DNA from: Vibrio taketomensis
GTDB taxonomy: Bacteria > Pseudomonadota > Gammaproteobacteria > Enterobacterales > Vibrionaceae
Assembly (NCBI RefSeq): GCF_009938165.1
Contig: NZ_AP019649.1
Location: forward strand, 744,001-808,000
DNA length: 64,000 nucleotides
Direction: 5' to 3'
In this document: positions 1 through 64,000 of the stretch, piece after piece
How positions within the stretch are numbered: the stretch's first letter is position 1
Layout of the letters: each line of letters begins with the position of its first letter
Translations under genes and position numbers: made by a program
Notes under the pieces: model-generated
Told to the model about the DNA's origin: nothing
What the model saw: only the letters and a program-made list of their open reading frames with translations
Databases searched by the model: none

Positions 1-359
1 AAGCATGATGCAATCTACTTCAGCTTTAACCCAGCCTACAGAGCGAGTACCGAGAGATACTTGAGAGGGAACAGGCCTTTAGCCATTTGTTTATAAATAA
101 AGCACGGGAGACACCATATGTCTCAAGAATACTAGGTAAGCGCACAATGCGTTGTTCGACAATCATGTTTTCTCCTGACGTCTATAGAAACGGTGTGCTA
201 TATTATTATGGGAAGTATCTTCAAATCGGACAGCAACTCCGTAGATGGTGTCTTTTATTGACAGTATTACTTCTTTCATTGCAAGGTCGAAAGACTCGCT
301 AATTAACTTAAGTATTTTTTTGCGAGATCAGTGCTGTCAATGAGTTTAATTAGGTGTTT
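1..359. other. Left-edge accessory DNA without a recognisable gene
   Basis: AT-rich sequence with only short open frames on either strand, the longest on plus at 87–302 (71 codons), which has no recognisable motif and no convincing ribosome binding site. It lies on the far side of the integrase from ssrA and so is probably part of, or left over from, a tmRNA-targeting island. I see no inverted repeats or a second copy of the ssrA 3' end here. Confidence 0.4.
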
Positions 360-951
360 TTACTCTTGAGTTGCCAATATGTGATGCGGAAAATTGTTCG
401 AGCATGGTTGAAAGCTGTGAGTACATTTTTGAGTGTCTTTGCTGTATACATCACTTACAAGCAGCACAAAATCATGCATGAAGTTGTTGAATTCTTTGCG
501 ATATCGTTGTATTTGACGATTTGGGTACTTGTTAATGTTTAACTCAAGCAGATGGCTAATTGCCTTGTTTGCTGTTTTTCGGTCTGATGCATAATGGTCA
601 ATAAGTGCAACTAGAAAGCCGTTTGAAAGTAAGGTTTTTGATCTTTCTTGTACCCTGATGTAGTTAAAATAACCAGACCCCATGACATTGATATGCTTAT
701 CGAATGTTTCAATATCAATTGATTTAATGCCTTGATTTAAAAGAATTTCTTGAATGTCATCGAATTCTTTTGAGAACGATTCGAGGGTTAGTTTTACCAG
801 AACTATTATTGCCTTTATTACTGTAACGGTGGTGTGTAAAACCTGCTAAGGTTATTGATTCAAAATTATTTATTTTTAACATATCTAACATTTTGTTTGT
901 CTGATTGTTTAATAGTAATAAACAAAATGTATGGAAGACGCTTCCATACAT
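360..951 (-). pseudogene. Unrecognised protein, frame-broken remnant
   Basis: Two abutting minus-strand frames look like pieces of one gene. The upstream piece (951 to about 760) could start at an internal Met giving MLDMLKINNFESITLAGF. The downstream piece (about 830 to 360) reads ESFSKEFDDIQEILLNQG and runs through a Lys/Asn/Phe-rich, probably helical tail to a stop at 360. One or two missing bases near 760–830 would join them into a protein of about 170–200 residues. I do not recognise the family. Base composition (AT-rich, Lys/Asn-heavy codons) differs from the housekeeping genes to the right and suits mobile or island DNA. Whether it is truly broken or a victim of the same missing-base pattern as its neighbour cannot be told here. 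Confidence 0.3.
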
Positions 952-996
952 TGTTTCATTTCTAGTTATTAGTGAGACAGCGAGATAGACTTTGAT

Positions 997-2139
997 CTAT
1001 ATGCTTACCCACCAACACATCATTTCAGTGCGTCTCTCGATGTATTTTGCTCTGTTATATGCGCGTCGAACTGAATTCTTATCGACATGCGCTAGTGCAG
1101 CTTCAATGATGTCTGGGTGCCATCCTCTTCGTTCAATGTAGTACTGGCGAGAGCTCTTAGTCCATGAGCGACGAGCTTTCCTTCATATCCCATACGCTTT
1201 AAAGCCATATTGGCTGTTTGTGGGTTTACAGGTTCATTGCGTTTTCGGTCGGCAGGAAAATATATGGAGACCCATCACTACACTTTTCGCTTGTTCAGTA
1301 TCCGCAAAGCTTGCGGAGTCAATGGAACGATGTGTTCTAAACCTTTTTCATGCGATTGGTGGAACAATCCAAAGCATCTCTCCCAGTTAATTTCATTCCA
1401 CTTAGCACCAGCAGCCTCAGATGGACGAACCATAGTATGAAGTTGCCACTCTATGAGCAGTCTTGTTATACGCCTGATATTGGCGTTCATAAGGTCTACC
1501 ATTAGTTGACCAAGCTGTTCTGGCTTGAGTGTGGGCATGTGAGTTGCTTTGGTGAACGAAATGCATGTCGAACACCTGCTAAAAGGTTGAATTCGATAAG
1601 CCCAACATTTACAGCAAATGTCATTACTTCATTTAATCGTTGGCAGACTCGCTTAACAGTTTCCAAACTTCCTTTTCTGCTAGTGGTCTTAGCGAGTTGA
1701 TAACTATCATTGGCGTTATTTGGTCAATTGGTGTGTTACCAATCTTAGGTAATACATGGAGTTCTAGAGAACGCAAAATATCGATTCCATGCTCATTACT
1801 AACATTGTGTTTTTAATTTCAAACCATTGAGCAATGACGTTTTCCAATAAAAGAGATTGCTTATTGGCTTCTTGATTGATGTGGTCTAATGGGTCGATCC
1901 CTTCGCAAGTAGCGATAGGTATTCATCGCGTTTGTTTCTAGCATCTTTAAGAGCAACGATAGGGTATCGGCCAATCGATAGGTTTGTTCTTTTATGGGTT
2001 GATGGACGTTTGTAGTTGAATAGCCAGACCTTTGTACCAGTCGGTTTTATTCTGCATTGAAGCCCATAGCCATCACTTAGATTGTATTCTTTATCCTTGG
2101 TTTTGCGTTTTTCAACGTTAGGTCAGTAAGAGGTTTCAC
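997..2139 (-). pseudogene. Tyrosine recombinase integrase (island type), multiply frameshifted
   Basis: A P4/island-type site-specific integrase that would insert or excise an element at the adjacent ssrA gene. It starts near 2139 (GTG, VKPLTDLTLKNAK). The pieces join into the N-terminal arm-binding DUF4102 domain (LSDGYGLQCRIKPTGTKVW), the core-binding region, and the catalytic domain with every expected residue: Arg in MVRPSEAAGAKW, HxxR in HGLRALAST, His in LAHVDKN, and Tyr in RAYNRAKYIERR; it ends at 997. About twelve frame changes interrupt it. Each can be closed by adding one base to a short run (for example A runs at minus-strand GCAAAACC and CCAAAGC, a G run at AAGGGATC), giving about 384 residues, normal for the family. 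No nonsense substitution is needed. Either a young pseudogene or an intact gene in low-quality sequence. Confidence 0.8.
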
Positions 2140-2290
2140 GAGCCAGACATTTGTTAGTTCCTTAACTACGTTCCTCGCCGCCCCGTTGGTAACACGTTTT
2201 ATCGCAAAAATCAGTCGTGTTAATATCCGTGTTACCAGGCTTAATAGATGTTGGTAGATGTCTGGAGACAATTTTAGATGCCTAAAATGC

Positions 2291-2321
2291 AAAACCCCGC
2301 TAGAGCTCTTGCGAGGGTTTT
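2291..2321 (-). terminator. Terminator of ssrA
   Basis: Inverted repeat AAAACCCC…GAGGGTTTT about 30 bases downstream of the tmRNA 3' end. On the minus strand it finishes in a short T run (GGGGTTTTGC). It sits between ssrA and the integrase, as expected for a rho-independent stop of the tmRNA precursor. Confidence 0.6.
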
Positions 2322-2352
2322 AAACGTTCTAGAACGTCTTCGTATACGAATT

Positions 2353-2720
2353 TGGTGGAGCTGGCGGGAGTTGAACCCGCGTCCGAAAACCTTTCATCAT
2401 CGGTACTACATGCTTAGTCGATCTTTAATTTCACCACCGACCTGCGAACCGACACGCTAGCTGATGGCTATCCTGAATTATAATTCGCCGTTCATCTCTC
2501 AGGCGGGAGAATCCGGGCTAGCGCGTTTGGGTTTGATCCCTCGTTGGTCCCCGTCTTACGTGCGGAAGCTAGGGCGAGAGAGCTCTGAGCAGGTTATTAA
2601 GCTGCTAGTGCGTAGTTTTCGTCGTTTGCGACTATTTTTTTGCGGTTTATTAACGAGGCCTACCGCACCTCGGCATGCACCTCAGACTTCTGAATTCCCG
2701 TCGAATCCTAAATCAGCCCC
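2353..2720 (-). ncRNA. ssrA: Transfer-messenger RNA (tmRNA)
   Basis: tmRNA rescues ribosomes stalled on mRNAs lacking stop codons. The 5' end is GGGGCTGATTTAGGATTCGA (complement of 2701–2720). The tRNA-like 3' end carries the T arm GGTTCAACTCCCGCC and an encoded CCA (complement of 2353–2355). The tag reading frame lies at 2629–2597 and encodes A-N-D-E-N-Y-A-L-A-A followed by TAA, the Vibrio-type degradation tag. Length is 368 nt, normal for gammaproteobacteria. smpB, encoding its protein partner, is immediately upstream on the same strand. The 3' end is a classic integration site and an integrase lies directly downstream, so this is the likely attachment site of an island. Confidence 0.97.
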
Positions 2721-2733
2721 AAGTGTTGAGTGC

Positions 2734-2761
2734 ATAGTACCAGAAAAGCCTTGCCTGTCTA
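2734..2761 (-). promoter_or_regulatory. Probable ssrA promoter
   Basis: On the minus strand TAGACA (2761–2756) and TACTAT (2739–2734) are spaced by 16 bases and end 13 bases before the tmRNA 5' end. This sigma70-like pair lies in the short gap between the smpB stop and ssrA. Confidence 0.5.
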
Positions 2762-2786
2762 GTACTCTGCGTTTAAGTGGTCAAGA

Positions 2787-3272
2787 TTAACGCAATGAGC
2801 TCTTCATTACGCGCGCTTTTTCACGTGCCCAATCTTTTTCTTTAAGATCAGTACGTTTATCGTGCAGTTTCTTACCTTTTGCCACACCAATCTTGATTTT
2901 TACCCAAGAGCGAGACCAGTAGAGTGATAGGGCTGTTAACGTCATACCTTCGCGGTTAATTCGACCGAACAGGTTGTCGAGTTCGCGGCGGCTCATAAGT
3001 AGTTTACGCACGCGAGTTGGGTTCGCGACAACGTGAGTCGATGCTTGATTAAGAGGAGTGATGGTCATCCCGCTGACAAAGGCTTCTCCGTCACGCATAA
3101 ACACATAGCTTTCTGCGATATTGGCTTTGCCTTGGCGTAGGGCTTTCACTTCCCAGCCTTGTAGCTCCAAGCCAGCTTCTATTTCATCGTCAATGAAGTA
3201 TTCGTGGCGAGCTTTTTTATTAAGCGCGATAGTGTTGCTACCCGCTTTCGGTTTTGAATTTTTCTTTGCCAT
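2787..3272 (-). CDS. smpB: SsrA-binding protein SmpB
   Basis: Binds the tRNA-like domain of tmRNA and carries it to stalled ribosomes for trans-translation. The 161-residue product is full length for the family: an N-terminal Lys-rich stretch, the OB-fold core starting near residue 20 ([20 protein letters not shown], then [12 protein letters not shown]), and the basic C-terminal tail ([16 protein letters not shown]…) that inserts into the ribosome. It is followed on the same strand, 66 bases on, by ssrA, the conserved partner arrangement. Upstream the gene faces ratA–rnfH, with its own start at 3272. Nothing is unusual in the coding sequence. Confidence 0.97.
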
Positions 3273-3392
3273 AATGGCGACATTATACGACCCACAGAGG
3301 GGTTAGCAAATCCCTTTATTTGCGCTCAAGGCAAATAAAAGTAAAATTGGATGGAGCTTAACGCTCTTGTTGTTCGTGAAGTAGGAGAATAT

Positions 3393-3836
3393 ATGAAGCA
3401 AGTCACTCGTTCTGCGTTGGTGTCGTTTAGTGCTGAGCAGATGTTTGATCTAGTCAATGATGTTGCTAGTTATCCTGAATTTTTACCTGGATGTTCCGGT
3501 TCGCGTATTCTAGAGGCGAGCACGTCTGGCATGGTTGCTTCAGTCGACGTTTCAAAAGCGGGGATCAGCAAAACCTTTACTACCTCGAATGAGTTGGTAG
3601 CAGGGCAAGCGATTTTAATGAATCTCGTCGATGGGCCTTTTAAAACATTGAAAGGCGGTTGGTTTTTTACTGCACTTGATGAACAGGCTTGTAAAGTTGA
3701 ATTAAAGCTGGAATTTGAGTTTTCTAGCAAGATGATTGAAATGGCTTTCGGCAAAATCTTTAATGAATTGACCAGTAACATGGTGAATGCTTTTACCAAA
3801 CGCGCGAAACAGGTGTACGAGTGTTATGAGTATTGA
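3393..3836 (+). CDS. ratA: RatA-like START-domain protein (ribosome association toxin / CoQ-binding family)
   Basis: Polyketide-cyclase/START family protein homologous to E. coli RatA (YfjG) and mitochondrial Coq10. In E. coli it is reported to block 70S association; a role in ubiquinone handling is the alternative suggested by Coq10. The start at 3393 ([20 protein letters not shown]) is chosen over an upstream ATG at 3351 because it has AGGAGA five bases ahead and matches the family N-terminus. The 147-residue product shows the family signature [11 protein letters not shown] near residues 27–37 and [11 protein letters not shown] in the middle. It overlaps rnfH by 11 bases, so the two are translationally linked, and is divergent from smpB. 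Confidence 0.9.
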
Positions 3837-4179
3837 GTCAGATATGATTCATGTAGAGGTAGTGTATGCACTTCCTCATGAACAACGAGTGTTTACCTTA
3901 GTGGTGAACAAGGCAATGACGGTTGAAGAGATCATCGCTCAATCAGGCGTGTTAGAACTTTATCCTGAGATTGATCTTAAAGAGAACAAAGTCGGCGTAT
4001 ACAGCCGTAATGTTCGCTTAGATGCGACGGTGCGCGATGGTGATCGTATTGAGATTTATCGTCCGCTATTAGCGGATCCAAAAGAGATTCGCCGTAAACG
4101 TGCAGAACAAGCAAAAGCTGCTGGCTCGGCTGATCCGGTTACAGGTGGTAAGCCAAATTCACTACGCAAGACAGACTAG
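3826..4179 (+). CDS. rnfH: RnfH family ubiquitin-like protein (RatB)
   Basis: Small beta-grasp protein of the RnfH/UPF0125 family, found beside ratA in many gammaproteobacteria; its molecular role is not settled. The 117-residue product starts [20 protein letters not shown] (an internal ATG at 3844 is also possible), followed by the conserved core [17 protein letters not shown] and [20 protein letters not shown], then a polar, probably disordered tail ending SLRKTD. The start lies inside the 3' end of ratA, indicating coupling. A strong bidirectional hairpin follows the stop. Confidence 0.9.
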
Positions 4180-4201
4180 TTTTTCTTAGTGCTTATCAAC
4201 G

Positions 4202-4230
4202 AAAAAGGCTCGCTAAATGCGAGCCTTTTT
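4202..4230. terminator. Bidirectional terminator between rnfH and bamE
   Basis: AAAAAGGCTCGC-TAAAT-GCGAGCCTTTTT, a symmetric GC-rich stem flanked by A and T runs, between the convergent genes rnfH (+) and bamE (−). It can stop transcripts from both sides. Confidence 0.9.
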
Positions 4231-4243
4231 GATGTCTATTTGT

Positions 4244-4603
4244 TTAGTTAATACTTTCAAAGAAAGCATCACTTACAGGGTAATCACCAGTCACTTCAAC
4301 CAATCGACCTTGCGGGTCAAAATTTGCAATTAGATTGCGTTGAATCGGTTTATTGTGACCATGTGTGTGGTAGTAGATGTAATACCACACATTTGGGTAT
4401 CCGTTTTCTACTAGCATTGGTGAGCCCAATACGAAACGCACCTGCTCCTTGCTCATACCAAACTTTAATTGATCGACTGATTGTTGTTCGACATAGTTAC
4501 CTTGGTTGATGTCAATGCGATACACCAACTTCTCTAATACCGAACAACCTGTCAGCATCGTCATCGCGAGTGGTAGTGCGATAAGCCACTTTTTCAATTG
4601 CAT
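4244..4603 (-). CDS. bamE: Outer membrane protein assembly factor BamE
   Basis: Lipoprotein subunit of the Bam complex that folds beta-barrel proteins into the outer membrane. The chosen start (4603, [20 protein letters not shown]) gives a normal lipoprotein signal with lipobox LTGC, cysteine at residue 20; an ATG at 4627 would add eight residues ahead of the signal. The mature part has the family pattern [20 protein letters not shown], then [15 protein letters not shown] and a beta-rich WYYIYYH region. At 119 residues it is a typical length. It is the last gene before the recN block and is convergent with rnfH. Confidence 0.92.
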
Positions 4604-4751
4604 ACTCAAATTCTTGTAACTATCCATTTGTTAATCTGGGCTGATAATAAACAAGCTTGCTCCTAATGTAAAAAGCTCATCTTGTTTTGAATTAGTTCAG
4701 ACCCTGATTTTTGAATTAGGTTGCAAACTCGGGACTCGATTCGAGAAAAAA

Positions 4752-6416
4752 TTATGCAGCAATCAACAATTCTCGCGCGTTTGCCAGAGTTGATTCGGTA
4801 ATTTGGCTACCACCGAGTAGGCGAGCTAGCTCTGCGACACGTTGATCTTCACACAATTTGCTCATTTGTGTTTCTGTTTTACCGCCTTTGGTTTGTTTCG
4901 CAACGAACAATTGTTGATGGCCACAACCTGCAACTTGTGGAAGGTGGGTAACACACAATACTTGTGTTGATTCACCCAGTTTACGTAGCATTTTGCCAAC
5001 TACCGCCGCGGTTGGGCCACTGATACCGACATCCACTTCATCGAAGATCAGGCTTGGAGTATCGACTTTCTGCGCGGTGATGACTTGAATAGCTAGTGAG
5101 ATACGTGAAAGTTCACCACCTGAAGCCACTTTAGCAATCGGCTGCATTGGCTGGCCTGGGTTGGTCGAAACCAAGAAGCAGACATTATCTAAACCCAATG
5201 GTGTTGGGTGAGCGCCTTGGTTGCTGACTTCAATGCAGAACTGCGCTTTTTCCATACTGAGTTCATGCATGCTCTTGGTGATCAATTTATTCAGCTCTTT
5301 GGCATAACGGCTACGTGATTGATGTAGTTTGTCTGCATGAGCAAGAAATTCTTGGTATTTTATTTCTACTTCTTGAGCTAACTCTTCAAGTTTTTCATCA
5401 GAGCAATCAAGCAGCTCGATTTGCGCCAATAGATCTTGATGGTGTTGGTAGAGCGCTTCTGGCAGTACGTGATGCTTGCGTGAAATCGACATGACTTTTG
5501 AAAAGCGCTCTTCCACAAATGCCATGCGAGCAGGGTCTACATCAATATTGTCGAGGTAGTTACGCAGCTCACTATTTGCTTCCTCAACTTGAATAATTGC
5601 CTCAGCCAGCATATTCGGCAATTCAGCTAATTTTTCGTCCAATTCTGCAAGTTGAATTAGGGACTGACTGGCTGATTGCAAAATACCAAGCGCATTAACT
5701 TCTTCACCTTCGTAAATAAGTTCGATCGCTTGTTGGCATGTAGAGGCAAGTTCTCCGCTATTGGAGAGGCGCTTATGCTCTTGTTCGAGTTCATCATATT
5801 CTTCCTCACCCAATGCTAGCTCGTTGAGCTCTTTAATTTGGTATTCAAGCAGTTGTTTTTGCGCTTGGTTTTGTGCGCTATTTTCACGTAGTTGCTTGAG
5901 GTTGTTATCCGCTTGACGCCAGTTTTGGTAGGCGTTGCGGGTGTTTTTCAGCAAGTTAAGGTGTCCAGCATACTGATCAAGCATTGCCAGTTGATATTCG
6001 CTTTTCATCAATTGATGGTGCGCGTGTTGGCCGTGAATGTTGATTAACAATTGCCCTAAAGATTTAAGTTGCGAAAGGGGAACAGGGCTACCGTTGATAA
6101 AGGCACGTGAACGACCATCGTTGGTAATCGTACGACGTAAAATACAGTCATTGCCATCTAACAGCTCATTGTCTTCTAACCAGCGAGTCGCATGAAGGTT
6201 ATTCTCCAGAGAAAATGCTGCACTGACTTCGGTTTTTTCTTCACCTTGACGCACCATCGAGGCTTCGGCACGGCCGCCTAAGCACAAACCCAGTGCATCA
6301 ATCGCAATCGACTTACCTGCACCAGTTTCACCGGTAATGGTGGTCATGCCTTTAGAAAGTTCTAGCTGCAAAGATTTAACAATAGCGAAATTATTAACAC
6401 TTAAATGAGCCAGCAT
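4752..6416 (-). CDS. recN: DNA repair protein RecN
   Basis: SMC-like ATPase acting early in recombinational repair of double-strand breaks. The 554-residue product has Walker A GETGAGKS at residues 29–36, a long central coiled-coil region (about residues 160–370, rich in Gln, Leu and Glu), the ABC signature [13 protein letters not shown] and Walker [14 protein letters not shown] towards the C-terminus. The length matches E. coli RecN (553). Two LexA boxes lie just upstream of its start, so it is under SOS control. In Vibrio recN normally adjoins nadK; here two extra genes sit between them. Confidence 0.97.
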
Positions 6417-6444
6417 TTTGAGTTACCTGTTTAAATGAACAACA

Positions 6445-6482
6445 CTGTATATAGATTCAGTATATACTGTTTCTATATACAG
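6445..6482 (-). promoter_or_regulatory. Tandem LexA boxes upstream of recN
   Basis: CTGTATATAGATTCAG (6445–6460, one mismatch to CTGT-N8-ACAG) and CTGTTTCTATATACAG (6467–6482, perfect match) are centred 22 bases apart, 29–66 bases before the recN ATG. Two operators on the same helix face imply tight SOS repression, as in other gammaproteobacterial recN promoters. Confidence 0.9.
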
Positions 6483-6641
6483 TAAATATAACAAGGTAAA
6501 ATTTGTGATGAAAATTGAGTTTCTTTTGAGCAGTTTGCATCGTTTGCTTTGTTAATCGCCAAATTAGCTAATAAGTAAGCAGTGGTTTAATCATTAAGTT
6601 ATTGCTTCATAGGGTAAAAAATGAAAACGAGCATTGTTCGT

Positions 6642-7499
6642 TTAGTTACGCAATTGGTGCTCAAGTCGCTCAATGCACGTTAAAACGGCCACGGGTGGAT
6701 GCGAGTTGAATGCAGTGAGCGCATAAACACTGTTTTCAGGTAACATCAGCTTTGGTGTGAGGTTTACGAGTTCATTTTTCAGCGATGGTAAATAAAAATC
6801 GGGTATTAATCCAATGCCTGCGCCTTCGCGAATTAATGCCAAGGCACTGTGAAAGGAGTTGGTAATGCAAATGGCGTCACTGATGAATGTGTGTTGCTCT
6901 CCACTTTGGGTTTGTAATAAATGCCGATAGTGGCGTCCCTGCCACTGATTGGCGATATATGGCAAGTTTGCTAGTGGCTGACTTTGCATTTCTGCTCGTC
7001 CGCACAGTACATCACGAAATTTCCCAATGCGTTTTTGCTTGAGGTTACTATCCGGCGAGGTGCCAACCCGAATCGCTAAGTCGATGTCATGCTGCATGAA
7101 ATCTAAATATTGATCATCATTAATAAGTTCAGGGCGTAATTTTGGATAATCTTTGAGAAGTGTTGCAATGACAGGTGCGACCAAGCTGTCCATTAGAGCG
7201 TGTGAAGCGGTAATACGAATGCGACCACTCGGCTCGTTAATTTGTTGGTGCACCTTATTCCAGGCTTGGTGAGTGATGTCGTTAATGTTTTTACAACTGA
7301 GATAAAACTCTTCACCAATACCTGTTAGCGTTTGTCGTCGCGTTGTGCGTTTTAATAGCGTTACACCGAGTTCTTGCTCGAGCGCCTTGAGGTGCTGGCT
7401 TACTACCGATTTAGACAGTTCGAGTTTATCTGCTGCCGCAGATACGGAACCTTGTTCAACGATATGGGCGAAGATGGCCATCTGTCTTAAGCGGTTCAT
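6642..7499 (-). CDS. LysR family transcriptional regulator
   Basis: 285-residue regulator. The N-terminal winged helix-turn-helix (about residues 1–60) reads MNRLRQMAIFAHIVEQGSVS then AAADKLELSKSVVSQHLKAL, and is followed by a LysR substrate-binding domain (GRIRITASHALMDSLVAPVI onward; AIRVGTSPDSNLKQKRIG). It resembles the CrgA/DsdC-like LTTR subgroup by its N-terminus, but the ligand is not predictable. It is divergent from a SnoaL-like gene with 107 bases between their starts, the usual layout of an LTTR and its target. The pair interrupts the recN–nadK neighbourhood, suggesting insertion in this lineage. Confidence 0.93.
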   Translation of the reverse strand: MNRLRQMAIFAHIVEQGSVSAAADKLELSKSVVSQHLKALEQELGVTLLKRTTRRQTLTGIGEEFYLSCKNINDITHQAWNKVHQQINEPSGRIRITASHALMDSLVAPVIATLLKDYPKLRPELINDDQYLDFMQHDIDLAIRVGTSPDSNLKQKRIGKFRDVLCGRAEMQSQPLANLPYIANQWQGRHYRHLLQTQSGEQHTFISDAICITNSFHSALALIREGAGIGLIPDFYLPSLKNELVNLTPKLMLPENSVYALTAFNSHPPVAVLTCIERLEHQLRN

Positions 7500-7606
7500 G
7501 ATTGTTCTCTTTAGTTAAATAGTGTTTTCCATTGTCTTTGTATTTCATTGTAATCAATTGATCTACGCTTGTGGTATCAAACGATTGAACAACATGGATA
7601 TAAGAA

Positions 7607-7978
7607 ATGAACAATTCAGTACTAGAAGCGTGCAAACAAGGCATCGCAGCATGGCAGGTGGCGTTTAACAGTCAAGATGCGAAAGGATGTGCCGCGCAGT
7701 ATCAAGAAAACTGCGTCATGCATGCGCGTCCATTTGGCGAGTTTGTTGGTCGTGAAGCTATTCAAGCTTTCTGGCAAGACATCATGGATAAAGGATTTAA
7801 AGATGTCGACTACACAGATGTTGAATGGCAACCTCATGGTGACAATGCATTTATCTTGTCGGCGAAATGGACCATGAACCAAGCCTTCGGTGTGGTGCAT
7901 AAAGAAGTATGGCAAATAGATACTGACGGAAAAGCGCGTTTAGTCAGCGACGATTTTGAAGTGTTGGGTGAACGTTAA
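7607..7978 (+). CDS. SnoaL/NTF2-like (ketosteroid isomerase-fold) protein
   Basis: 123-residue soluble protein of the NTF2-like cone fold: an N-terminal helix (VLEACKQGIAAWQVAFNSQD), the family motif region AAQYQENCVMHARPFGEFVG and a small-helix/beta segment GREAIQAFWQDIMDKGFKDV, then curved strands (NAFILSAKWTMNQAFGVVHK). Such proteins are isomerases, cyclases or ligand binders; no function can be assigned from sequence alone. It faces the LysR gene and is probably its regulatory target. A terminator hairpin directly follows. Confidence 0.85.
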   Translation: MNNSVLEACKQGIAAWQVAFNSQDAKGCAAQYQENCVMHARPFGEFVGREAIQAFWQDIMDKGFKDVDYTDVEWQPHGDNAFILSAKWTMNQAFGVVHKEVWQIDTDGKARLVSDDFEVLGER

Positions 7979-7980
7979 TG

Positions 7981-8012
7981 AAAAAGGCTTGCTTTTAGAG
8001 GGCAAGCCTTTG
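7981..8012 (+). terminator. Terminator after the SnoaL-like gene
   Basis: AAAAAGGCTTGC followed by loop and GCAAGCCTTTGC, with T-rich sequence after it, beginning three bases past the stop codon. It also separates this gene from the convergent nadK. Confidence 0.75.
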
Positions 8013-8094
8013 CTATTTTAGCGAGCGTTTTGCTGTTCGTATTTAGTTAATTAAAGCGAGTCGTGATTTATGTGCTCGCTTGCCAACCACATCT

Positions 8095-8979
8095 CTAGAA
8101 TAGCTTACTCGCCCAACCCAATTTATTACGTAGTACGTGATAGTAGCTGTAATCCTTTGGATGGATCAGTTTAAGTACGTTAGGGCTTTGGTAGATATGA
8201 ATCTCATCACCAGGTGATACTGGTAGAGAGACTTGTCCGTCACAACTAATCTCTTGTGTGCCACGGTTTTCAGGTGATACCACCAGTTTAATTCGGCGCT
8301 TACTGTCTACCACTAATGGCCGGCTGGAGAGTGTGTGCGGAAACATCGGCACCAATGAAATCGCATTGAGGCTAGGTGACAAAATAGGGCCGCCACCAGA
8401 AAGCGAATAAGCCGTTGAGCCGGTTGGGGTAGAGATAATCAAACCATCTGAACGCTGAGAAAACGCAAAGCTATCGTCGATATAGACCTCAAATTCAATC
8501 ATATGCGCAACTTGACCAGGGTGAAGCACGGCTTCATTTAATGCGGCATTATGGCTTTTTATTTGTTTGTGACGATGAATCTCGGCTTCGAGAAGAAAAC
8601 GTTCTTCTTCGATAAATTCGCCATCAAGCACAGCTTTGAGGGAGGTCGTGAAATCGTCGGGATCCAAGTCAGTAAGGAAACCAAGATTGCCACGGTTAAC
8701 CCCAATGACGGAAATATCAAAACGTGAGAGCACGCGTGCCGCACCAAGCATGTTACCGTCACCACCAACTACGATCGCTAAATCAGCGGCTTTACCTAAT
8801 TGAATCAGGCTCGCAAAATGTTCGTTTGGAATATCCGTTAAAATGTCGCTCAAACGGTCATCAATATAAACGCTGTAACCTTCGTCAATTAGCCAGTCAT
8901 AGAGCTCTTTATGAGTCTGAATAGCTTGCTGATCTCGAGGCTTACCAATGATGGCGATCACTTCAAAAGGTTTTTTCAT
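8095..8979 (-). CDS. nadK: NAD kinase
   Basis: Phosphorylates NAD to NADP using ATP. The 294-residue product has the GGDGN motif ([15 protein letters not shown], near residue 72) that holds the catalytic Asp, the NE/D motif [13 protein letters not shown], the NAD-binding [20 protein letters not shown] loop, and SCDGQ near the C-terminus. Length matches E. coli (292). The start at 8979 is divergent from grpE, with a heat-shock type promoter for grpE in the 144-base gap. Confidence 0.97.
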
Positions 8980-9000
8980 GGCTTTTCCGGCACAAATAGG

Positions 9001-9029
9001 CTTGATTCGATAATCTTCATCCCCATAAT
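9001..9029 (+). promoter_or_regulatory. Sigma32-type heat-shock promoter of grpE
   Basis: CTTGATT (9001–9007), 13-base spacer, CCCCATAAT (9021–9029). The consensus for RpoH is CTTGAAA–N11–16–CCCCATnT, so the −10 part is essentially perfect. It lies 95 bases upstream of the grpE start. Confidence 0.85.
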
Positions 9030-9123
9030 AATGGCAAGTTAGCTAAATATGCGAATTTTTGTGTATTAATCGAGTGCATTCCTCGCACTCAAGTAACACA
9101 AATACGAGAATTCTGGAGATATC

Positions 9124-9729
9124 ATGAGCAACGAAGAGAAAAAGATCCAAGAAGAAGAGCTTCAACAGCAACAAAATGCGGTTGAGCCTGAAGTAGAAGC
9201 CGTTGGCACAGACGCTGATATTGAATGGAATGAAGAGACTGAACTAGATGAGCAAGAAGCGAAAATTGCACAACTAGAAGCCGCTCTACTTTCAAGCGAG
9301 GCAAAGCTTAAGGAGCAGCAAGACAGCGTTCTACGTGCAAAAGCAGAAGTAGAAAACATGCGCCGTCGTACAGAGCAAGAGATCGACAAAGCTCGTAAAT
9401 ACGCACTAAACAAGTTTGCAGAAGAACTACTGCCAGTAATCGACAACCTAGAACGCGCGATTGCAGCAGCAGATGCTGAAAATGAAGTTGTGAAGCCACT
9501 GCTTGAAGGTGTAGAGCTGACGCACAAAACGTTTGCTGGCGCTGTAGCTAAGTTTGGCTTGAAAGAGATCAATCCTGAAGGTGAAGCATTCAACCCAGAA
9601 TTCCACCAAGCGATGTCAATTCAAGAAAGCCCAGACCATGAGTCAAACACGGTGATGTTCGTAATGCAAAAAGGTTACGAGCTAAATGGCCGCGTGATTC
9701 GCCCAGCAATGGTAATGGTCGCGAAATAA
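9124..9729 (+). CDS. grpE: Nucleotide exchange factor GrpE
   Basis: Releases ADP from DnaK during the chaperone cycle. The 201-residue product has a Glu/Gln-rich N-terminus (residues 1–40), the long coiled-coil dimer helix (about 40–110, with [20 protein letters not shown]), and the C-terminal beta-wing domain with [18 protein letters not shown] and the terminal [18 protein letters not shown] signature. SD is GGAG ahead of ATG at 9124. It has its own heat-shock promoter and terminator and is separate from dnaK–dnaJ, as in other Vibrio. Confidence 0.97.
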
Positions 9730-9762
9730 TCGTGCTTTAGCTTTCACGCTAAAATTGAAATT

Positions 9763-9793
9763 AACGCCTCGTCTTCGGATGGGGCGTTTTTTT
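9763..9793 (+). terminator. Terminator after grpE
   Basis: AACGCCTC-GTCTTCGGAT-GGGGCGTT followed by a T run, about 35 bases after the grpE stop. The central TTCGGA loop and T tail are typical of rho-independent stops. Confidence 0.85.
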
Positions 9794-9845
9794 AAGTTCG
9801 ATATTCTCAACGCTCATTTTTTTTCATTTTTTTTTTGCTTGTTCC

Positions 9846-9874
9846 CTTGAAATGCCGTTTGACGCCCTTATCTA
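9846..9874 (+). promoter_or_regulatory. Sigma32-type heat-shock promoter of dnaK
   Basis: CTTGAAA (9846–9852, perfect −35 consensus), 12-base spacer, CCCTTATCTA (9865–9874, partial match to CCCCATnT). It lies about 120 bases before the dnaK start, leaving a long, structured 5' leader. Confidence 0.75.
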
Positions 9875-9919
9875 TGGTGCATACGAGAAGCAAACATTAA
9901 AATTTTTGTTTGCAGGCAA

Positions 9920-9961
9920 GGGTTGAAACCCGATTCTCTATCCCCCACATAGGGGATAGAG
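9920..9961 (+). promoter_or_regulatory. Two hairpins in the dnaK 5' leader
   Basis: GGGTTGAAACCC (9920–9931) forms a small hairpin, and CTCTATCCCC (9936–9945) pairs perfectly with GGGGATAGAG (9952–9961) around a six-base loop. The second ends 35 bases before the dnaK ATG and lacks a T run, so it is not a terminator. A role in mRNA stability or temperature response is inference only. Confidence 0.5.
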
Positions 9962-9996
9962 CAAAACGAAAATAGAATTTATTCGGAGATAGCCTG

Positions 9997-11910
9997 ATGG
10001 GTAAAATCATTGGTATTGACTTAGGTACTACTAACTCTTGTGTTGCTGTTCTAGACGGTGACAAGCCACGCGTAATCGAGAACGCAGAAGGCGAGCGTAC
10101 AACAGCATCAGTTATTGCATACACAGATGGTGAGACGCTGGTAGGTCAACCTGCTAAACGTCAAGCAGTAACCAACCCAACTAACACGCTATTTGCAATT
10201 AAGCGTCTAATCGGTCGTCGTTTTGAAGACGAAGAAGTTCAGCGCGATATCGCAATTATGCCTTACAAAATCGTTAAGGCTGACAACGGCGATGCATGGG
10301 TAGAAGCGAAAGGCCAAAAAATGGCGGCTCCTCAAGTATCTGCTGAAGTACTGAAAAAAATGAAGAAAACTGCTGAAGACTTCCTAGGTGAGGAAGTAAC
10401 TGGCGCAGTTATCACAGTTCCTGCTTACTTTAACGATGCTCAACGTCAAGCAACTAAAGACGCTGGCCGTATCGCAGGTCTAGAAGTTAAACGTATCATC
10501 AACGAACCAACTGCAGCAGCGCTAGCATACGGTCTTGATAAGAAAGGTGGCGACCGCACTATCGCAGTTTATGACCTTGGTGGTGGTACATTCGATATCT
10601 CTATCATCGAAATCGATGAAGTTGAAGGCGAGAAAACTTTCGAAGTTCTAGCAACTAACGGTGACACTCACCTTGGTGGTGAAGACTTTGACAACCGTCT
10701 AATCAACTACCTAGTAGATGAGTTCCAAAAAGAGCAAGGTATCAACCTTAAGAACGATCCACTAGCAATGCAACGTGTTAAAGAAGCAGCAGAAAAAGCG
10801 AAGATCGAGCTTTCTTCTACTTCTCAAACTGACGTAAACCTACCATACGTGACAGCTGACGCAACTGGTCCTAAGCACATGAACGTTAAAGTGACTCGTG
10901 CGAAACTAGAATCTCTAGTTGAAGACCTAGTACAACGTTCTCTTGAGCCACTAAAAGTTGCTCTAGCTGACGCAGACCTATCTGTAGGCGACATCACTGA
11001 TGTTATCCTAGTTGGTGGTCAAACTCGTATGCCAATGGTTCAAGCGAAAGTAACTGAATTCTTTGGTAAAGAGCCACGCCGTGACGTGAACCCAGATGAA
11101 GCAGTAGCAATGGGTGCAGCAGTTCAAGGTGGTGTACTAGCGGGTGAAGTTAAAGACGTTCTACTACTAGACGTTACTCCTCTGTCTCTAGGTATCGAGA
11201 CTATGGGCGGCGTAATGACTAAGCTAGTTGAGAAGAACACAACTATCCCAACTAAAGCGAACCAAGTTTTCTCAACAGCAGAAGACAACCAAAGTGCGGT
11301 AACTATCCACGTACTTCAAGGTGAGCGTAAGCAAGCGTCTTACAACAAGTCTCTAGGTCAATTCAACCTAGAAGGCATCCAAGCTGCACCACGTGGTATG
11401 CCACAAATCGAAGTGACTTTCGACCTAGATGCGGACGGTATCCTACACGTATCAGCGAAAGACAAGCAGACTGGTAAAGAGCAGAAGATCACTATCCAAG
11501 CTTCAGGCGGTCTAAGCGATGAAGACATCGAGAAAATGGTTCAAGAAGCAGAAGCTAACAAAGAAGCGGACAAAAAGTTCGAAGAGCTAGCAACTGCACG
11601 TAACCAAGCAGACCAAATGATTCACGGTACTCGTAAGCAAATGGAAGAAGCGGGTGAAGCACTTCCAGCAGACGAGAAAGAGAAGATTGAAGCTGCAATC
11701 ACAGAACTTGAAACAGCGCGCCGTGGCGACGACAAAGACGCGATCGACGCGAAAGTTCAAGCTCTAGCAGCAGCTGCACAAAAACTGATGGAAATCGCTC
11801 AACAACAAGCTCAAGCGCAACAAGCACAAGGTGCTGACGCAGGTGCTCAGTCTAAAGATGACGACGTTGTAGACGCTGAATTCGAAGAAGTTAAAGACGA
11901 CAAAAAATAA
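9997..11910 (+). CDS. dnaK: Molecular chaperone DnaK (Hsp70)
   Basis: ATP-dependent chaperone that binds unfolded polypeptides with DnaJ and GrpE. The 637-residue product shows the actin-fold ATPase ([14 protein letters not shown] at residues 4–17; [20 protein letters not shown]; the second phosphate motif [14 protein letters not shown]), the linker [13 protein letters not shown] near residue 388, the substrate-binding domain and helical lid, and the conserved acidic end [14 protein letters not shown] precedes the ATG. Codon use is highly biased, as expected for an abundant protein. It is followed by dnaJ after 287 bases of repeat-rich spacer. Confidence 0.99.
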
Positions 11911-12197
11911 TTCTCGTCATTAGTAGAGTCCAATCTCGTTGTCGAAGATGCTCATTTACAAGTGTAAACTGCGCATCTTCTCCCAGAGCTTGAACCCTCT
12001 AATTTAGAGAATGAACTTTTTGTTCGAATACTCTTATGCGGGCGTCAGAGGTAACTCTTACGCCCGTATGTTTGTAAATGAAGGTTGTCTTTCTAGCTAA
12101 GCTCTTTGAGCGAAAAGCTTTTAGCTAGAACGATATAAAAAACACCAAGCGGCGCAGGAATAGAGCCCGTTTGCAGTACTAAATTGGTGACTAAAGC
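11911..12197 (+). repeat. dnaK–dnaJ spacer with three inverted repeats
   Basis: Three successive stem-loops occupy this gap: GAAGATGC…GCATCTTC with inner TTTAC/GTAAA (11944–11980); ATGCGGGCGT…ACGCCCGTAT (12036–12069); and TTCTAGCTAA…TTAGCTAGAA (12091–12130). None ends in a clear T run. No sigma32 promoter is evident before dnaJ. The structures probably set the DnaK:DnaJ ratio by processing or attenuation (inference). Confidence 0.7.
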
Positions 12198-13343
12198 ATG
12201 TCAAAACGTGATTTTTACGAAGTATTAGGCGTAAGCCGTGATGCATCTGAGCGCGATATTAAAAAAGCGTACAAACGCTTAGCGATGAAATACCACCCGG
12301 ACCGTAACCAGGGTGATGAAACTGCATCTGACAAGTTTAAAGAAGTAAAAGAAGCGTACGAAATCCTGACGGATCCGCAAAAGAAAGCAGCTTACGATCA
12401 ATACGGTCATGCAGCATTTGAACAAGGCGGCGGTGGCTTCGGCGGCGGCTTTGGTGGCGGTGGCGCTGATTTTGGTGACATCTTTGGTGATGTATTTGGC
12501 GACATCTTTGGTGGTGGTCGTCGTGGTGGTGGTCAAGCGCGTGCACAACGCGGTGCTGACCTACGCTACAACATGGAACTGACGCTTGAAGAAGCGGTTC
12601 GTGGCGTATCTAAAGAGATTGAAGTACCAACACTGGTTCACTGTGATAGCTGTAATGGCAGCGGTGCGAAGAAAGGTACATCTGCAGACACTTGTGGCAC
12701 CTGTCACGGTCATGGCCAAGTTCAGATGCGTCAAGGCTTCTTTGCTGTGCAACAAACCTGTCCTACCTGTCATGGTAAAGGCAAGATCATTAAAGAGCCA
12801 TGTAACGAATGTCATGGTCAAGGTCGCAAACAGAAAACCAAAACCCTTAACGTTAAGATCCCAGCGGGCGTGGATACCGGTGATCGCATTCGTCTATCTG
12901 GCGAAGGCGAAGCGGGAGAAATGGGTGCACCAGCAGGCGACTTGTATGTTCAAGTTCATGTGAAAGAGCATCATATCTTTGAACGTGATGGCAACAACCT
13001 GTACTGCGAAGTACCAGTAAGCTTTGCAATGGCAGCACTAGGTGGTGAAGTTGAAGTGCCAACCCTAGATGGTCGTGTAAATCTTAAAGTACCAACTGAA
13101 ACGCAAACTGGCCGTATGTTCCGTATGCGTGGCAAAGGCGTGAAAGGCGTACGCGGTGGTGGTATTGGTGATTTGATTGTGAAACTTGTGGTTGAAACAC
13201 CAGTAAACCTAAGCTCACGTCAAAAAGAACTACTAAAAGAGTTTGAAGAGTCATGTGGCGGCGCGGCGGCGACTAAGCACAAGCCAAAATCTGAAGGCTT
13301 CTTCAACGGTGTGAAAAAGTTCTTTGATGATCTCACCAGTTAA
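12198..13343 (+). CDS. dnaJ: Chaperone protein DnaJ
   Basis: Hsp40 co-chaperone that delivers substrates to DnaK and stimulates its ATPase. The 381-residue product has the J domain (residues 4–70) with HPD in KYHPDRN, the Gly/Phe-rich linker (about 75–115), four CxxCxGxG zinc repeats ([32 protein letters not shown], about residues 148–212), and two C-terminal beta-barrel domains. Full length for type I DnaJ. It lies downstream of dnaK and is closed by a strong terminator. Confidence 0.99.
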
Positions 13344-13367
13344 TTATTGCTGAATTCGTTTTCATAC

Positions 13368-13396
13368 AAAAAAGCCTGCAGTCGCAGGCTTTTTTG
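13368..13396. terminator. Terminator after dnaJ
   Basis: AAAAAAGCCTGC-AGTC-GCAGGCTTTTTTGC: a symmetric stem with A and T flanks between convergent dnaJ (+) and the pilE-like gene (−), able to stop both. Confidence 0.9.
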
Positions 13397-13414
13397 CTTT
13401 TGTTTATCTGCTTA

Positions 13415-13840
13415 TTATTCCCAACAGGCACTCGGAGAGGCGTTGTTGGTTGAATCAATAGTGATGGTTTGGTTCTGATCTAAGCAAGTGTCTTTCGTCT
13501 GCCCTGATTTTGCTTTGGCAGTAATGATATAGCTCTTGCTGGCACTGCTGGTGATGCTAAACGTGTAGCGTTGAGCTTCGCTCTCACAGATTGCACAAGT
13601 CCCTCCTGTAATAAGGCCAGTCCAGTCATAACCCGCATCATAGTTGTGCTCTAGTTGAAGCTGAAGTTTTAGTAGGTCCGCCTTTGCTACCTGACGATGC
13701 GCTTTCAACACGTAGTTCTGATAAGTAGGAAACGCGATCATTGCCAGTATCGCGACTACCGCTAACACCACTAACAATTCGATCAAAGTCATACCTAATG
13801 ACTTGTTGTTATTACGGTTACATAAATATTTTCGATTCAT
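13415..13840 (-). CDS. pilE: Type IV pilin-like protein (PilE family minor pilin)
   Basis: 141-residue prepilin. A 16-residue basic leader ends in Gly before MTLIELLVVLAVVAILAMIA, the class III signal cut by PilD with Glu at +5, followed by the hydrophobic N-terminal helix. The globular part has two cysteine pairs (CAICES; DTCLD…SACWE), the last likely forming the C-terminal D-loop. It is divergent from the fimT/pilW/pilX/pilV cluster; together these make up a minor pilin set that primes type IVa pilus assembly. It might also be a minor component rather than the main subunit. Confidence 0.88.
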   Translation of the reverse strand: MNRKYLCNRNNNKSLGMTLIELLVVLAVVAILAMIAFPTYQNYVLKAHRQVAKADLLKLQLQLEHNYDAGYDWTGLITGGTCAICESEAQRYTFSITSSASKSYIITAKAKSGQTKDTCLDQNQTITIDSTNNASPSACWE

Positions 13841-13927
13841 TACGAGTAACTCTCACATGCTACATGAGACATTCTTTATAGGTGTTAGCATTCATGCAAG
13901 TTGATTTAGTAGCCAAATGTGAATTTC

Positions 13928-14452
13928 ATGAGAAAATGGGAAATACCTCGCGGGTTTACTTTGCTTGAGCTGATCATCACTGTCTCTATACTCTCAGTTC
14001 TCGTTATGATCGCAATTCCAAGCTTCCAATCAGTCAAAGAAAGATCTCAAACAGAACGACTAGCGACAGAGATGACGGGCTTTTTTCTATTAGCCCGATC
14101 TGAAGCCGTATTGCAAAACAAAACCTTATACGGACATATCGATTTTCCCGCCAATGGTGACCACGTAAGTTCGAATTGGTCGATTCAATTGACGGATTCT
14201 AGTATTCCGTTGACGGGGAATGTTATTCAAGAATTCAGCGGTGCCGCGTTTAGAGGCTTAACCGTGCATCACAATTATTCTTCTGATCAGATCGCATTTG
14301 AAGGCATAAGAGGCCGAGCTAAGTCCGGTACATTCAAATTTTTTCCAAGCAACGACAGTGGTAAACAGCTAGAAATTAGAACTTCAAACCCTCCTGGCAG
14401 GGTAAAGGTTTGTGCCACAAGTGAAGGATTGTATGGTTATAAAAAATGCTAA
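13928..14452 (+). CDS. fimT: FimT/GspH-family pseudopilin
   Basis: Minor prepilin of the FimT/GspH type (about 174 residues). The leader MRKWEIPRG is followed by FTLLELIITVSILSVLVMIA, the class III prepilin signal and transmembrane helix, and then RLATEMTGFFLLARSEAVLQ, the conserved alpha1 stretch of FimT/GspH. Start: ATG at 13928; a GTG at 13919 would add three residues. Neither has a strong ribosome binding site. It ends inside the next gene by 20 bases, the first of four overlapping pilin genes. FimT-type proteins can bind DNA in competence pili (family knowledge). Confidence 0.85.
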   Translation: MRKWEIPRGFTLLELIITVSILSVLVMIAIPSFQSVKERSQTERLATEMTGFFLLARSEAVLQNKTLYGHIDFPANGDHVSSNWSIQLTDSSIPLTGNVIQEFSGAAFRGLTVHHNYSSDQIAFEGIRGRAKSGTFKFFPSNDSGKQLEIRTSNPPGRVKVCATSEGLYGYKKC

Positions 14453-15032
14453 ATCACTCATAAAACAGCGCGGTGCTTTGCTGGTGGAAATGCTTGTCAG
14501 TCTTGTTTTGGGTGTTATGGCCGTTGGCTTGGTGACGAGTATTTTGGTCACTGGCTATCGAGTTGCATCCAATAACACACTAGACCTTTTGGTGCTGCAA
14601 AACTTGACCATTACCAGCCAAATGATGCGTGCCGATCTACAACGAGCCGGTTATGCCGATGCTGGCAGCAGTACAGTGATGCTTGCCGGTGCCTCTGATG
14701 TGGTTGAAGTCAGCGGTGCGAGTGTTGGCTTCGTGTATTACGATCCTACCGCAGGTGAGTATCAACACATTAAATACAAAGTAGAAAATCAAAAGCTCTA
14801 CTCATGTGAGAAAAAATCGGTAGCGGTCTTGAGCCTTGCTGCTTTGACCGATTGCTACAACATGTTTGATCAAGACATTCTCGCGGTGAAATCTTTTGCT
14901 CTGTCGAGTATTCCTCTGCAAACCAGTGGGGCAAAAACGACCATGAGCGACCTTTATATCGAAGCTGAGTTAACTGATGGCCGATTTAATCACGCTGTTA
15001 CTACTCAGATAAAACAGAGAAATTGGCTATGA
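14433..15032 (+). CDS. pilW: PilW-like minor type IV pilin
   Basis: 199-residue prepilin: the leader MVIKNAKSLIKQRG precedes ALLVEMLVSLVLGVMAVGLV, a prepilin signal with Glu at +5. The start at 14433 has AAGGA upstream and lies within fimT. The rest has the PilW pattern, including NLTITSQMMRADLQRAGYAD soon after the helix, and a cysteine pair (SCEKK…TDCYN). Its stop overlaps the next start as ATGA, so translation is coupled. PilW, PilX and PilV act together as the initiating tip complex of type IVa pili in related systems. Confidence 0.85.
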   Translation: MVIKNAKSLIKQRGALLVEMLVSLVLGVMAVGLVTSILVTGYRVASNNTLDLLVLQNLTITSQMMRADLQRAGYADAGSSTVMLAGASDVVEVSGASVGFVYYDPTAGEYQHIKYKVENQKLYSCEKKSVAVLSLAALTDCYNMFDQDILAVKSFALSSIPLQTSGAKTTMSDLYIEAELTDGRFNHAVTTQIKQRNWL

Positions 15033-16332
15033 AGAAACAAAATCAAGGCTTCATCACTCTCTCTATTACGTCAATATTATTGATTGTGGCTTTGGCTTAT
15101 TCCCTAAGCTCTTACCGAGGTGTTTTTTACCAAATTAAAGTGGCGAAAAATGAAGTGGAGGCGCGTCAAGCGCATTGGAAAGCTGAGGGGGGATTAGAGT
15201 GCGGTTACAGCCACATGATTGCCAATGATGACAAAGGGATCCTACCACACTCAATTCAGATTGTAGCTGGATGGGCTTAAGTAGTCTTCAGGCGAGTGCC
15301 TCAGACGCGAGTGTATTGGTCGCTCAATCAGGTTCGACCAAAGTAAGCAAAGCTCTAAAATTCAGTGCGGCTGCGATTAATGGGGCAATCAAATCTACTT
15401 CTAACTTAGTGGTGTTTGGTTCAACACTGGTATCACCACCGGATCCCGGCAAGCTCAACAAAGACAGTGAATACGAGTGTGTTACGGCGGTGGTCAGCAA
15501 TTATATGATTGCCACTGGTATCACCAATAATGGGGTGGGCACACATATTTCTAAGCCGAGTGCAGACTTTGACAACAGTTACGATTGCGCAGCGAGTCAT
15601 AAAACAAATGCAGTAAGTAATAGTGGTATTTGGCAAGATAGTGAAGATAAATTTGTGAAAACCAATGTATTAGAGGATTTTCAACGAATTAAAGAGCTGA
15701 ACCCATTTAAAGATCGCTTTGGCTACGAGCGAAATGAGTGGCAGGAAGTCCGCGATCACAAGCACTATGGCTTTTTACAATATTCGATGACAGGCAGTGA
15801 TGTGGACTGCGTTAACAAGTTTCTGCCCGATCTCAAAAAGGGTGTCCCTAATGCGGTATGGGTTACTGGAAGCTGTCAAATGAATGAAACGTCCTTAAAA
15901 GCTTTGAAAGATCTGCAGGCGAAGAACAAGGGAACTTATCTCTTTTTGATGATGCACAATGGTGTGGTCGCAATAGAAGGCGCAGGCACGATTGAAGGTG
16001 TGATGTTCCAGTTTAATGATGGATTTACACCAGATGTGAAACACTGGGATAGTTTTGACCCGACCATTAAAGCAATTGTTTATAACCACGGTGGTCCTAC
16101 TAACTTCGACCCGCTTTTGAAGACCATTTATGGCGTGGATACCGATGCACGTTTGGCGACGTATTTGCAATCTGGCTCATTTAAATTTACAGGTGGTATG
16201 GCGTTTGATACTCAAGGTCAAATAGCTCTGTTTAATAACGCGCTGAATTTGCAATACAACAGTGATATCGATAATGCATTTGATTTTTCATTCCCACCGA
16301 CATGGAAGAAAGGAACCTGGAATGATTTCTAA
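15029..16332 (+). CDS. pilX: PilX-like minor pilin, interrupted by one frameshift
   Basis: The first frame (15029–15280) gives MKKQNQGFITLSITSILLIV, a PilX N-terminus with prepilin helix, and WKAEGGLECGYSHMIANDD, then stops at 15278. The second frame is open from 15232 and continues to 16332, with DCSWMGLSSLQASASDASVL near its start. Adding one base between 15231 and 15257 (beside AAAGGG or GGATCC) joins them into one protein of 434 residues, long for PilX. The large C-terminal part contains several cysteines and an IEGAGTIEGVMFQFNDG stretch of unknown fold. It overlaps pilW by 4 bases and pilV by 11, so an intact gene is expected in the cluster. Confidence 0.75.
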
Positions 16333-16738
16333 AATACGTGGATTTAGTTTGGTTGAAGTGATGGTCACTTTTTTACTTATCGGTGTCGCCGCATCTGCAT
16401 TAATTAAGCTTCAAGCCTATGTTGAAGTGAAATCCGATTATGCGAAAACCAGTTTGCAAGCGATGCTGCTCGCTGAATCTAAACTGGAAAAGTTTCGTCA
16501 GCGAGGTATGGATTACGTGACGCACGTTTACACGCTGACGGACGTGCATGATGAATGTAATGCGATGAGTAAAGTGACTGCGACGACAACGATACAACTG
16601 AGTTGCGAATCGACGTTGAGCGTGTCAGACACACTTAGCGCAATTGAGATCACAGCGTATTGGTTGGATAGACAAAAACAGGAACAAAGCGTCGTTTTGA
16701 AGACAATGCTCTCGTCGCATAGTGAGTTTGATTCATAG
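16322..16738 (+). CDS. pilV: PilV-like minor type IV pilin
   Basis: 138-residue prepilin starting MISKIRG followed by FSLVEVMVTFLLIGVAASAL, the class III signal and N-terminal helix with Glu at +5. AAGGAA precedes the ATG at 16322. The region after the helix (LQAMLLAESKLEKFRQRGMD) fits PilV, and the C-terminal half has a cysteine pair (DECNAM…LSCEST). Last gene of the overlapping minor pilin operon; no obvious terminator follows in the 246 bases before the AbgT gene. Confidence 0.85.
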   Translation: MISKIRGFSLVEVMVTFLLIGVAASALIKLQAYVEVKSDYAKTSLQAMLLAESKLEKFRQRGMDYVTHVYTLTDVHDECNAMSKVTATTTIQLSCESTLSVSDTLSAIEITAYWLDRQKQEQSVVLKTMLSSHSEFDS

Positions 16739-16984
16739 CAAGTGTGGGCACCGGGTAATATTGGCGTTGTTTAAATAAATGTTAATACTTGTTTTTCGTG
16801 CTACAGGTAATTTGTTGGTTTTATGTTGCAAATAAGCTTGGTTTTTGCAAAATAAGTCTCTAATTTTAGTTTTTATAGTTCAATGTGCTTTTAGCTAATG
16901 GATTTACTAGAATGCTAAATTGAGAATTGACCGCTATAACTATTTCAATAGGTCATAGGCAACAACATCACAAATGGAATTACC

Positions 16985-18544
16985 ATGAGTAACCAAGCTG
17001 TAAATAAAGCACCATCACCGAAGCCGAGTGGTATGGATCGCTTTCTAAACGCGATTGAGCGCGTCGGCAACAAAATTCCAGATCCAGCGATTCTGTTCTT
17101 CTGGGCTCTAATTATTACATGGGTAACATCAGCTCTTTTGTCGAACGTAACGTTCGATCTAATCAACCCTCGCACTGGTGATGCTCTAACAGTAAGTAAC
17201 CTTCTAACAGGTGAAGCATTAGCAAGTTTCCTTGCTAACATGGTGACAACTTTCACAAGCTTTGCACCACTAGGTATCGTACTAGTAGCAATGCTAGGTG
17301 TAGGTGTTGCTGATTCTTCAGGCTTTATTACAACTGGCCTTAAGAAGATGCTGAACTTCACGCCAGCAAAACTGCTAACGCCAATGCTAATTTTGGTAGC
17401 AATCGTATCGCACACAGCGGCAGATGCGGGCTACGTTCTGGTTATTCCTCTAGGTGGTATTATCTTCCACGCAGCAGGTCGTCACCCTCTAGCGGGTATC
17501 GCAGCAGCGTTTGCGGGTGTATCAGGCGGTTTCTCTGCTAACTTCATCCCATCAGGTATTGACCCTCTACTCGCTGGCTTTACACAAACAGCGGCACAGA
17601 TCCTAGATCCTGAGTACGTAGTTAACCCTCTAGCAAACATCTTCTTTACTGGTCTATCATCAATCGTAATCATCGGTATTGGTTGGTATGTTACTGAGAA
17701 GATCATCGAGCCACGTCTAAAGAATATCCCTGTAGATGAAGACGCTGAAAAAGCACCAGATCTAGGTTCTTTCACTGAACTTGAATCAAAAGCATTCCGC
17801 GCAGCGGGTTGGTCAATGGTTGCAGGTATCGCACTACTGATTGCAGCTCTGATCCCTGAAACATCAGCACTTCGTTCTCCTGAAGGTGAAATCACAGCGT
17901 TTAACGCGCCAGTGATGAAATCTATCGTACCGCTAATCTTTATCCTGTTTATCATTCCAGGTTACGTTTACGGCCGTGTATCAGGCACGTTTAAGACTAG
18001 CAATGACATCATTAAAGCAATGGCGACAACCATGTCTGGTATGGGCGCATACATTGTAATGTCATTCTTCTGTGCTCAGTTCCTAGCGGCATTTGCTCAC
18101 TCAAATATCGGTACTATGCTAGCGCTTTACGGTGCTGAAGGTCTGAAAGCGATGAACCTACCAGGTGAAGCAACGATTGTAGGTATGATCCTACTGACGG
18201 CTTCTGTAAACCTGCTTATTGGTTCTGCATCAGCGAAATGGGCTCTTATTGGTCCAATCCTAGTACCTATGCTAATGGCAGTTGGTATTTCTCCTGAGCT
18301 ATCTCAAGCGGCATACCGTGTGGGTGACTCAGTATCGAACATCATTTCTCCTCTGATGGTATTCTTCCCACTAGTAGTGGTTTACTGTCAACGTTACGTG
18401 AAATCGACAGGTATCGGTACGCTAGCGTCTCTAATGATGCCATTCTCTATCGCTATGCTAATTGGTTGGTCAATCTTCCTAATCGCATACTGGATGATCG
18501 GTATTCCTCTAGGCGTACAAGCACCATACACTTACACCATGTAA
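16985..18544 (+). CDS. AbgT family transporter
   Basis: Inner-membrane transporter of the AbgT family, which includes the p-aminobenzoyl-glutamate importer of E. coli and sulfonamide exporters. The 519-residue product has about twelve hydrophobic segments, family motifs IPDPAILFFWALIITW near residue 33, HTAADAGYVLVIPLGGIIFH, and the conserved NLLIGSASAKWALIGPILVP near the C-terminus. The true substrate is not predictable. Codon use is strongly biased, suggesting high expression. It stands alone, followed by a terminator. Confidence 0.93.
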   Translation: MSNQAVNKAPSPKPSGMDRFLNAIERVGNKIPDPAILFFWALIITWVTSALLSNVTFDLINPRTGDALTVSNLLTGEALASFLANMVTTFTSFAPLGIVLVAMLGVGVADSSGFITTGLKKMLNFTPAKLLTPMLILVAIVSHTAADAGYVLVIPLGGIIFHAAGRHPLAGIAAAFAGVSGGFSANFIPSGIDPLLAGFTQTAAQILDPEYVVNPLANIFFTGLSSIVIIGIGWYVTEKIIEPRLKNIPVDEDAEKAPDLGSFTELESKAFRAAGWSMVAGIALLIAALIPETSALRSPEGEITAFNAPVMKSIVPLIFILFIIPGYVYGRVSGTFKTSNDIIKAMATTMSGMGAYIVMSFFCAQFLAAFAHSNIGTMLALYGAEGLKAMNLPGEATIVGMILLTASVNLLIGSASAKWALIGPILVPMLMAVGISPELSQAAYRVGDSVSNIISPLMVFFPLVVVYCQRYVKSTGIGTLASLMMPFSIAMLIGWSIFLIAYWMIGIPLGVQAPYTYTM

Positions 18545-18558
18545 GCGACATAAATGGT

Positions 18559-18590
18559 TACAAGCCTACCCATACGGGTAGGCTTTTTTT
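18559..18590 (+). terminator. Terminator after the AbgT-family gene
   Basis: AAGCCTACCC-ATAC-GGGTAGGCTT followed by a run of T, 15 bases past the stop: a textbook rho-independent terminator. Confidence 0.92.
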
Positions 18591-18655
18591 TATCTGCAAC
18601 TCGCTATACACTGCAAGCGGCGGCATGAGCCGTTACTTCTGGAAAAATAAAATTT

Positions 18656-19936
18656 ATGAAAATTCTGCTTTTAGTAGGGTTAATTGTTTTAAATGGTCTT
18701 TTCGCGATGTCTGAAATCGCGTTAGTTGCGGCAAAAACCAGTCGCTTAAAGCGACTCGCTGAAAAACATAAAGCCGCTCAAATAGCGCTCAATCTAAAAG
18801 AAAATCCCACCCGCTTTTTATCGACGATTCAAATTGGTATTACGGTCATTGGTCTGTTAAGCGGTATTGTTGGTGAAGCGACATTATCTGCACCGCTCGC
18901 TCAACAGATGGAGCTTTGGGGAATCGAACCTGCGCAAGCCAATGTATTATCAACCGCAATTGTGGTGGTCGGTATTACTTACTTTGCGATTGTCGTTGGT
19001 GAGCTAGTGCCTAAACGTTTTGCACAATCTCAGGCCGAGACGATCGCCGTGCTGGTGGCATTGCCCATTCATTGGATTTCGATCATCACCACGCCATTTG
19101 TATTGGCACTTTCATGGTCAACGGAAATGCTGTTGAAATTGCTTGGTCAGAAGAACCAAGAAGACAGTGTGACGGAAGATGATATTCATGCTCTGGTACG
19201 CGAAGGCTCTGAATCTGGTGCGATTGAACAAGGCGAGCAGGAGATGATTCGCAATATTCTACAGCTTGATGACCGAACGGTTAGCTCTTTAATGACGCCG
19301 CGTCGAGAGATTGATTTTCTCGATATCGATCAGTCATTAGATACGATTCTTAAACGTATTCGTTCAACTAAGCACACGGTATTCCCGGTATGTAGAGGGC
19401 ATCTTGAGCAGATGGTGGGTACAGTGTCCGCAAAGGCTTTGCTTAACCATGCCAACAAGCTAAGTATTCAGACCATGGTTAACCTGTGTAAAGCGCCTGT
19501 GTATGTACCAGAGTCAATGAAAGGATTGCGTTTGCTGGCTTACTTTAAAGAGTCTGGTTGTGAAATGGCATTTATTGTCGATGAATACGGCGATATTCAA
19601 GGTGTTGTTACACACTATGATGTTCTCGAAGCTATTGCGGGTGAACTGTCAAATAACCCTAATGACCTGTGGGCTGAAGCTCAAGACGATGGTTGGCTAC
19701 TCGATGCATTGATTCCTATTAGTGAATTGAAAAACCGTCTTGAACTCTCCGAATTAGAGGGAGAGAGCGAGGGTTATCAAACACTGAATGGTCTGTTGAC
19801 TTGGATGGTAGGACGATTACCTGAGCAAGGTGAAGTGATTCGTTGCCAAAACTGGCAGTTTGAGGTTTTGGTGGTTGAGCACAATCGTATTATGACGGTC
19901 AAAGCTCTACCAATTGAGCAAGTAGTCAGCGAGTAA
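18656..19936 (+). CDS. CNNM/CorC-type membrane protein with CBS domains (HlyC/CorC family)
   Basis: 426-residue protein with three parts: an N-terminal CNNM (DUF21) transmembrane domain (about residues 1–180, starting MKILLLVGLIVLNGLFAMSE), a pair of CBS domains (about 200–330, with VSSLMTPRREIDFLD at the first and EMAFIVDEYGDIQGVVTHYD at the second), and a CorC_HlyC transporter-associated domain at the C-terminus (about 345–425). The family is linked to magnesium/cobalt efflux; older annotations call it hemolysin. Single gene with its own spacing before tadA. Confidence 0.9.
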   Translation: MKILLLVGLIVLNGLFAMSEIALVAAKTSRLKRLAEKHKAAQIALNLKENPTRFLSTIQIGITVIGLLSGIVGEATLSAPLAQQMELWGIEPAQANVLSTAIVVVGITYFAIVVGELVPKRFAQSQAETIAVLVALPIHWISIITTPFVLALSWSTEMLLKLLGQKNQEDSVTEDDIHALVREGSESGAIEQGEQEMIRNILQLDDRTVSSLMTPRREIDFLDIDQSLDTILKRIRSTKHTVFPVCRGHLEQMVGTVSAKALLNHANKLSIQTMVNLCKAPVYVPESMKGLRLLAYFKESGCEMAFIVDEYGDIQGVVTHYDVLEAIAGELSNNPNDLWAEAQDDGWLLDALIPISELKNRLELSELEGESEGYQTLNGLLTWMVGRLPEQGEVIRCQNWQFEVLVVEHNRIMTVKALPIEQVVSE

Positions 19937-20025
19937 CACGACAGTTATTGAGCTTTTAGTGATATCCTAGGTATGCTTTCGAGCATACCTTTTTTATTTC
20001 ACATTTTTATACATTGGAGCTTAGT

Positions 20026-20541
20026 TTGTCTCAGCCATTTACCGCCACTGACGAGCAATTTATGCGTCGTGCCATAGAACTTGCCGCACAAGCCGAGAAA
20101 GAGGGCGAAGTGCCTGTCGGTGCGGTGTTGGTTAAAGATGGCGAAATCATTGCCGAAGGTTGGAATCAGTCAATTGGTGCTCATGATGCGACAGCACATG
20201 CTGAGGTGCAAACCTTGCGTAAGGCAGGTCAGGCGATGGGTAACTATCGCCTATTGGATACTACGCTATATGTGACGCTAGAGCCTTGCCCAATGTGTGC
20301 GGGAGCGCTGCTACATAGCCGAGTAAAAAGAATTGTATTTGGTGCGCCCGATTTAAAAGCTGGTGCGGCAGGTACAGTGTTGAATTTATTTGAGCATCAA
20401 GCGGCTTATCATTACGCAACCATTGAGCGCGGATTGCTAGAAGATGAATGTCGCCAGCAATTACAGGCGTTTTTTAAGCGTCGTCGCAGTGAAATAAAGG
20501 CGTTAAAACAAGCCAATCAGAACGCTCAGGATGAGCAGTAG
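20026..20541 (+). CDS. tadA: tRNA adenosine(34) deaminase TadA
   Basis: Converts adenosine to inosine at the wobble position of tRNA-Arg(ACG). The 171-residue product has the zinc/catalytic motif HAEVQTLRKA (His-Ala-Glu) and PCPMC for the other two zinc cysteines, plus the dimer-forming C-terminal helix. The start is taken as TTG at 20026 (MSQPFTATDEQFMRRAIELA) because GGAG stands six bases before it; another TTG at 20014 has no such site. A rare-start TTG fits low expression of an essential enzyme. A symmetric hairpin follows its stop. Confidence 0.93.
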   Translation: MSQPFTATDEQFMRRAIELAAQAEKEGEVPVGAVLVKDGEIIAEGWNQSIGAHDATAHAEVQTLRKAGQAMGNYRLLDTTLYVTLEPCPMCAGALLHSRVKRIVFGAPDLKAGAAGTVLNLFEHQAAYHYATIERGLLEDECRQQLQAFFKRRRSEIKALKQANQNAQDEQ

Positions 20542-20551
20542 AAGAGTTTTT

Positions 20552-20584
20552 AGTTAGCAAACATAGTCTCTATGTCTGCTAACT
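20552..20584. terminator. Hairpin between tadA and a small minus-strand gene
   Basis: AGTTAGCA…TGCTAACT with inner ACATAG/CTATGT: a near-perfect inverted repeat between convergent tadA and the small basic ORF. The minus-strand side is followed by AAAAAC rather than T, while the plus side reads through few T residues, so it is a weak or bidirectional terminator. Confidence 0.6.
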
Positions 20585-20607
20585 TACCAGTCAAGCTAAC
20601 TCACCAA

Positions 20608-20748
20608 TTAAGCTAGGTTGCCAGACAATTGCATAAATGCACGATGGCGAGCAATCACCTTTTTCTTGTTATTTGCTAGTTTGCGTTTACGGCGGTTAGC
20701 AGAAACAGTCTTTTTAAGGCGTTTTGATTGCATGCTACGTTTTCGCAT
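20608..20748 (-). CDS. Small highly basic protein, 46 residues
   Basis: A short gene starting at 20748 (MRKRSMQSKRLKKTVSANRR) and ending FMQLSGNLA at 20608. GGAGG stands six bases before the ATG, an unusually strong ribosome binding site. About 40% of residues are Lys or Arg (KRKLANNKKKVIARHR), and the C-terminal ten are non-charged. It resembles a small nucleic-acid- or ribosome-associated protein, but I do not recognise a named family and no function should be assumed. Gene length is an exact multiple of three and no other gene covers it. It is convergent with tadA and precedes nothing on its strand until the hairpin at 20552. Confidence 0.72.
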   Translation of the reverse strand: MRKRSMQSKRLKKTVSANRRKRKLANNKKKVIARHRAFMQLSGNLA

Positions 20749-20901
20749 AAAACAACCTCCACGGTTAAAACGAAAAAATCCCCACCCGATTCCAAGTGAA
20801 ATCAGCTGTTATTTAATTAGATTTGAACATCAGATGTTGAAAGCATGAATATGCTTTAACGCTGAGGGGGCAGAGAGTATGTATGGTTTGCTAGATAGAA
20901 T

Positions 20902-20937
20902 TCAAGGGAAATCTGCATAAATCGAGATTTCCCTTGA
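20902..20937 (-). terminator. Terminator after mltF
   Basis: Perfect 13-base inverted repeat TCAAGGGAAATCT…AGATTTCCCTTGA, 15 bases beyond the mltF stop on the minus strand. The tail is not a pure T run, so termination efficiency is uncertain. Confidence 0.65.
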
Positions 20938-20952
20938 TTTAGAGTAGGTAAA

Positions 20953-22527
20953 TCAGTGCTCAGAAAGCGAGTTAGTGTCTTCTGATGCGCTGACGCTATT
21001 CGCAGGTGTTGCAGTTGATACGCCTACCGCTGATGAGATTGAGTTTCTCGCACCGGAAATAATGGATGGGTCCAGCTCAATAACGGTTAAGTCATTAATA
21101 TCGATCTCACCTTCGTCCGGCGTTTGTTGTTCAATATGACCGATAATACTTTGATAGTAACGGCGAATATTCTCAACGTAGTTTCTCGCTTCATCACCAC
21201 GAGCATAGCCATAGCGAGTTTGGCGATGGTATTTCGCCTGACGAAGCAATGGTAAGCGTTCTTTTACGTCCGCCCATTGATCGGGGTTGCCACCTTGTTT
21301 TTTAGTCAATCTACGCGCATCCATCACATGGCCGTAACCAACGTTATAAGATGCAAGTGCAAACCAGATTTTCTCATGTTGATCGATAGAATCAGGAATA
21401 CGCGCCACCATACGACGTAGATATTCCACCCCACCTTTCACTGACTGTTCAGGATCGAGGCGGTTGGTCACCCCAACACTTTTCGCTGTCGGTAGGGTTA
21501 GCATCATCATACCCCGTACACCGGTTGGTGAGCGTGCAATTGGGTTCCAGTGTGATTCTTGGTAAGCCAATGCTGCAATTAGGCGCCAATCAAACTCTTC
21601 TGAGTACTCTTTAAAGAGAGGTGCCCACTTAGGTAGCTTATTATCCAACGCACGAATAAACGCACGGGTGTCCACGTAATCAAAAGTGCCGACATGGCCG
21701 ATGTATTTTTCTTCAAGCTGTGCCAAATCACCTGATTGCTGCAGGGTGCCAAAGAATTCAATCACCATCGCATAGAGGCTTTCATCATCAGAGCGACGTA
21801 AAAACCAAGAAGTCGGTTGGTCTTCAGTTAGGTCAAAAGCGGTCGCCACATCTGGGTAAATACGTTGTGAAAGAGAGACTTCAATTGAATCGGCCACAGT
21901 GAAGAGAATGTCACCTTCAGAGACTTGTTTCAGTAGATCACTGACATCTGCAGTGTCGTCGATCTCAAAGGTAAACTCAGGATGCTGTGCTTGAATTTTA
22001 CTCAGAGTTTGTTTTAGGTGTGAATCACTGACGATGGTCACGACAGACTGACCATCATTTGCTTTGATTAACTCTTCTTGCTTGCTGAGCAACTGTTCCA
22101 AGTTACGTGGGCGCCACTGACCTTTTTCATAAATCAGTTGCTGACTGACATAGTAGTAAGCTGGGCCTGGGCGAAAACGCTTTATGCGATCAGGGGATTG
22201 AGTTAAGCCCGCTGCAATAATATCGATTTCACCGTTCTCTAACGCAGGATAGAGATTTGATATCAGGTAGGCTGGTTTCATTTCTAAGCGCACGCCAAGC
22301 TCTTCGGCAAATTTTCGAGCAATTTCGTAATCCAACCCGGCAGGGCCGTCGGGACCGATATAGTATGAAAGTTGGTTATTGAGCGTGCCGACACGCAGCA
22401 CTCCACGTTCGCGAATTTGGTCTAAATCGCTTTTCGGTGCTGATTCAATTTGACAGCCAGCTAGCATTACTGCGCTTAAGGCAAGCAGGAGATATGTTCG
22501 TATTGTAATTAGAATTTTGCTACTCAT
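20953..22527 (-). CDS. mltF: Membrane-bound lytic murein transglycosylase F
   Basis: Cleaves peptidoglycan glycan strands to 1,6-anhydro ends at the outer membrane. The 524-residue product has a lipoprotein signal ending LAGC (cysteine near residue 25), an N-terminal solute-binding-like (SBP_bac_3) domain starting GVLRVGTLNNQLSYYIGPDG, and a C-terminal SLT transglycosylase domain with catalytic Glu in LIAALAYQESHWNP, SPTGVRGMMMLTLPTAKSVG, and LASYNVGYGHVMDAR. A low-complexity Ser/Asn-rich tail follows. It is divergent from purL. Confidence 0.96.
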   Translation of the reverse strand: MSSKILITIRTYLLLALSAVMLAGCQIESAPKSDLDQIRERGVLRVGTLNNQLSYYIGPDGPAGLDYEIARKFAEELGVRLEMKPAYLISNLYPALENGEIDIIAAGLTQSPDRIKRFRPGPAYYYVSQQLIYEKGQWRPRNLEQLLSKQEELIKANDGQSVVTIVSDSHLKQTLSKIQAQHPEFTFEIDDTADVSDLLKQVSEGDILFTVADSIEVSLSQRIYPDVATAFDLTEDQPTSWFLRRSDDESLYAMVIEFFGTLQQSGDLAQLEEKYIGHVGTFDYVDTRAFIRALDNKLPKWAPLFKEYSEEFDWRLIAALAYQESHWNPIARSPTGVRGMMMLTLPTAKSVGVTNRLDPEQSVKGGVEYLRRMVARIPDSIDQHEKIWFALASYNVGYGHVMDARRLTKKQGGNPDQWADVKERLPLLRQAKYHRQTRYGYARGDEARNYVENIRRYYQSIIGHIEQQTPDEGEIDINDLTVIELDPSIISGARNSISSAVGVSTATPANSVSASEDTNSLSEH

Positions 22528-22897
22528 GCATGGTTTCTCGTACTTCTCGTACGGTCTTTATATCAGAGTAGGGCGCTAAGACAAAATAAAGCTGAGATAA
22601 ATCAGACTGCTTCCATGTACCCACTGTATGGAGAATGAAAAATGGCGATAACGAACGGCGAGGCGTTGCTAGAGCAAGGGTTGTGAACATTGAACAAGTT
22701 TACTGCAATGAGTCGTAATTCAAATTTGACAAAAAAATAAAGCAAACGTTTGCTTTTGATGTTACATCACAAAAATAAATCGATTATAATGCGCCCGCAC
22801 CCTGAGGTGAAATTGGTATAGGTTATCGATGTTTCTTCGTTAACTATCTGAATTTATTCCAATATTACCTTAACCAATTGCAGAGAGACCTAAGCAC
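22528..22897 (+). promoter_or_regulatory. mltF–purL divergent region with PurR box and purL promoter
   Basis: The 370-base gap holds a PurR-type operator, AGCAAACGTTTGCT at 22741–22754 (palindrome around CG; consensus ACGCAAACGTTTGCGT), and a promoter with TTACAT at 22762–22767, 17-base spacer and TATAAT at 22785–22790. The operator lies just upstream of the −35, so purL is probably repressed by PurR with guanine or hypoxanthine. I see no other gene in this stretch. Confidence 0.85.
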
Positions 22898-25800
22898 ATG
22901 AGAATTTTGCGTGGCTCCCCAGCTCTTTCCGAGTTTCGTATTAACAAACTACTCGAACTGTGTCGTGAACAGCAGTTACCTGTGACTGATATTTACGCAG
23001 AGTTTATGCACTTTGCCAACCTAACGGCAGAGCTTGATGCTGCTGAGCTAACTAAGCTTGAACAGCTTCTTACTTACGGACCAACCATCGAAGAGCATGA
23101 GCCACAAGGTCTGCTACTTTTGGTTACCCCACGTCCTGGCACGATTTCCCCATGGTCATCTAAATCGACGGATATCGCTCGCAACTGTGGCTTAGATAAA
23201 GTCAAACGTCTTGAGCGTGGTACGGCGTATTACATCGAGTCTTCAATCGCACTGAACGATGAGCAAGTGGCAGCGCTTAAAGCGCTCATTCACGACCGCA
23301 TGATGGAAGCGGTATTCTCTGAGCTTGAAGCGGCCGATGCTCTATTTAAAGTATCAGAACCTGCACCAGTGGCGCATGTTGATATCCTTGCTGGTGGTCG
23401 TCTTGCGCTTGAAAACGCAAACGTTTCCCTTGGCTTGGCGCTAGCGGATGACGAGATTGATTACTTGGTTGAGAGCTTTACTAAGCTGGGTCGCAATCCA
23501 AACGACATCGAGCTGATGATGTTTGCTCAAGCAAACTCTGAGCACTGTCGTCATAAGATTTTTAACGCCGATTGGACTATCGATGGTGTTGATCAACCTA
23601 AATCTCTATTTAAGATGATCAAAAACACCTTTGAAACCACGCCAGATCATGTGTTGTCTGCATACAAAGATAACGCAGCAGTAATGGAGGGATCTAAAGT
23701 CGGCCGTTTCTTCCCGGATCCACAAACACGTCAGTACAACTACCATCATGAAGATGCGCATATTTTGATGAAGGTGGAAACCCATAACCACCCAACGGCA
23801 ATCTCTCCTTGGCCGGGCGCTTCAACCGGTAGTGGCGGTGAAATTCGTGATGAAGGCGCAACGGGTATTGGTGGCAAACCAAAAGCGGGTCTTGTAGGTT
23901 TTACGACGTCTAACCTACGCATCCCAGGCTTTGAGCAGCCGTGGGAAACGGATTTTGGTAAGCCAGGCCGCATTGTAAACGCACTCGATATTATGCTCGA
24001 AGGCCCACTGGGCGGCGCTGCATTTAACAACGAATTCGGTCGTCCAAACCTACTTGGTTACTTCCGCACCTACGAAGAGAAAGTAACTTCTCATGCGGGT
24101 GAGGAAGTGCGTGGTTACCACAAGCCAATCATGATTGCTGGCGGTATGGGTAATATTCGTGATGAGCATGTGCAGAAAAAAGAAATTCCTGTCGGTGCCA
24201 GCCTAATCGTTCTTGGTGGCCCAGCGATGAACATCGGTCTTGGCGGTGGTGCAGCGTCTTCAATGGCGTCAGGCCAGTCAGCTGAAGATCTTGACTTTGC
24301 TTCAGTGCAACGTGAAAACCCAGAGATGGAACGTCGTTGTCAGGAAGTGATTGACCGCTGTTGGCAGCTAGGTGAGCACAACCCGATCGCTTTCATCCAC
24401 GATGTGGGCGCGGGTGGCATTTCGAACGCACTACCTGAGCTGGTCGATGATGGTGAGCGTGGTGGTAAGTTCCAGCTACGTAATGTACCAAATGATGAGC
24501 CTGGTATGAGCCCACTAGAGATTTGGTGTAACGAATCTCAAGAGCGCTACGTTTTGGCGGTTGCACCAGAAAATATGCCAGCATTTGAAGCGATTTGTCA
24601 GCGTGAGCGAGCGCCGTATGCAGTCGTAGGCGTAGCAACGGAAGAGCGTCACCTAAGCCTAGAAGACTCGCATTTTGATAACACGCCAATCGATATGCCA
24701 ATGGACATTTTGCTGGGTAAGCCACCAAAAATGCATCGTGAAGCGACGACGTTAAAAGTGGAAAGTCCTGCTATCGTGCGTGATGGTATCGAAATCAACC
24801 AAGCGATTGACCGTGTATTGCGTCTACCAACGGTGGCAGAAAAAACCTTCTTGATCACCATTGGTGACCGTTCGGTAACCGGTTTGGTTGCTCGTGACCA
24901 AATGGTGGGGCCTTGGCAGGTGCCAGTGGCAAACTGCGCAGTGACAGCAGCAAGTTACGATACTTACCATGGCGAAGCGATGTCGATGGGTGAGCGCACT
25001 CCGGTGGCTCTACTTGATTTTGGCGCATCAGCCCGCCTTGCTGTTGGTGAGTCATTAACCAATATTGCCGCAACTGCTATTGGCGATATCAAACGTATTA
25101 AACTCTCAGCTAACTGGATGTCTCCAGCTGGCCACCCAGGTGAAGATGCCGGTCTTTATGAAGCGGTAAAAGCGGTGGGTGAAGAGCTTTGTCCAGCACT
25201 TGGTTTGACTATCCCTGTGGGTAAAGATTCCATGTCAATGAAGACCAAGTGGGAAGATAACGGCGAGCACAAAGAAGTGACCTCTCCGCTATCACTGATT
25301 ATCACTGCCTTTGGTCGTGTAGAAGATGTACGTAAGACAGTGACGCCTCAACTTCGCAATGATCAAGGTGACACTTCACTCGTGTTAGTCGATTTGGGTA
25401 ACGGTAAAAACCGCCTTGGTGCAACAGCACTGGCGCAGGTTTACAAACAGTTAGGTGATAAGCCTGCTGACGTTGATAGTGCAGAGCAGCTAAAAGGCTT
25501 CTTTGATGCGATGCAAGCACTAGTGCGTGATGACAAATTAGTGGCATACCACGATAAGGGCGATGGTGGTCTGTTTGTGACTCTAGCGGAAATGGCTTTT
25601 GCAGGTCACTGCGGCGTGAAAGCGAACATTGAAGCACTTGGTCAAGATACGTTAGCTGCGCTATTTAACGAAGAATTAGGCGCCGTTGTTCAAGTGAAAA
25701 ATGATGACCTTGATGCGGTTCTTTCAACGCTTGCAGCGCATGGTCTTGATGCGTGTAGCCACGTCATCGGCTCAGTTGACGCCTCAGATTCGATGGTGAT

Positions 25801-26789
25801 TACCTGTGGCGAACAAGTGATTGTAGAGCGTTCTCGTACCGAGCTACGCACGATCTGGGCAGAAACGACACATAAGATGCAAGCACTGCGTGATAACCCA
25901 GCCTGTGCGGACCAAGAGTTTGCTGCAAAAGGCGACAATACTGACCCTGGTCTAAACGTTGCTCTGAGCTTTGACGTTAATGAAGATATCGCTGCGCCGT
26001 ATATCGCAACGGGCAAAAAGCCAAGAATGGCCATTTTGCGCGAGCAAGGCGTCAACTCTCACGTTGAAATGGCGGCAGCCTTTGACCGTGCAGGCTTTGA
26101 AGCGGTTGATATTCACATGAGTGATATCTTAACCGGTCAAGCGGTATTGGATGAATATCAAGGTCTGGTTGCTTGTGGTGGTTTCTCTTACGGTGACGTA
26201 CTGGGTGCTGGTGAAGGTTGGGCGAAGTCGATTCTATTTAACCCAGCCGCTCGTGAACAGTTTGAGACCTTCTTTAACCGTCAAGATACTTTCTCATTAG
26301 GTGTCTGTAACGGTTGTCAGATGCTTTCTAACCTAAAAGAGCTGATCCCAGGTGCAGAGCTATGGCCACGTTTTATGCGCAATGAGTCTGAGCGTTTTGA
26401 AGCGCGCTTTAGTTTAGTGGAAGTACAAAATGTGACTCGGTATTCTTTGATGGTATGGCGGGATCCGTATGCCGATTGCGGTTTCGCACGGTGAAGGTCG
26501 TGTCGAAGTTCGTGATGCGCAGCACTTAGCAGCACTTGAAGCATCGGGCACGGTAGCGGTACGTTACGTGGATAACTTCGGTAATCCAACTCAGCAATAT
26601 CCAAATAACCCGAATGGTTCGCCAAATGCGATTACCGGTCTTACCACGCAAGACGGTCGTGTGACTATTATGATGCCACACCCTGAGCGTGTATTCCGCA
26701 CCGTTGCCAATTCATGGCATCCAGAAAACTGGGGTGAGAATGGTGCTTGGATGCGTATGTTCCAAAATGCACGTAAGAACCTGAGTTAA
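22898..26789 (+). CDS. purL: Phosphoribosylformylglycinamidine synthase PurL (two frameshifts near the 3' end)
   Basis: Fourth step of purine synthesis: FGAR plus glutamine and ATP to FGAM. The large form is expected at about 1,297 residues: N-terminal domain, linker, two ATP-binding synthetase halves ([20 protein letters not shown] near residue 290) and a C-terminal class I glutaminase with the nucleophile in [12 protein letters not shown]. The reading frame breaks twice: after VEVQ at 26427–26430 (AAAA, one A short) and at 26465–26466 (CC, one C short before GTATGCC). Restoring both gives [20 protein letters not shown] and a product of exactly 1,297 residues ending ARKNLS. It has its own PurR box and a terminator downstream. 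Confidence 0.95.
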
Positions 26790-26870
26790 ATTCGATTCTT
26801 AACTCTCGACTCTCTGTCGGGTTTTGAGAGCGGTTCACGATTCATTATTGATAGTCACCGCTAGCAACCT

Positions 26871-26904
26871 AGCCGCCAAAGCGTTTGCCTTGGCGGCTTT
26901 TCTT
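26871..26904 (+). terminator. Terminator after purL
   Basis: AGCCGCCAA-AGCGTTTGCC-TTGGCGGCT followed by TTTCTTTTT, about 80 bases beyond the purL stop. Confidence 0.88.
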
Positions 26905-27065
26905 TTTGGTTTGCACAAAAAATAAGCACAAAAAGCGGTAAGCCCCTAGATTGAAAGCGTGGTTTATGCTCTAATACGCCGCCCCAAAGGAGGGGAATGA
27001 TAGACTTAGCTGAGCGGGAATGCAGCAGGCGAAGTCATTGTTAATAATTGATTAGAGCAAAGACT

Positions 27066-27395
27066 ATGACCACAAGTAAAAAGTTTGCAATTCGCGTTTC
27101 TGAAAAGCGTAACGGTTGGTGTGCGGAGATCACTCGCCAAGTTACTTCTCGCAAGCAAGTAGTATCAAAGCGTGAACAAGGTTTCGAAACTGAAGCGCTA
27201 GCGCAAGAGTGGGCTGAAAAAGAGCTAGCTCAATTTATCGAAAACCAAGTTAAGCGTAACGAGCGTAAAGCTGAGCACCGTGCTGAGCGTAACGAGCGTC
27301 AAGAACGTGAAATTGCAGAGCGTAAAGCTGCAGCCCTACGTAAGCGCGCTGAAGCAGCTCTAGCGGCTGAAGACGAAGATGAAGACGATTTCTAA
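27066..27395 (+). CDS. DUF3622 domain-containing protein
   Basis: 109-residue Vibrio-family protein of unknown function. The N-terminal half (MTTSKKFAIRVSEKRNGWCA, then EITRQVTSRKQVVSKREQGF) resembles a small beta-rich domain that gives the family its name; the second half is a long, highly charged helix with repeated Arg/Glu blocks (ERNERQEREIAERKAAALRK), ending in an acidic DEDEDDF. The start at 27066 is preferred to an upstream ATG at 27048. It is flanked by strong terminators on both sides, so it is transcribed alone. Confidence 0.85.
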   Translation: MTTSKKFAIRVSEKRNGWCAEITRQVTSRKQVVSKREQGFETEALAQEWAEKELAQFIENQVKRNERKAEHRAERNERQEREIAERKAAALRKRAEAALAAEDEDEDDF

Positions 27396-27417
27396 GCACT
27401 AGAAGTTAGTGAATCTA

Positions 27418-27443
27418 AAAAAACCGCCTAATGGCGGTTTTTT
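27418..27443 (+). terminator. Terminator after the DUF3622 gene
   Basis: AAAACCGCC-TAAT-GGCGGTTTTTT, 23 bases past the stop; strong stem and T run, also placed to stop the convergent DUF4250 transcript. Confidence 0.9.
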
Positions 27444-27481
27444 GCTATCTAGTTTTTACTCTCTATGGGTATAGAGCATGA

Positions 27482-27673
27482 CTAGCGAAATTGTCCCACT
27501 TCAGGTAGGAATTCAAACCCAGCAGTTGCCAGTTTTGCTTCTAGATCTTGACGATTGATATCGAAAAATTTCACCAACTCATCCAGATCCCCAGAAAAAT
27601 CATCACGTAGCTTAAGATTGACGATACTCATCAGCATGATTGGATCCATGCTGGCAAATTTTGCTAAATCCAT
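27482..27673 (-). CDS. DUF4250 domain-containing protein
   Basis: 63-residue protein MDLAKFASMDPIMLMSIVNL, KLRDDFSGDLDELVKFFDIN, ending EFLPEVGQFR; this is the whole DUF4250 signature and the normal length. The family is all-helical with no known function. It starts two bases after the stop of yaeP, forming a two-gene operon with it. Confidence 0.9.
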   Translation of the reverse strand: MDLAKFASMDPIMLMSIVNLKLRDDFSGDLDELVKFFDINRQDLEAKLATAGFEFLPEVGQFR

Positions 27674-27675
27674 GT

Positions 27676-27879
27676 TTAGTCCTCAAAGTCTGAGATCAAT
27701 AAATTCGCCGCAGCAAAAGCGGCTTTTTCACGCACCTGCATATCAAGCTCGGTATTTGCGGCGATTTCATTTAGGGTACGTACTGCGCAGGTGATCGCTT
27801 GTGGAATGTAGCCTTGGTCGCCACTGCCAATTTGTGCGTACAGTTCACGTACCAAATCACAACAATCGTAAACTTTCAT
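27676..27879 (-). CDS. yaeP: YaeP family protein (UPF0253)
   Basis: 67-residue conserved protein [20 protein letters not shown] followed by [20 protein letters not shown] and ending [18 protein letters not shown], a near-exact match to the UPF0253 family pattern. The function is unknown. The start is the second of two adjacent ATGs (27879) because GGAAG lies at better spacing. Upstream member of an operon with the DUF4250 gene. Confidence 0.9.
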
Positions 27880-28025
27880 CATGTTACTTCCAATATAAAT
27901 GAGAACTTGTCTCAATATACACAGTGTAAATAGTAAATACAAAGCCTGCGTTAGACAGGAGATTGAGCGATCGCAAGCCTTGCATAGAATCGATGAATTA
28001 TTACTCAGTGCACCAAATTAAACTG

Positions 28026-28679
28026 CTAGTTGTTGAGTTGAAGTTCCAGTTGTTGCGTCACTTCGGGTGCCAACTTGAGCTGTTTGGCTAACTCTTGTAG
28101 ATACGCTTTTTCCATAAAGTTCTGTTCATCCACCACAATCAACGAAGCCAGATAGATCTCTGAAGCTTGTTGTGGTGTTTGCGCTAATTGTGCAATTTGT
28201 ATCGGGTCAAGGGGCTTGTTCAGCTCATTATGTACAAGCGATCTTAGTTGCTCATCTGCGCCAGCTTGTGCAATGGCAGACTCTATCTGAGCCATTTCTT
28301 GCGCATCGACATGACCATCCGCTTTCGCTGCTGCAATCATCGCTTTAAGGATCAGTTGTTCGTGAATTGCATTGTTGGCATCAAACGGCTCAGTTGTAGG
28401 TTGTGATGCCGTTTGTTTACCTTGCCAGTCGTTATATACCTTATAGGCTAGTGCGCCAAGAGCAGCTGCTCCGCCAATTTTTAGGGCATTTTTACCCACT
28501 TTAGCGCCGATTTTCTTGGTCTTTTTCGACCCCATTAGCAGGCTCACTAAGCCGCCGCCCACGGCACCAGAACCCAGCGATTTCAGTGAGTTTGACGTTG
28601 AAGCGTTTTGTAACTGCTCTTTGCCTTTATTGACGATATCTGAATTGAGCGCCTGATTTAGAAGAGATTTTATGTCCAT
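28026..28679 (-). CDS. TerB-like DUF533 protein (YebE family)
   Basis: 217-residue protein with MDIKSLLNQALNSDIVNKGK at its start, a Gly-rich segment LGSGAVGGGLVSLLMGSKKT and a predicted short transmembrane stretch (KIGGAAALGALAYKVYNDW), then a C-terminal TerB-like helical domain starting ILKAMIAAAKADGHVDAQEM with the acidic metal-binding-type residues of the fold. E. coli YebE belongs here; it is a membrane-linked stress-related protein of unknown mechanism. The start at 28679 is preferred over 28706 by family N-terminus. Confidence 0.85.
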   Translation of the reverse strand: MDIKSLLNQALNSDIVNKGKEQLQNASTSNSLKSLGSGAVGGGLVSLLMGSKKTKKIGAKVGKNALKIGGAAALGALAYKVYNDWQGKQTASQPTTEPFDANNAIHEQLILKAMIAAAKADGHVDAQEMAQIESAIAQAGADEQLRSLVHNELNKPLDPIQIAQLAQTPQQASEIYLASLIVVDEQNFMEKAYLQELAKQLKLAPEVTQQLELQLNN

Positions 28680-28808
28680 CGTGAGCTCCAATATGAGTGA
28701 TAGCAAACCTAAGCACTCAGACTAACAGAACAAAATGAACAGGGGATTAATAGCAACGTGTTGAGAAATGAGAGTTTAGAATTGAAAATTGGTGGGAGAA
28801 AAATGAAA

Positions 28809-28835
28809 GAGCCGAAAAGTTATCCCTCTCGGCTC
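28809..28835 (-). terminator. Terminator after purN
   Basis: On the minus strand GAGCCGA…TCGGCTC followed by TTTCATTTTT, about 38 bases past the purN stop. Confidence 0.75.
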
Positions 28836-28872
28836 TAATATTTCAATCTTAGCGTTCTATATTCTAGAATAG

Positions 28873-29514
28873 TTATTCCGCAGCGTAACCATACATGCCA
28901 AGTAGCTCGCCATCGAGGTAAGCACTTTTGCCATCACGCATTTCTAAGCGACCTTCAACAAACCACTTGGCGACCATCGGATAGATACGGTGCTCTTGGT
29001 TTTGTACTCGCTCAGTGAGGGTTTCTACCGTGTCTTCATCAAAGATCGGCACTTTAGCTTGCAAAATTACCGGGCCGCCATCGAGTTGTTCGGTGACAAA
29101 GTGGACGCTGGTGCCGTGTTCTTCATCTCCCGCATGAATGGCGCGCTGGTAGGTGTTTAGCCCCGGGTATTTAGGTAGCAGAGAAGGGTGAATATTGATC
29201 ATGCGGCCCATATAGTGGCGAACAAATTCACCACTGAGAATACGCATAAAGCCAGCAAGAATGATCAAGTCTGGCTTAAATTCATCCATTTGACGCATCA
29301 ATTCATGATCATAAGCATCACGAGTATCGAATGCTTTAGTATCAAGGAAGATGCCCGCCGCACCTGCGTTTTTGGCGCGCTCTAGCGCATAGGCTTCCGC
29401 TTTATTTGAAAATACAGCGGTTACCTTGCCATCTTTGATGGTGGTTGTGCACGCATCAATAATGGCTTGCAGGTTGGTGCCATTTCCGGAAACTAAAACA
29501 ACAATACTCTTCAT
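28873..29514 (-). CDS. purN: Phosphoribosylglycinamide formyltransferase PurN
   Basis: Third step of purine synthesis: formylates GAR using 10-formyl-THF. The 213-residue product has the phosphate loop SGNGTNLQAI near residue 9, the folate/catalytic region INIHPSLLPKYPGLNTYQRA with His in HPSLLP, and HVTEQLDGGPVILQ-type motif (HFVTEQLDGGPVILQ). Typical length (E. coli 212). It starts two bases after the purM stop and is the second gene of purM–purN. Confidence 0.97.
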   Translation of the reverse strand: MKSIVVLVSGNGTNLQAIIDACTTTIKDGKVTAVFSNKAEAYALERAKNAGAAGIFLDTKAFDTRDAYDHELMRQMDEFKPDLIILAGFMRILSGEFVRHYMGRMINIHPSLLPKYPGLNTYQRAIHAGDEEHGTSVHFVTEQLDGGPVILQAKVPIFDEDTVETLTERVQNQEHRIYPMVAKWFVEGRLEMRDGKSAYLDGELLGMYGYAAE

Positions 29515-29516
29515 AC

Positions 29517-30557
29517 TTAGTTAATCTCTACTTGCTCTTCACCAGCTTGTGCGGGTGCGATAGTACCGATAACCCATGCTTTCTCGCCTTCTTGCTCGAG
29601 CAGTTTTACCGCAGCTTCTGCTTGGTCTGCAGGAAGAGCGACGATTAAACCCACACCGCAGTTAAAGGTGCGGTACATTTCGTGGGTAGTGACGTTACCT
29701 TGCTGCTGCAACCATTTGAAGATCACTGGCCATTCCCAACTCGTACCATCGATCACCGCTTTTGTACCTTCAGGTAGCACGCGGGGAATGTTTTCCCAGA
29801 AGCCGCCGCCAGTGATGTGTGAAATCGCATGAATGTCGTGTTGCTCAATCATTTTAAGTGCAGACTTAATGTAGATCTTGGTTGGCTCCAGTAAATGTTC
29901 ACCAATCGTACGACCTTCAAGTTCTTGGTTTTTATCGGCACCAGAGACTTCAAGGATTTTGCGTACTAGCGAGTAACCATTTGAGTGAGGGCCACTTGAA
30001 CCTACCGCAATCAGTGCATCACCTGCTGCTACTTTAGTGCCATCGATGATGTCGGCTTTTTCTACTACGCCAACACAGAAGCCTGCAACATCATAGTCTT
30101 CACCTTCGTACATACCCGGCATTTCAGCCGTTTCACCACCAATCAGCGCACAACCGGCTTGAACACAACCATCAGCAATACCAGAGACGACATCTGCCGC
30201 AGTATCAACATCGAGTTTGCCTGTTGCATAGTAGTCAAGGAAGAATAGGGGTTCTGCACCTTGTACGATCAAATCGTTCACACACATTGCCACTAAATCG
30301 ATACCGATGGTGTCATGTTTGTTCATATCCAACGCTAGACGGAGTTTGGTACCTACGCCGTCAGTGCCAGAAACTAACACAGGTTGCTTGTACTTGGTTG
30401 GCAGTTCACAAAGTGCACCAAAGCCACCAATACCGCCCATTACTTCAGGGCGACGAGTACGTTTTACGGCACCTTTAATACGATCAACAAGCGCATTACC
30501 TGCATCAATATCAACGCCAGCGTCTTTGTAGCTTAAAGAAGTGTTATTACCACTCAC
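29517..30557 (-). CDS. purM: Phosphoribosylformylglycinamidine cyclo-ligase PurM
   Basis: Fifth step of purine synthesis: closes FGAM to AIR with ATP. The 346-residue product has the N-terminal [20 protein letters not shown], the ATP loop [46 protein letters not shown] and the C-terminal [13 protein letters not shown] motif. Matches E. coli (345). First gene of the purM–purN operon, divergent from upp with a PurR box in the gap. Confidence 0.98.
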
Positions 30558-30625
30558 GGGAAGTCCTCGGTCTAGTCAGTCGGATATGAGAAATCGGCGC
30601 TATTCTAACAGTGGATAAAGTGCAA

Positions 30626-30641
30626 TAGCAAACGTTTGCGC
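30626..30641. promoter_or_regulatory. PurR box between purM and upp
   Basis: TAGCAAACGTTTGCGC is a close match to the PurR consensus ACGCAAACGTTTGCGT. It sits 69 bases before the purM start and 95 bases before upp, so it could repress the purMN operon and possibly the divergent upp too. Confidence 0.85.
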
Positions 30642-30736
30642 AAGTTTTTTATCTGACATTAGATCAAGAAATGCGGTACGAAATCGTTTATAATCTGAAG
30701 GTTTATTTGAAATTTACCCTATAGCCGGAGATGGAC

Positions 30737-31363
30737 ATGAAAGTTGTTGAAGTTAAACACCCTCTTGTTAAACATAAAATTGGTCTAATGAGAGAAGGTG
30801 ACATCAGCACAAAACGCTTCCGTGAGTTAGCGACTGAAGTTGGTAGCCTACTGACTTATGAAGCGACTGCGGATTTTGAAACCGAGAAAGTAACCATTGA
30901 TGGCTGGAACGGCCCAGTAGAAGTTGATCAAATCAAAGGTAAAAAAGTAACAGTAGTGCCAATCCTACGTGCTGGCCTTGGTATGATGGACGGCGTACTT
31001 GAGCACATGCCTAGTGCACGTATCAGCGTGGTAGGTATTTACCGTGATGAAGAAACGCTAGAGCCAGTTCCTTACTTCAACAAGCTGGCTTCAAACATCG
31101 ACGAGCGTATCGCACTAGTGGTTGACCCAATGCTAGCGACGGGTGGTTCGATGATCGCAACTATCGATCTACTAAAAGAGAAAGGCTGTCAGGCAATTAA
31201 AGTACTTGTACTTGTTGCTGCGCCAGAAGGTATTGAAGCACTTGAACGTGCACACCCAGATGTTGAGCTTTACACTGCAGCTATCGACGAGAAGCTAAAC
31301 GATAAAGGCTACATCGTACCTGGTCTAGGTGATGCAGGCGATAAGATCTTCGGTACTAAATAA
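30737..31363 (+). CDS. upp: Uracil phosphoribosyltransferase
   Basis: Salvages uracil to UMP with PRPP. The 208-residue product begins [20 protein letters not shown], has [15 protein letters not shown], and the PRPP loop [20 protein letters not shown], and ends [14 protein letters not shown]; same length as E. coli. The start is the second ATG (30737), since GGAG is at proper spacing for it and overlaps the first (30731). In many gammaproteobacteria upp is followed by uraA, but here a terminator and rluF come next, so uracil uptake is encoded elsewhere. Confidence 0.97.
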
Positions 31364-31375
31364 GCCGAATTAATG

Positions 31376-31402
31376 AAAAGAGGAGCTTAAGCTCCTCTTT
31401 TT
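31376..31402 (+). terminator. Terminator after upp
   Basis: AAAAGAGGAGC-TTAA-GCTCCTCTTTTTT, 12 bases past the stop; can also stop the convergent rluF transcript. Confidence 0.9.
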
Positions 31403-31466
31403 TGTGTTTAATTTCGCACGCTGCGTTTTGAGCGTCGAGCTGCTCTCAACTCTTATTGTCGCTTTT

Positions 31467-32688
31467 CTATTTTTTCAGACTCAAGGTTCCGCCAACACGT
31501 GAGGCAGAGCTTGGTTTATGCTCGCTTGGTTTGCGGTTCGTTGGTTTGGCATAATTTGGCTTTGAAGTGCTTGGCTTTCCGTGACCTTTTGTCGTAACTT
31601 GGCTTGCTATTGCTAGGTTTGCCATCACGGCCTTTAGCAAATTCACCATCACGTTTAGTTTGACCATAGCCTCTGCTGTCGTTGTCACGAGCTTTGTAGT
31701 TTGGCTTATCATTACGGCGCTCATCACGACGTGAGTCAAAACGCTCGTTACCACGTTCATTCGCTCGTTCATTATTGCGTCCGCTGTTGCGACCTTTGTT
31801 TGAGTTTGGCGCATGGCGGTATTCATCAGCATTGCGGCCTTTAAAGGTACGGGCAGTTTGATTACGACGAGCTGTCGAGCCTTGGTTTTCTTCACGGCTA
31901 TCATAGAGCTTCGCATCAGTCGCTTTACGAATGCGTTGGCCTTTGGCATCAGTTTGTGAGGCTTCTTGAGTACCACTTGAGCCTTCACACATTGCGAGTA
32001 GCTGGTTGATTTCATCATCGCTAAGGTAGCGCCAACTGCCGTTAGGAATACCATCAAGGCTGATGTTCATAATACGCACACGGCGAAGTTTGAATACTTC
32101 GTAGCCCAATGCTTCACACATGCGGCGAATCTGACGGTTAAGACCTTGAGTTAGTACGATGCGGAAAGAGAATTTAGTCTCTTTCGTCACTTTACATGGC
32201 AAGGTGACGGTATCGAGGATGTTGACACCTGAGCCCATCTTTTGCAGAAACTCATTGGTGATCGGTTTGTCGACACGCACGACGTATTCTTTCTCGTGGT
32301 TGTTACCCGCACGCAGAATCTTGTTAACGATATCACCGTCATTGGTCAGGAAGATTAAGCCATCAGAAGGTTTATCAAGGCGGCCTATTGGGAAGATACG
32401 CGATTTATGACCGATGAAGTCGACGATGTTGCCAGGAATATCACGCTCAGTAGTACAGGTAATACCGGTTGGTTTGTTTAGCGCAATATAGATTGGCTTT
32501 TCTTTCGCTTTAAGTGGTTTGCCATCGATGCACACGTCATCGCCGAGTTGAACCTTAGTCCCCATTTCTGGCAGATTACCATTGATGGTTACTCGACCTT
32601 GATCGATAAGTTTATCGGCCTCACGGCGTGAGCAATAGCCTGTTTCACTGATGTATTTGTTTAAGCGTTTAGCGTTATCTTGTGTCAT
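31467..32688 (-). CDS. rluF: 23S rRNA pseudouridine(2604) synthase RluF (3' frameshift)
   Basis: Makes pseudouridine in 23S rRNA. Starts at 32688 ([20 protein letters not shown]) with an S4 RNA-binding domain (about residues 5–65) and the catalytic PsiI motif [10 protein letters not shown] with its Asp. After about residue 240 comes a long Arg/Asn/Asp/Glu-rich, probably disordered RNA-binding tail. As read, the frame ends at 31516 with an atypical sequence. At 31587–31590 the run TTTT has one base too many; removing it leads through [12 protein letters not shown] to the usual ending [13 protein letters not shown] and a stop at 31467, giving 406 residues. This is an extra-base case, unlike the other breaks here. 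Confidence 0.88.
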
Positions 32689-32781
32689 AAATCGTTCTCT
32701 TAACGTTTCCCAACGGCAAATTGTAAAGTGCCACATAGCTCCGTTATATGGCGGGGCGAGATTGTAGCAGCGCGAGTCAAA

Positions 32782-33360
32782 TTAGCCCATTCGTTTTTGA
32801 TGGCGTTCGCGATTCTCTAATTTTTTTTCATTGCTTTTACGCAGCAGAATGTAGACGGCACCAGTGCCACCATGAAAGCGCTGAGCACTATGTACACATT
32901 GAACATCGTTAATCTGCGTCAACCATTGTGCGACATAGCTTTTCATTAACGCTGGTGGATTTGAGCGTTCGCCACGTCCGTGTACGATCACCACGGTACG
33001 AATATCCATGGACATACATTGCTTTAAGAAATGCACCACTTCATCGCGTGCCTCTTTGAGGGTTTTACGGTGCAAGTCGAGTCTGGCTTGAATAGGATAT
33101 TTGCCGAGGCGCAATTTGCGATAAACACCATCTTGTACGCCATCACGTTTAAACTCAATCACGTCATCTGGTTTAATCATCGGGGCATGATCAATCGAAA
33201 GATGCTCAGGGTTATCACCGCTAAGCCAAATGGCGGCTTCGCGTTTAGCAAGTTGCGCTTGGCTTACTTGGTGACTCTTTTTTAATTCAGCGGTGTCGTT
33301 ATGTAGAGGCTTTACGTCGCCCATCATTTGTTGAAATAGTTCGAAGTCGTCTTGAGACAT
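32782..33360 (-). CDS. smrA: Smr domain endonuclease-like protein SmrA
   Basis: 192-residue protein of the YdaL/SmrA type. The first half (MSQDDFELFQQMMGDVKPLH) is a family-specific N-terminus; the second half is a Smr domain with LDLHRKT (the LDLHG-like motif) near residue 95 and VIVHGRGE near residue 122, followed by AVYILLRK. Smr domains nick branched or single-stranded nucleic acids in some proteins, and recent work links related E. coli proteins to cleavage on collided ribosomes (family knowledge). Transcribed on the same strand as a DUF3149 gene upstream, with a terminator between. Confidence 0.87.
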   Translation of the reverse strand: MSQDDFELFQQMMGDVKPLHNDTAELKKSHQVSQAQLAKREAAIWLSGDNPEHLSIDHAPMIKPDDVIEFKRDGVQDGVYRKLRLGKYPIQARLDLHRKTLKEARDEVVHFLKQCMSMDIRTVVIVHGRGERSNPPALMKSYVAQWLTQINDVQCVHSAQRFHGGTGAVYILLRKSNEKKLENRERHQKRMG

Positions 33361-33444
33361 GACTGCATCTCAGGCTGATAACTCAATAGCGTAATTATAC
33401 GGGGAATAACGGATAGATGACCATTTTTTGCGATGCAAAGGCAG

Positions 33445-33478
33445 AAAAAAACCGAAGCAGAAAAGTTATCTACTTCGG
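33445..33478 (-). terminator. Terminator after the DUF3149 gene
   Basis: On the minus strand CCGAAG…CTTCGG around a loop, directly followed by a long T run (TTTTTT); 40 bases past the DUF3149 stop. Confidence 0.8.
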
Positions 33479-33517
33479 TGCAAAGTGATTGCTAACAGCT
33501 AACTTGAGCTAAGCGAT

Positions 33518-33658
33518 CTAGTGAGGAGATTTGTCAGTCATTACCTTGTAAACGAAGAAACTGCCATAAAACAGCATAAGACCAAAAGCAGCGAATATAA
33601 CGATCATTGAAGAAAGTCCAACGGCATTACCAAAAAGGAGTTCGAGCCAAAAGTCCAT
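33518..33658 (-). CDS. DUF3149 domain-containing small membrane protein
   Basis: 46-residue protein: MDFWLELLFGNAVGLSSMIV, IFAAFGLMLFYGSFFVYKVM, ending TDKSPH. It has one hydrophobic transmembrane helix and the MDFWLxLLFGN signature of DUF3149. GGAGG precedes the ATG at good spacing. Function unknown; its single-helix form and a nearby FNR-like site suggest an accessory membrane peptide of respiration, which is inference. Too short for usual ORF cut-offs. Confidence 0.88.
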   Translation of the reverse strand: MDFWLELLFGNAVGLSSMIVIFAAFGLMLFYGSFFVYKVMTDKSPH

Positions 33659-33714
33659 GTTTCCTCCAAAGTTCCGAAGACAGTACTAGGGTAACCAGTG
33701 AAATATAATTGTTA

Positions 33715-33728
33715 ATGATCTGGATCAA
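33715..33728. promoter_or_regulatory. FNR-like site upstream of the DUF3149 gene
   Basis: ATGATCTGGATCAA matches the FNR consensus TTGAT-N4-ATCAA except for the first T. It lies about 57–70 bases upstream of the DUF3149 start, a sensible activator position. Confidence 0.4.
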
Positions 33729-33914
33729 TTGTGTTTTAATGGTTGCTACTGTGTTGTTCTTAGTGTGTTTGTGATCACGCAATAAGAATTTGTGCTGGAG
33801 TTTTGAGCGAACGAACCGTTTAACGACATAAAGTTAAGAAAACCACTTGCGTTGCGCGAGAGAATCAGTAATATACGCATCCGTTGACGGGCAAAGCGCT
33901 CGAATAAAACATCT

Positions 33915-33991
<77 letters not shown>

Positions 33992-34278
33992 TATTAAAAA
34001 AGGCTCTGCAATGTGGAGCCTATCTTGAACATCGAGTTAAGAAATCACACTGTCGGGGTCAGGAAGCCCTGCCGCGTCGAATTCCTTTCAGCGATCATCT
34101 TTGAAGAAGCCGTAGTGGAAACACTACGGCTTTTTTGCATTTGCGCATCAGCAACGTATGAGGTCGGGCGCGGAATGCCGCCCAGCGGGTGCGCCAGCCC
34201 GAATGAACCTTTTCACCGGAAGCCGCAGTGAGAATGCGAGGGGCTTAGCATGCTTCAATGCTTTGTCGGTAGTAAAGA
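33992..34278. other. Structured, GC-rich stretch between tRNA-Pro and the TraB gene
   Basis: Besides a small hairpin just after the tRNA (GGCTC…GAGCC, 34001–34020) and the terminator at 34107–34136, a GC-rich block lies at about 34157–34240. It contains GGGCGCGGAATGCCGCCC and GCGGGTGCGCCAGCCCG, which can fold into adjacent hairpins. No coding frame is convincing. It may be a small RNA, a repeat, or a leftover of a mobile element. Confidence 0.45.
34107..34136 (+). terminator. Terminator of the tRNA-Pro transcript
   Basis: AAGCCGTAGTG-GAAA-CACTACGGCTT followed by six T: strong rho-independent terminator. Confidence 0.9.
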
Positions 34279-35148
34279 CTAATACTTAAATTCACAAGTA
34301 GCCGTTTCACTCTTTGAACGCTGTGTAACGTTAAATCCTCGCTGTTTAAGGAGTAAGGGTAGATTGTCGCGACCAACTAAATGTAACGTGCCCACGACAA
34401 CCAAGTAGTTACCGCGGCGCTCCGGAAATATCGTAGCTTTGGATAACTTATCTGCCCAATCGTGATTGCGTTGGTAGATAAAATCATTTTCCATTTTGGG
34501 CGACATATCTGCGAGTTTGGCAAACTCTTGGAGTTTAACGCTATCACCGCGTTTCCAGCTTTCAATTAAACAGTGGGTTGCGCCTTCATTGTGATCAAAC
34601 TGTTCGACAGCGCTCGTGAGTAATTCCTCGCCATCATTGTCTAAGTTTGCTAACAGGTCTATCTGAAACTGCAGTGACTCTAAGCTGTAAACGGGTTTAT
34701 TCTGCGATGCTGCCATCGACATGAGTTGAACATCGACACCATCTTGAGGTTTGTAACCTAAATATTCCATTTGCTTGATTTGCACTGTTAGTGCTGACGC
34801 CCATGGTGGCGATAGAAGCAAGGCTTGCGGATCGAGGCCCAATAAATGAGCGATTCCTGTCAGCTCTTGTTCTCCTTGCTGATCGAGAACTTGGGCCGTC
34901 GTTTTCTGAGCGATTGGGTAACGGACATTGCCCGTATGACGAATATCGGCTTCGAGCACAATGCCGTCAGAATGTTGTAAGAAGGTGGTGACGTTTACTG
35001 GCAGGGGATACATGGAATCATCACCCACATGGACCGATCCAACAATGAGGTAGTTCAGATTTCCTTTACTCGCTTGCCAGTAGAGAGGCTCTGCCGATAC
35101 AGACGATGCCACCATTAATAACAGAGCTAACCAGCGAAAGTTCTTCAT
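34279..35148 (-). CDS. TraB/GumN family protein
   Basis: 289-residue secreted or periplasmic protein of the TraB/GumN (Tiki-like) superfamily. A signal peptide (MKNFRWLALLLMVASSVSA) is followed by the first catalytic-type motif VGSVHVGD near residue 37 and the second VGTLHLVG near residue 251, each holding the family's GxxH. Acidic residues GIVLEADI complete the pattern. Members are metal-dependent proteases in animals (Tiki); bacterial roles are largely unknown. Separate gene, not in an operon with its neighbours. Confidence 0.87.
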   Translation of the reverse strand: MKNFRWLALLLMVASSVSAEPLYWQASKGNLNYLIVGSVHVGDDSMYPLPVNVTTFLQHSDGIVLEADIRHTGNVRYPIAQKTTAQVLDQQGEQELTGIAHLLGLDPQALLLSPPWASALTVQIKQMEYLGYKPQDGVDVQLMSMAASQNKPVYSLESLQFQIDLLANLDNDGEELLTSAVEQFDHNEGATHCLIESWKRGDSVKLQEFAKLADMSPKMENDFIYQRNHDWADKLSKATIFPERRGNYLVVVGTLHLVGRDNLPLLLKQRGFNVTQRSKSETATCEFKY

Positions 35149-35433
35149 GATTGTCCTTAATGTTCAAGTTATTTGGTAAGCATGAATCGAACGAGGCTCC
35201 GGCGCAATAAATAATGTTTATCAGATCAAGCGGGTCTAAAAGATGAGCTTTGCTGTTGCAAAAAAATAGCGGTAGGTGATTCACGTCTAGCCCGAATGGT
35301 CAGCATATATTAAGTGTGTGTTTGTAAAGTGACCGTTGGTTTTTAAGATGAAATAAGCGTGATAAAAACAAAACTAAATTTTCTTCGTGAATTAACTCGC
35401 GAATATCAATGGAATTTTTATTGCACATACAAA
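35149..35433. other. Intergenic region upstream of the TraB gene
   Basis: About 285 bases of AT-rich DNA between the divergently read TraB start and the terminator behind the POT gene. It must hold the traB-family promoter, but no confident −10/−35 pair or operator stands out and there is no credible ORF. Confidence 0.4.
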
Positions 35434-35457
35434 AAAGCCCAGCATGTGCTGGGCTTT
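35434..35457 (-). terminator. Terminator after the POT transporter gene
   Basis: AAAGCCCAGCA-TG-TGCTGGGCTTT; on the minus strand it is followed by TTT and lies 17 bases past the stop. Confidence 0.9.
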
Positions 35458-35473
35458 GGTGTTTGATATTGAA

Positions 35474-36862
35474 TTACGCGATTTGTGTTTGCTGCTCTTC
35501 AATTTGTTGTTCGTTGCTAATTGGTGATTCAGCACCGTGCATCCAGCGAACCAACGTGTTTGAGAACAACAGTAGAATTACACCACTGATTGTCGCTGTA
35601 ACTGCAATGCCGCTAAAGATTGATAGCGCACCAAGTTCACCAACGTGTGAACCAACGTAGCCTGCTACGTAGTTGGCAATCGCGTTACAACCAAACCATG
35701 CGCCCATCATCAATGATGCAAGACGTAGCGGAGCCAGTTTAGTTACAAGAGATAAGCCGATTGGTGATAGGCATAGTTCACCCAGTGTATGGAAGAAGAA
35801 TGCGCCCACTAGCCAAAGCATAGAGGTTTTCACCGTGGTGTCGCCACCTTGTTCCATTACTGCACCAACCATACATAGGAAACCTAGTGCGAGGAAGAAC
35901 ATTGCTAGGGCAAACTTAACTGGTGAGTTTGGTTCACGTTTTCCTAGCTTCACCCACAGTACAGCAAGCAACGGCGCAAGCGTAATGATGAAGAACGGGT
36001 TTAGTGATTGGAACCAAGCTGCAGGCACTTCAAAACCGCCAATCATACGATCAGTGTATTGTTGAGTGTAAATATTCATTAGACCACCGGCTTGCTCAAA
36101 GCCAGCCCAGAATACGATGGTAAATACACTCATCACCAGAATCACTTTAATGCGATCGAATTCTTCTTTTGTTAGTGGTTCTTTTTTGTTTGAGTTTTTA
36201 AGTTCAAGATCGCGTTTTGCCGCTGGTTCTCTACCAATATCACCAAGCCATGATTGTGCAAGGGTCATTTGCATTACTAGGCTCATAAGCATACCGACAC
36301 CCGCAGCGACAAAGCCCGCTTTCCAACCAAACTCGTTAGTTACAGAGCCTGAGATTACGCCAGCAAGAAGTGCACCGATGTTGATACCCATATAGAAGAT
36401 AGTGAATGCGCCGTCACGACGGTTATCACCTTCTTTGTATAGGTCACCTACCATAGTAGAAATGTTTGGCTTAAATAGGCCGTTACCCGCGATAAGTAGC
36501 GCAAGACCTAGGTAGAAACTGTGCAGCACGCTCAAACCTAGCACATCAGCAGGAATTGCTAGTGTGAACTGACCAATAGCCATTAGCGCACCACCGATTA
36601 GGATCGAACGACGCTGACCTAGGTAGTTATCTGCCAACCAGCCACCGATTAGTGGTGTGATGTAGACGAGTCCAGTATAGATGCCGTAGAGATCTAGAGC
36701 ATCTTTAGTCGACCAGCCTAGACCGCCGTTTAACGTAGTGTCTGTTAGGTACAATACTAGGATTGCACGCATAGCGTAGTAGGAGAATCGCTCCCACAAC
36801 TCAGTACCGAAGAGTAAGAACAGCCCACGTGGGTGTCCAAGAATTTGATGATGTTGTGACAT
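35474..36862 (-). CDS. POT family proton-dependent oligopeptide transporter
   Basis: Major-facilitator di-/tripeptide:proton symporter (DtpA/DtpB-like). The 462-residue product has about 13 hydrophobic segments, the proton-coupling motif ELWERFSYYAMR (ExxERFxYY) at residues 20–31, the family motif FTIFYMGINIGALLAG near residue 152, and GELCLSPIGLSLVTKLAP near residue 365. It is somewhat shorter than E. coli DtpA (500), but both ends look intact. Single gene with a terminator close downstream. Confidence 0.93.
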   Translation of the reverse strand: MSQHHQILGHPRGLFLLFGTELWERFSYYAMRAILVLYLTDTTLNGGLGWSTKDALDLYGIYTGLVYITPLIGGWLADNYLGQRRSILIGGALMAIGQFTLAIPADVLGLSVLHSFYLGLALLIAGNGLFKPNISTMVGDLYKEGDNRRDGAFTIFYMGINIGALLAGVISGSVTNEFGWKAGFVAAGVGMLMSLVMQMTLAQSWLGDIGREPAAKRDLELKNSNKKEPLTKEEFDRIKVILVMSVFTIVFWAGFEQAGGLMNIYTQQYTDRMIGGFEVPAAWFQSLNPFFIITLAPLLAVLWVKLGKREPNSPVKFALAMFFLALGFLCMVGAVMEQGGDTTVKTSMLWLVGAFFFHTLGELCLSPIGLSLVTKLAPLRLASLMMGAWFGCNAIANYVAGYVGSHVGELGALSIFSGIAVTATISGVILLLFSNTLVRWMHGAESPISNEQQIEEQQTQIA

Positions 36863-37079
36863 AAATTTTACTAATGCTTATTGTTAAAGAATTTTATGTG
36901 GGCATCATCTATACATTAGAAAATAAATCATTGCAAATTATTAAATTGTTGGAATTTGCATGACTAATGTGACAAGTGTAGGTTTTTGGTGGTTTGCGGT
37001 CACTTGTGGCGAAATTTCACAAGTTAAAACTTAGCTTGCAAAAATTCCGTTTGACGTAAAATTGAGTTTGAAAGGAATA

Positions 37080-37100
37080 AAAGGGCGCGGAGCGCCCTTT
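37080..37100 (-). terminator. Terminator after asnB
   Basis: AAAGGGCGC-GGA-GCGCCCTTT; on the minus strand it ends in TTTTATT, 20 bases past the asnB stop. Confidence 0.88.
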
Positions 37101-37120
37101 ATCGTTCAAAAAATAATGGA

Positions 37121-38784
37121 TTAGTAAGCGTCATTATGGACGGCTTTGACTGCTCGACCGGATGGATCCGCGTTGTTTTTAAACGATTCATCCCATTCAA
37201 TTGCTTTGGCTGATGAACAAGCTACCGAAGGTCCTCCAGGGACACATTCTGCTGCCGAAGGTAGCGGGAATAGCTCTTCAAAGATCTCGCGATATACGTA
37301 ACCTTCTTTGGTTGTAGGTGTGTTGTATGGGAAACGATAAGCTGCGGTTTCCAGTTGCTGATCAGTCACTTTTTCATCGGCAACGGCACGTAAAGTATCA
37401 ATCCAGCTGTAACCTACACCGTCAGAGAACTGCTCTTTTTGACGCCACGCGATTGATTCAGGTAGGTAGTGTTCAAAACATTCACGCAGAATGTGTTTCT
37501 CCATCTTGCCGTTACCACACATTTTGTCTGCAGGGTTGAGACGCATTGCGACATCAATAAACTCTTTATCTAGGAAAGGTACTCGTCCTTCAACGCCCCA
37601 AGCGGCTAATGATTTATTGGCGCGCGCACAGTCGAACATGTTAAGTGCTAGCAGCTTACGCACAGTCTCTTCATGGAACTCTTTCGCATTTGGTGCTTTA
37701 TGGAAGTACAAATAGCCGCCAAAGATTTCGTCAGCACCTTCGCCAGATAACACCATCTTGATGCCCATCGCTTTGATTTTGCGACCCATTAAATACATTG
37801 GCGTTGAAGCTCGGATGGTGGTCACATCATAGGTTTCAATGTGGTAGATCACATCACGAATCGCATCTAAGCCTTCTTGAATGGTGTAGGTCATTTCATG
37901 GTGTACAGTACCGATTTGGTCTGCCACTTCACGCGCTGCTTTCAAATCAGGCGCGCCTTCTAAGCCAATCGCAAAAGAGTGCAGTTGTGGCCACCATGCT
38001 TCAGATTTTTCATCATCTTCGATGCGCATCGCAGCAAAGCGTTTTGCTACTGCCGAGGTAATCGAAGAATCAAGGCCACCGGAGAGTAATACACCATAAG
38101 GTACATCTGTCATTAGTTGGCGTTTTACCGCGGCCTCAAGCGCTGCTGTCAGTTCTTCTTTGCTTGAATGGTTGTTTTCAACCGCTGCGAACTCATTCCA
38201 ATCACGCACATAGTAACGTTGTGGTTCGCTATCCGCGCTGCCGTAGTAACTGCCTGGAGGGAACTCACTGATGGTTTTACACACTGGAACTAGAGCTTTC
38301 ATTTCAGAGGCAACATAGTAGTTACCGTGCTCGTCATAGCCTTGGTAGAGCGGAATGATGCCGATGTGGTCACGACCGATTAGATATTGATCTTTCTCTT
38401 CATCGTAAAGTGCAAAAGCGAAGATGCCGTTTAGTTCTTCGAGTAGCGCTTCGCCCATTTCTTGATATAGAGCAAGGATAACTTCACAGTCTGAGTCCGT
38501 TTGGAAGTCGTATTTATCTTGGTAACGCGCACGAATCTCTTTGTGGTTGTAGATTTCACCGTTAACAGCCAATACCTGCTTACCACTCGGGCTATAAATA
38601 GGCTGCGCGCCACTATTTAGACCGACGATTGCCAAACGCTCGTGCGCAAGAATCGCGTTGTCAGACGCGTAAATTCCTGACCAATCTGGACCACGGTGAC
38701 GTAATTTTTTAGACATTTCCAATGCGATTGGACGAAGCTGCGTGGTATCTGTTTTTATATCTAAAATCCCAAAATTGAACACAT
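37121..38784 (-). CDS. asnB: Asparagine synthetase B (glutamine-hydrolysing), one base missing near the start
   Basis: Makes asparagine from aspartate, glutamine and ATP. The class II glutaminase domain needs an N-terminal Cys (MCSIFG). As read, the open frame begins at a GTG (38782) and shows FNFGILDIKTD, lacking Cys. Two bases upstream, ATG TGT TCA ATT (from 38784) gives MCSI, and one extra T in the run at 38771–38774 restores MCSIFGILDIKTD and a 554-residue protein, exactly the E. coli length. The synthetase half has the PP-loop LLSGGLDSSITSAV near residue 232 and VLSGEGADEIFGGY. A terminator follows at 37080. Confidence 0.95.
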
Positions 38785-38926
38785 AGCACTTCCCTCAGTT
38801 AAATTTTGTTTATCTCTTTGACTATAAAATTGCCATTCAGATTAATAAATGCAACCTTAAGCGATAAAAAAGATGACAAAATACCCATTCAATTAGATAG
38901 CATTTAATATATTTCCTTTTGTTAAA

Positions 38927-38950
38927 AAAATCCACCATCTGGTGGATTTT
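38927..38950. terminator. Terminator after the Kef-type antiporter gene
   Basis: AAAATCCACC-ATCT-GGTGGATTTT, 27 bases past the minus-strand stop at 38978, with T-rich flank on that strand; it also insulates the asnB promoter. Confidence 0.85.
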
Positions 38951-38977
38951 AACGCAAATTAGCATATTTTTGTGTGG

Positions 38978-40561
38978 TTATTGTCGATGAAATTCAGGAT
39001 GTAACTGATCACACACATTATTGGCAAAACCGGCACCTGCTTCACTGTAAATATTGAATGCGGCATCAACACCTTGCTCAAGTAAACTGTCCATTTGATC
39101 TTGGTATTCTGCAATCGCGGCTATTTGTCCTTTAAATTTACGTGCTTGCAGTTGCTCTAAAGCAATTTGGTTACCTTGGTGATTTGGCATGGCTAGCAAC
39201 ACCAATTTCACGTTCGCGGTGTAAAGGATGCGTTCCCAAAAATCAGGGTCGGTGGCATCGCCCTGAATAACATTACGTCCTTCTTCTCGGTGTCGTTTCG
39301 CCGCGTCATCACGAATTTCTATTCCTAGACTAATTTTGCCGTAGTTGCTGACCAGTTCATCGTAGGCCCCGGTTCCGATACGGCCCATACCTAAGATCAG
39401 TACTTGAGCGCTACCAGGATTGATGAACTGATCGCGAATATTGATTTTTTCAGCGGCGGTTTCTTTTAGCCAGCGACTGGAGCGTTGGTATAACTCATGC
39501 CCATGACGGTTGATAGGCGCTGCGAGAACAAACGATATCGAAACTGCCAGTGCTAGCGCGACGAGGATATCTGAATTCATCCAGCCCATTTTAAATGCTA
39601 AGCCGCCAACAATAAGGCCGAATTCACTGAAGTTAAAGAGACTCAGTGAAGTGAGTAATGAGGTGCGAACACGGAACTTAAATGCGTTGAGAATAAAGAA
39701 ATAGAGCATGCCTTTCAGTGGCAAAATCAACAAGAAGAGCAACGCAAGCGCCAAACCCGTTAATGTTGGTTGCGCAGACAAACCGATATTTAAGAAGAAA
39801 CAAACTAAAAAGAGTTCCTTGAGGTTAAATAGTGACTTTGAAAGCTCAGAGGCTTTTTTATGACCGGCGAGTAGCATGCCTAGGATAAGTGCGCCTAAAT
39901 CCGCTTTCATACCGACCAGTTCAAACAGGCCTGCACCGACGACTAGGGCGAAAAAGACACCAAATAGTACGAGCATCTCTCCGTGACCAACCCAGTCTAG
40001 CAATTTGTAGAACGCAGGGCGCAGAAGTGGTAGGGCAAACAGAACGATCGCGTACCATTCGGGAATTTTTCCTGTTGATGCAGTGAGGAAAATCACCGCA
40101 AAGATATCCTGCATAACCAGAATACCAATGGCAAGTGTGCCATAGTTAGCATTCATCACCTTTTCTTGCAGTGATTTAACCGCAAATACGGTACTTGAAA
40201 AAGAGAGAGCAAAACCGAGAAGAACAATCTGTTCTATGCTCATCGCCGCGATAGCACTAACGCCGAGGATTTTGAGCAGTAGTAACGCCACACTGAATAA
40301 AGCCGTGGATAGGATATTGTGAATAGTTGCCCCCGCCCAAATTTCTTTAGACAGTAGGGTTTTGATATCGAGCTTTAGACCAATAGTGAAAAGAAGCAGT
40401 GTCACGCCTAGATCGGCGAGAGTGATAATAGTGTCATTGCTACTAAAGCCAAACGCATTCAAGCCAAACCCTGCGAGCAAGAAGCCAACAAGAGGTGGAA
40501 GATTACATTTAAGAGCGATAAAGCCAGCGGCAAACGCGGCAGAAATCAGTATTAAATCCAT
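38978..40561 (-). CDS. Kef-type cation:proton antiporter with TrkA-N domain
   Basis: 527-residue inner-membrane protein: an N-terminal Na/H exchanger (CPA2) domain of about 12 helices (residues 1–370; LVGFLLAGFGLNAFG, FALSFSSTVFAVKSL, VLVMQDIFAVIFL-type stretch) and a C-terminal TrkA-N nucleotide-binding domain starting VLILGMGRIGTGAYDELVSN with GxGxxG. By domain order it resembles YbaL/KefB-type potassium or sodium efflux systems, gated by NAD(H) or glutathione adducts in relatives. Substrate not determined. It is followed by a terminator and separated from nagC by another. Confidence 0.9.
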   Translation of the reverse strand: MDLILISAAFAAGFIALKCNLPPLVGFLLAGFGLNAFGFSSNDTIITLADLGVTLLLFTIGLKLDIKTLLSKEIWAGATIHNILSTALFSVALLLLKILGVSAIAAMSIEQIVLLGFALSFSSTVFAVKSLQEKVMNANYGTLAIGILVMQDIFAVIFLTASTGKIPEWYAIVLFALPLLRPAFYKLLDWVGHGEMLVLFGVFFALVVGAGLFELVGMKADLGALILGMLLAGHKKASELSKSLFNLKELFLVCFFLNIGLSAQPTLTGLALALLFLLILPLKGMLYFFILNAFKFRVRTSLLTSLSLFNFSEFGLIVGGLAFKMGWMNSDILVALALAVSISFVLAAPINRHGHELYQRSSRWLKETAAEKINIRDQFINPGSAQVLILGMGRIGTGAYDELVSNYGKISLGIEIRDDAAKRHREEGRNVIQGDATDPDFWERILYTANVKLVLLAMPNHQGNQIALEQLQARKFKGQIAAIAEYQDQMDSLLEQGVDAAFNIYSEAGAGFANNVCDQLHPEFHRQ

Positions 40562-40591
40562 ACAATAATTATTTTATATCCGCAAAAACAA

Positions 40592-40614
40592 AGGCTACGT
40601 CATTGACGTAGCCT
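40592..40614 (-). terminator. Terminator after nagC
   Basis: AGGCTACGTC-ATT-GACGTAGCCT; on the minus strand followed by TTTGTTTTTG, 32 bases past the corrected nagC stop. Confidence 0.85.
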
Positions 40615-40645
40615 ACATATTTTAACCGAGAGGTCACTTAATCTA

Positions 40646-41859
40646 TCAATCTTCGAGCAATTTTTGTAACAAAACGCCGTTTAACATGGCACGTTTGATC
40701 ATCGCAAATGCGCTCAATGTTTGTTGCTTGTCGATGTGTGAAGCAACGATTGGCAGCTCGGCGTGGAAGGTTTAAGTGACTGGTTTTCTACGTTGCGTTG
40801 AATCGCAGGGAATAAGATGTCGGCACTAGAAGTGATGTCACCTGCAATAATAACTTTCTGTGGGTTAAATAGGTTAATCGTAATCGCGACCGCTTTACCG
40901 ATTTGGTTACCTACTCGTACCAACGCTTGCTGTGCAAGTTCATCGCCGCGATTAGCGTGTTCACATACTTCTTTAATGGTAATGCTATCAACTTGAGTCA
41001 GGCTAGATTCATAGCCTTGTGCAATCAGCTTTTTCACTCGATCAACAATTGCTGGGTTCGCAGCAACGGTTTCTAAGCAGCCAAAGTTGCCGCACTGGCA
41101 CTGTTCACCCAGAGGGTCGATTTGAATATGGCCAATTTCACCGACGTTACGGTTGTAACCCAAGAAAACTTGACCGTTAACGATGATACCAGCGCCTGTA
41201 CCGCGATGGACACTGACCAAAATAGAGTCTTGGCAATCTTTACTTGCGCCGAAATAGTGCTCTGCTAATGCCATACCACGTACGTCGTTACCAACAAAAC
41301 ATGGCACGTGGAAGGTATTCAGGATCAAATCGCCCAAAGGTAAATTGTCGACGTTGATATTTGGCATGTATTCAACCACACCAGATTCTGGGTTTACCAG
41401 ACCAGGTAGGGCGATACCCACCGCAATCAGCTGATTGATGCTTGCTTGATTGTGTTGAATAAAGTTCTTCAAGAACAAAAGCAGGCCATCAACTAATTCA
41501 CCTTGGGTGGTATAGAAGAATTCTTGGTGATCACTGACAAGTTCTTTGCCGCCGAGATCAAACAAGCTAAATTGAATGTAATCTCGACCTAAGCGAACCG
41601 CAACGGAATGGAAAGGTTCCACTTCTGTTGTTAAAGAGATGGCACGACGGCCACCTGTAGAAGCTTGTTGGGCGACCTCTTTAACAAGGCCGCGCTCAAG
41701 AAGTTGGCGGGTTATTTTTGTCACGCTCGCTGGCGCTAATTGGCTAACATCAGCCACCTGAATCCGAGATATCGGACCTTGCTGATCGATTAACCGATAG
41801 ACTGCTGCACTATTTAGTTGTTTAACTAAATCTACGTTACCTATTTGTCCGCCATTCAT
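40646..41859 (-). CDS. nagC: N-acetylglucosamine repressor NagC (one frameshift near the 3' end)
   Basis: ROK-family repressor released by GlcNAc-6-phosphate. N-terminal winged helix (MNGGQIGNVDLVKQLNSAAV, ISRIQVADVSQLAPASVTKI), then a ROK sugar-kinase-like domain with GTGAGIIVNG and the zinc motif CQCGNFGCLE. As read, the frame runs out at 40714 after NQSLK. At 40771–40773 (TTT) one base is missing; with it, the sequence continues TFHAELPIVASHIDKQQTLS to a stop at 40646 and 404 residues, the normal length. Second gene of nagA–nagC (two-base gap), so it regulates its own operon. Confidence 0.95.
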
Positions 41860-41861
41860 GT

Positions 41862-42998
41862 TTATACTTGCTCGTATTGTCCGTTTACAATATTCGCTTG
41901 GATAGTAAAGTCACGATCAAAAACAGTTAGGTTTGCAACCATTCCTGGTTTAATGCGGCCTAGTTTATGATCTACACCGATAGCTTTTGCAGGATACAAA
42001 GTGGCCATGCGGAGTGCTTCATCCAAAGCGATGCCGACGTGCTCAACTGTATTTTGCACTGCTTCAATCATTGTCAGTGCTGAGCCGCCTAGTGTGCCAT
42101 TTTCATCAACACACTTACCATCTCGGTAATATACTTTCTTACCTACAAAAATAAAGTAATCCATGTTAGCACCGGCAGGAGCTGTGGCATCGGTCACTAA
42201 TACTAATTTTTCGCCCTTAATTTTGTGAGCGATTCGAATATTTGCGTAATCGACATGGAAGCCGTCTGCGATGATACCAGCATAAACGTCTGCTGTATCG
42301 TAAATCGCACCAACAACACCAGGTTCACGACCAACCATTGGGGTCATTGCATTAAATAGGTGAGTGGCAAAAGTAATACCGTGTTCGAAGCTTTGACGCG
42401 CTTCTGCGTAAGTGGCATTGGTGTGGCCAATTGACACAACAATACCGGCATCACGAAGACGTTCGATGTGTTCAGGGTTGTTGTGTTCAGGCGCAAGCGT
42501 TACTTTCGCAATCACATCTGCGTTTTCACACATGAAATCAATCATGCTGTTATCTGAAGGACGGATGTAATCAACGCTGTGAATCCCTTTTTTTGCAACG
42601 TTAAGGTAAGGGCCTTCAAGGTGCAAACCTAGAGATTGGTTTTGGTATTGCGCGTGGTAGTCACGTGCAGCTGCAACTGCTTGGCGCATGTTTTCATCTG
42701 ATGATGTAATCAGCGTAGGTAAGAAGCTTGTACAACCTGATTTTAGGTTGGCTTGATGCATAATTTGAATGGTGTCAGCGGTGATTTCATCATTGAACAT
42801 CACGCCGCCACAGCCGTTTAGCTGCAAATCAATAAAACCTGGGCTAAGGTTGGCACCTTGTAGATCACGAGTTTCGATATCCGCTGCAAGTTCTGAAACT
42901 GGAGAAACAGAAACGATTACACCGTTATTAATGACTACTGCATGGTCACGAAGAACGTCGCTGCCTGTATAGATTTTACAGTTAGTTAGCGCATACAT
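41862..42998 (-). CDS. nagA: N-acetylglucosamine-6-phosphate deacetylase
   Basis: Deacetylates GlcNAc-6-P to glucosamine-6-P. The 378-residue amidohydrolase has the metal motif [11 protein letters not shown] near residue 127, [25 protein letters not shown] and the catalytic Asp in [12 protein letters not shown]. The N-terminal strand begins [20 protein letters not shown]. First gene of the nagA–nagC operon, divergent from nagE across a region with paired NagC operators. nagB, the deaminase, is not in this window. Confidence 0.96.
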
Positions 42999-43073
42999 GA
43001 TTGACTAATCCTTATATATTGAAATCTAGTGTTAAGGCCATTCAAATTGAAGGGGAATTCCTCACTCGTTTAC

Positions 43074-43095
43074 TTAATTCGTAAGCTTCAATTAG
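43074..43095. promoter_or_regulatory. NagC-like operator, nagA side
   Basis: 22-base dyad starting TTAATTCG and ending CAATTAG. Its half-sites match the operator beside nagE in length and outer bases. It lies 76–97 bases upstream of the nagA start. Confidence 0.6.
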
Positions 43096-43342
43096 GCCGC
43101 AAAATATCTTTTATTGAGAGATAAAGCCCTCAATATTCTCAACTTGTGTGCTTTTCATCGCGAAATGTTTGGTACTAATTTATAATTTTATTATAACGCT
43201 TGAAGCCTTATTCAATCTACATCTAACGCAGATATGAACGTGTATTGATAGTGCGAATGATATCTTCAAATCGCCATTTTTTTGAATTGTAAAATAAGTT
43301 TTATGATCTCGCTAGCAAAAACCTTCGGCTAGACCCTTTTCT

Positions 43343-43358
43343 GGTGATTACGATCACA
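43343..43358. promoter_or_regulatory. CRP-like site upstream of nagE
   Basis: GGTGATTACGATCACA matches TGTGA-N6-TCACA except for one base at the left end. It lies about 117–132 bases ahead of the nagE start, next to a NagC-like operator. Confidence 0.6.
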
Positions 43359-43370
43359 AATGGTAAGGTT

Positions 43371-43392
43371 TTAATTTGCGGAGCAAAATTAA
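43371..43392. promoter_or_regulatory. NagC-like operator, nagE side
   Basis: 22-base dyad starting TTAATTTGC and ending CAAAATTAA, the symmetric AATT/AATT type seen in NagC sites. It lies about 83–104 bases upstream of nagE and 297 bases from the partner operator at 43074. Confidence 0.7.
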
Positions 43393-43474
43393 TATCATAA
43401 ACTGGCCTTGACTAAATTGAGCCACTGAAAAAAGTCGCTCGACCAAAATACAAATCCTATAGGGGGAACTTAAG

Positions 43475-44968
43475 GTGAATATTCTTGGATACTTCCAGCA
43501 GGTAGGTAAGGCACTTATGGTGCCGGTCGCTACACTTCCTGCAGCAGCAATACTTATGGGTATTGGTTACTGGATCGACCCAACGGGTTGGGGTGGTAAC
43601 AGTGCGTTAGCCGCGTTTCTAATCAAAGCGGGTGCGGCTATTATTGATAACATGTCTGTACTGTTCGCAGTGGGTGTTGCGTACGGTATGTCAAAAGATA
43701 AAGATGGTGCAGCAGCACTTTCTGGTTTCGTTGGTTTCCTAGTTGTAACAACACTTCTATCTCCGGGTGCAGTAGCACAAATTCAAGGTATTGATCCAAG
43801 CGCAGTTCCTGCAGCATTTGGTAAAATCAACAACCAATTCGTTGGTATCCTAGTTGGTATCGTATCTGCTGAACTATACAACCGTTTCTCAAGTGTTGAA
43901 TTGCACAAAGCTCTTGCATTCTTCTCTGGTAAGCGTCTAGTTCCAATCCTAACTTCATTTGCTGGTATCGTTATTGCGTTCATCCTAATGTACGTGTGGC
44001 CAACAGTATACGGTGGTTTGGTAAGCTTTGGTGAGAGCATTCAAGGTATGGGTGAGATTGGTGCAGGTGTTTACGCATTCTTCAACCGTCTATTGATCCC
44101 TGTCGGTCTACACCACGCACTAAACTCAGTATTCTGGTTCGACGTTGCTGGTATCAACGATATCCCTAACTTCCTAGGTGGCGCGAAATCTCTTGCTGAG
44201 GGTACTGCAACAGTTGGTGTGACTGGTATGTACCAAGCTGGTTTCTTCCCAATCATGATGTTCGGTCTTCCTGGTGCAGCACTAGCTATGTACCACTGTG
44301 CGAAGCCTAAGAATAAAGAGAAAGTAGCATCAATCATGATCGCTGCAGCATTCGCTTCATTCTTCACTGGTGTAACAGAGCCACTAGAATTCGCATTCAT
44401 GTTCCTAGCACCTGGTCTATACGTACTTCACGCAGCCCTAACTGGTCTGTCTGTTTACATCGCAGCATCAATGCAGTGGATTGCAGGTTTCGGTTTCTCA
44501 GCAGGTCTAGTTGATATGGTTCTATCAACTCGTAACCCACTTGCGAAAGACTGGTACATGCTGATTGTTCAAGGTCTAGGTTTCTTTGCTGTTTACTACT
44601 TCGTATTCCGCACTGCAATCGTTAAGTTTGGTCTAAAAACTCCAGGTCGTGAAGACGACGAGCAAGAAACATCATCAGTTTCTGGTTCAAGCCAATCTTC
44701 TGAGCTAGCTCGCCAATACCTAAAAGCACTAGGTGGTCACGACAACCTAAGCTCAATCGATGCATGTATCACTCGTCTACGCCTAACAGTGAAAGACATG
44801 AGCATCGTTAACGAGAAAACGCTGAAAGATTTGGGCGCAATGGGTGTGGTTAAACTAGGTACAAACAACCTACAAGTTATCCTTGGCCCTCTAGCTGAAA
44901 TCGTTGCTGGTGAGATGAAAAAAGTCTCTAAAGACGAAGATCTAAGCGGCGTTGAATTACCAGCGTAA
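43475..44968 (+). CDS. nagE: N-acetylglucosamine-specific PTS transporter, EIICB
   Basis: Imports and phosphorylates GlcNAc. The 497-residue product has an EIIC membrane domain (residues 1–about 390; MNILGYFQQVGKALMVPVAT, GITNNQ-like loops, FFTGVTEPLEFAFMFLAP with the substrate-site Glu) and an EIIB domain with the phosphorylated Cys in SIDACITRLRLTV near residue 430. There is no EIIA domain, unlike E. coli NagE, so EIIA must come from another protein such as Crr. The start codon is GTG at 43475 with GGGGGAAC ahead. Highly biased codons suggest strong expression. Confidence 0.95.
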   Translation: MNILGYFQQVGKALMVPVATLPAAAILMGIGYWIDPTGWGGNSALAAFLIKAGAAIIDNMSVLFAVGVAYGMSKDKDGAAALSGFVGFLVVTTLLSPGAVAQIQGIDPSAVPAAFGKINNQFVGILVGIVSAELYNRFSSVELHKALAFFSGKRLVPILTSFAGIVIAFILMYVWPTVYGGLVSFGESIQGMGEIGAGVYAFFNRLLIPVGLHHALNSVFWFDVAGINDIPNFLGGAKSLAEGTATVGVTGMYQAGFFPIMMFGLPGAALAMYHCAKPKNKEKVASIMIAAAFASFFTGVTEPLEFAFMFLAPGLYVLHAALTGLSVYIAASMQWIAGFGFSAGLVDMVLSTRNPLAKDWYMLIVQGLGFFAVYYFVFRTAIVKFGLKTPGREDDEQETSSVSGSSQSSELARQYLKALGGHDNLSSIDACITRLRLTVKDMSIVNEKTLKDLGAMGVVKLGTNNLQVILGPLAEIVAGEMKKVSKDEDLSGVELPA

Positions 44969-45289
44969 CTCTTTGCAGAGCATGCGCAGAGTAATTTGAA
45001 CCTCTGACTACTACTTAAATTGAGATCCCCACCAAATGGTGGGGATTTTTTTATCGTCTGTTTATTGGTTGCAAGTCACAGGGCGTAAAGAAGGGGGGGC
45101 AATCGAAGCGTCTTTAATCCTGATATTTCGCCTCTTTTCCGCGTTATAGAGAAATTGTCCTTTTTTCTGTACAGATCTAGTTGTCTATTTGCGTGTAATG
45201 ATGGATCATTAGAAGTTATCCGCCCTGAGAGCTAGGCTCTTAGGCGCAACCAATTTTCTGACAATACTAAAATATCTGAGGTGTTATAG
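44969..45289 (+). other. nagE–glnS intergenic region
   Basis: A terminator at 45025–45052 closes nagE; the remaining 237 bases are the promoter and leader of glnS. There is a run of G at 45093–45099 and no credible ORF. I see no recognisable operator. Confidence 0.6.
45025..45052 (+). terminator. Terminator after nagE
   Basis: ATCCCCACC-AAAT-GGTGGGGAT followed by seven T. Confidence 0.92.
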
Positions 45290-46960
45290 ATGAGTGAAGC
45301 TGAAGCTCGTCCATCGAATTTTATTCGCCAAATCATTGATAAAGATTTAGCCGATGGAACACATACAAGCGTGCATACTCGTTTTCCGCCAGAGCCAAAT
45401 GGCTACTTGCATATCGGTCACGCTAAGTCAATTTGCCTAAACTTTGGTATTGCTCAGGACTATCAGGGTAAGTGTAACTTACGTTTCGACGACACAAACC
45501 CAGAAAAAGAAGACGTAGAATACGTTGAGTCAATTAAGAATGATGTGTCTTGGTTAGGCTTTGAGTGGGATGGTGAGATTTGTTACTCATCAAACTACTT
45601 CGATAAGCTATACGAATACGCAGTGGAATTAATTATCAAAGGCTTAGCGTATGTCGAAGAGCTAAGTCCTGAGCAGATCCGCGAATACCGTGGCACACTG
45701 ACTCAACCAGGTAAGCCAAGCCCGTACCGTGATCGTAGCGTGGAAGAAAACTTAGCGCTATTTGAAAAAATGCGTGACGGTGGTTTTGAGGAAGGTAAGG
45801 CGTGTCTACGTGCGAAGATCGACATGGCATCATCATTTATCGTGATGCGCGATCCAGTACTTTACCGTGTACGTTTTGCATCTCACCACCAAACGGGTGA
45901 CAAGTGGTGCATCTACCCAATGTACGACTTTACTCACTGTATTTCGGATGCGTTAGAGGGCATTACGCACTCTATCTGTACACTTGAATTCCAAGACAAC
46001 CGTCGTCTATACGATTGGGTTCTAGACAACATTACTATCGACTGCCAACCACGTCAGTACGAGTTTAGCCGTCTAAACCTAGAATACACTGTGATGTCTA
46101 AGCGTAAGCTTAACCAACTTGTGACTGAGAAATTGGTTAACGGTTGGGACGATCCACGTATGCCTACTATCTCTGGCCTACGTCGTCGTGGTTTTACGTC
46201 GGCATCTATTCGTGAGTTCTGTAAACGTATCGGTGTAACTAAGCAAGACAACATGATCGAAATGAGCTCACTGGAGTCTTGTATTCGTGATGACCTAAAC
46301 GAAAACGCGCCACGTGCGATGGCAGTACTGGATCCAGTGAAGATTGTGATCGAGAACTTCGAAGAAGGTAAAGTTGAAACGTTGACTGTTGCTAACCATC
46401 CAAACAAACCTGAGATGGGTGAGCGTGAAGTGCCATTCACTCGTGAAATTTGGATTGAACGTGAAGACTTCCGTGAAGAAGGTAACAAGAAGTACAAGCG
46501 TTTGGTATTAGGTAAAGAAGTACGTCTACGTGGTGCTTACGTGATCAAAGCTGAGCGTATCGAGAAAGATGCGGAAGGTAATATCACTACGATCTTCTGT
46601 TCTTACGATGCCGAGACGCTAGGCAAGAATCCAGCTGACGGTCGCAAAGTGAAAGGCGTTATCCACTGGGTATCAGCAGACAAAGGTCTACCGGCTGAAA
46701 TCCGTCTATACGATCGCTTGTTTACGGTACCAAACCCAGCAGCAGCAGATAACTTCGCTGAAACTATTAACCCAGATTCTCTAGTGGTATTGAATGGTTT
46801 TGTAGAGCCAAGCCTAGTTTCTGCAGAAGCAGAAAAAGGTTACCAATTTGAGCGTATGGGCTACTTCTGTGCAGATGCAAAAGATTCTTCTGCTGAGAAG
46901 TTGGTATTTAACCGTACTGTTGGTCTTCGTGATACTTGGGCTAAAATTGAAGCTCAATAA
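45290..46960 (+). CDS. glnS: Glutamine–tRNA ligase
   Basis: Charges tRNA-Gln. The 556-residue class I synthetase has the HIGH motif in [12 protein letters not shown] (residues 41–44), the KMSKS-type loop VMSKRKL near residue 270, [17 protein letters not shown] acceptor-binding segments ([15 protein letters not shown]), and two C-terminal beta-barrel anticodon domains. E. coli GlnS has 554 residues. It is a single gene with a terminator at each end. Confidence 0.98.
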
Positions 46961-46973
46961 TCATTAAGTCATA

Positions 46974-47003
46974 AAAAATGCCAGTCGATTGACTGGCATT
47001 TTT
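46974..47003. terminator. Terminator after glnS
   Basis: AAAAATGCCAGTC-GATT-GACTGGCATTTTT: symmetric and bidirectional between glnS and the convergent fur. Confidence 0.92.
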
Positions 47004-47046
47004 GTATCCACGAATGTTGAGCAATTTTTGTTTGGATATTCAGGAT

Positions 47047-47074
47047 AAAGAAAGCGCCATTCGGCGCTTTCTTT
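47047..47074 (-). terminator. Terminator abutting the fur stop codon
   Basis: AAAGAAAGCGCC-ATTC-GGCGCTTTCTTT; the stem overlaps the last bases of fur itself, and the minus-strand side ends in TTT-rich sequence. Confidence 0.85.
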
Positions 47075-47519
47075 ATTTTTCTTTGTGAGCGTCTGGATTG
47101 TTTTTACACGTACCATCACCACATTTACCGTATAGGTAAAGGCTGTGGTTCGTTAGCGTCACGTTGTATTTCGCGGCAATTTCGCGCTGGCGCTGTTCAA
47201 TGACAGGATCTGAAAACTCGATAACTTCGCCACAGTCAAGACACACTAGGTGGTCATGGTGGTGTTGCGTAGAGAGTTCAAATACCGACTTACCACCTTC
47301 AAAGTGGTGACGTGTAACAATACCAGCATCATCAAATTGGTTTAAAACGCGGTAAACTGTCGCAAGGCCAATTTCTTCACCTAGATCGATCAGTTTCTTG
47401 TACAAATCTTCAGCACTGATGTGTTGACAGTCAGGTTGCTGTAGTACTTCTAAAATCTTTAGTCTCGGTAGAGTTACCTTAAGACCAGCATCCTTAAGTG
47501 CTTGGTTATTGTCTGACAT
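47073..47519 (-). CDS. fur: Ferric uptake regulator Fur
   Basis: Iron-responsive repressor. The 148-residue product begins MSDNNQALKDAGLKVTLPRL (start at 47519 by family N-terminus; upstream in-frame ATG at 47573 rejected), with winged-helix DNA-binding domain to about residue 83, the metal/dimerisation motif HHHDHLVCLDCGEVIEF, and the C-terminal zinc cysteines in KCGDGTC. Normal length for Fur. It is near fldA, which is often Fur-linked, but here DUF4442 intervenes on the other strand. Confidence 0.97.
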   Translation of the reverse strand: MSDNNQALKDAGLKVTLPRLKILEVLQQPDCQHISAEDLYKKLIDLGEEIGLATVYRVLNQFDDAGIVTRHHFEGGKSVFELSTQHHHDHLVCLDCGEVIEFSDPVIEQRQREIAAKYNVTLTNHSLYLYGKCGDGTCKNNPDAHKEK

Positions 47520-47719
47520 ATACTTTCCTGTTGATGATCTGCGGTATTTAACAGAATTCAATATTCCCACCATTATAGGGCAGGTTAGCTGAACAATAAA
47601 CCACGAAGTTCAGGCGGTTACTCGAATTTCTTGTAAAGTTGTGCAGTGTCACGGATAAAGCTGGTCTGTCCTGTTACAATTATTTAACTTATGGTCGAGT
47701 GTCATGGATGAGATGAGAA

Positions 47720-48217
47720 ATGAGTTCTTTTTTTTCAAAAGCTTACACTCCAAGATTGGTAAGAATAGCTTTAAATAGCTGGCCACCATTTTGGGGAAGT
47801 GGGATTAAAATTGTTTCAATTAGTGATGATTTTCGTCAGGTAAGAGTAAAGCTAAAGTTGCGCTGGTGGAATAAAAACGCCAATCGTACTCAGTATGGCG
47901 GCAGCATTTTCTCACTTACTGACCCAATTTACGCACTGATGTTGATGGGTATTTTGGGCGAACAATATTACGTGTGGGATAAGGAAGCGAGCATCAATTT
48001 TATTCAACCTGGAACGGGTGATCTCTACGCCGATTTTGAATTGAGCTCAGCAGAACTTGAGCATATTTACCGTGAAACAGCCAGTGGTGAAAAACACTTA
48101 CCGGATTTTATTGTCCATGTGAAAGATGAGAAGGGTAATATCGTGGCGGAAGTGGAGCGTAAGCTTTATGTGCGCAAAAAGCCAAAATATCGAGAAAGTG
48201 TTGCTTCTCAGGTATAA
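47720..48217 (+). CDS. DUF4442 hotdog-fold protein (thioesterase-like)
   Basis: 165-residue protein of the DUF4442 family, a hotdog-fold group related to PaaI-type acyl-CoA thioesterases. Motifs: KLKLRWWNKNANRTQYGGSI near residues 45–65 (the helix with the Gly-rich turn), and FIQPGTGDLYADFELSSAEL. It lacks an obvious catalytic Asp or Glu in a known arrangement, so activity is uncertain. It lies between fur and fldA on the opposite strand. Confidence 0.8.
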   Translation: MSSFFSKAYTPRLVRIALNSWPPFWGSGIKIVSISDDFRQVRVKLKLRWWNKNANRTQYGGSIFSLTDPIYALMLMGILGEQYYVWDKEASINFIQPGTGDLYADFELSSAELEHIYRETASGEKHLPDFIVHVKDEKGNIVAEVERKLYVRKKPKYRESVASQV

Positions 48218-48242
48218 AAAAACCTCCAAGCGGAGGTTTTTT
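48216..48242. terminator. Terminator between DUF4442 and fldA
   Basis: AAAAAACCTCC-AAGC-GGAGGTTTTTT, overlapping the DUF4442 stop and ending 4 bases before the corrected fldA stop; bidirectional. Confidence 0.92.
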
Positions 48243-48246
48243 CGAC

Positions 48247-48779
48247 TTAGCCTTCTAACTCGGCTAGGCACATTTCTTCGTGAATTTGTTTACACCAGTT
48301 TTCACGCGCTCTTCTGTTAGCTCAGGCTGGCGGTCTTCATCGATACATAAACCAACGAATAGGCTGTCATCGCCTTCAACGAGTGCTTTAGACGCTTCGA
48401 ATTCGTAACTTTCTGTCGATGTGTTACCCAGAATAGTACCACCCTTAGATTCAACGATATCGCGTACAGTGCCCATCGCATCACAGAAGTACTCAGCGTA
48501 ATCTTCTTGGTCACCACAACCAAAGATAGCAACAAGCTTGGTAGAGAAGTCGATTTGCTCAAGCTCTGGGAAGAAGTCATCCCAGTCACATTGTGCTTCA
48601 CCGTAGTACCAAGTAGGGATACCTAGTAGCAGAAGATCGAAATTATCGATGTCTTCTTTGCTGCTTTTTGCGATGTCTTGAACGTGAACTAGTTGTTTAC
48701 CTAGTTCTTTTTGAATCATCTTTGCAATCGCTTCAGTGTTACCTGTGTCGCTACCAAAGAAGATACCTACACTTGCCAT
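48247..48779 (-). CDS. fldA: Flavodoxin FldA (one base missing near the 3' end)
   Basis: FMN electron carrier. N-terminal phosphate loop FFGSDTGNTEAIAKMI near residue 7, the FMN-flanking PTWYYGEAQCDWDDFFPELE, and GCGDQEDYAEYFCDAM typical of long-chain flavodoxins. As read, the frame ends at 48264 with GVNKFTKKCA. The run TTTT at 48299–48302 is one base short; with five T the tail becomes KNWCKQIHEEMCLAELEG, the usual Vibrio ending, with a stop at 48247 and 177 residues. Last gene of ybfF–DUF2788–fldA. Confidence 0.93.
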
Positions 48780-48826
48780 AGATTCGTTACCTTTAATAAT
48801 GTCTATTTTTTAGCATCAAAATAGGA

Positions 48827-49048
48827 TTAGCCTAAACCTGAGCCTTCCCAACTTAACTGAATCAGTCCTTTAGCAACAAATCCAGCGCAACCTAGGAACA
48901 GCACCAACCATACTATTCTACGACCAAATGGAGGAACATTACCGGCATGAAGTACATCTTTTATCGCCATGCCGATCAGGAAAAAGATCGAGGCGAACAG
49001 TAGATCAAGCCCAATGGATTCCAACTTGTTCATGTAGTCGTATAGCAT
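48827..49048 (-). CDS. DUF2788 domain-containing membrane protein
   Basis: 73-residue membrane protein with two helices: LDLLFASIFFLIGMAIKDVL and RRIVWLVLFLGCAGFVAKGL, separated by the short loop GNVPPFG, with a C-terminal SWEGSGLG. This is the full DUF2788 pattern. Function unknown. It lies between ybfF and fldA on the same strand, and is probably co-transcribed with both. Confidence 0.87.
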   Translation of the reverse strand: MLYDYMNKLESIGLDLLFASIFFLIGMAIKDVLHAGNVPPFGRRIVWLVLFLGCAGFVAKGLIQLSWEGSGLG

Positions 49049-49132
49049 GATATCCCTTTATGCCAATTTACATGCGCGCCACTATACCACTGTTAACTCC
49101 CAAAGTTAATGTGGAAGATAGTCACTTTATGT

Positions 49133-49896
49133 TTACGCAATAAATTTACGAATAGTTCGTAATACTTCTTCTGGTTTTTCCGCATGTAGCCAGTGTCCAG
49201 TGTTGGCGATGATGTGCGCTTTGCTTGGCTAAATTGTGCTTGAATTTGGCTTTGATGTTCCGCTTGTAAATAATCGGAATTAGCCCCTTTAACGAAAAGA
49301 GTTGGTGTTGCTATGGTTGAAATGGGTTGCCATCCCATAATGTTACGATAGTTGCTCCACAGATTTTCTACGTTAAAGCGCCAAGCGAGGTGATCGTCTT
49401 GTTTATAGAGTGACTTACCGAGAAATTGACGAACGCCCTCGATTTCGATGTGTTCGGCGAGTACTTCAAGTGCTTGCTTACGCGTGCTTGGTTTTGCCTC
49501 ATTTACAGCTTTGAGTCCATTGAATACGTTGTCGTGACGCTGTACTTGGTAATCGACAGGGGCGATGTCGAGCACAACCAATTGTCTCACCTTATTTTTC
49601 ATTAACTCAGCGACTTTCATCGCCACTTTCCCACCCATTGAGTGACCAATCAGGCTGAAGTCACTAATGTTTAAATGCTCAAGCAGGCGGCAGACATCTT
49701 CTGCTTGGCTTTGGTAGGTGTGCGTTTTAGATTGAAAGGATTGACCATGGTTGCGTAGATCGATACTAAGCACCTGATGATCAAGCTTTAAATTTCGCGC
49801 TAGCAATCCAAGATTGTCTAAATTTCCAAATAAGCCGTGGATCAAAACGATGGTGTGACCCTCACCTTCAAGTTTGTAGTTGAGCAGTTGTGACAT
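49133..49896 (-). CDS. ybfF: Alpha/beta hydrolase YbfF (one base missing near the 3' end)
   Basis: Esterase of the alpha/beta fold acting on short acyl esters in E. coli. The N-terminus VLIHGLFGNLDNLG carries the oxyanion motif, the nucleophile is in LIGHSMGGKVAM near residue 85, and acid/His follow. As read, the frame is wrong from about 49220 and ends late at 49093. TTT at 49220–49222 is one base short; adding it gives AHIIANTGHWLHAEKPEEVL with the catalytic His and a stop at 49133, a 254-residue protein of normal size. Start at 49896 (MSQLLNYKLEGEGHTIVLIH), divergent from seqA. Confidence 0.92.
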
Positions 49897-49989
49897 TTTA
49901 TCTTATTCGTGACTGGTTTATCGTAGAGTCTGGGAGAAGATCTCGCTATAATCGCCACAGAGTTTAAACATAGAGATTGTGAAAAGCGA

Positions 49990-50529
49990 ATGAAAACAAT
50001 TGAGGTTGATGAGGATCTATACCGTTACATCGCAAGTCAAACACGCCACATTGGTGAGAGCGCTTCGGATATTTTGCGCCGTTTGTTGAATGTGGATGGA
50101 GACACTTCGGTTGCCGCGCCACAAGCGACACAAGCTCCGCAAGGTATTGTTGTGAGCAAAGATGCAGTAAAAGATGTACAGGTGGATTGCGTAAAAGAAA
50201 TGCGCTCACTGTTGATCTCTGATGAATTTGCGGGTCTTAAAAAAGCGATCGATCGCTTTATGATGGTTCTATCAACGCTTCATCGCCTTGATCCTGAGGG
50301 CTTCTCTGAAGCAACACAGGTGAAAGGTCGTAAGCGCGTTTATTTTGCTGATAATGAGCAAACATTGCTTGCAAGTGGTAACACTACCAAGCCAAAAGCA
50401 ATTCCATCGTCACCGTTTTGGGTTATCACCAACAACAACACTAGCCGCAAGAGACAAATGGTTGAGCAACTAATGTCTCGTATGAGTTTACCTGCTGACT
50501 TAGCAGAGAAAGTGGCAAACTCAATTTAA
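49990..50529 (+). CDS. seqA: Replication initiation regulator SeqA
   Basis: Binds hemimethylated GATC sites and sequesters oriC. The 179-residue product has the N-terminal multimerisation domain ([27 protein letters not shown]), a variable linker, and the C-terminal DNA-binding domain with [20 protein letters not shown] near residues 150–170. E. coli SeqA has 181 residues. It precedes pgm on the same strand, the seqA–pgm order found in enterics and vibrios. Confidence 0.96.
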
Positions 50530-50542
50530 GCCAAGAAATTAC

Positions 50543-50576
50543 AAGCCTCATAATAAATAGTTGTTATGAGGCTTTT
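50543..50576 (+). terminator. Hairpin between seqA and pgm
   Basis: AAGCCTCATAA…TTATGAGGCTTTT: a stem with short T run. It lies in the 77-base gap, so pgm may have partial read-through or its own promoter. Confidence 0.75.
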
Positions 50577-50606
50577 CTATATTTTGTTTTTACAAAGGAC
50601 GTCAAA

Positions 50607-52253
50607 ATGGCTATGCACCCAAGAGCCGGACAAAAGGCTCAGCAGCAGGATCTGCACAATATTCCAGCATTAGTATCTAATTATTTTCTCTTGCAACCGG
50701 ACCCGTCGAATCCCGCTCATAAAGTGGAATTTGGTACTTCTGGTCACCGCGGTACAGCGGATAAATCAAGTTTTAACGAAAATCATATTTTAGCGATTGC
50801 TCAGGCGATTGCTGAAGTGCGTGCTGAGCAAGGCACGACTGGCCCGCTGTTTGTGGGTAAAGATACCCACGCCTTATCAGAGCCAGCGTTTGCTAGTGTT
50901 ATTGAAGTACTGGTGGCGAATGGCATTGAGGTGATTGTTCAGCAAGACAATGGTTACACTCCGACTCCAGGTGTGTCTCATGCTATTTTGACTTACAACC
51001 TCGTTCATGAGAGCAAAGCGGATGGTATTGTTATTACGCCATCACATAACCCTCCTCAAGATGGCGGAATTAAGTACAACCCAACACATGGCGGTCCTGC
51101 GGAAGATGCATTGACAAAAGCGATCGAAGGTCGTGCAAACGTCTTGATCGCAGAAGGTCTACAAGGTGTAAAACGCATGCCGTTGGCGCAAGCGAAAGCG
51201 TCACCTCTGTTTAAGCAAATGGATTTGGTGAAGCCATATGTTGACGATCTAGTTAACGTTATCGATATGGCAGCGATTCAAAACGCTGGGCTAAAAATCG
51301 GTGTTGATCCATTGGGTGGCAGCGGTATTGACTACTGGCGTCAAATTGCTCAGGCATACAATCTCGATCTTACTTTGGTCAGCGAAGCGGTTGATCCAAG
51401 TTTCCAATTTATGTCATTAGATAAAGATGGCGTGGTTCGTATGGACTGCTCATCACCTTACGCAATGGCAGGCCTATTGGCACTAAAAGACGAGTATGAT
51501 TTAGCGTTTGGTAACGATCCTGATTATGATCGCCATGGTATCGTGACGCCAAAAGGCTTGATGAATCCAAACCACTTCTTAGCCGTTTGTATTGATTATC
51601 TATACCGTCACCGTGAAGGTTGGGGTCAAGACGTTGCCGTCGGTAAAACACTGGTTTCAAGTGCATTGATTGACCGTGTCGTTGCTGACCTTGGTCGTGA
51701 ACTTTGTGAAGTACCAGTGGGCTTCAAATGGTTTGTAGATGGTCTTTACACCGGCAAATTTGGTTTTGGTGGTGAAGAGAGTGCTGGTGCATCTTTCCTA
51801 CGTAAAGATGGCACGCCATGGTCAACGGATAAAGATGGCATCTTGCTATGTTTATTAGCCGCAGAGATTACGGCTGTTACAGGTAAGAACCCTCAAGACT
51901 ACTATGAAGAGCTTGCAGCGAAGCATGGTGAGTCTCAATACAACCGTATTCAAGCGGTCGCAAACGGCCCACAGAAAGATGTATTGAAAAAGCTCAGTCC
52001 AGAGATGGTGGCGGCAGAAACATTGGCTGGTGATGCAATTACTGCGCGTCTAACCCATGCTCCTGGTAATGGCGCAGCGATTGGCGGTTTGAAAGTGACG
52101 ACGGCTAACGGTTGGTTTGCTGCTCGCCCATCAGGTACTGAAGATATCTACAAGATTTACTGCGAAAGCTTTAAAGGTGCTGAGCACCTAAAACAGATTG
52201 AAGCTGAAGCGCAAGAGATCGTAAACCAAGTGTTTAAAGACGCGGGTTTATAA
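50607..52253 (+). CDS. pgm: Phosphoglucomutase (alpha-D-glucose phosphate-specific)
   Basis: Interconverts glucose-1-P and glucose-6-P. The 548-residue product has the phosphoserine loop [20 protein letters not shown] near residue 142, the metal loop NDPDYDRHG near residue 305, the sugar-binding GEESAGAS near residue 390, and the phosphate-binding [12 protein letters not shown] near the C-terminus. Matches E. coli Pgm (546). AAAGGA precedes the ATG. A terminator follows. Confidence 0.98.
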
Positions 52254-52276
52254 TTCTGAGCGCTATATTGATTGAG

Positions 52277-52305
52277 AAGAGCTGACGAAAGTCGGCTCTT
52301 TTTTT
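52277..52305 (+). terminator. Terminator after pgm
   Basis: AAGAGCTGAC-GAAA-GTCGGCTCTT followed by a T run, 23 bases past the pgm stop (one G·T pair in the stem). Confidence 0.88.
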
Positions 52306-52399
52306 GTTTTGAGAGTAGAAAATGTTCGGCAAAACCTCTTTTCGTAACTCTGTCGGTATGTCATTTCTACATAAACTCTCTTACATCTCATTTCTTGTA

Positions 52400-53152
52400 T
52401 CAATGTTTTGGCCACGCATCTGGCACTACAAACCAAAACTGTCCGCTTTCGGTTTGGGCGTGGATAAATCGTTCAGGATTGGGCTCTATAGTCGGCGCAT
52501 TGGGTTCTTTTCCTGTTGCCCAACGGATTTTCGGCAGCTCATACAAGGTTTCTTGTATTTGATGTGCTTGAGAGTAATAGCACCAGCGCCCACTAATTTG
52601 AGAAGCATTTAGTGGATAGTTTAAGCAGTGAGTTGGGGTAGGCTCGAAATTGAATGGGTTAACATAGAGTCTACCTTGCATGAGTAAACGGTGAGTGGCT
52701 ACTTTTAGTTCAGGGTGCTGTTGATGAAATTGCGAAGTAGTAGACATCGCTAGTTGGTGATTAAGCATGCGGGGCAGCTTGGTCTCTAATTGGTCATGAG
52801 CATTAGGGCCAAACCAGTTACCACCGTGCAATAGATAGAACTTTACCGCGACTTCCCAATGTTCATTTCTTTGCTCGAGTTCATTTCGCACGATGAGGTC
52901 TATTGCCCCTAATGTTCGCCCTTGTTCAGAGAGTTGGATCTCTTCTGCAAGTACTTGGTAGTTCGCACTGTTAATAAAAGCTTGAGTACATAAATGCTGA
53001 TAGATAAATCCCAAGCGTTGGTTGCCGCTGTACATCGCATTGCTGGCGAGCGGGTGTGGGTTTAAGGTCTTTAAATCGCAGAATACATCATGATGCTCGA
53101 TAAGGTTTGGGCTGGTGGTGATCCATTGATAAAACTCGTCCAGTGCACTCAT
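52400..53152 (-). CDS. DUF1853 family protein
   Basis: 250-residue protein matching DUF1853, a family with a restriction-endonuclease-like fold suggested by its core (LRVGFIYQ-type block: RLGFIYQHLCTQAFINSANY, GAIDLIVRNELEQRNEHWEV with an acidic D…E…VK pattern, then HGGNWFGPNAHDQLETKLPR). The D-x18-E-x-AVK spacing resembles PD-(D/E)XK nucleases, but no activity is known for the family. The ending WFVVPDAWPKH is the usual one. Convergent with pgm and divergent from nif3. Confidence 0.82.
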   Translation of the reverse strand: MSALDEFYQWITTSPNLIEHHDVFCDLKTLNPHPLASNAMYSGNQRLGFIYQHLCTQAFINSANYQVLAEEIQLSEQGRTLGAIDLIVRNELEQRNEHWEVAVKFYLLHGGNWFGPNAHDQLETKLPRMLNHQLAMSTTSQFHQQHPELKVATHRLLMQGRLYVNPFNFEPTPTHCLNYPLNASQISGRWCYYSQAHQIQETLYELPKIRWATGKEPNAPTIEPNPERFIHAQTESGQFWFVVPDAWPKH

Positions 53153-53242
53153 ATCTGCTCACTATTTGCTTTAGGGTTTGTTTCGACAATTGAGAGTGAA
53201 GTTGTTATAACTTTCGCTAAAGTCAGGATACTGGAAAGTCGA

Positions 53243-54000
53243 ATGAATAATCTACAACTTGAAAGATACTTAACGAAAAACTCTCACCGCAATTGATTAA
53301 AGATTACAGCCCGAATGGCCTGCAGGTTGAGGGTAGTGCGCAAATTAGTAAAGTGGTGACGGGTGTCACCGCTTCACAAGCTTTAATTGATAAGGCCGTA
53401 GAGCTAGGTGCTGATGCGCTACTCGTACATCATGGGTATTTTTGGAAAGGCGAGCCAGAACCTATTCGTGGTATGAAAGGTAAACGTATTCGCACTTTAA
53501 TTAAAAGCGACGTTAACCTGTATGGCTATCATTTACCGTTAGATATTCATCCTGAACTCGGTAATAACGCTGAATTAGCTCGTTTATTAGAGATCGAAGT
53601 GGAAGGTGGTTTGGAAGGGCATCCTCAATCGGTTGCTATGTATGGTCGCTTTAAACAGCCTCTAAGCGGCGCTGAGCTTGCTAAACGTATTGATGCAGTG
53701 TTGGATAGAACACCTCTGCATATCGCCCCAGAGAACGCGGACAAGCTGATTTCAACTATAGGTTGGTGTACTGGAGGCGGCCAAGACTATATTGAGTTGG
53801 CGGCACAATTTGGCTTGGATGCATTTATTTCGGGTGAGATTTCAGAACGCACCACATACACTGCGCGTGAATTGGATATTCATTACTTCTCGGCAGGCCA
53901 TCATGCGACAGAACGTTACGGTATTAAGGCTTTGGGCGAGTGGCTTGCTACTGAGCATGGCTTAGATGTGACCTTTATCGATATTGATAATCCGGTTTAA
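53243..54000 (+). CDS. Nif3-like dinuclear metal centre protein (YbgI), one base missing near the start
   Basis: 252-residue metal-binding protein of the Nif3/YbgI family (GTP cyclohydrolase I type 2 fold); the E. coli relative is implicated in DNA damage response. As read, the frame from ATG 53243 (MNNLQLERYL) stops at once, and the open frame starts only at 53293. The A run at 53276–53280 is one short; with six A it reads TKKLSPQLIKDYSPNGLQVE and joins. Metal ligands appear in LLVHHGYFW (near residue 65), GYHLPLDIHPELGNN and HHATERYG near the end. Confidence 0.9.
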
Positions 54001-54031
54001 AGAATTTAGAACGTTTCTTGCTTTAAAAATG

Positions 54032-54061
54032 AAAGGGCTGACACGAAAGTGTCAGCCCTTT
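54032..54061. terminator. Terminator between nif3 and gltA
   Basis: AAAGGGCTGACAC-GAAA-GTGTCAGCCCTTT: strong symmetric stem between convergent genes. Confidence 0.92.
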
Positions 54062-54078
54062 GCTTATCGCCTTATTGC

Positions 54079-55368
54079 TTATTCGCGCTCATGCAGTGGG
54101 CGGAACTCACGTTGGACTTCACCAGTGTATAGCTGACGAGGACGACCAATGCGGTTTGAAGGATCACTGTGCATTTCATTCCAGTGTGCAATCCAGCCGA
54201 TGGTACGAGACATCGCGAAGATTACAGTAAACATCGATACAGGAATACCAATCGCTTTTAGAATGATACCTGAATAGAAGTCTACGTTCGGGTAAAGTTT
54301 TTTCTCAACAAAGTATTCATCAGATAGAGCAATACGCTCTAGTTCCATTGCAACGTCAAGCAATGGATCTGAAATGTTCAGTTCGGTCAGTACTTCGTGA
54401 CACGCTTCGCGCATTACTGTCGCACGTGGGTCGTAGTTTTTGTAAACGCGGTGACCAAAGCCCATGAGACGGAATGGGTCATCTTTGTCTTTCGCACGTT
54501 CAACAAACTCTGGGATGTTATCCACGCTGCCGATCTCTTCAAGCATTTTCAGACAGGCTTCGTTAGCACCACCATGAGCAGGGCCCCAAAGAGATGCGAT
54601 ACCGGCCGCGATACAAGCAAATGGGTTCGCACCAGAAGAACCAGCAAGACGAACAGTTGATGTAGATGCGTTCTGTTCGTGGTCTGCGTGTAGGGTAAAG
54701 ATTTTATCCATCGCACGAGCAACGACTGGGTTCACTTCATACTCTTCACATGGGTTCGCAAACATCATGTGGAGGAAGTTTTCTGCGTAGTTTAGGTCAT
54801 TGCGAGGATAGATAAATGGCTGGCCAATCGTGTATTTGTAACACATTGAGGCCAGGGTAGGCATTTTCGATAGTAGACGATATGCCGCGATTTCACGGTG
54901 TACATCGTTGTTGATATCGAGTGAATCGTGATAGAAGGCTGCGAGAGCACCAACTACACCACACATGACCGCCATCGGGTGGGCGTCACGACGGAAACCA
55001 TGGAAGAAGCTAGCGATTTGCTCATGCACCATAGTATGACGAGTAACCGTCGTTTTAAATTTCTCGTATTGCTCACGGGTTGGGGCTTCACCGTAAAGAA
55101 GGATATAACAGACTTCTAAGTAATCAGCGTTGTTTGCCAATTGATCGATTGGGAAGCCGCGATGTAACAACACGCCTTTACCACCATCGATATAGGTGAT
55201 TTGAGATTCACAAGATGCAGTGGCAAGAAAACCTGGGTCAAATGTAAAGTAGCCATTGGCTCCAAGTTTGCGAACGTCAATTACTTGAGGACCAATAGTC
55301 CCGTCCATAATTGGCAGTTCGACCGGCGCAATACCTTCAATGTGAAGGGTCGCTTTCTTATCCGCCAT
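54079..55368 (-). CDS. gltA: Citrate synthase
   Basis: First step of the TCA cycle: oxaloacetate plus acetyl-CoA to citrate. The 429-residue type II synthase has [20 protein letters not shown] at its start, His motifs [20 protein letters not shown] and [29 protein letters not shown] and the catalytic Asp in [16 protein letters not shown]. coli GltA is 427. AAGGAG precedes the ATG. Divergent from sdhC, so the two halves of the TCA gene group share a 397-base control region. Confidence 0.98.
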
Positions 55369-55765
55369 AACAATCTCCTTTGTTTATTTTTTAATCCATC
55401 CAGGATGTTTGTGTGCCATTTTTGTACGTCTGTTCGTTAATAAAGTCAATTTTTCTCCTCTGATGTGTGCTCTTGTTATGATTTTTTGCACGTAATAAGT
55501 TAAAAATCTGTTCTGTGTAGCAAAAATTGTTACAGCAATTGTATTAGAATGTTACCAGCCGTATATTGGTGTCGTGAAATTTGGGAGAAACCTAATAAAT
55601 TCAAGGATAGAAAGAATAATGAATTAGGTTCTTTAAAATCCTTGTTAACAAATATTTTACAAATAACTCGATTGCTTACAGGGTTGATTGTTGTGAAATT
55701 GTTATCATTTTGCAGTGTTTGGCTTCCAAGTTTCTTAAATAACTATAAATGCTCTAGTGAGCTGA
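55369..55765. promoter_or_regulatory. gltA–sdhC divergent region
   Basis: 397 AT-rich bases that must hold promoters for gltA (−) and the sdhCDAB–sucABC operon (+). The short open frame on plus at 55549–55827 is not convincing (no ribosome binding site and its end overlaps sdhC out of frame). I could not identify ArcA, CRP or Fur sites with confidence. Confidence 0.6.
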
Positions 55766-56158
55766 GTGAGCAAGCCCGTGAAAGAAAGAAAGTCAAGACC
55801 TGTAAACCTAGACTTGCAGACCATTAGCTTTCCGATCACTGCAATCGCATCTATTCTCCATCGAGTGACAGGTGTGATCACATTCGTAGCAGTCGGAATC
55901 CTATTGTGGTTGCTGTCTTTGTCATTATCTTCCCCCCTCGGATTTAAAGAAGCCGCAGACATCGTTGATGGCTGGTTTTTTACGTTTATCCTTTGGGGAA
56001 TCCTTACCGCATTAGCCTACCACATCGTGGGTGGCATCCGTCACTTGCTGATGGACCTTGGCTATTTTGAAGAACTGGACACTGGTGCGAAGAGCGCGAA
56101 AGTTTCTTTTGCTATCACAGCTGCCTTGTCTTTACTTGCGGGGATTCTGGTATGGTAA
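55766..56158 (+). CDS. sdhC: Succinate dehydrogenase cytochrome b556 subunit
   Basis: Membrane anchor of complex II, holding heme b with SdhD. The start is GTG at 55766 (MSKPVKERKSRPVNLDLQTI), chosen because this matches the family N-terminus exactly. The 130-residue protein has three helices, SILHRVTGVITFVAVGILLW in the first and the axial heme ligand His in ALAYHIVGGIRHLLMDLGY. It overlaps sdhD by 7 bases. Confidence 0.96.
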   Translation: MSKPVKERKSRPVNLDLQTISFPITAIASILHRVTGVITFVAVGILLWLLSLSLSSPLGFKEAADIVDGWFFTFILWGILTALAYHIVGGIRHLLMDLGYFEELDTGAKSAKVSFAITAALSLLAGILVW

Positions 56159-56496
56159 ACCACGTTTCATCATTTGGTCGCAATGGTGTCCACGATTTCC
56201 TATTGATTCGTGCCACCGCCATTATCATGACCTTATACACCATTTATTTAGTCGGCTTTTGTGCCTTTACAGACCTCAACTATGTGTCTTGGAGCCAGTT
56301 TTTTGCTGGTAACTTCAATAAGGCATTTACGATGGTTGCACTGACATGCGTGTTAATTCATGCATGGATCGGTTTGTGGCAAGTACTCACAGACTACATC
56401 AAATGCGCAAAATTGCGAGGTGGTCTGCAAGTTGGTGTGGTAGCGCTACTACTTGGCTACTTCTTCTCTGGTCTGTTTATTCTGTGGGGTGCCTAA
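56152..56496 (+). CDS. sdhD: Succinate dehydrogenase hydrophobic membrane anchor subunit
   Basis: Second membrane anchor of complex II. The 114-residue product has three transmembrane helices (DFLLIRATAIIMTLYTIYLV; MVALTCVLIHAWIGLWQVL with quinone/heme-site His; GVVALLLGYFFSGLFILWGA). RATA near residue 15 and HAWIGLWQVLTDY are family signatures. Translation is coupled to sdhC, and sdhA starts directly after its stop with no gap. Confidence 0.95.
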   Translation: MVNHVSSFGRNGVHDFLLIRATAIIMTLYTIYLVGFCAFTDLNYVSWSQFFAGNFNKAFTMVALTCVLIHAWIGLWQVLTDYIKCAKLRGGLQVGVVALLLGYFFSGLFILWGA

Positions 56497-58263
56497 GTGT
56501 CTATTCCAGTTCGTGAATTCGATGCCGTTGTTATCGGCGCGGGCGGCGCAGGTATGCGTGCTGCACTACAAATTTCTGAGCAAGGCTTAAGCTGTGCTCT
56601 ACTTTCTAAAGTTTTCCCAACGCGTTCGCACACTGTCTCTGCTCAAGGCGGTATTACGGTTGCTCTGGGGAATTCGCACCAAGACGATTGGCAGTGGCAC
56701 ATGTACGATACCGTGAAAGGTTCGGATTATATTGGTGACCAAAATGCTATCGAATACATGTGTAAAAATGGTCCTGAGTCAGTGATTGAACTTGAGAAAA
56801 TGGGTTTACCGTTTTCTCGTTTTGATAATGGCACTATTTACCAGCGTCCTTTTGGCGGTCAATCAAAAGAATTTGGTGGCGAGCAAGCGGCCCGCACAGC
56901 CGCTGCGGCTGACCGTACTGGTCACGCGTTATTGCATACGCTTTACCAGCAAAATGTTAAACACAAAACCATGATCTTCTCAGAGTGGTATGCGCTGGAT
57001 TTGGTTAAGAACCAAGACGGTGCCGTGGTAGGTTGTACGGCTATCTGCATGGAAACCGGTGAGATTGTTTACTTCAAATCGAAAGCGACCATTCTTGCTA
57101 CCGGTGGTGCAGGACGTATTTATGCATCAACGACTAACGCTCATATCAACACAGGGGATGGCGTTGGTATGGCACTGCGAGCTGGTGTGCCAATGCAAGA
57201 TATGGAAATGTGGCAGTTCCACCCAACAGGCATCGCAGGCGCAGGCGTTCTGGTCACGGAAGGTTGTCGTGGTGAAGGCGGTTACCTGCTGAATAAAGAT
57301 GGTGAACGTTTCATGGAGCGTTACGCACCAAACGCGAAAGACCTTGCAGGTCGAGACGTGGTCGCGCGCTCTATGATGATTGAGATCCGCGAAGGTCGCG
57401 GCTGTGATGGTCCATGGGGTCCACATATTAAATTGAAATTGGATCACCTTGGTAAAGAGGTGCTTGAATCGCGACTACCGGGTATCTGCGAGTTGTCTCG
57501 TACCTTTGCGCACGTAGATCCGGTTAAAGAACCAATCCCTGTTATTCCAACTTGTCACTACATGATGGGTGGCGTACCAACGCAAGTTTCTGGTCAAGCG
57601 ATTAAGCAGACATCTGACGGTAGCGATGTAGAAGTTCAAGGCTTGTTTGCTTGTGGTGAGATTGCATCCGTATCGGTACATGGCGCAAACCGTTTGGGTG
57701 GTAATTCACTGCTTGATTTGGTGGTGTTTGGTCGTGCGACAGGTCTACACCTTGGTGAGACATTGGCGGCGCAATCAGAAGCGCGTCCAGCATCTGAGTC
57801 AGATATTGAAGCATCTCTGGCTCGTACTATGCGCTGGGAGAACAGCGCGAGTGGCGAAGACCCATTCCAAATTCGAAAAGATCTCCAACAATGTATGCAA
57901 AACAGCTTCTCGGTATTCCGTGAAGGCGATGCAATGGCTACAGGTCTAGAAGAGCTAAAAGTGATTCGCGACCGTCTGAAAGAGGCGCACTTATCTGATA
58001 AGTCAAAAGAGTTCAATACCCAGCGTATCGAGTGTCTTGAGTTGGATAACTTGATGGAAACCGCATTCTCTACTGCAGTTGCCGCAAACTACCGTACCGA
58101 AAGCCGCGGTGCGCATGCTCGCTTTGATTATCCAGAGCGTGATGATGAGAACTGGTTATGCCATTCAATTTACAATCCGGAAACTGAACAGATGTCTAAG
58201 CGTGACGTTAACATGACGCCTGTGCATCGTGATGCGTTTCCGCCGAAAGTTCGTACGTACTAA
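56497..58263 (+). CDS. sdhA: Succinate dehydrogenase flavoprotein subunit
   Basis: Oxidises succinate to fumarate with covalent FAD. The 588-residue product starts with GTG at 56497, immediately after the sdhD stop. The dinucleotide fold [15 protein letters not shown] is followed by the FAD-linking His in [39 protein letters not shown], the substrate site [20 protein letters not shown], and the C-terminal [16 protein letters not shown]. coli SdhA is 588 residues. Confidence 0.98.
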
Positions 58264-58277
58264 GGGAGGAAAATAAA

Positions 58278-58988
58278 ATGAAAGTTAACTTCTCTTTGTA
58301 CCGTTATAACCCTGATGTAGACAATAAACCTTACATGAAGGACTACACACTTGAGGTAGAAGAAGGCTCAGATATGATGGTGCTCGATGCGCTCATCATG
58401 CTGAAAGAACAAGATCCAACCATCTCGTTCCGCCGTTCTTGCCGCGAGGGTGTATGTGGCTCTGATGGTTTGAACATGAATGGCAAAAATGGTCTGGCGT
58501 GTATCACTCCGCTGTCTGCTTTAACTGGTGGCACTGTTGTGATTCGCCCATTACCAGGCTTACCGGTAGTGCGTGATTTAATTGTCGATATGACTCAGTT
58601 CTACGACAACTATGCCAAGGTGAAGCCGTTCTTGATTGCTGATGGTGCGATGCCACCATCTCGCGAAAATCTTCAATCGCCGGATGAGCGTGCTCACCTC
58701 GATGGATTGTATGAATGTATCATGTGTGCGTGTTGTACCACTTCTTGTCCTTCTTTCTGGTGGAACCCTGACAAGTTTGTGGGACCTGCAGGCCTTTTAG
58801 CTGCTTATCGTTGGCTAATCGATAGCCGAGATACTGCAACTGATGAACGTTTGTCCGATCTCGATGATGCATTTAGTGTTTTTCGTTGCCATGGCATCAT
58901 GAATTGTGTAAGTGTTTGTCCTAAGGGACTAAATCCGACTAAAGCAATTGGACACATCAAGTCGATGTTGGTCAATCGCTCGGTTTAG
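58278..58988 (+). CDS. sdhB: Succinate dehydrogenase iron–sulfur subunit
   Basis: Carries electrons from SdhA to quinone through three clusters. The [2Fe-2S] cysteines are in SCREGVCGSDGLNMNG (near residue 56) and the following LAC; the [4Fe-4S] and [3Fe-4S] ligands are in CIMCACCTTSCPSFWW and CHGIMNCVSVCPKGLNP. 236 residues, the family length. GGGAGG stands before the ATG. Two small inverted repeats lie in the gap before sucA. Confidence 0.98.
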   Translation: MKVNFSLYRYNPDVDNKPYMKDYTLEVEEGSDMMVLDALIMLKEQDPTISFRRSCREGVCGSDGLNMNGKNGLACITPLSALTGGTVVIRPLPGLPVVRDLIVDMTQFYDNYAKVKPFLIADGAMPPSRENLQSPDERAHLDGLYECIMCACCTTSCPSFWWNPDKFVGPAGLLAAYRWLIDSRDTATDERLSDLDDAFSVFRCHGIMNCVSVCPKGLNPTKAIGHIKSMLVNRSV

Positions 58989-59003
58989 TGACGTAATAAG
59001 ATT

Positions 59004-59027
59004 GCCGCTGCTCTGAGGAGTAGCGGC
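59004..59027 (+). repeat. Inverted repeat in the sdhB–sucA gap
   Basis: GCCGCTGCTC-TGAG-GAGTAGCGGC, a ten-base stem with one G·T pair and no T run after it, 15 bases past the sdhB stop. It probably marks processing or partial attenuation between the sdh and suc parts rather than full termination. Confidence 0.6.
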
Positions 59028-59089
59028 CTATTCCATAGAAGCGCGGCATAGACCGCGGCAAACGTGAAAACTACTGGTTAAGGGAAAAT

Positions 59090-61945
59090 ATGCACAACGG
59101 TGTGATGAAGGCATGGCTCGAGTCTTCACACTTGGCAGGCGCTAATGCGGCCTACGTAGAGGATCTCTACGAACTGTATCTCAGTGATCCCGATCTGGTA
59201 AGTGAGGAGTGGATTCGTGTATTTGATGGTTTACCTAAGCCATCGTCAGATGTGGTGGAACAACCACACTCACGCGTCCGTGATTACTTCCGTCGACTCG
59301 CTCAAGAAACAAAGCATTACAATGTCCAAGTTAGTGACCCTGATGTCGATGCTAAACAAGTTAAAGTTCTTCAACTGATCAACGCTTATCGCTTCCGCGG
59401 TCATGAGGCGGCTGATCTTGATCCTCTCGGTCTATGGAACCGCCCCCCGGTGGCTGAACTAGATCCCGCGTTCCACAACCTTACTCAAGATGACTTAGAA
59501 GAAACATTCAATGTAGGTTCATTTGCGATTGGTCAAGAGACCATGAAGCTAAAAGATATCTATGCATCTTTGAAGAAGATCTACTGTGGTTCAATTGGTG
59601 CTGAGTACATGCACATGACGGACACTGAGCAAAAACGTTGGATTCAACAACGCTTAGAGCCAGTGGTTGGACAGCCAACGTTTAGTGCAGAAGAAAAACG
59701 AGACTTTCTCGAGGAGTTAACTGCTGCGGAAGGTCTTGAGCGTTATTTGGGTGCAAAATTCCCAGGTGCAAAGCGCTTCTCTCTTGAAGGTGGTGATGCC
59801 TTAATCCCAATGACTAAAGAACTGATTCGTCATGCTGGTAAAAATGGCATGCGAGAAGTCGTGATTGGTATGGCACACCGTGGCCGCTTGAACATGTTGG
59901 TTAACGTGTTGGGTAAGAAACCACAAGACTTGTTTGATGAGTTTGCTGGTAAGCATGGTGATTCTTGGGGGACCGGTGATGTGAAATATCACCAAGGTTT
60001 CTCTGCCGATTTCGCTACCCCGGGCGGTGATGTTCACCTGGCTTTGGCGTTTAACCCATCGCACTTAGAGATTGTAAATCCAGTTGTTATTGGTTCTGTG
60101 CGCGCGCGTCAGGACCGTTTGGGTGATAAAAACGGTAGCACGGTACTACCTATTACTATTCATGGCGATTCGGCAATTGCTGGTCAAGGTGTGGTAGCTG
60201 AGACATTTAATATGTCGCAATCTCGTGGTTATCGCGTTGGGGGCACGGTTCGTATTGTGGTGAACAACCAAGTTGGTTTCACAACGTCGAATCCAAATGA
60301 CACCCGTTCAACCATGTACTGTACTGATATTGCTAAGATGGTGCAGGCACCGATTTTCCACGTGAATGCAGATGATCCAGAGGCCGTGGCGTTTGTTACG
60401 CGCATTGCGTTGGATTACCGTAATGAATTTAAACGTGATGTCGTGATTGATCTCGTTTGTTATCGTCGCCATGGTCACAATGAAGCGGATGAGCCAAATG
60501 CGACTCAACCTTTGATGTACCAAAAGATCAAAAAACATCCAACACCACGCAAATTGTACGCAGATGTGCTTATTGAGCGCGGTGACGACACGATTGAAAG
60601 TGCGACTCAAATGGTCAACGAATATCGGGACGCCTTGGATCGTGGTGAGGTAGTGGTTAAAGAGTGGCGCCCTATGGCTCTTCACTCTGTAGACTGGTCA
60701 CCATTTATTGGTCATGACTGGGATACGCCATGGAACAGTCAGTATGACAAAGCGCGTTTGGTTGAGTTAGGTAACAAACTTTGCCAGTACCCAGATAGTC
60801 ATAAACTGCAAAGCCGCGTGAACAAGCTATACAACGATCGTTTAGCCATGATGAGCGGTGAAAAAGCGATTGACTGGGGCATGGCTGAAACATTGGCTTA
60901 TGCCACATTGTTGGATGATGGCAAGCGTATTCGTATCTCAGGCCAAGATTCAGGACGTGGTACTTTCTTCCACCGCCATTCTGTTTTGCACAACCAATCA
61001 GATGCGAGCACATACATCCCGTTAGCCAATATTCACGATAAACAAGGGCCATTCCAAGTTATCGATTCAGTATTATCAGAAGAGGCGGTATTGGCGTTTG
61101 AATATGGTTATGCGACTGCAGAGCCAGGCGGTTTGACGATTTGGGAAGCACAGTTTGGTGATTTTGCTAACGGTGCACAAGTTGTTATTGACCAGTTTAT
61201 TTCGTCTGGTGAGCAAAAGTGGGCACGTTTATGTGGTCTGACGATGCTGCTTCCTCACGGTTATGAAGGCCAAGGCCCAGAGCACTCGTCTGCACGTCTC
61301 GAGCGCTACTTGCAATTGTGTGCTGAACAAAATATGCAGGTTGTTGTGCCATCAACACCAGCACAGGTTTACCACATGATTCGCCGTCAAGTGGTGCGTC
61401 CGATGCGTCGTCCTTTGGTGGTGATGTCACCGAAATCACTGTTGCGTCATCCACTATGTATTTCGAGTTTAGAAGATTTAGCTGAAGGAACTTTCCTTCC
61501 TGCGATTGGCGAGATTGACGAGCTAGATGCAAGCAAAGTGAAACGCGTGGTGTTCTGTTCCGGCAAGGTGTATTTCGATCTTCTTGAACAGCGTCGTAAA
61601 AACGAGCAAGACGATGTGGCCATCGTACGTATTGAGCAGCTTTACCCATTCCCATTGGAAGAGGTTAAAGAAGCCATCGCTCAATACACCAATGTTGAAG
61701 ATTTTGTCTGGTGCCAAGAAGAGCCGCAAAACCAAGGCGCTTGGTACTGTAGCCAGCACAATTTCCGCGCAGCGATACCAACTAGCGCAGAACTAAAGTA
61801 TGCGGGTCGTCCTGCTTCAGCATCTCCGGCAGTAGGTTACATGTCGGTTCACTTGAAACAACAAAAAGCGTTAATCGAAGATGCTTTGACCACTGGTTCT
61901 AATACATCAGACTCTAAAACCTCAGATAAAGAACTAGAAGTATAA
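59090..61945 (+). CDS. sucA: 2-oxoglutarate dehydrogenase E1 component
   Basis: Thiamine-dependent decarboxylation of 2-oxoglutarate. The 951-residue product begins [20 protein letters not shown], has [20 protein letters not shown] near residue 260, the TPP/Mg motif [20 protein letters not shown] near residue 460, and [19 protein letters not shown] near 620. It is about 15 residues longer than usual because of a Thr/Ser/Asp-rich C-terminal tail. sucB follows after 11 bases. Confidence 0.97.
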
Positions 61946-61956
61946 GGAAGATAGAA

Positions 61957-63165
61957 ATGACAATTGAAATTCTGGTTCCAGATTTACCTGAATCTGTTGC
62001 TGACGCAACTGTAGCAACTTGGCACAAACAACCTGGCGACAAGGTTGAGCGTGATGAAGTGTTGGTTGATATTGAGACCGATAAGGTGGTTCTTGAAGTG
62101 CCAGCACCAGATGCCGGTATTTTGGAAGCAATCATCGAGATTGAAGGTGCGACCGTACTATCTAAGCAGCTACTGGCCAAGCTAAAACTTGGAGCGGTGG
62201 CAGGTGAGCCAACGACGGATACGACAGAAGAAACTCAAGCGTCACCTGACAAGCGTCATAAAGCGTCACTAACGGAAGAAAGTAATGATGCTCTTAGCCC
62301 TGCAGTTCGTCGTTTGATGTCTGAACATGGCCTTGAAGCGTCGCAAGTGAAAGGCTCAGGTGTTGGTGGTCGTATTACTCGTGAAGATGTGGAAGCTTAC
62401 TTAGCCAATGCGAAATCTGAGCCTGTGACTGCGAAACAACCTGAGGTTCAGGCACCAGCCGCAGCGCGCAGTGAGAAGCGTGTTCCAATGACGCGTCTAC
62501 GTAAGACCGTAGCGAATCGACTATTGGAAGCGAAAAACAGCACAGCAATGCTCACCACGTTTAACGAAGTGAACATGAAGCCAATTATGGACTTACGTGC
62601 TCAGTACAAAGACCAATTCGAGAAACGTCACGGTATTCGCCTTGGTTTTATGTCGTTCTACGTAAAAGCGGTAACCGAAGCATTAAAACGTTACCCAGAA
62701 GTGAACGCTTCTATTGATGGCGACGATATTGTTTATCACAACTTTTTTGATATCAGCATGGCAGTATCAACGCCACGTGGTTTAGTGACTCCAGTTCTAA
62801 AAGACTGTGACACACTAGGTTTTGCTGATATTGAAAAAGGCATCAAAGATCTCGCGATTAAAGGCCGTGACGGCAAACTCACAGTCGATGAGTTGATGGG
62901 CGGTAATTTTACCATCACTAACGGCGGTGTGTTCGGTTCATTGATGTCGACACCAATCATCAACCCACCTCAGTCAGCGATTTTGGGTATGCACAAAATC
63001 CAAGACCGTCCAATGGCTGTGGATGGAAAGGTAGAAATCCTACCAATGATGTATTTGGCTCTTTCTTACGATCACCGCTTAATCGATGGTCGTGAGTCAG
63101 TTGGTTTCTTAGTAACCATTAAGGAACTACTGGAAGATCCAGCACGTCTGTTATTAGACGTTTAA
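61957..63165 (+). CDS. sucB: 2-oxoglutarate dehydrogenase E2 component (dihydrolipoyl succinyltransferase)
   Basis: Core of the 2-oxoglutarate dehydrogenase complex. The lipoyl domain (residues 1–78) has the modified Lys in [15 protein letters not shown]; the E3/E1-binding domain is [20 protein letters not shown] near residue 110; the catalytic domain (about 175–402) ends with [16 protein letters not shown] holding the catalytic His and Asp. 402 residues with a single lipoyl domain. Followed by sucC after 200 bases of structured spacer. Confidence 0.98.
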
Positions 63166-63174
63166 TATCGCTAA

Positions 63175-63319
63175 AACGTCGAGTTGTCTTCGATGACTCG
63201 ACGTTGCAAGCGCAATGGGGCTAGACTGGCTCAACTGTTTAGCCTTCATTTGAATCGCATTGCGGTTTATTTGAGAAGACCCTACAGACGTGTATAACGC
63301 AGAGTTCAACTGCGACGTT
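63175..63319 (+). repeat. Inverted repeats in the sucB–sucC gap
   Basis: AACGTCGAGT…ACTCGACGTT (63175–63205, perfect 10-base stem) begins just after the sucB stop, and ATAACGCAG…CTGCGACGTTAT (63296–63324) forms a second, weaker hairpin. Neither has a T run, and the genes are expected to be one operon, so these are likely mRNA processing or stability elements. Confidence 0.6.
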
Positions 63320-63365
63320 ATGGAAATAATAAATCCCTCTAGGGAATAACAAACGGAATATCAAA

Positions 63366-64000
63366 ATGAATTTGCATGAATACCAAGCCAAACAGCTGTT
63401 TGCAGAATTCGGTTTGCCTGTACCGGAAGGCTATGCTTGTGATACCCCGCAAGAAGCGTTCGAAGCAGCAGGTCGCATTAGCACTGAAAAGAAAGTGGTC
63501 AAGTGTCAGGTTCACGCTGGTGGTCGCGGCAAAGCGGGTGGCGTAGAACTACACGATACCAAAGAAGGCGTGAAAGAGTTTGCGCAAAAGTGGCTAGGCA
63601 AAAATCTAGTGACATACCAGACAGATGCCAATGGTCAGCCAGTGTCTAAGATATTGGTTGAAGAAGCTTCTGACATTGCTAATGAGCTTTACTTGGGTGC
63701 GGTAGTTGATCGCTCAACACGTCGCATTGTATTCATGGCATCAACCGAAGGTGGTGTGGAAATCGAGAAAGTGGCGGAAGAAACGCCAGAGCTCATTCAC
63801 AAAGCCGCCATCGATCCGCTAGTGGGTCCACAGGCTTATCAAGGCCGTGAACTGGCATTCAAACTTGGTCTTAAAGGTGACCAAATCAAACAATTTGTGA
63901 AGATCTTTGTTGGTCTGGGCGAAATGTTTGCTCAATACGATCTGGCACTGCTAGAAATTAACCCTCTGGTTATCACTGGTGCGGGTGATCTTCTGTGTCT
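63366..64000 (+). CDS. sucC: Succinate–CoA ligase beta subunit (partial, runs off the right edge)
   Basis: Only the first 211 codons are present: [20 protein letters not shown], then [20 protein letters not shown], the ATP-grasp lysine and glycine loop, and [20 protein letters not shown] with the [15 protein letters not shown] stretch near the edge. Forms succinyl-CoA synthetase with SucD, making ATP or GTP from succinyl-CoA. The frame is open to base 64000. Start at ATG 63366 with GGAATAT ahead. Confidence 0.97.

What the first reader, a model, noticed from the sequence alone, without database searches (positions are those of the whole stretch)
15231..53281. One repeated error signature breaks eight core genes
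pilX-like (15231–15257), purL (26427–26430 and 26465–26466), rluF (31587–31590), asnB (38771–38774), nagC (40771–40773), fldA (48299–48302), ybfF (49220–49222) and nif3 (53276–53280) are each interrupted by one-base changes in or beside short runs of a single base. In eight of nine cases a base is missing; in rluF one is extra. Restoring the base returns canonical length and ending each time (purL 1,297, asnB 554, nagC 404, fldA 177). A clone with so many core genes lost together is implausible. The simplest reading is homopolymer miscalling in the assembly, so gene loss should not be inferred from this sequence.
Basis: partly seen in the sequence, partly recalled or inferred. Interest (0 to 1): 0.75.

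Follow-up and report, generated by a model that had tools for sequence, protein, structure and literature searches.

The report
Sequencing errors mimic eight broken genes
Eight genes in this Vibrio chromosome look broken because the assembled sequence miscounts letters in short runs of one base, so they should not be read as genes the bacterium has lost.

Summary
All nine frame changes in eight genes are in the sequence as given: seven were placed with relatives' proteins, pilX-like with a near-identical 434-aa protein, and rluF by its conserved ending, which lies in the other frame. One correction: the nif3 site is about 53261-53268.

The interpretation, consensus error, is supported. One-base changes of the same kind recur in the 464 kb around the window and in a second 400 kb. 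Near-identical intact proteins were found for both genes whose search was informative.

The strongest evidence is internal. The assembly's 12 copies of 23S rRNA run from 2,803 to 2,879 bases. Each has 6 to 67 gaps in 1,654 bases shared by 31 copies from relatives. The gap rate rises from 0.9% at single bases to 37-45% at runs of five and six, with 0-2 insertions per copy in 11 copies. I infer that no living cell carries only such copies. mutS and mutL are open.

No reads were available, so any single site could still be real. This is an ordinary artefact and a useful quality warning.

The parts
15023..16332 (+). pilX-like gene in two ORFs (15023-15280 and 15271-16332); frame change at about 15236-15243
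   Evidence: Pieces match residues 1-81 and 82-434 of the 434-aa protein P0241; the shared 6-mers switch frame at nt 15241.
22898..26789 (+). purL in two ORFs; frame changes near 26433 and 26465
   Evidence: Frame-aware alignment with the G012 protein; NCBIfam phosphoribosylformylglycinamidine synthase for the G012 ortholog.
31467..32736 (-). rluF; frame change in the charged C-terminal tail (reader: 31587-31590)
   Evidence: The conserved ending GGTLSLKK lies in the other frame; RluF by NCBIfam. Exact site not checked.
37121..38796 (-). asnB; frame change near 38774, within the first codons
   Evidence: reference G009; reference G012; asparagine synthase B by NCBIfam for the G012 ortholog.
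40649..41859 (-). nagC; frame change near 40772
   Evidence: Same site with all seven relatives' proteins; NagC by NCBIfam for the G012 ortholog.
48253..48779 (-). fldA; frame change near 48301, affecting only the last residues
   Evidence: Same site with five relatives' proteins; FldA by NCBIfam for the G012 ortholog. G001 shows a different change of its own.
49136..49896 (-). ybfF; frame change near 49223-49226
   Evidence: Six relatives' proteins; P0001, 254 aa, 99.6% identical over the first 226 residues, with its last 30 residues found in the other frame.
53243..54000 (+). nif3-like (ybgI); frame change near 53261-53268
   Evidence: Five relatives' proteins and the sequence itself; Nif3-like family for the G012 ortholog.

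Best explanation
The eight genes are most likely intact in the organism and look broken because the consensus sequence miscounts bases in or beside short homopolymer runs, mostly dropping one. This is the usual residual error of an incompletely polished long-read assembly. In single-copy DNA it is sporadic: 21 hand-picked one-base changes in about 404 kb of aligned coding sequence. In the rRNA operons, where reads map ambiguously, it is tens to hundreds of times denser. Shown: the frame changes, their spread, their run-length dependence and the disagreement among rRNA copies. Inferred: that long reads were used, that poor polishing of repeats is the reason, and that each window site is an error.
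For: Window sites confirmed. The same type occurs elsewhere: 32 of 205 orthologs with some event in the first 464 kb and 18 of 184 in the second 400 kb, raw counts with noise; among 53 well-flanked events 34 are one-base-fewer. Run association, 12 of 21 against 13.0%. Five control relatives: 0, 0, 1, 1 and 1 events in 133 kb, the three being one gene near its start. 23S copies: 12 lengths from 2,803 to 2,879, against a spread of at most 2 nt in 10 of 12 relatives; gap rate by run length 153/16,412, 42/4,807, 33/1,254, 62/319, 45/121, 10/22 for runs of one to six; 0 of 12 copies free of gaps in conserved blocks. Intact near-identical proteins P0001 and P0241. Published error profile alike (passages).
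Against: No reads were seen. Long runs are not depleted genome-wide, so most runs are called rightly. No gene that I recall as unconditionally essential is clearly broken in its interior in the stretches sampled, which errors blind to function should sometimes do; this was not tested systematically. The reverse comparison, G000 ORFs on G012, also gave events in 16 of 243; several mirror the changes in G000, but they were not resolved one by one. P0001 is listed with '-' as source, so its origin is unknown.
Confidence: 0.96

Rival explanations
1. The strain is a mismatch-repair mutator that truly gained one-base slips in homopolymer runs.
For: Such slips are what mismatch-repair loss produces (recalled). 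The hand-picked broken genes look mostly dispensable in rich medium (recalled).
Against: mutS (885 aa) and mutL (660 aa) are open without stops; mutH and uvrD were not tested. It cannot explain gaps in conserved blocks of all 12 copies of 23S rRNA.
Confidence: 0.02
2. Real gene decay in a lineage under relaxed selection.
For: Many genes appear disrupted together.
Against: The events are mainly one-base shifts. Of 53 well-flanked events only 5 are in-frame stops: two at residue 15 of long ORFs, one ahead of the family match of its ORF, two in an ORF drawn over 16S rRNA. Intact near-identical proteins exist for two genes. rRNA copies show the same changes.
Confidence: 0.015
3. Programmed frameshifting or transcriptional slippage at the runs.
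For: Several sites lie in runs of four.
Against: Relatives have single continuous ORFs at these genes (for purL), so no two-frame arrangement is conserved; the same changes occur in rRNA, which is not translated.
Confidence: 0.005

Closest known systems
Gene-fragmenting indel errors in long-read assemblies of small genomes (Kastor paper, PMC12007338; passages seen)
   Same: Deletions associated with runs of two to eight bases, most after four to five, that turn genes into false pseudogenes.
   Different: That worst case had 23.3% pseudogenes; single-copy DNA here is much cleaner. The sequencing method of this assembly is unknown to me.
Homopolymer indels in nanopore consensus (PMC9262707; passages seen)
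   Same: Insertions and deletions in homopolymers left in the consensus, causing frameshift errors in gene calling.
   Different: Whether nanopore reads were used here is not known.
Errors left in repeats by polishing that ignores multiply aligned reads (PMC11261834; passages seen)
   Same: Repeats cannot be corrected when reads with multiple alignments are ignored; here the rRNA copies are far worse than single-copy DNA.
   Different: That paper concerns near-perfect assemblies with few errors and does not name rRNA; the link to this assembly is my inference.

Membership tests
Long-read consensus indel error | Single-base indels, mostly deletions | tested here: met
   34 of 53 well-flanked events are one-base-fewer, 5 one-extra, 9 of two-base types, 5 in-frame stops; 23S copies show 0-2 insertions each against G012 in 11 of 12 copies, 7 in the twelfth, whose 5' end misaligns.
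Long-read consensus indel error | Frequency rises with homopolymer length | tested here: met
   0.9% at single bases, 0.9% at two, 2.6% at three, 19% at four, 37% at five, 45% at six in 11 copies of 23S, with only two runs of six in the yardstick; 12 of 21 gene events by runs of four or more.
Long-read consensus indel error | Spread over the genome regardless of locus | tested here: met
   864 kb of 4,305 kb sampled, all on contig C1: window 7 well-flanked events in 44.9 kb, rest of first stretch 24 in 170.2 kb, second stretch 22 in 188.7 kb, raw counts with noise. C2 was not sampled.
Long-read consensus indel error | Absent from other sequences of the same organism | tested here: met
   Near-identical intact proteins for ybfF and pilX-like, 2 of the 3 genes searched; the purL search listed no near-identical protein. 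That they come from the same species is inferred.
Long-read consensus indel error | Accurate reads disagree with the consensus | not testable with these tools
   No reads available.
Mismatch-repair mutator | Broken mutS or mutL | tested here: not met
   Both open without stops; mutH and uvrD not tested.
Natural pseudogene decay | In-frame stops and larger lesions alongside frameshifts | tested here: not met
   5 of 53 well-flanked events are stops; two at residue 15, one upstream of the family match, two in an ORF over 16S rRNA. Larger lesions were not searched for.
Programmed frameshift | Two-frame arrangement conserved in relatives | tested here: not met
   Relatives' proteins at these genes are single ORFs (for purL).

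The most novel reading that the evidence does not exclude
A minority of the single-copy frame changes are real mutations of this isolate, for example from laboratory passage, hidden among sequencing errors of the same kind.
Probability: 0.05. Interest if true: 0.2.

Novelty: not a real feature. Interest (0 to 1): 0.1.

Why it matters
The assembly has two contigs and scores 99.97% complete, so it looks finished, yet gene-loss calls, auxotrophy predictions and rRNA sequences taken from it cannot be trusted. Comparing the rRNA copies of one assembly with each other is a quick quality test that needs neither reads nor a reference genome.

Tried and rejected
Considered and rejected: mutator, natural gene decay, programmed frameshift (see rivals).

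Led nowhere or gave little: naming the species. The nearest named ybfF hit is Vibrio panuliri at 81%, and a search on the related name Vibrio ponticus (listing only) gave nothing usable. The purL search scored only the 8,000 candidates sharing most words and listed no near-identical protein. Paper searches were seen as listings with the starts of abstracts. Run-length spectra over 864 kb showed no shortage of long runs, so systematic truncation of all runs is rejected. Plain tblastn found only 9 of 269 and misses changes near gene ends, hence the frame-aware alignment.

Dropped before counts: alignments under 55-60% identity or 58%, events without at least 5 aligned codons at 50% identity on both sides (10 of 41 and 5 of 27). 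From I left out by hand: events in likely upstream extensions or near gene ends, the six in a 435-aa gene, the nqrE pair, the MinD-like case, weakly aligned genes and those over rRNA. rRNA copy L233 was left out because its 5' end misaligns, but is kept.

Full report
Setting. The window is G000:C1:744001-808000 of a 4,305,214-base genome in two contigs, completeness 99.97%. The nearest relatives held match parts of the window at about 75-78% DNA identity at best over long stretches, so the test was made mainly at protein level. That it is a Vibrio rests on the names of the closest proteins; the species is not known to me.

Check of the observation. Proteins of seven same-genus relatives were aligned to the window DNA with an alignment that allows changes of frame. 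It places changes in purL (two), asnB, nagC, fldA, ybfF and nif3, all of the one-base-fewer type. purL rests on one relative (G012) and asnB on one and another; the other four rest on five to seven relatives. pilX-like is too divergent in these relatives, but a protein search with its downstream piece found P0241, 434 aa, 98.6% identical over all 353 residues, with the upstream piece matching its beginning in the other frame. For rluF, the relative's ending GGTLSLKK is encoded in the window in the other frame. So nine of nine sites are features of the sequence as given. The nif3 site lies at about 53261-53268, earlier than stated.

Is the window special? It does not look so. With G012 as reference, 202 orthologs around the window gave 31 well-flanked events and 181 orthologs at 2.30-2.70 Mb gave 22. 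The window holds 7 in 44.9 kb, the rest of the first stretch 24 in 170.2 kb, and the second stretch 22 in 188.7 kb. These raw counts contain noise from start-site differences and from ORFs drawn over rRNA. A hand-picked set of 21 one-base changes holds seven of the window's nine sites and others in ppk, rdgC, rlmM, a chromate transporter gene, truA (near its end), dedD, an rssB-like gene, frsA, dinB (two), an rlmG-like gene (two), a GGDEF/EAL gene and barA, named from the G012 orthologs. Twelve of the 21 lie within 3 nt of a run of four or more, against 13.0% of random places.

Controls. The same G012 proteins on the corresponding stretches of six relatives gave: G002 0 events in 32.1 kb, G007 0 in 10.0 kb, G005 1 in 35.8 kb, G018 1 in 28.5 kb and G009 1 in 27.0 kb, the three being the same gene at residues 14-15, and G001 9 in 13.3 kb. 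So one control of six, a 150-contig draft, is itself full of such events. The reverse comparison, G000 ORFs on G012, gave events in 16 of 243; several mirror the G000 changes (purL, fldA, ybfF), the rest were not resolved.

The strongest test. The assembly carries 12 copies of 23S rRNA. Their lengths run from 2,803 to 2,879 and their profile scores from 2,247 to 2,786 bits. In 12 relatives holding 97 copies, 10 genomes agree within 2 nt; G007 has one outlier of 2,909 and G014 ranges from 2,848 to 2,888. Against the G012 copy, 11 G000 copies lack 12 to 89 bases and have 0 to 2 extra. Events per run are 153/16,412, 42/4,807, 33/1,254, 62/319, 45/121 and 10/22 for runs of one to six; some of these are natural species differences, since two sites are gapped in all 11 copies, while 111 of 168 sites are gapped in one copy only. 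In 22 blocks (1,654 nt) whose 30-mers are all present in G012 and in 30 copies from the 12 relatives, every one of the 12 G000 copies has gaps, 6 to 67 each. Leaving out three blocks that no copy keeps whole and in which the species has fixed substitutions, still 0 of 12 are free of gaps. That a cell with only such ribosomal genes could not live is inference from the conservation of these blocks. The 16S copies also differ, 1,537-1,550 nt (no relatives' 16S was run). The frame changes of the window have the same size, direction and context.

Rivals. mutS and mutL are open. Stops by substitution inside true genes were not seen among well-flanked events, apart from two at residue 15 of long ORFs that may be upstream extensions. 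Relatives show single ORFs. Near-identical intact proteins exist for ybfF (P0001, longest contig 2,974,694; source shown as '-') and pilX-like. Against my reading: long runs are not depleted genome-wide, no gene that I recall as unconditionally essential is clearly broken in its interior in the stretches sampled, and no reads could be examined. A few sites may therefore be real.

Comparison with print, passages only. Long-read errors are mainly short indels at homopolymers, with deletions at runs of two to eight, most after four to five, producing false pseudogenes (PMC12007338). Homopolymer indels in nanopore consensus often cause frameshift errors in gene calling (PMC9262707). Errors in repeats cannot be fixed when multiply aligned reads are ignored (PMC11261834). 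That long reads were used here is inferred from the two-contig assembly and this profile.

Verdict. It is an artefact, and gene loss should not be inferred here.

Noticed in passing
G014:C1 (8 copies of 23S rRNA): Copy lengths run from 2,848 to 2,888 with falling scores, a milder form of the same signature in another assembly.
   Followed up: no
G001:C55: Nine one-base-fewer events in 13.3 kb of orthologs.
   Followed up: partly
G000:C1:929190-930482: A 435-aa ortholog with six well-flanked events, an error cluster in what looks like single-copy DNA; no second copy in the 864 kb fetched.
   Followed up: partly
G000:C1:2341502-2342089 (nqrE): Two neighbouring frame changes of two and one extra bases that cancel, leaving about nine altered residues in a protein 93% identical to its relative.
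   Followed up: no
G000:C1:59026-61833: The lowest-scoring 23S copy (2,247 bits); its first bases do not match the other copies.
   Followed up: no
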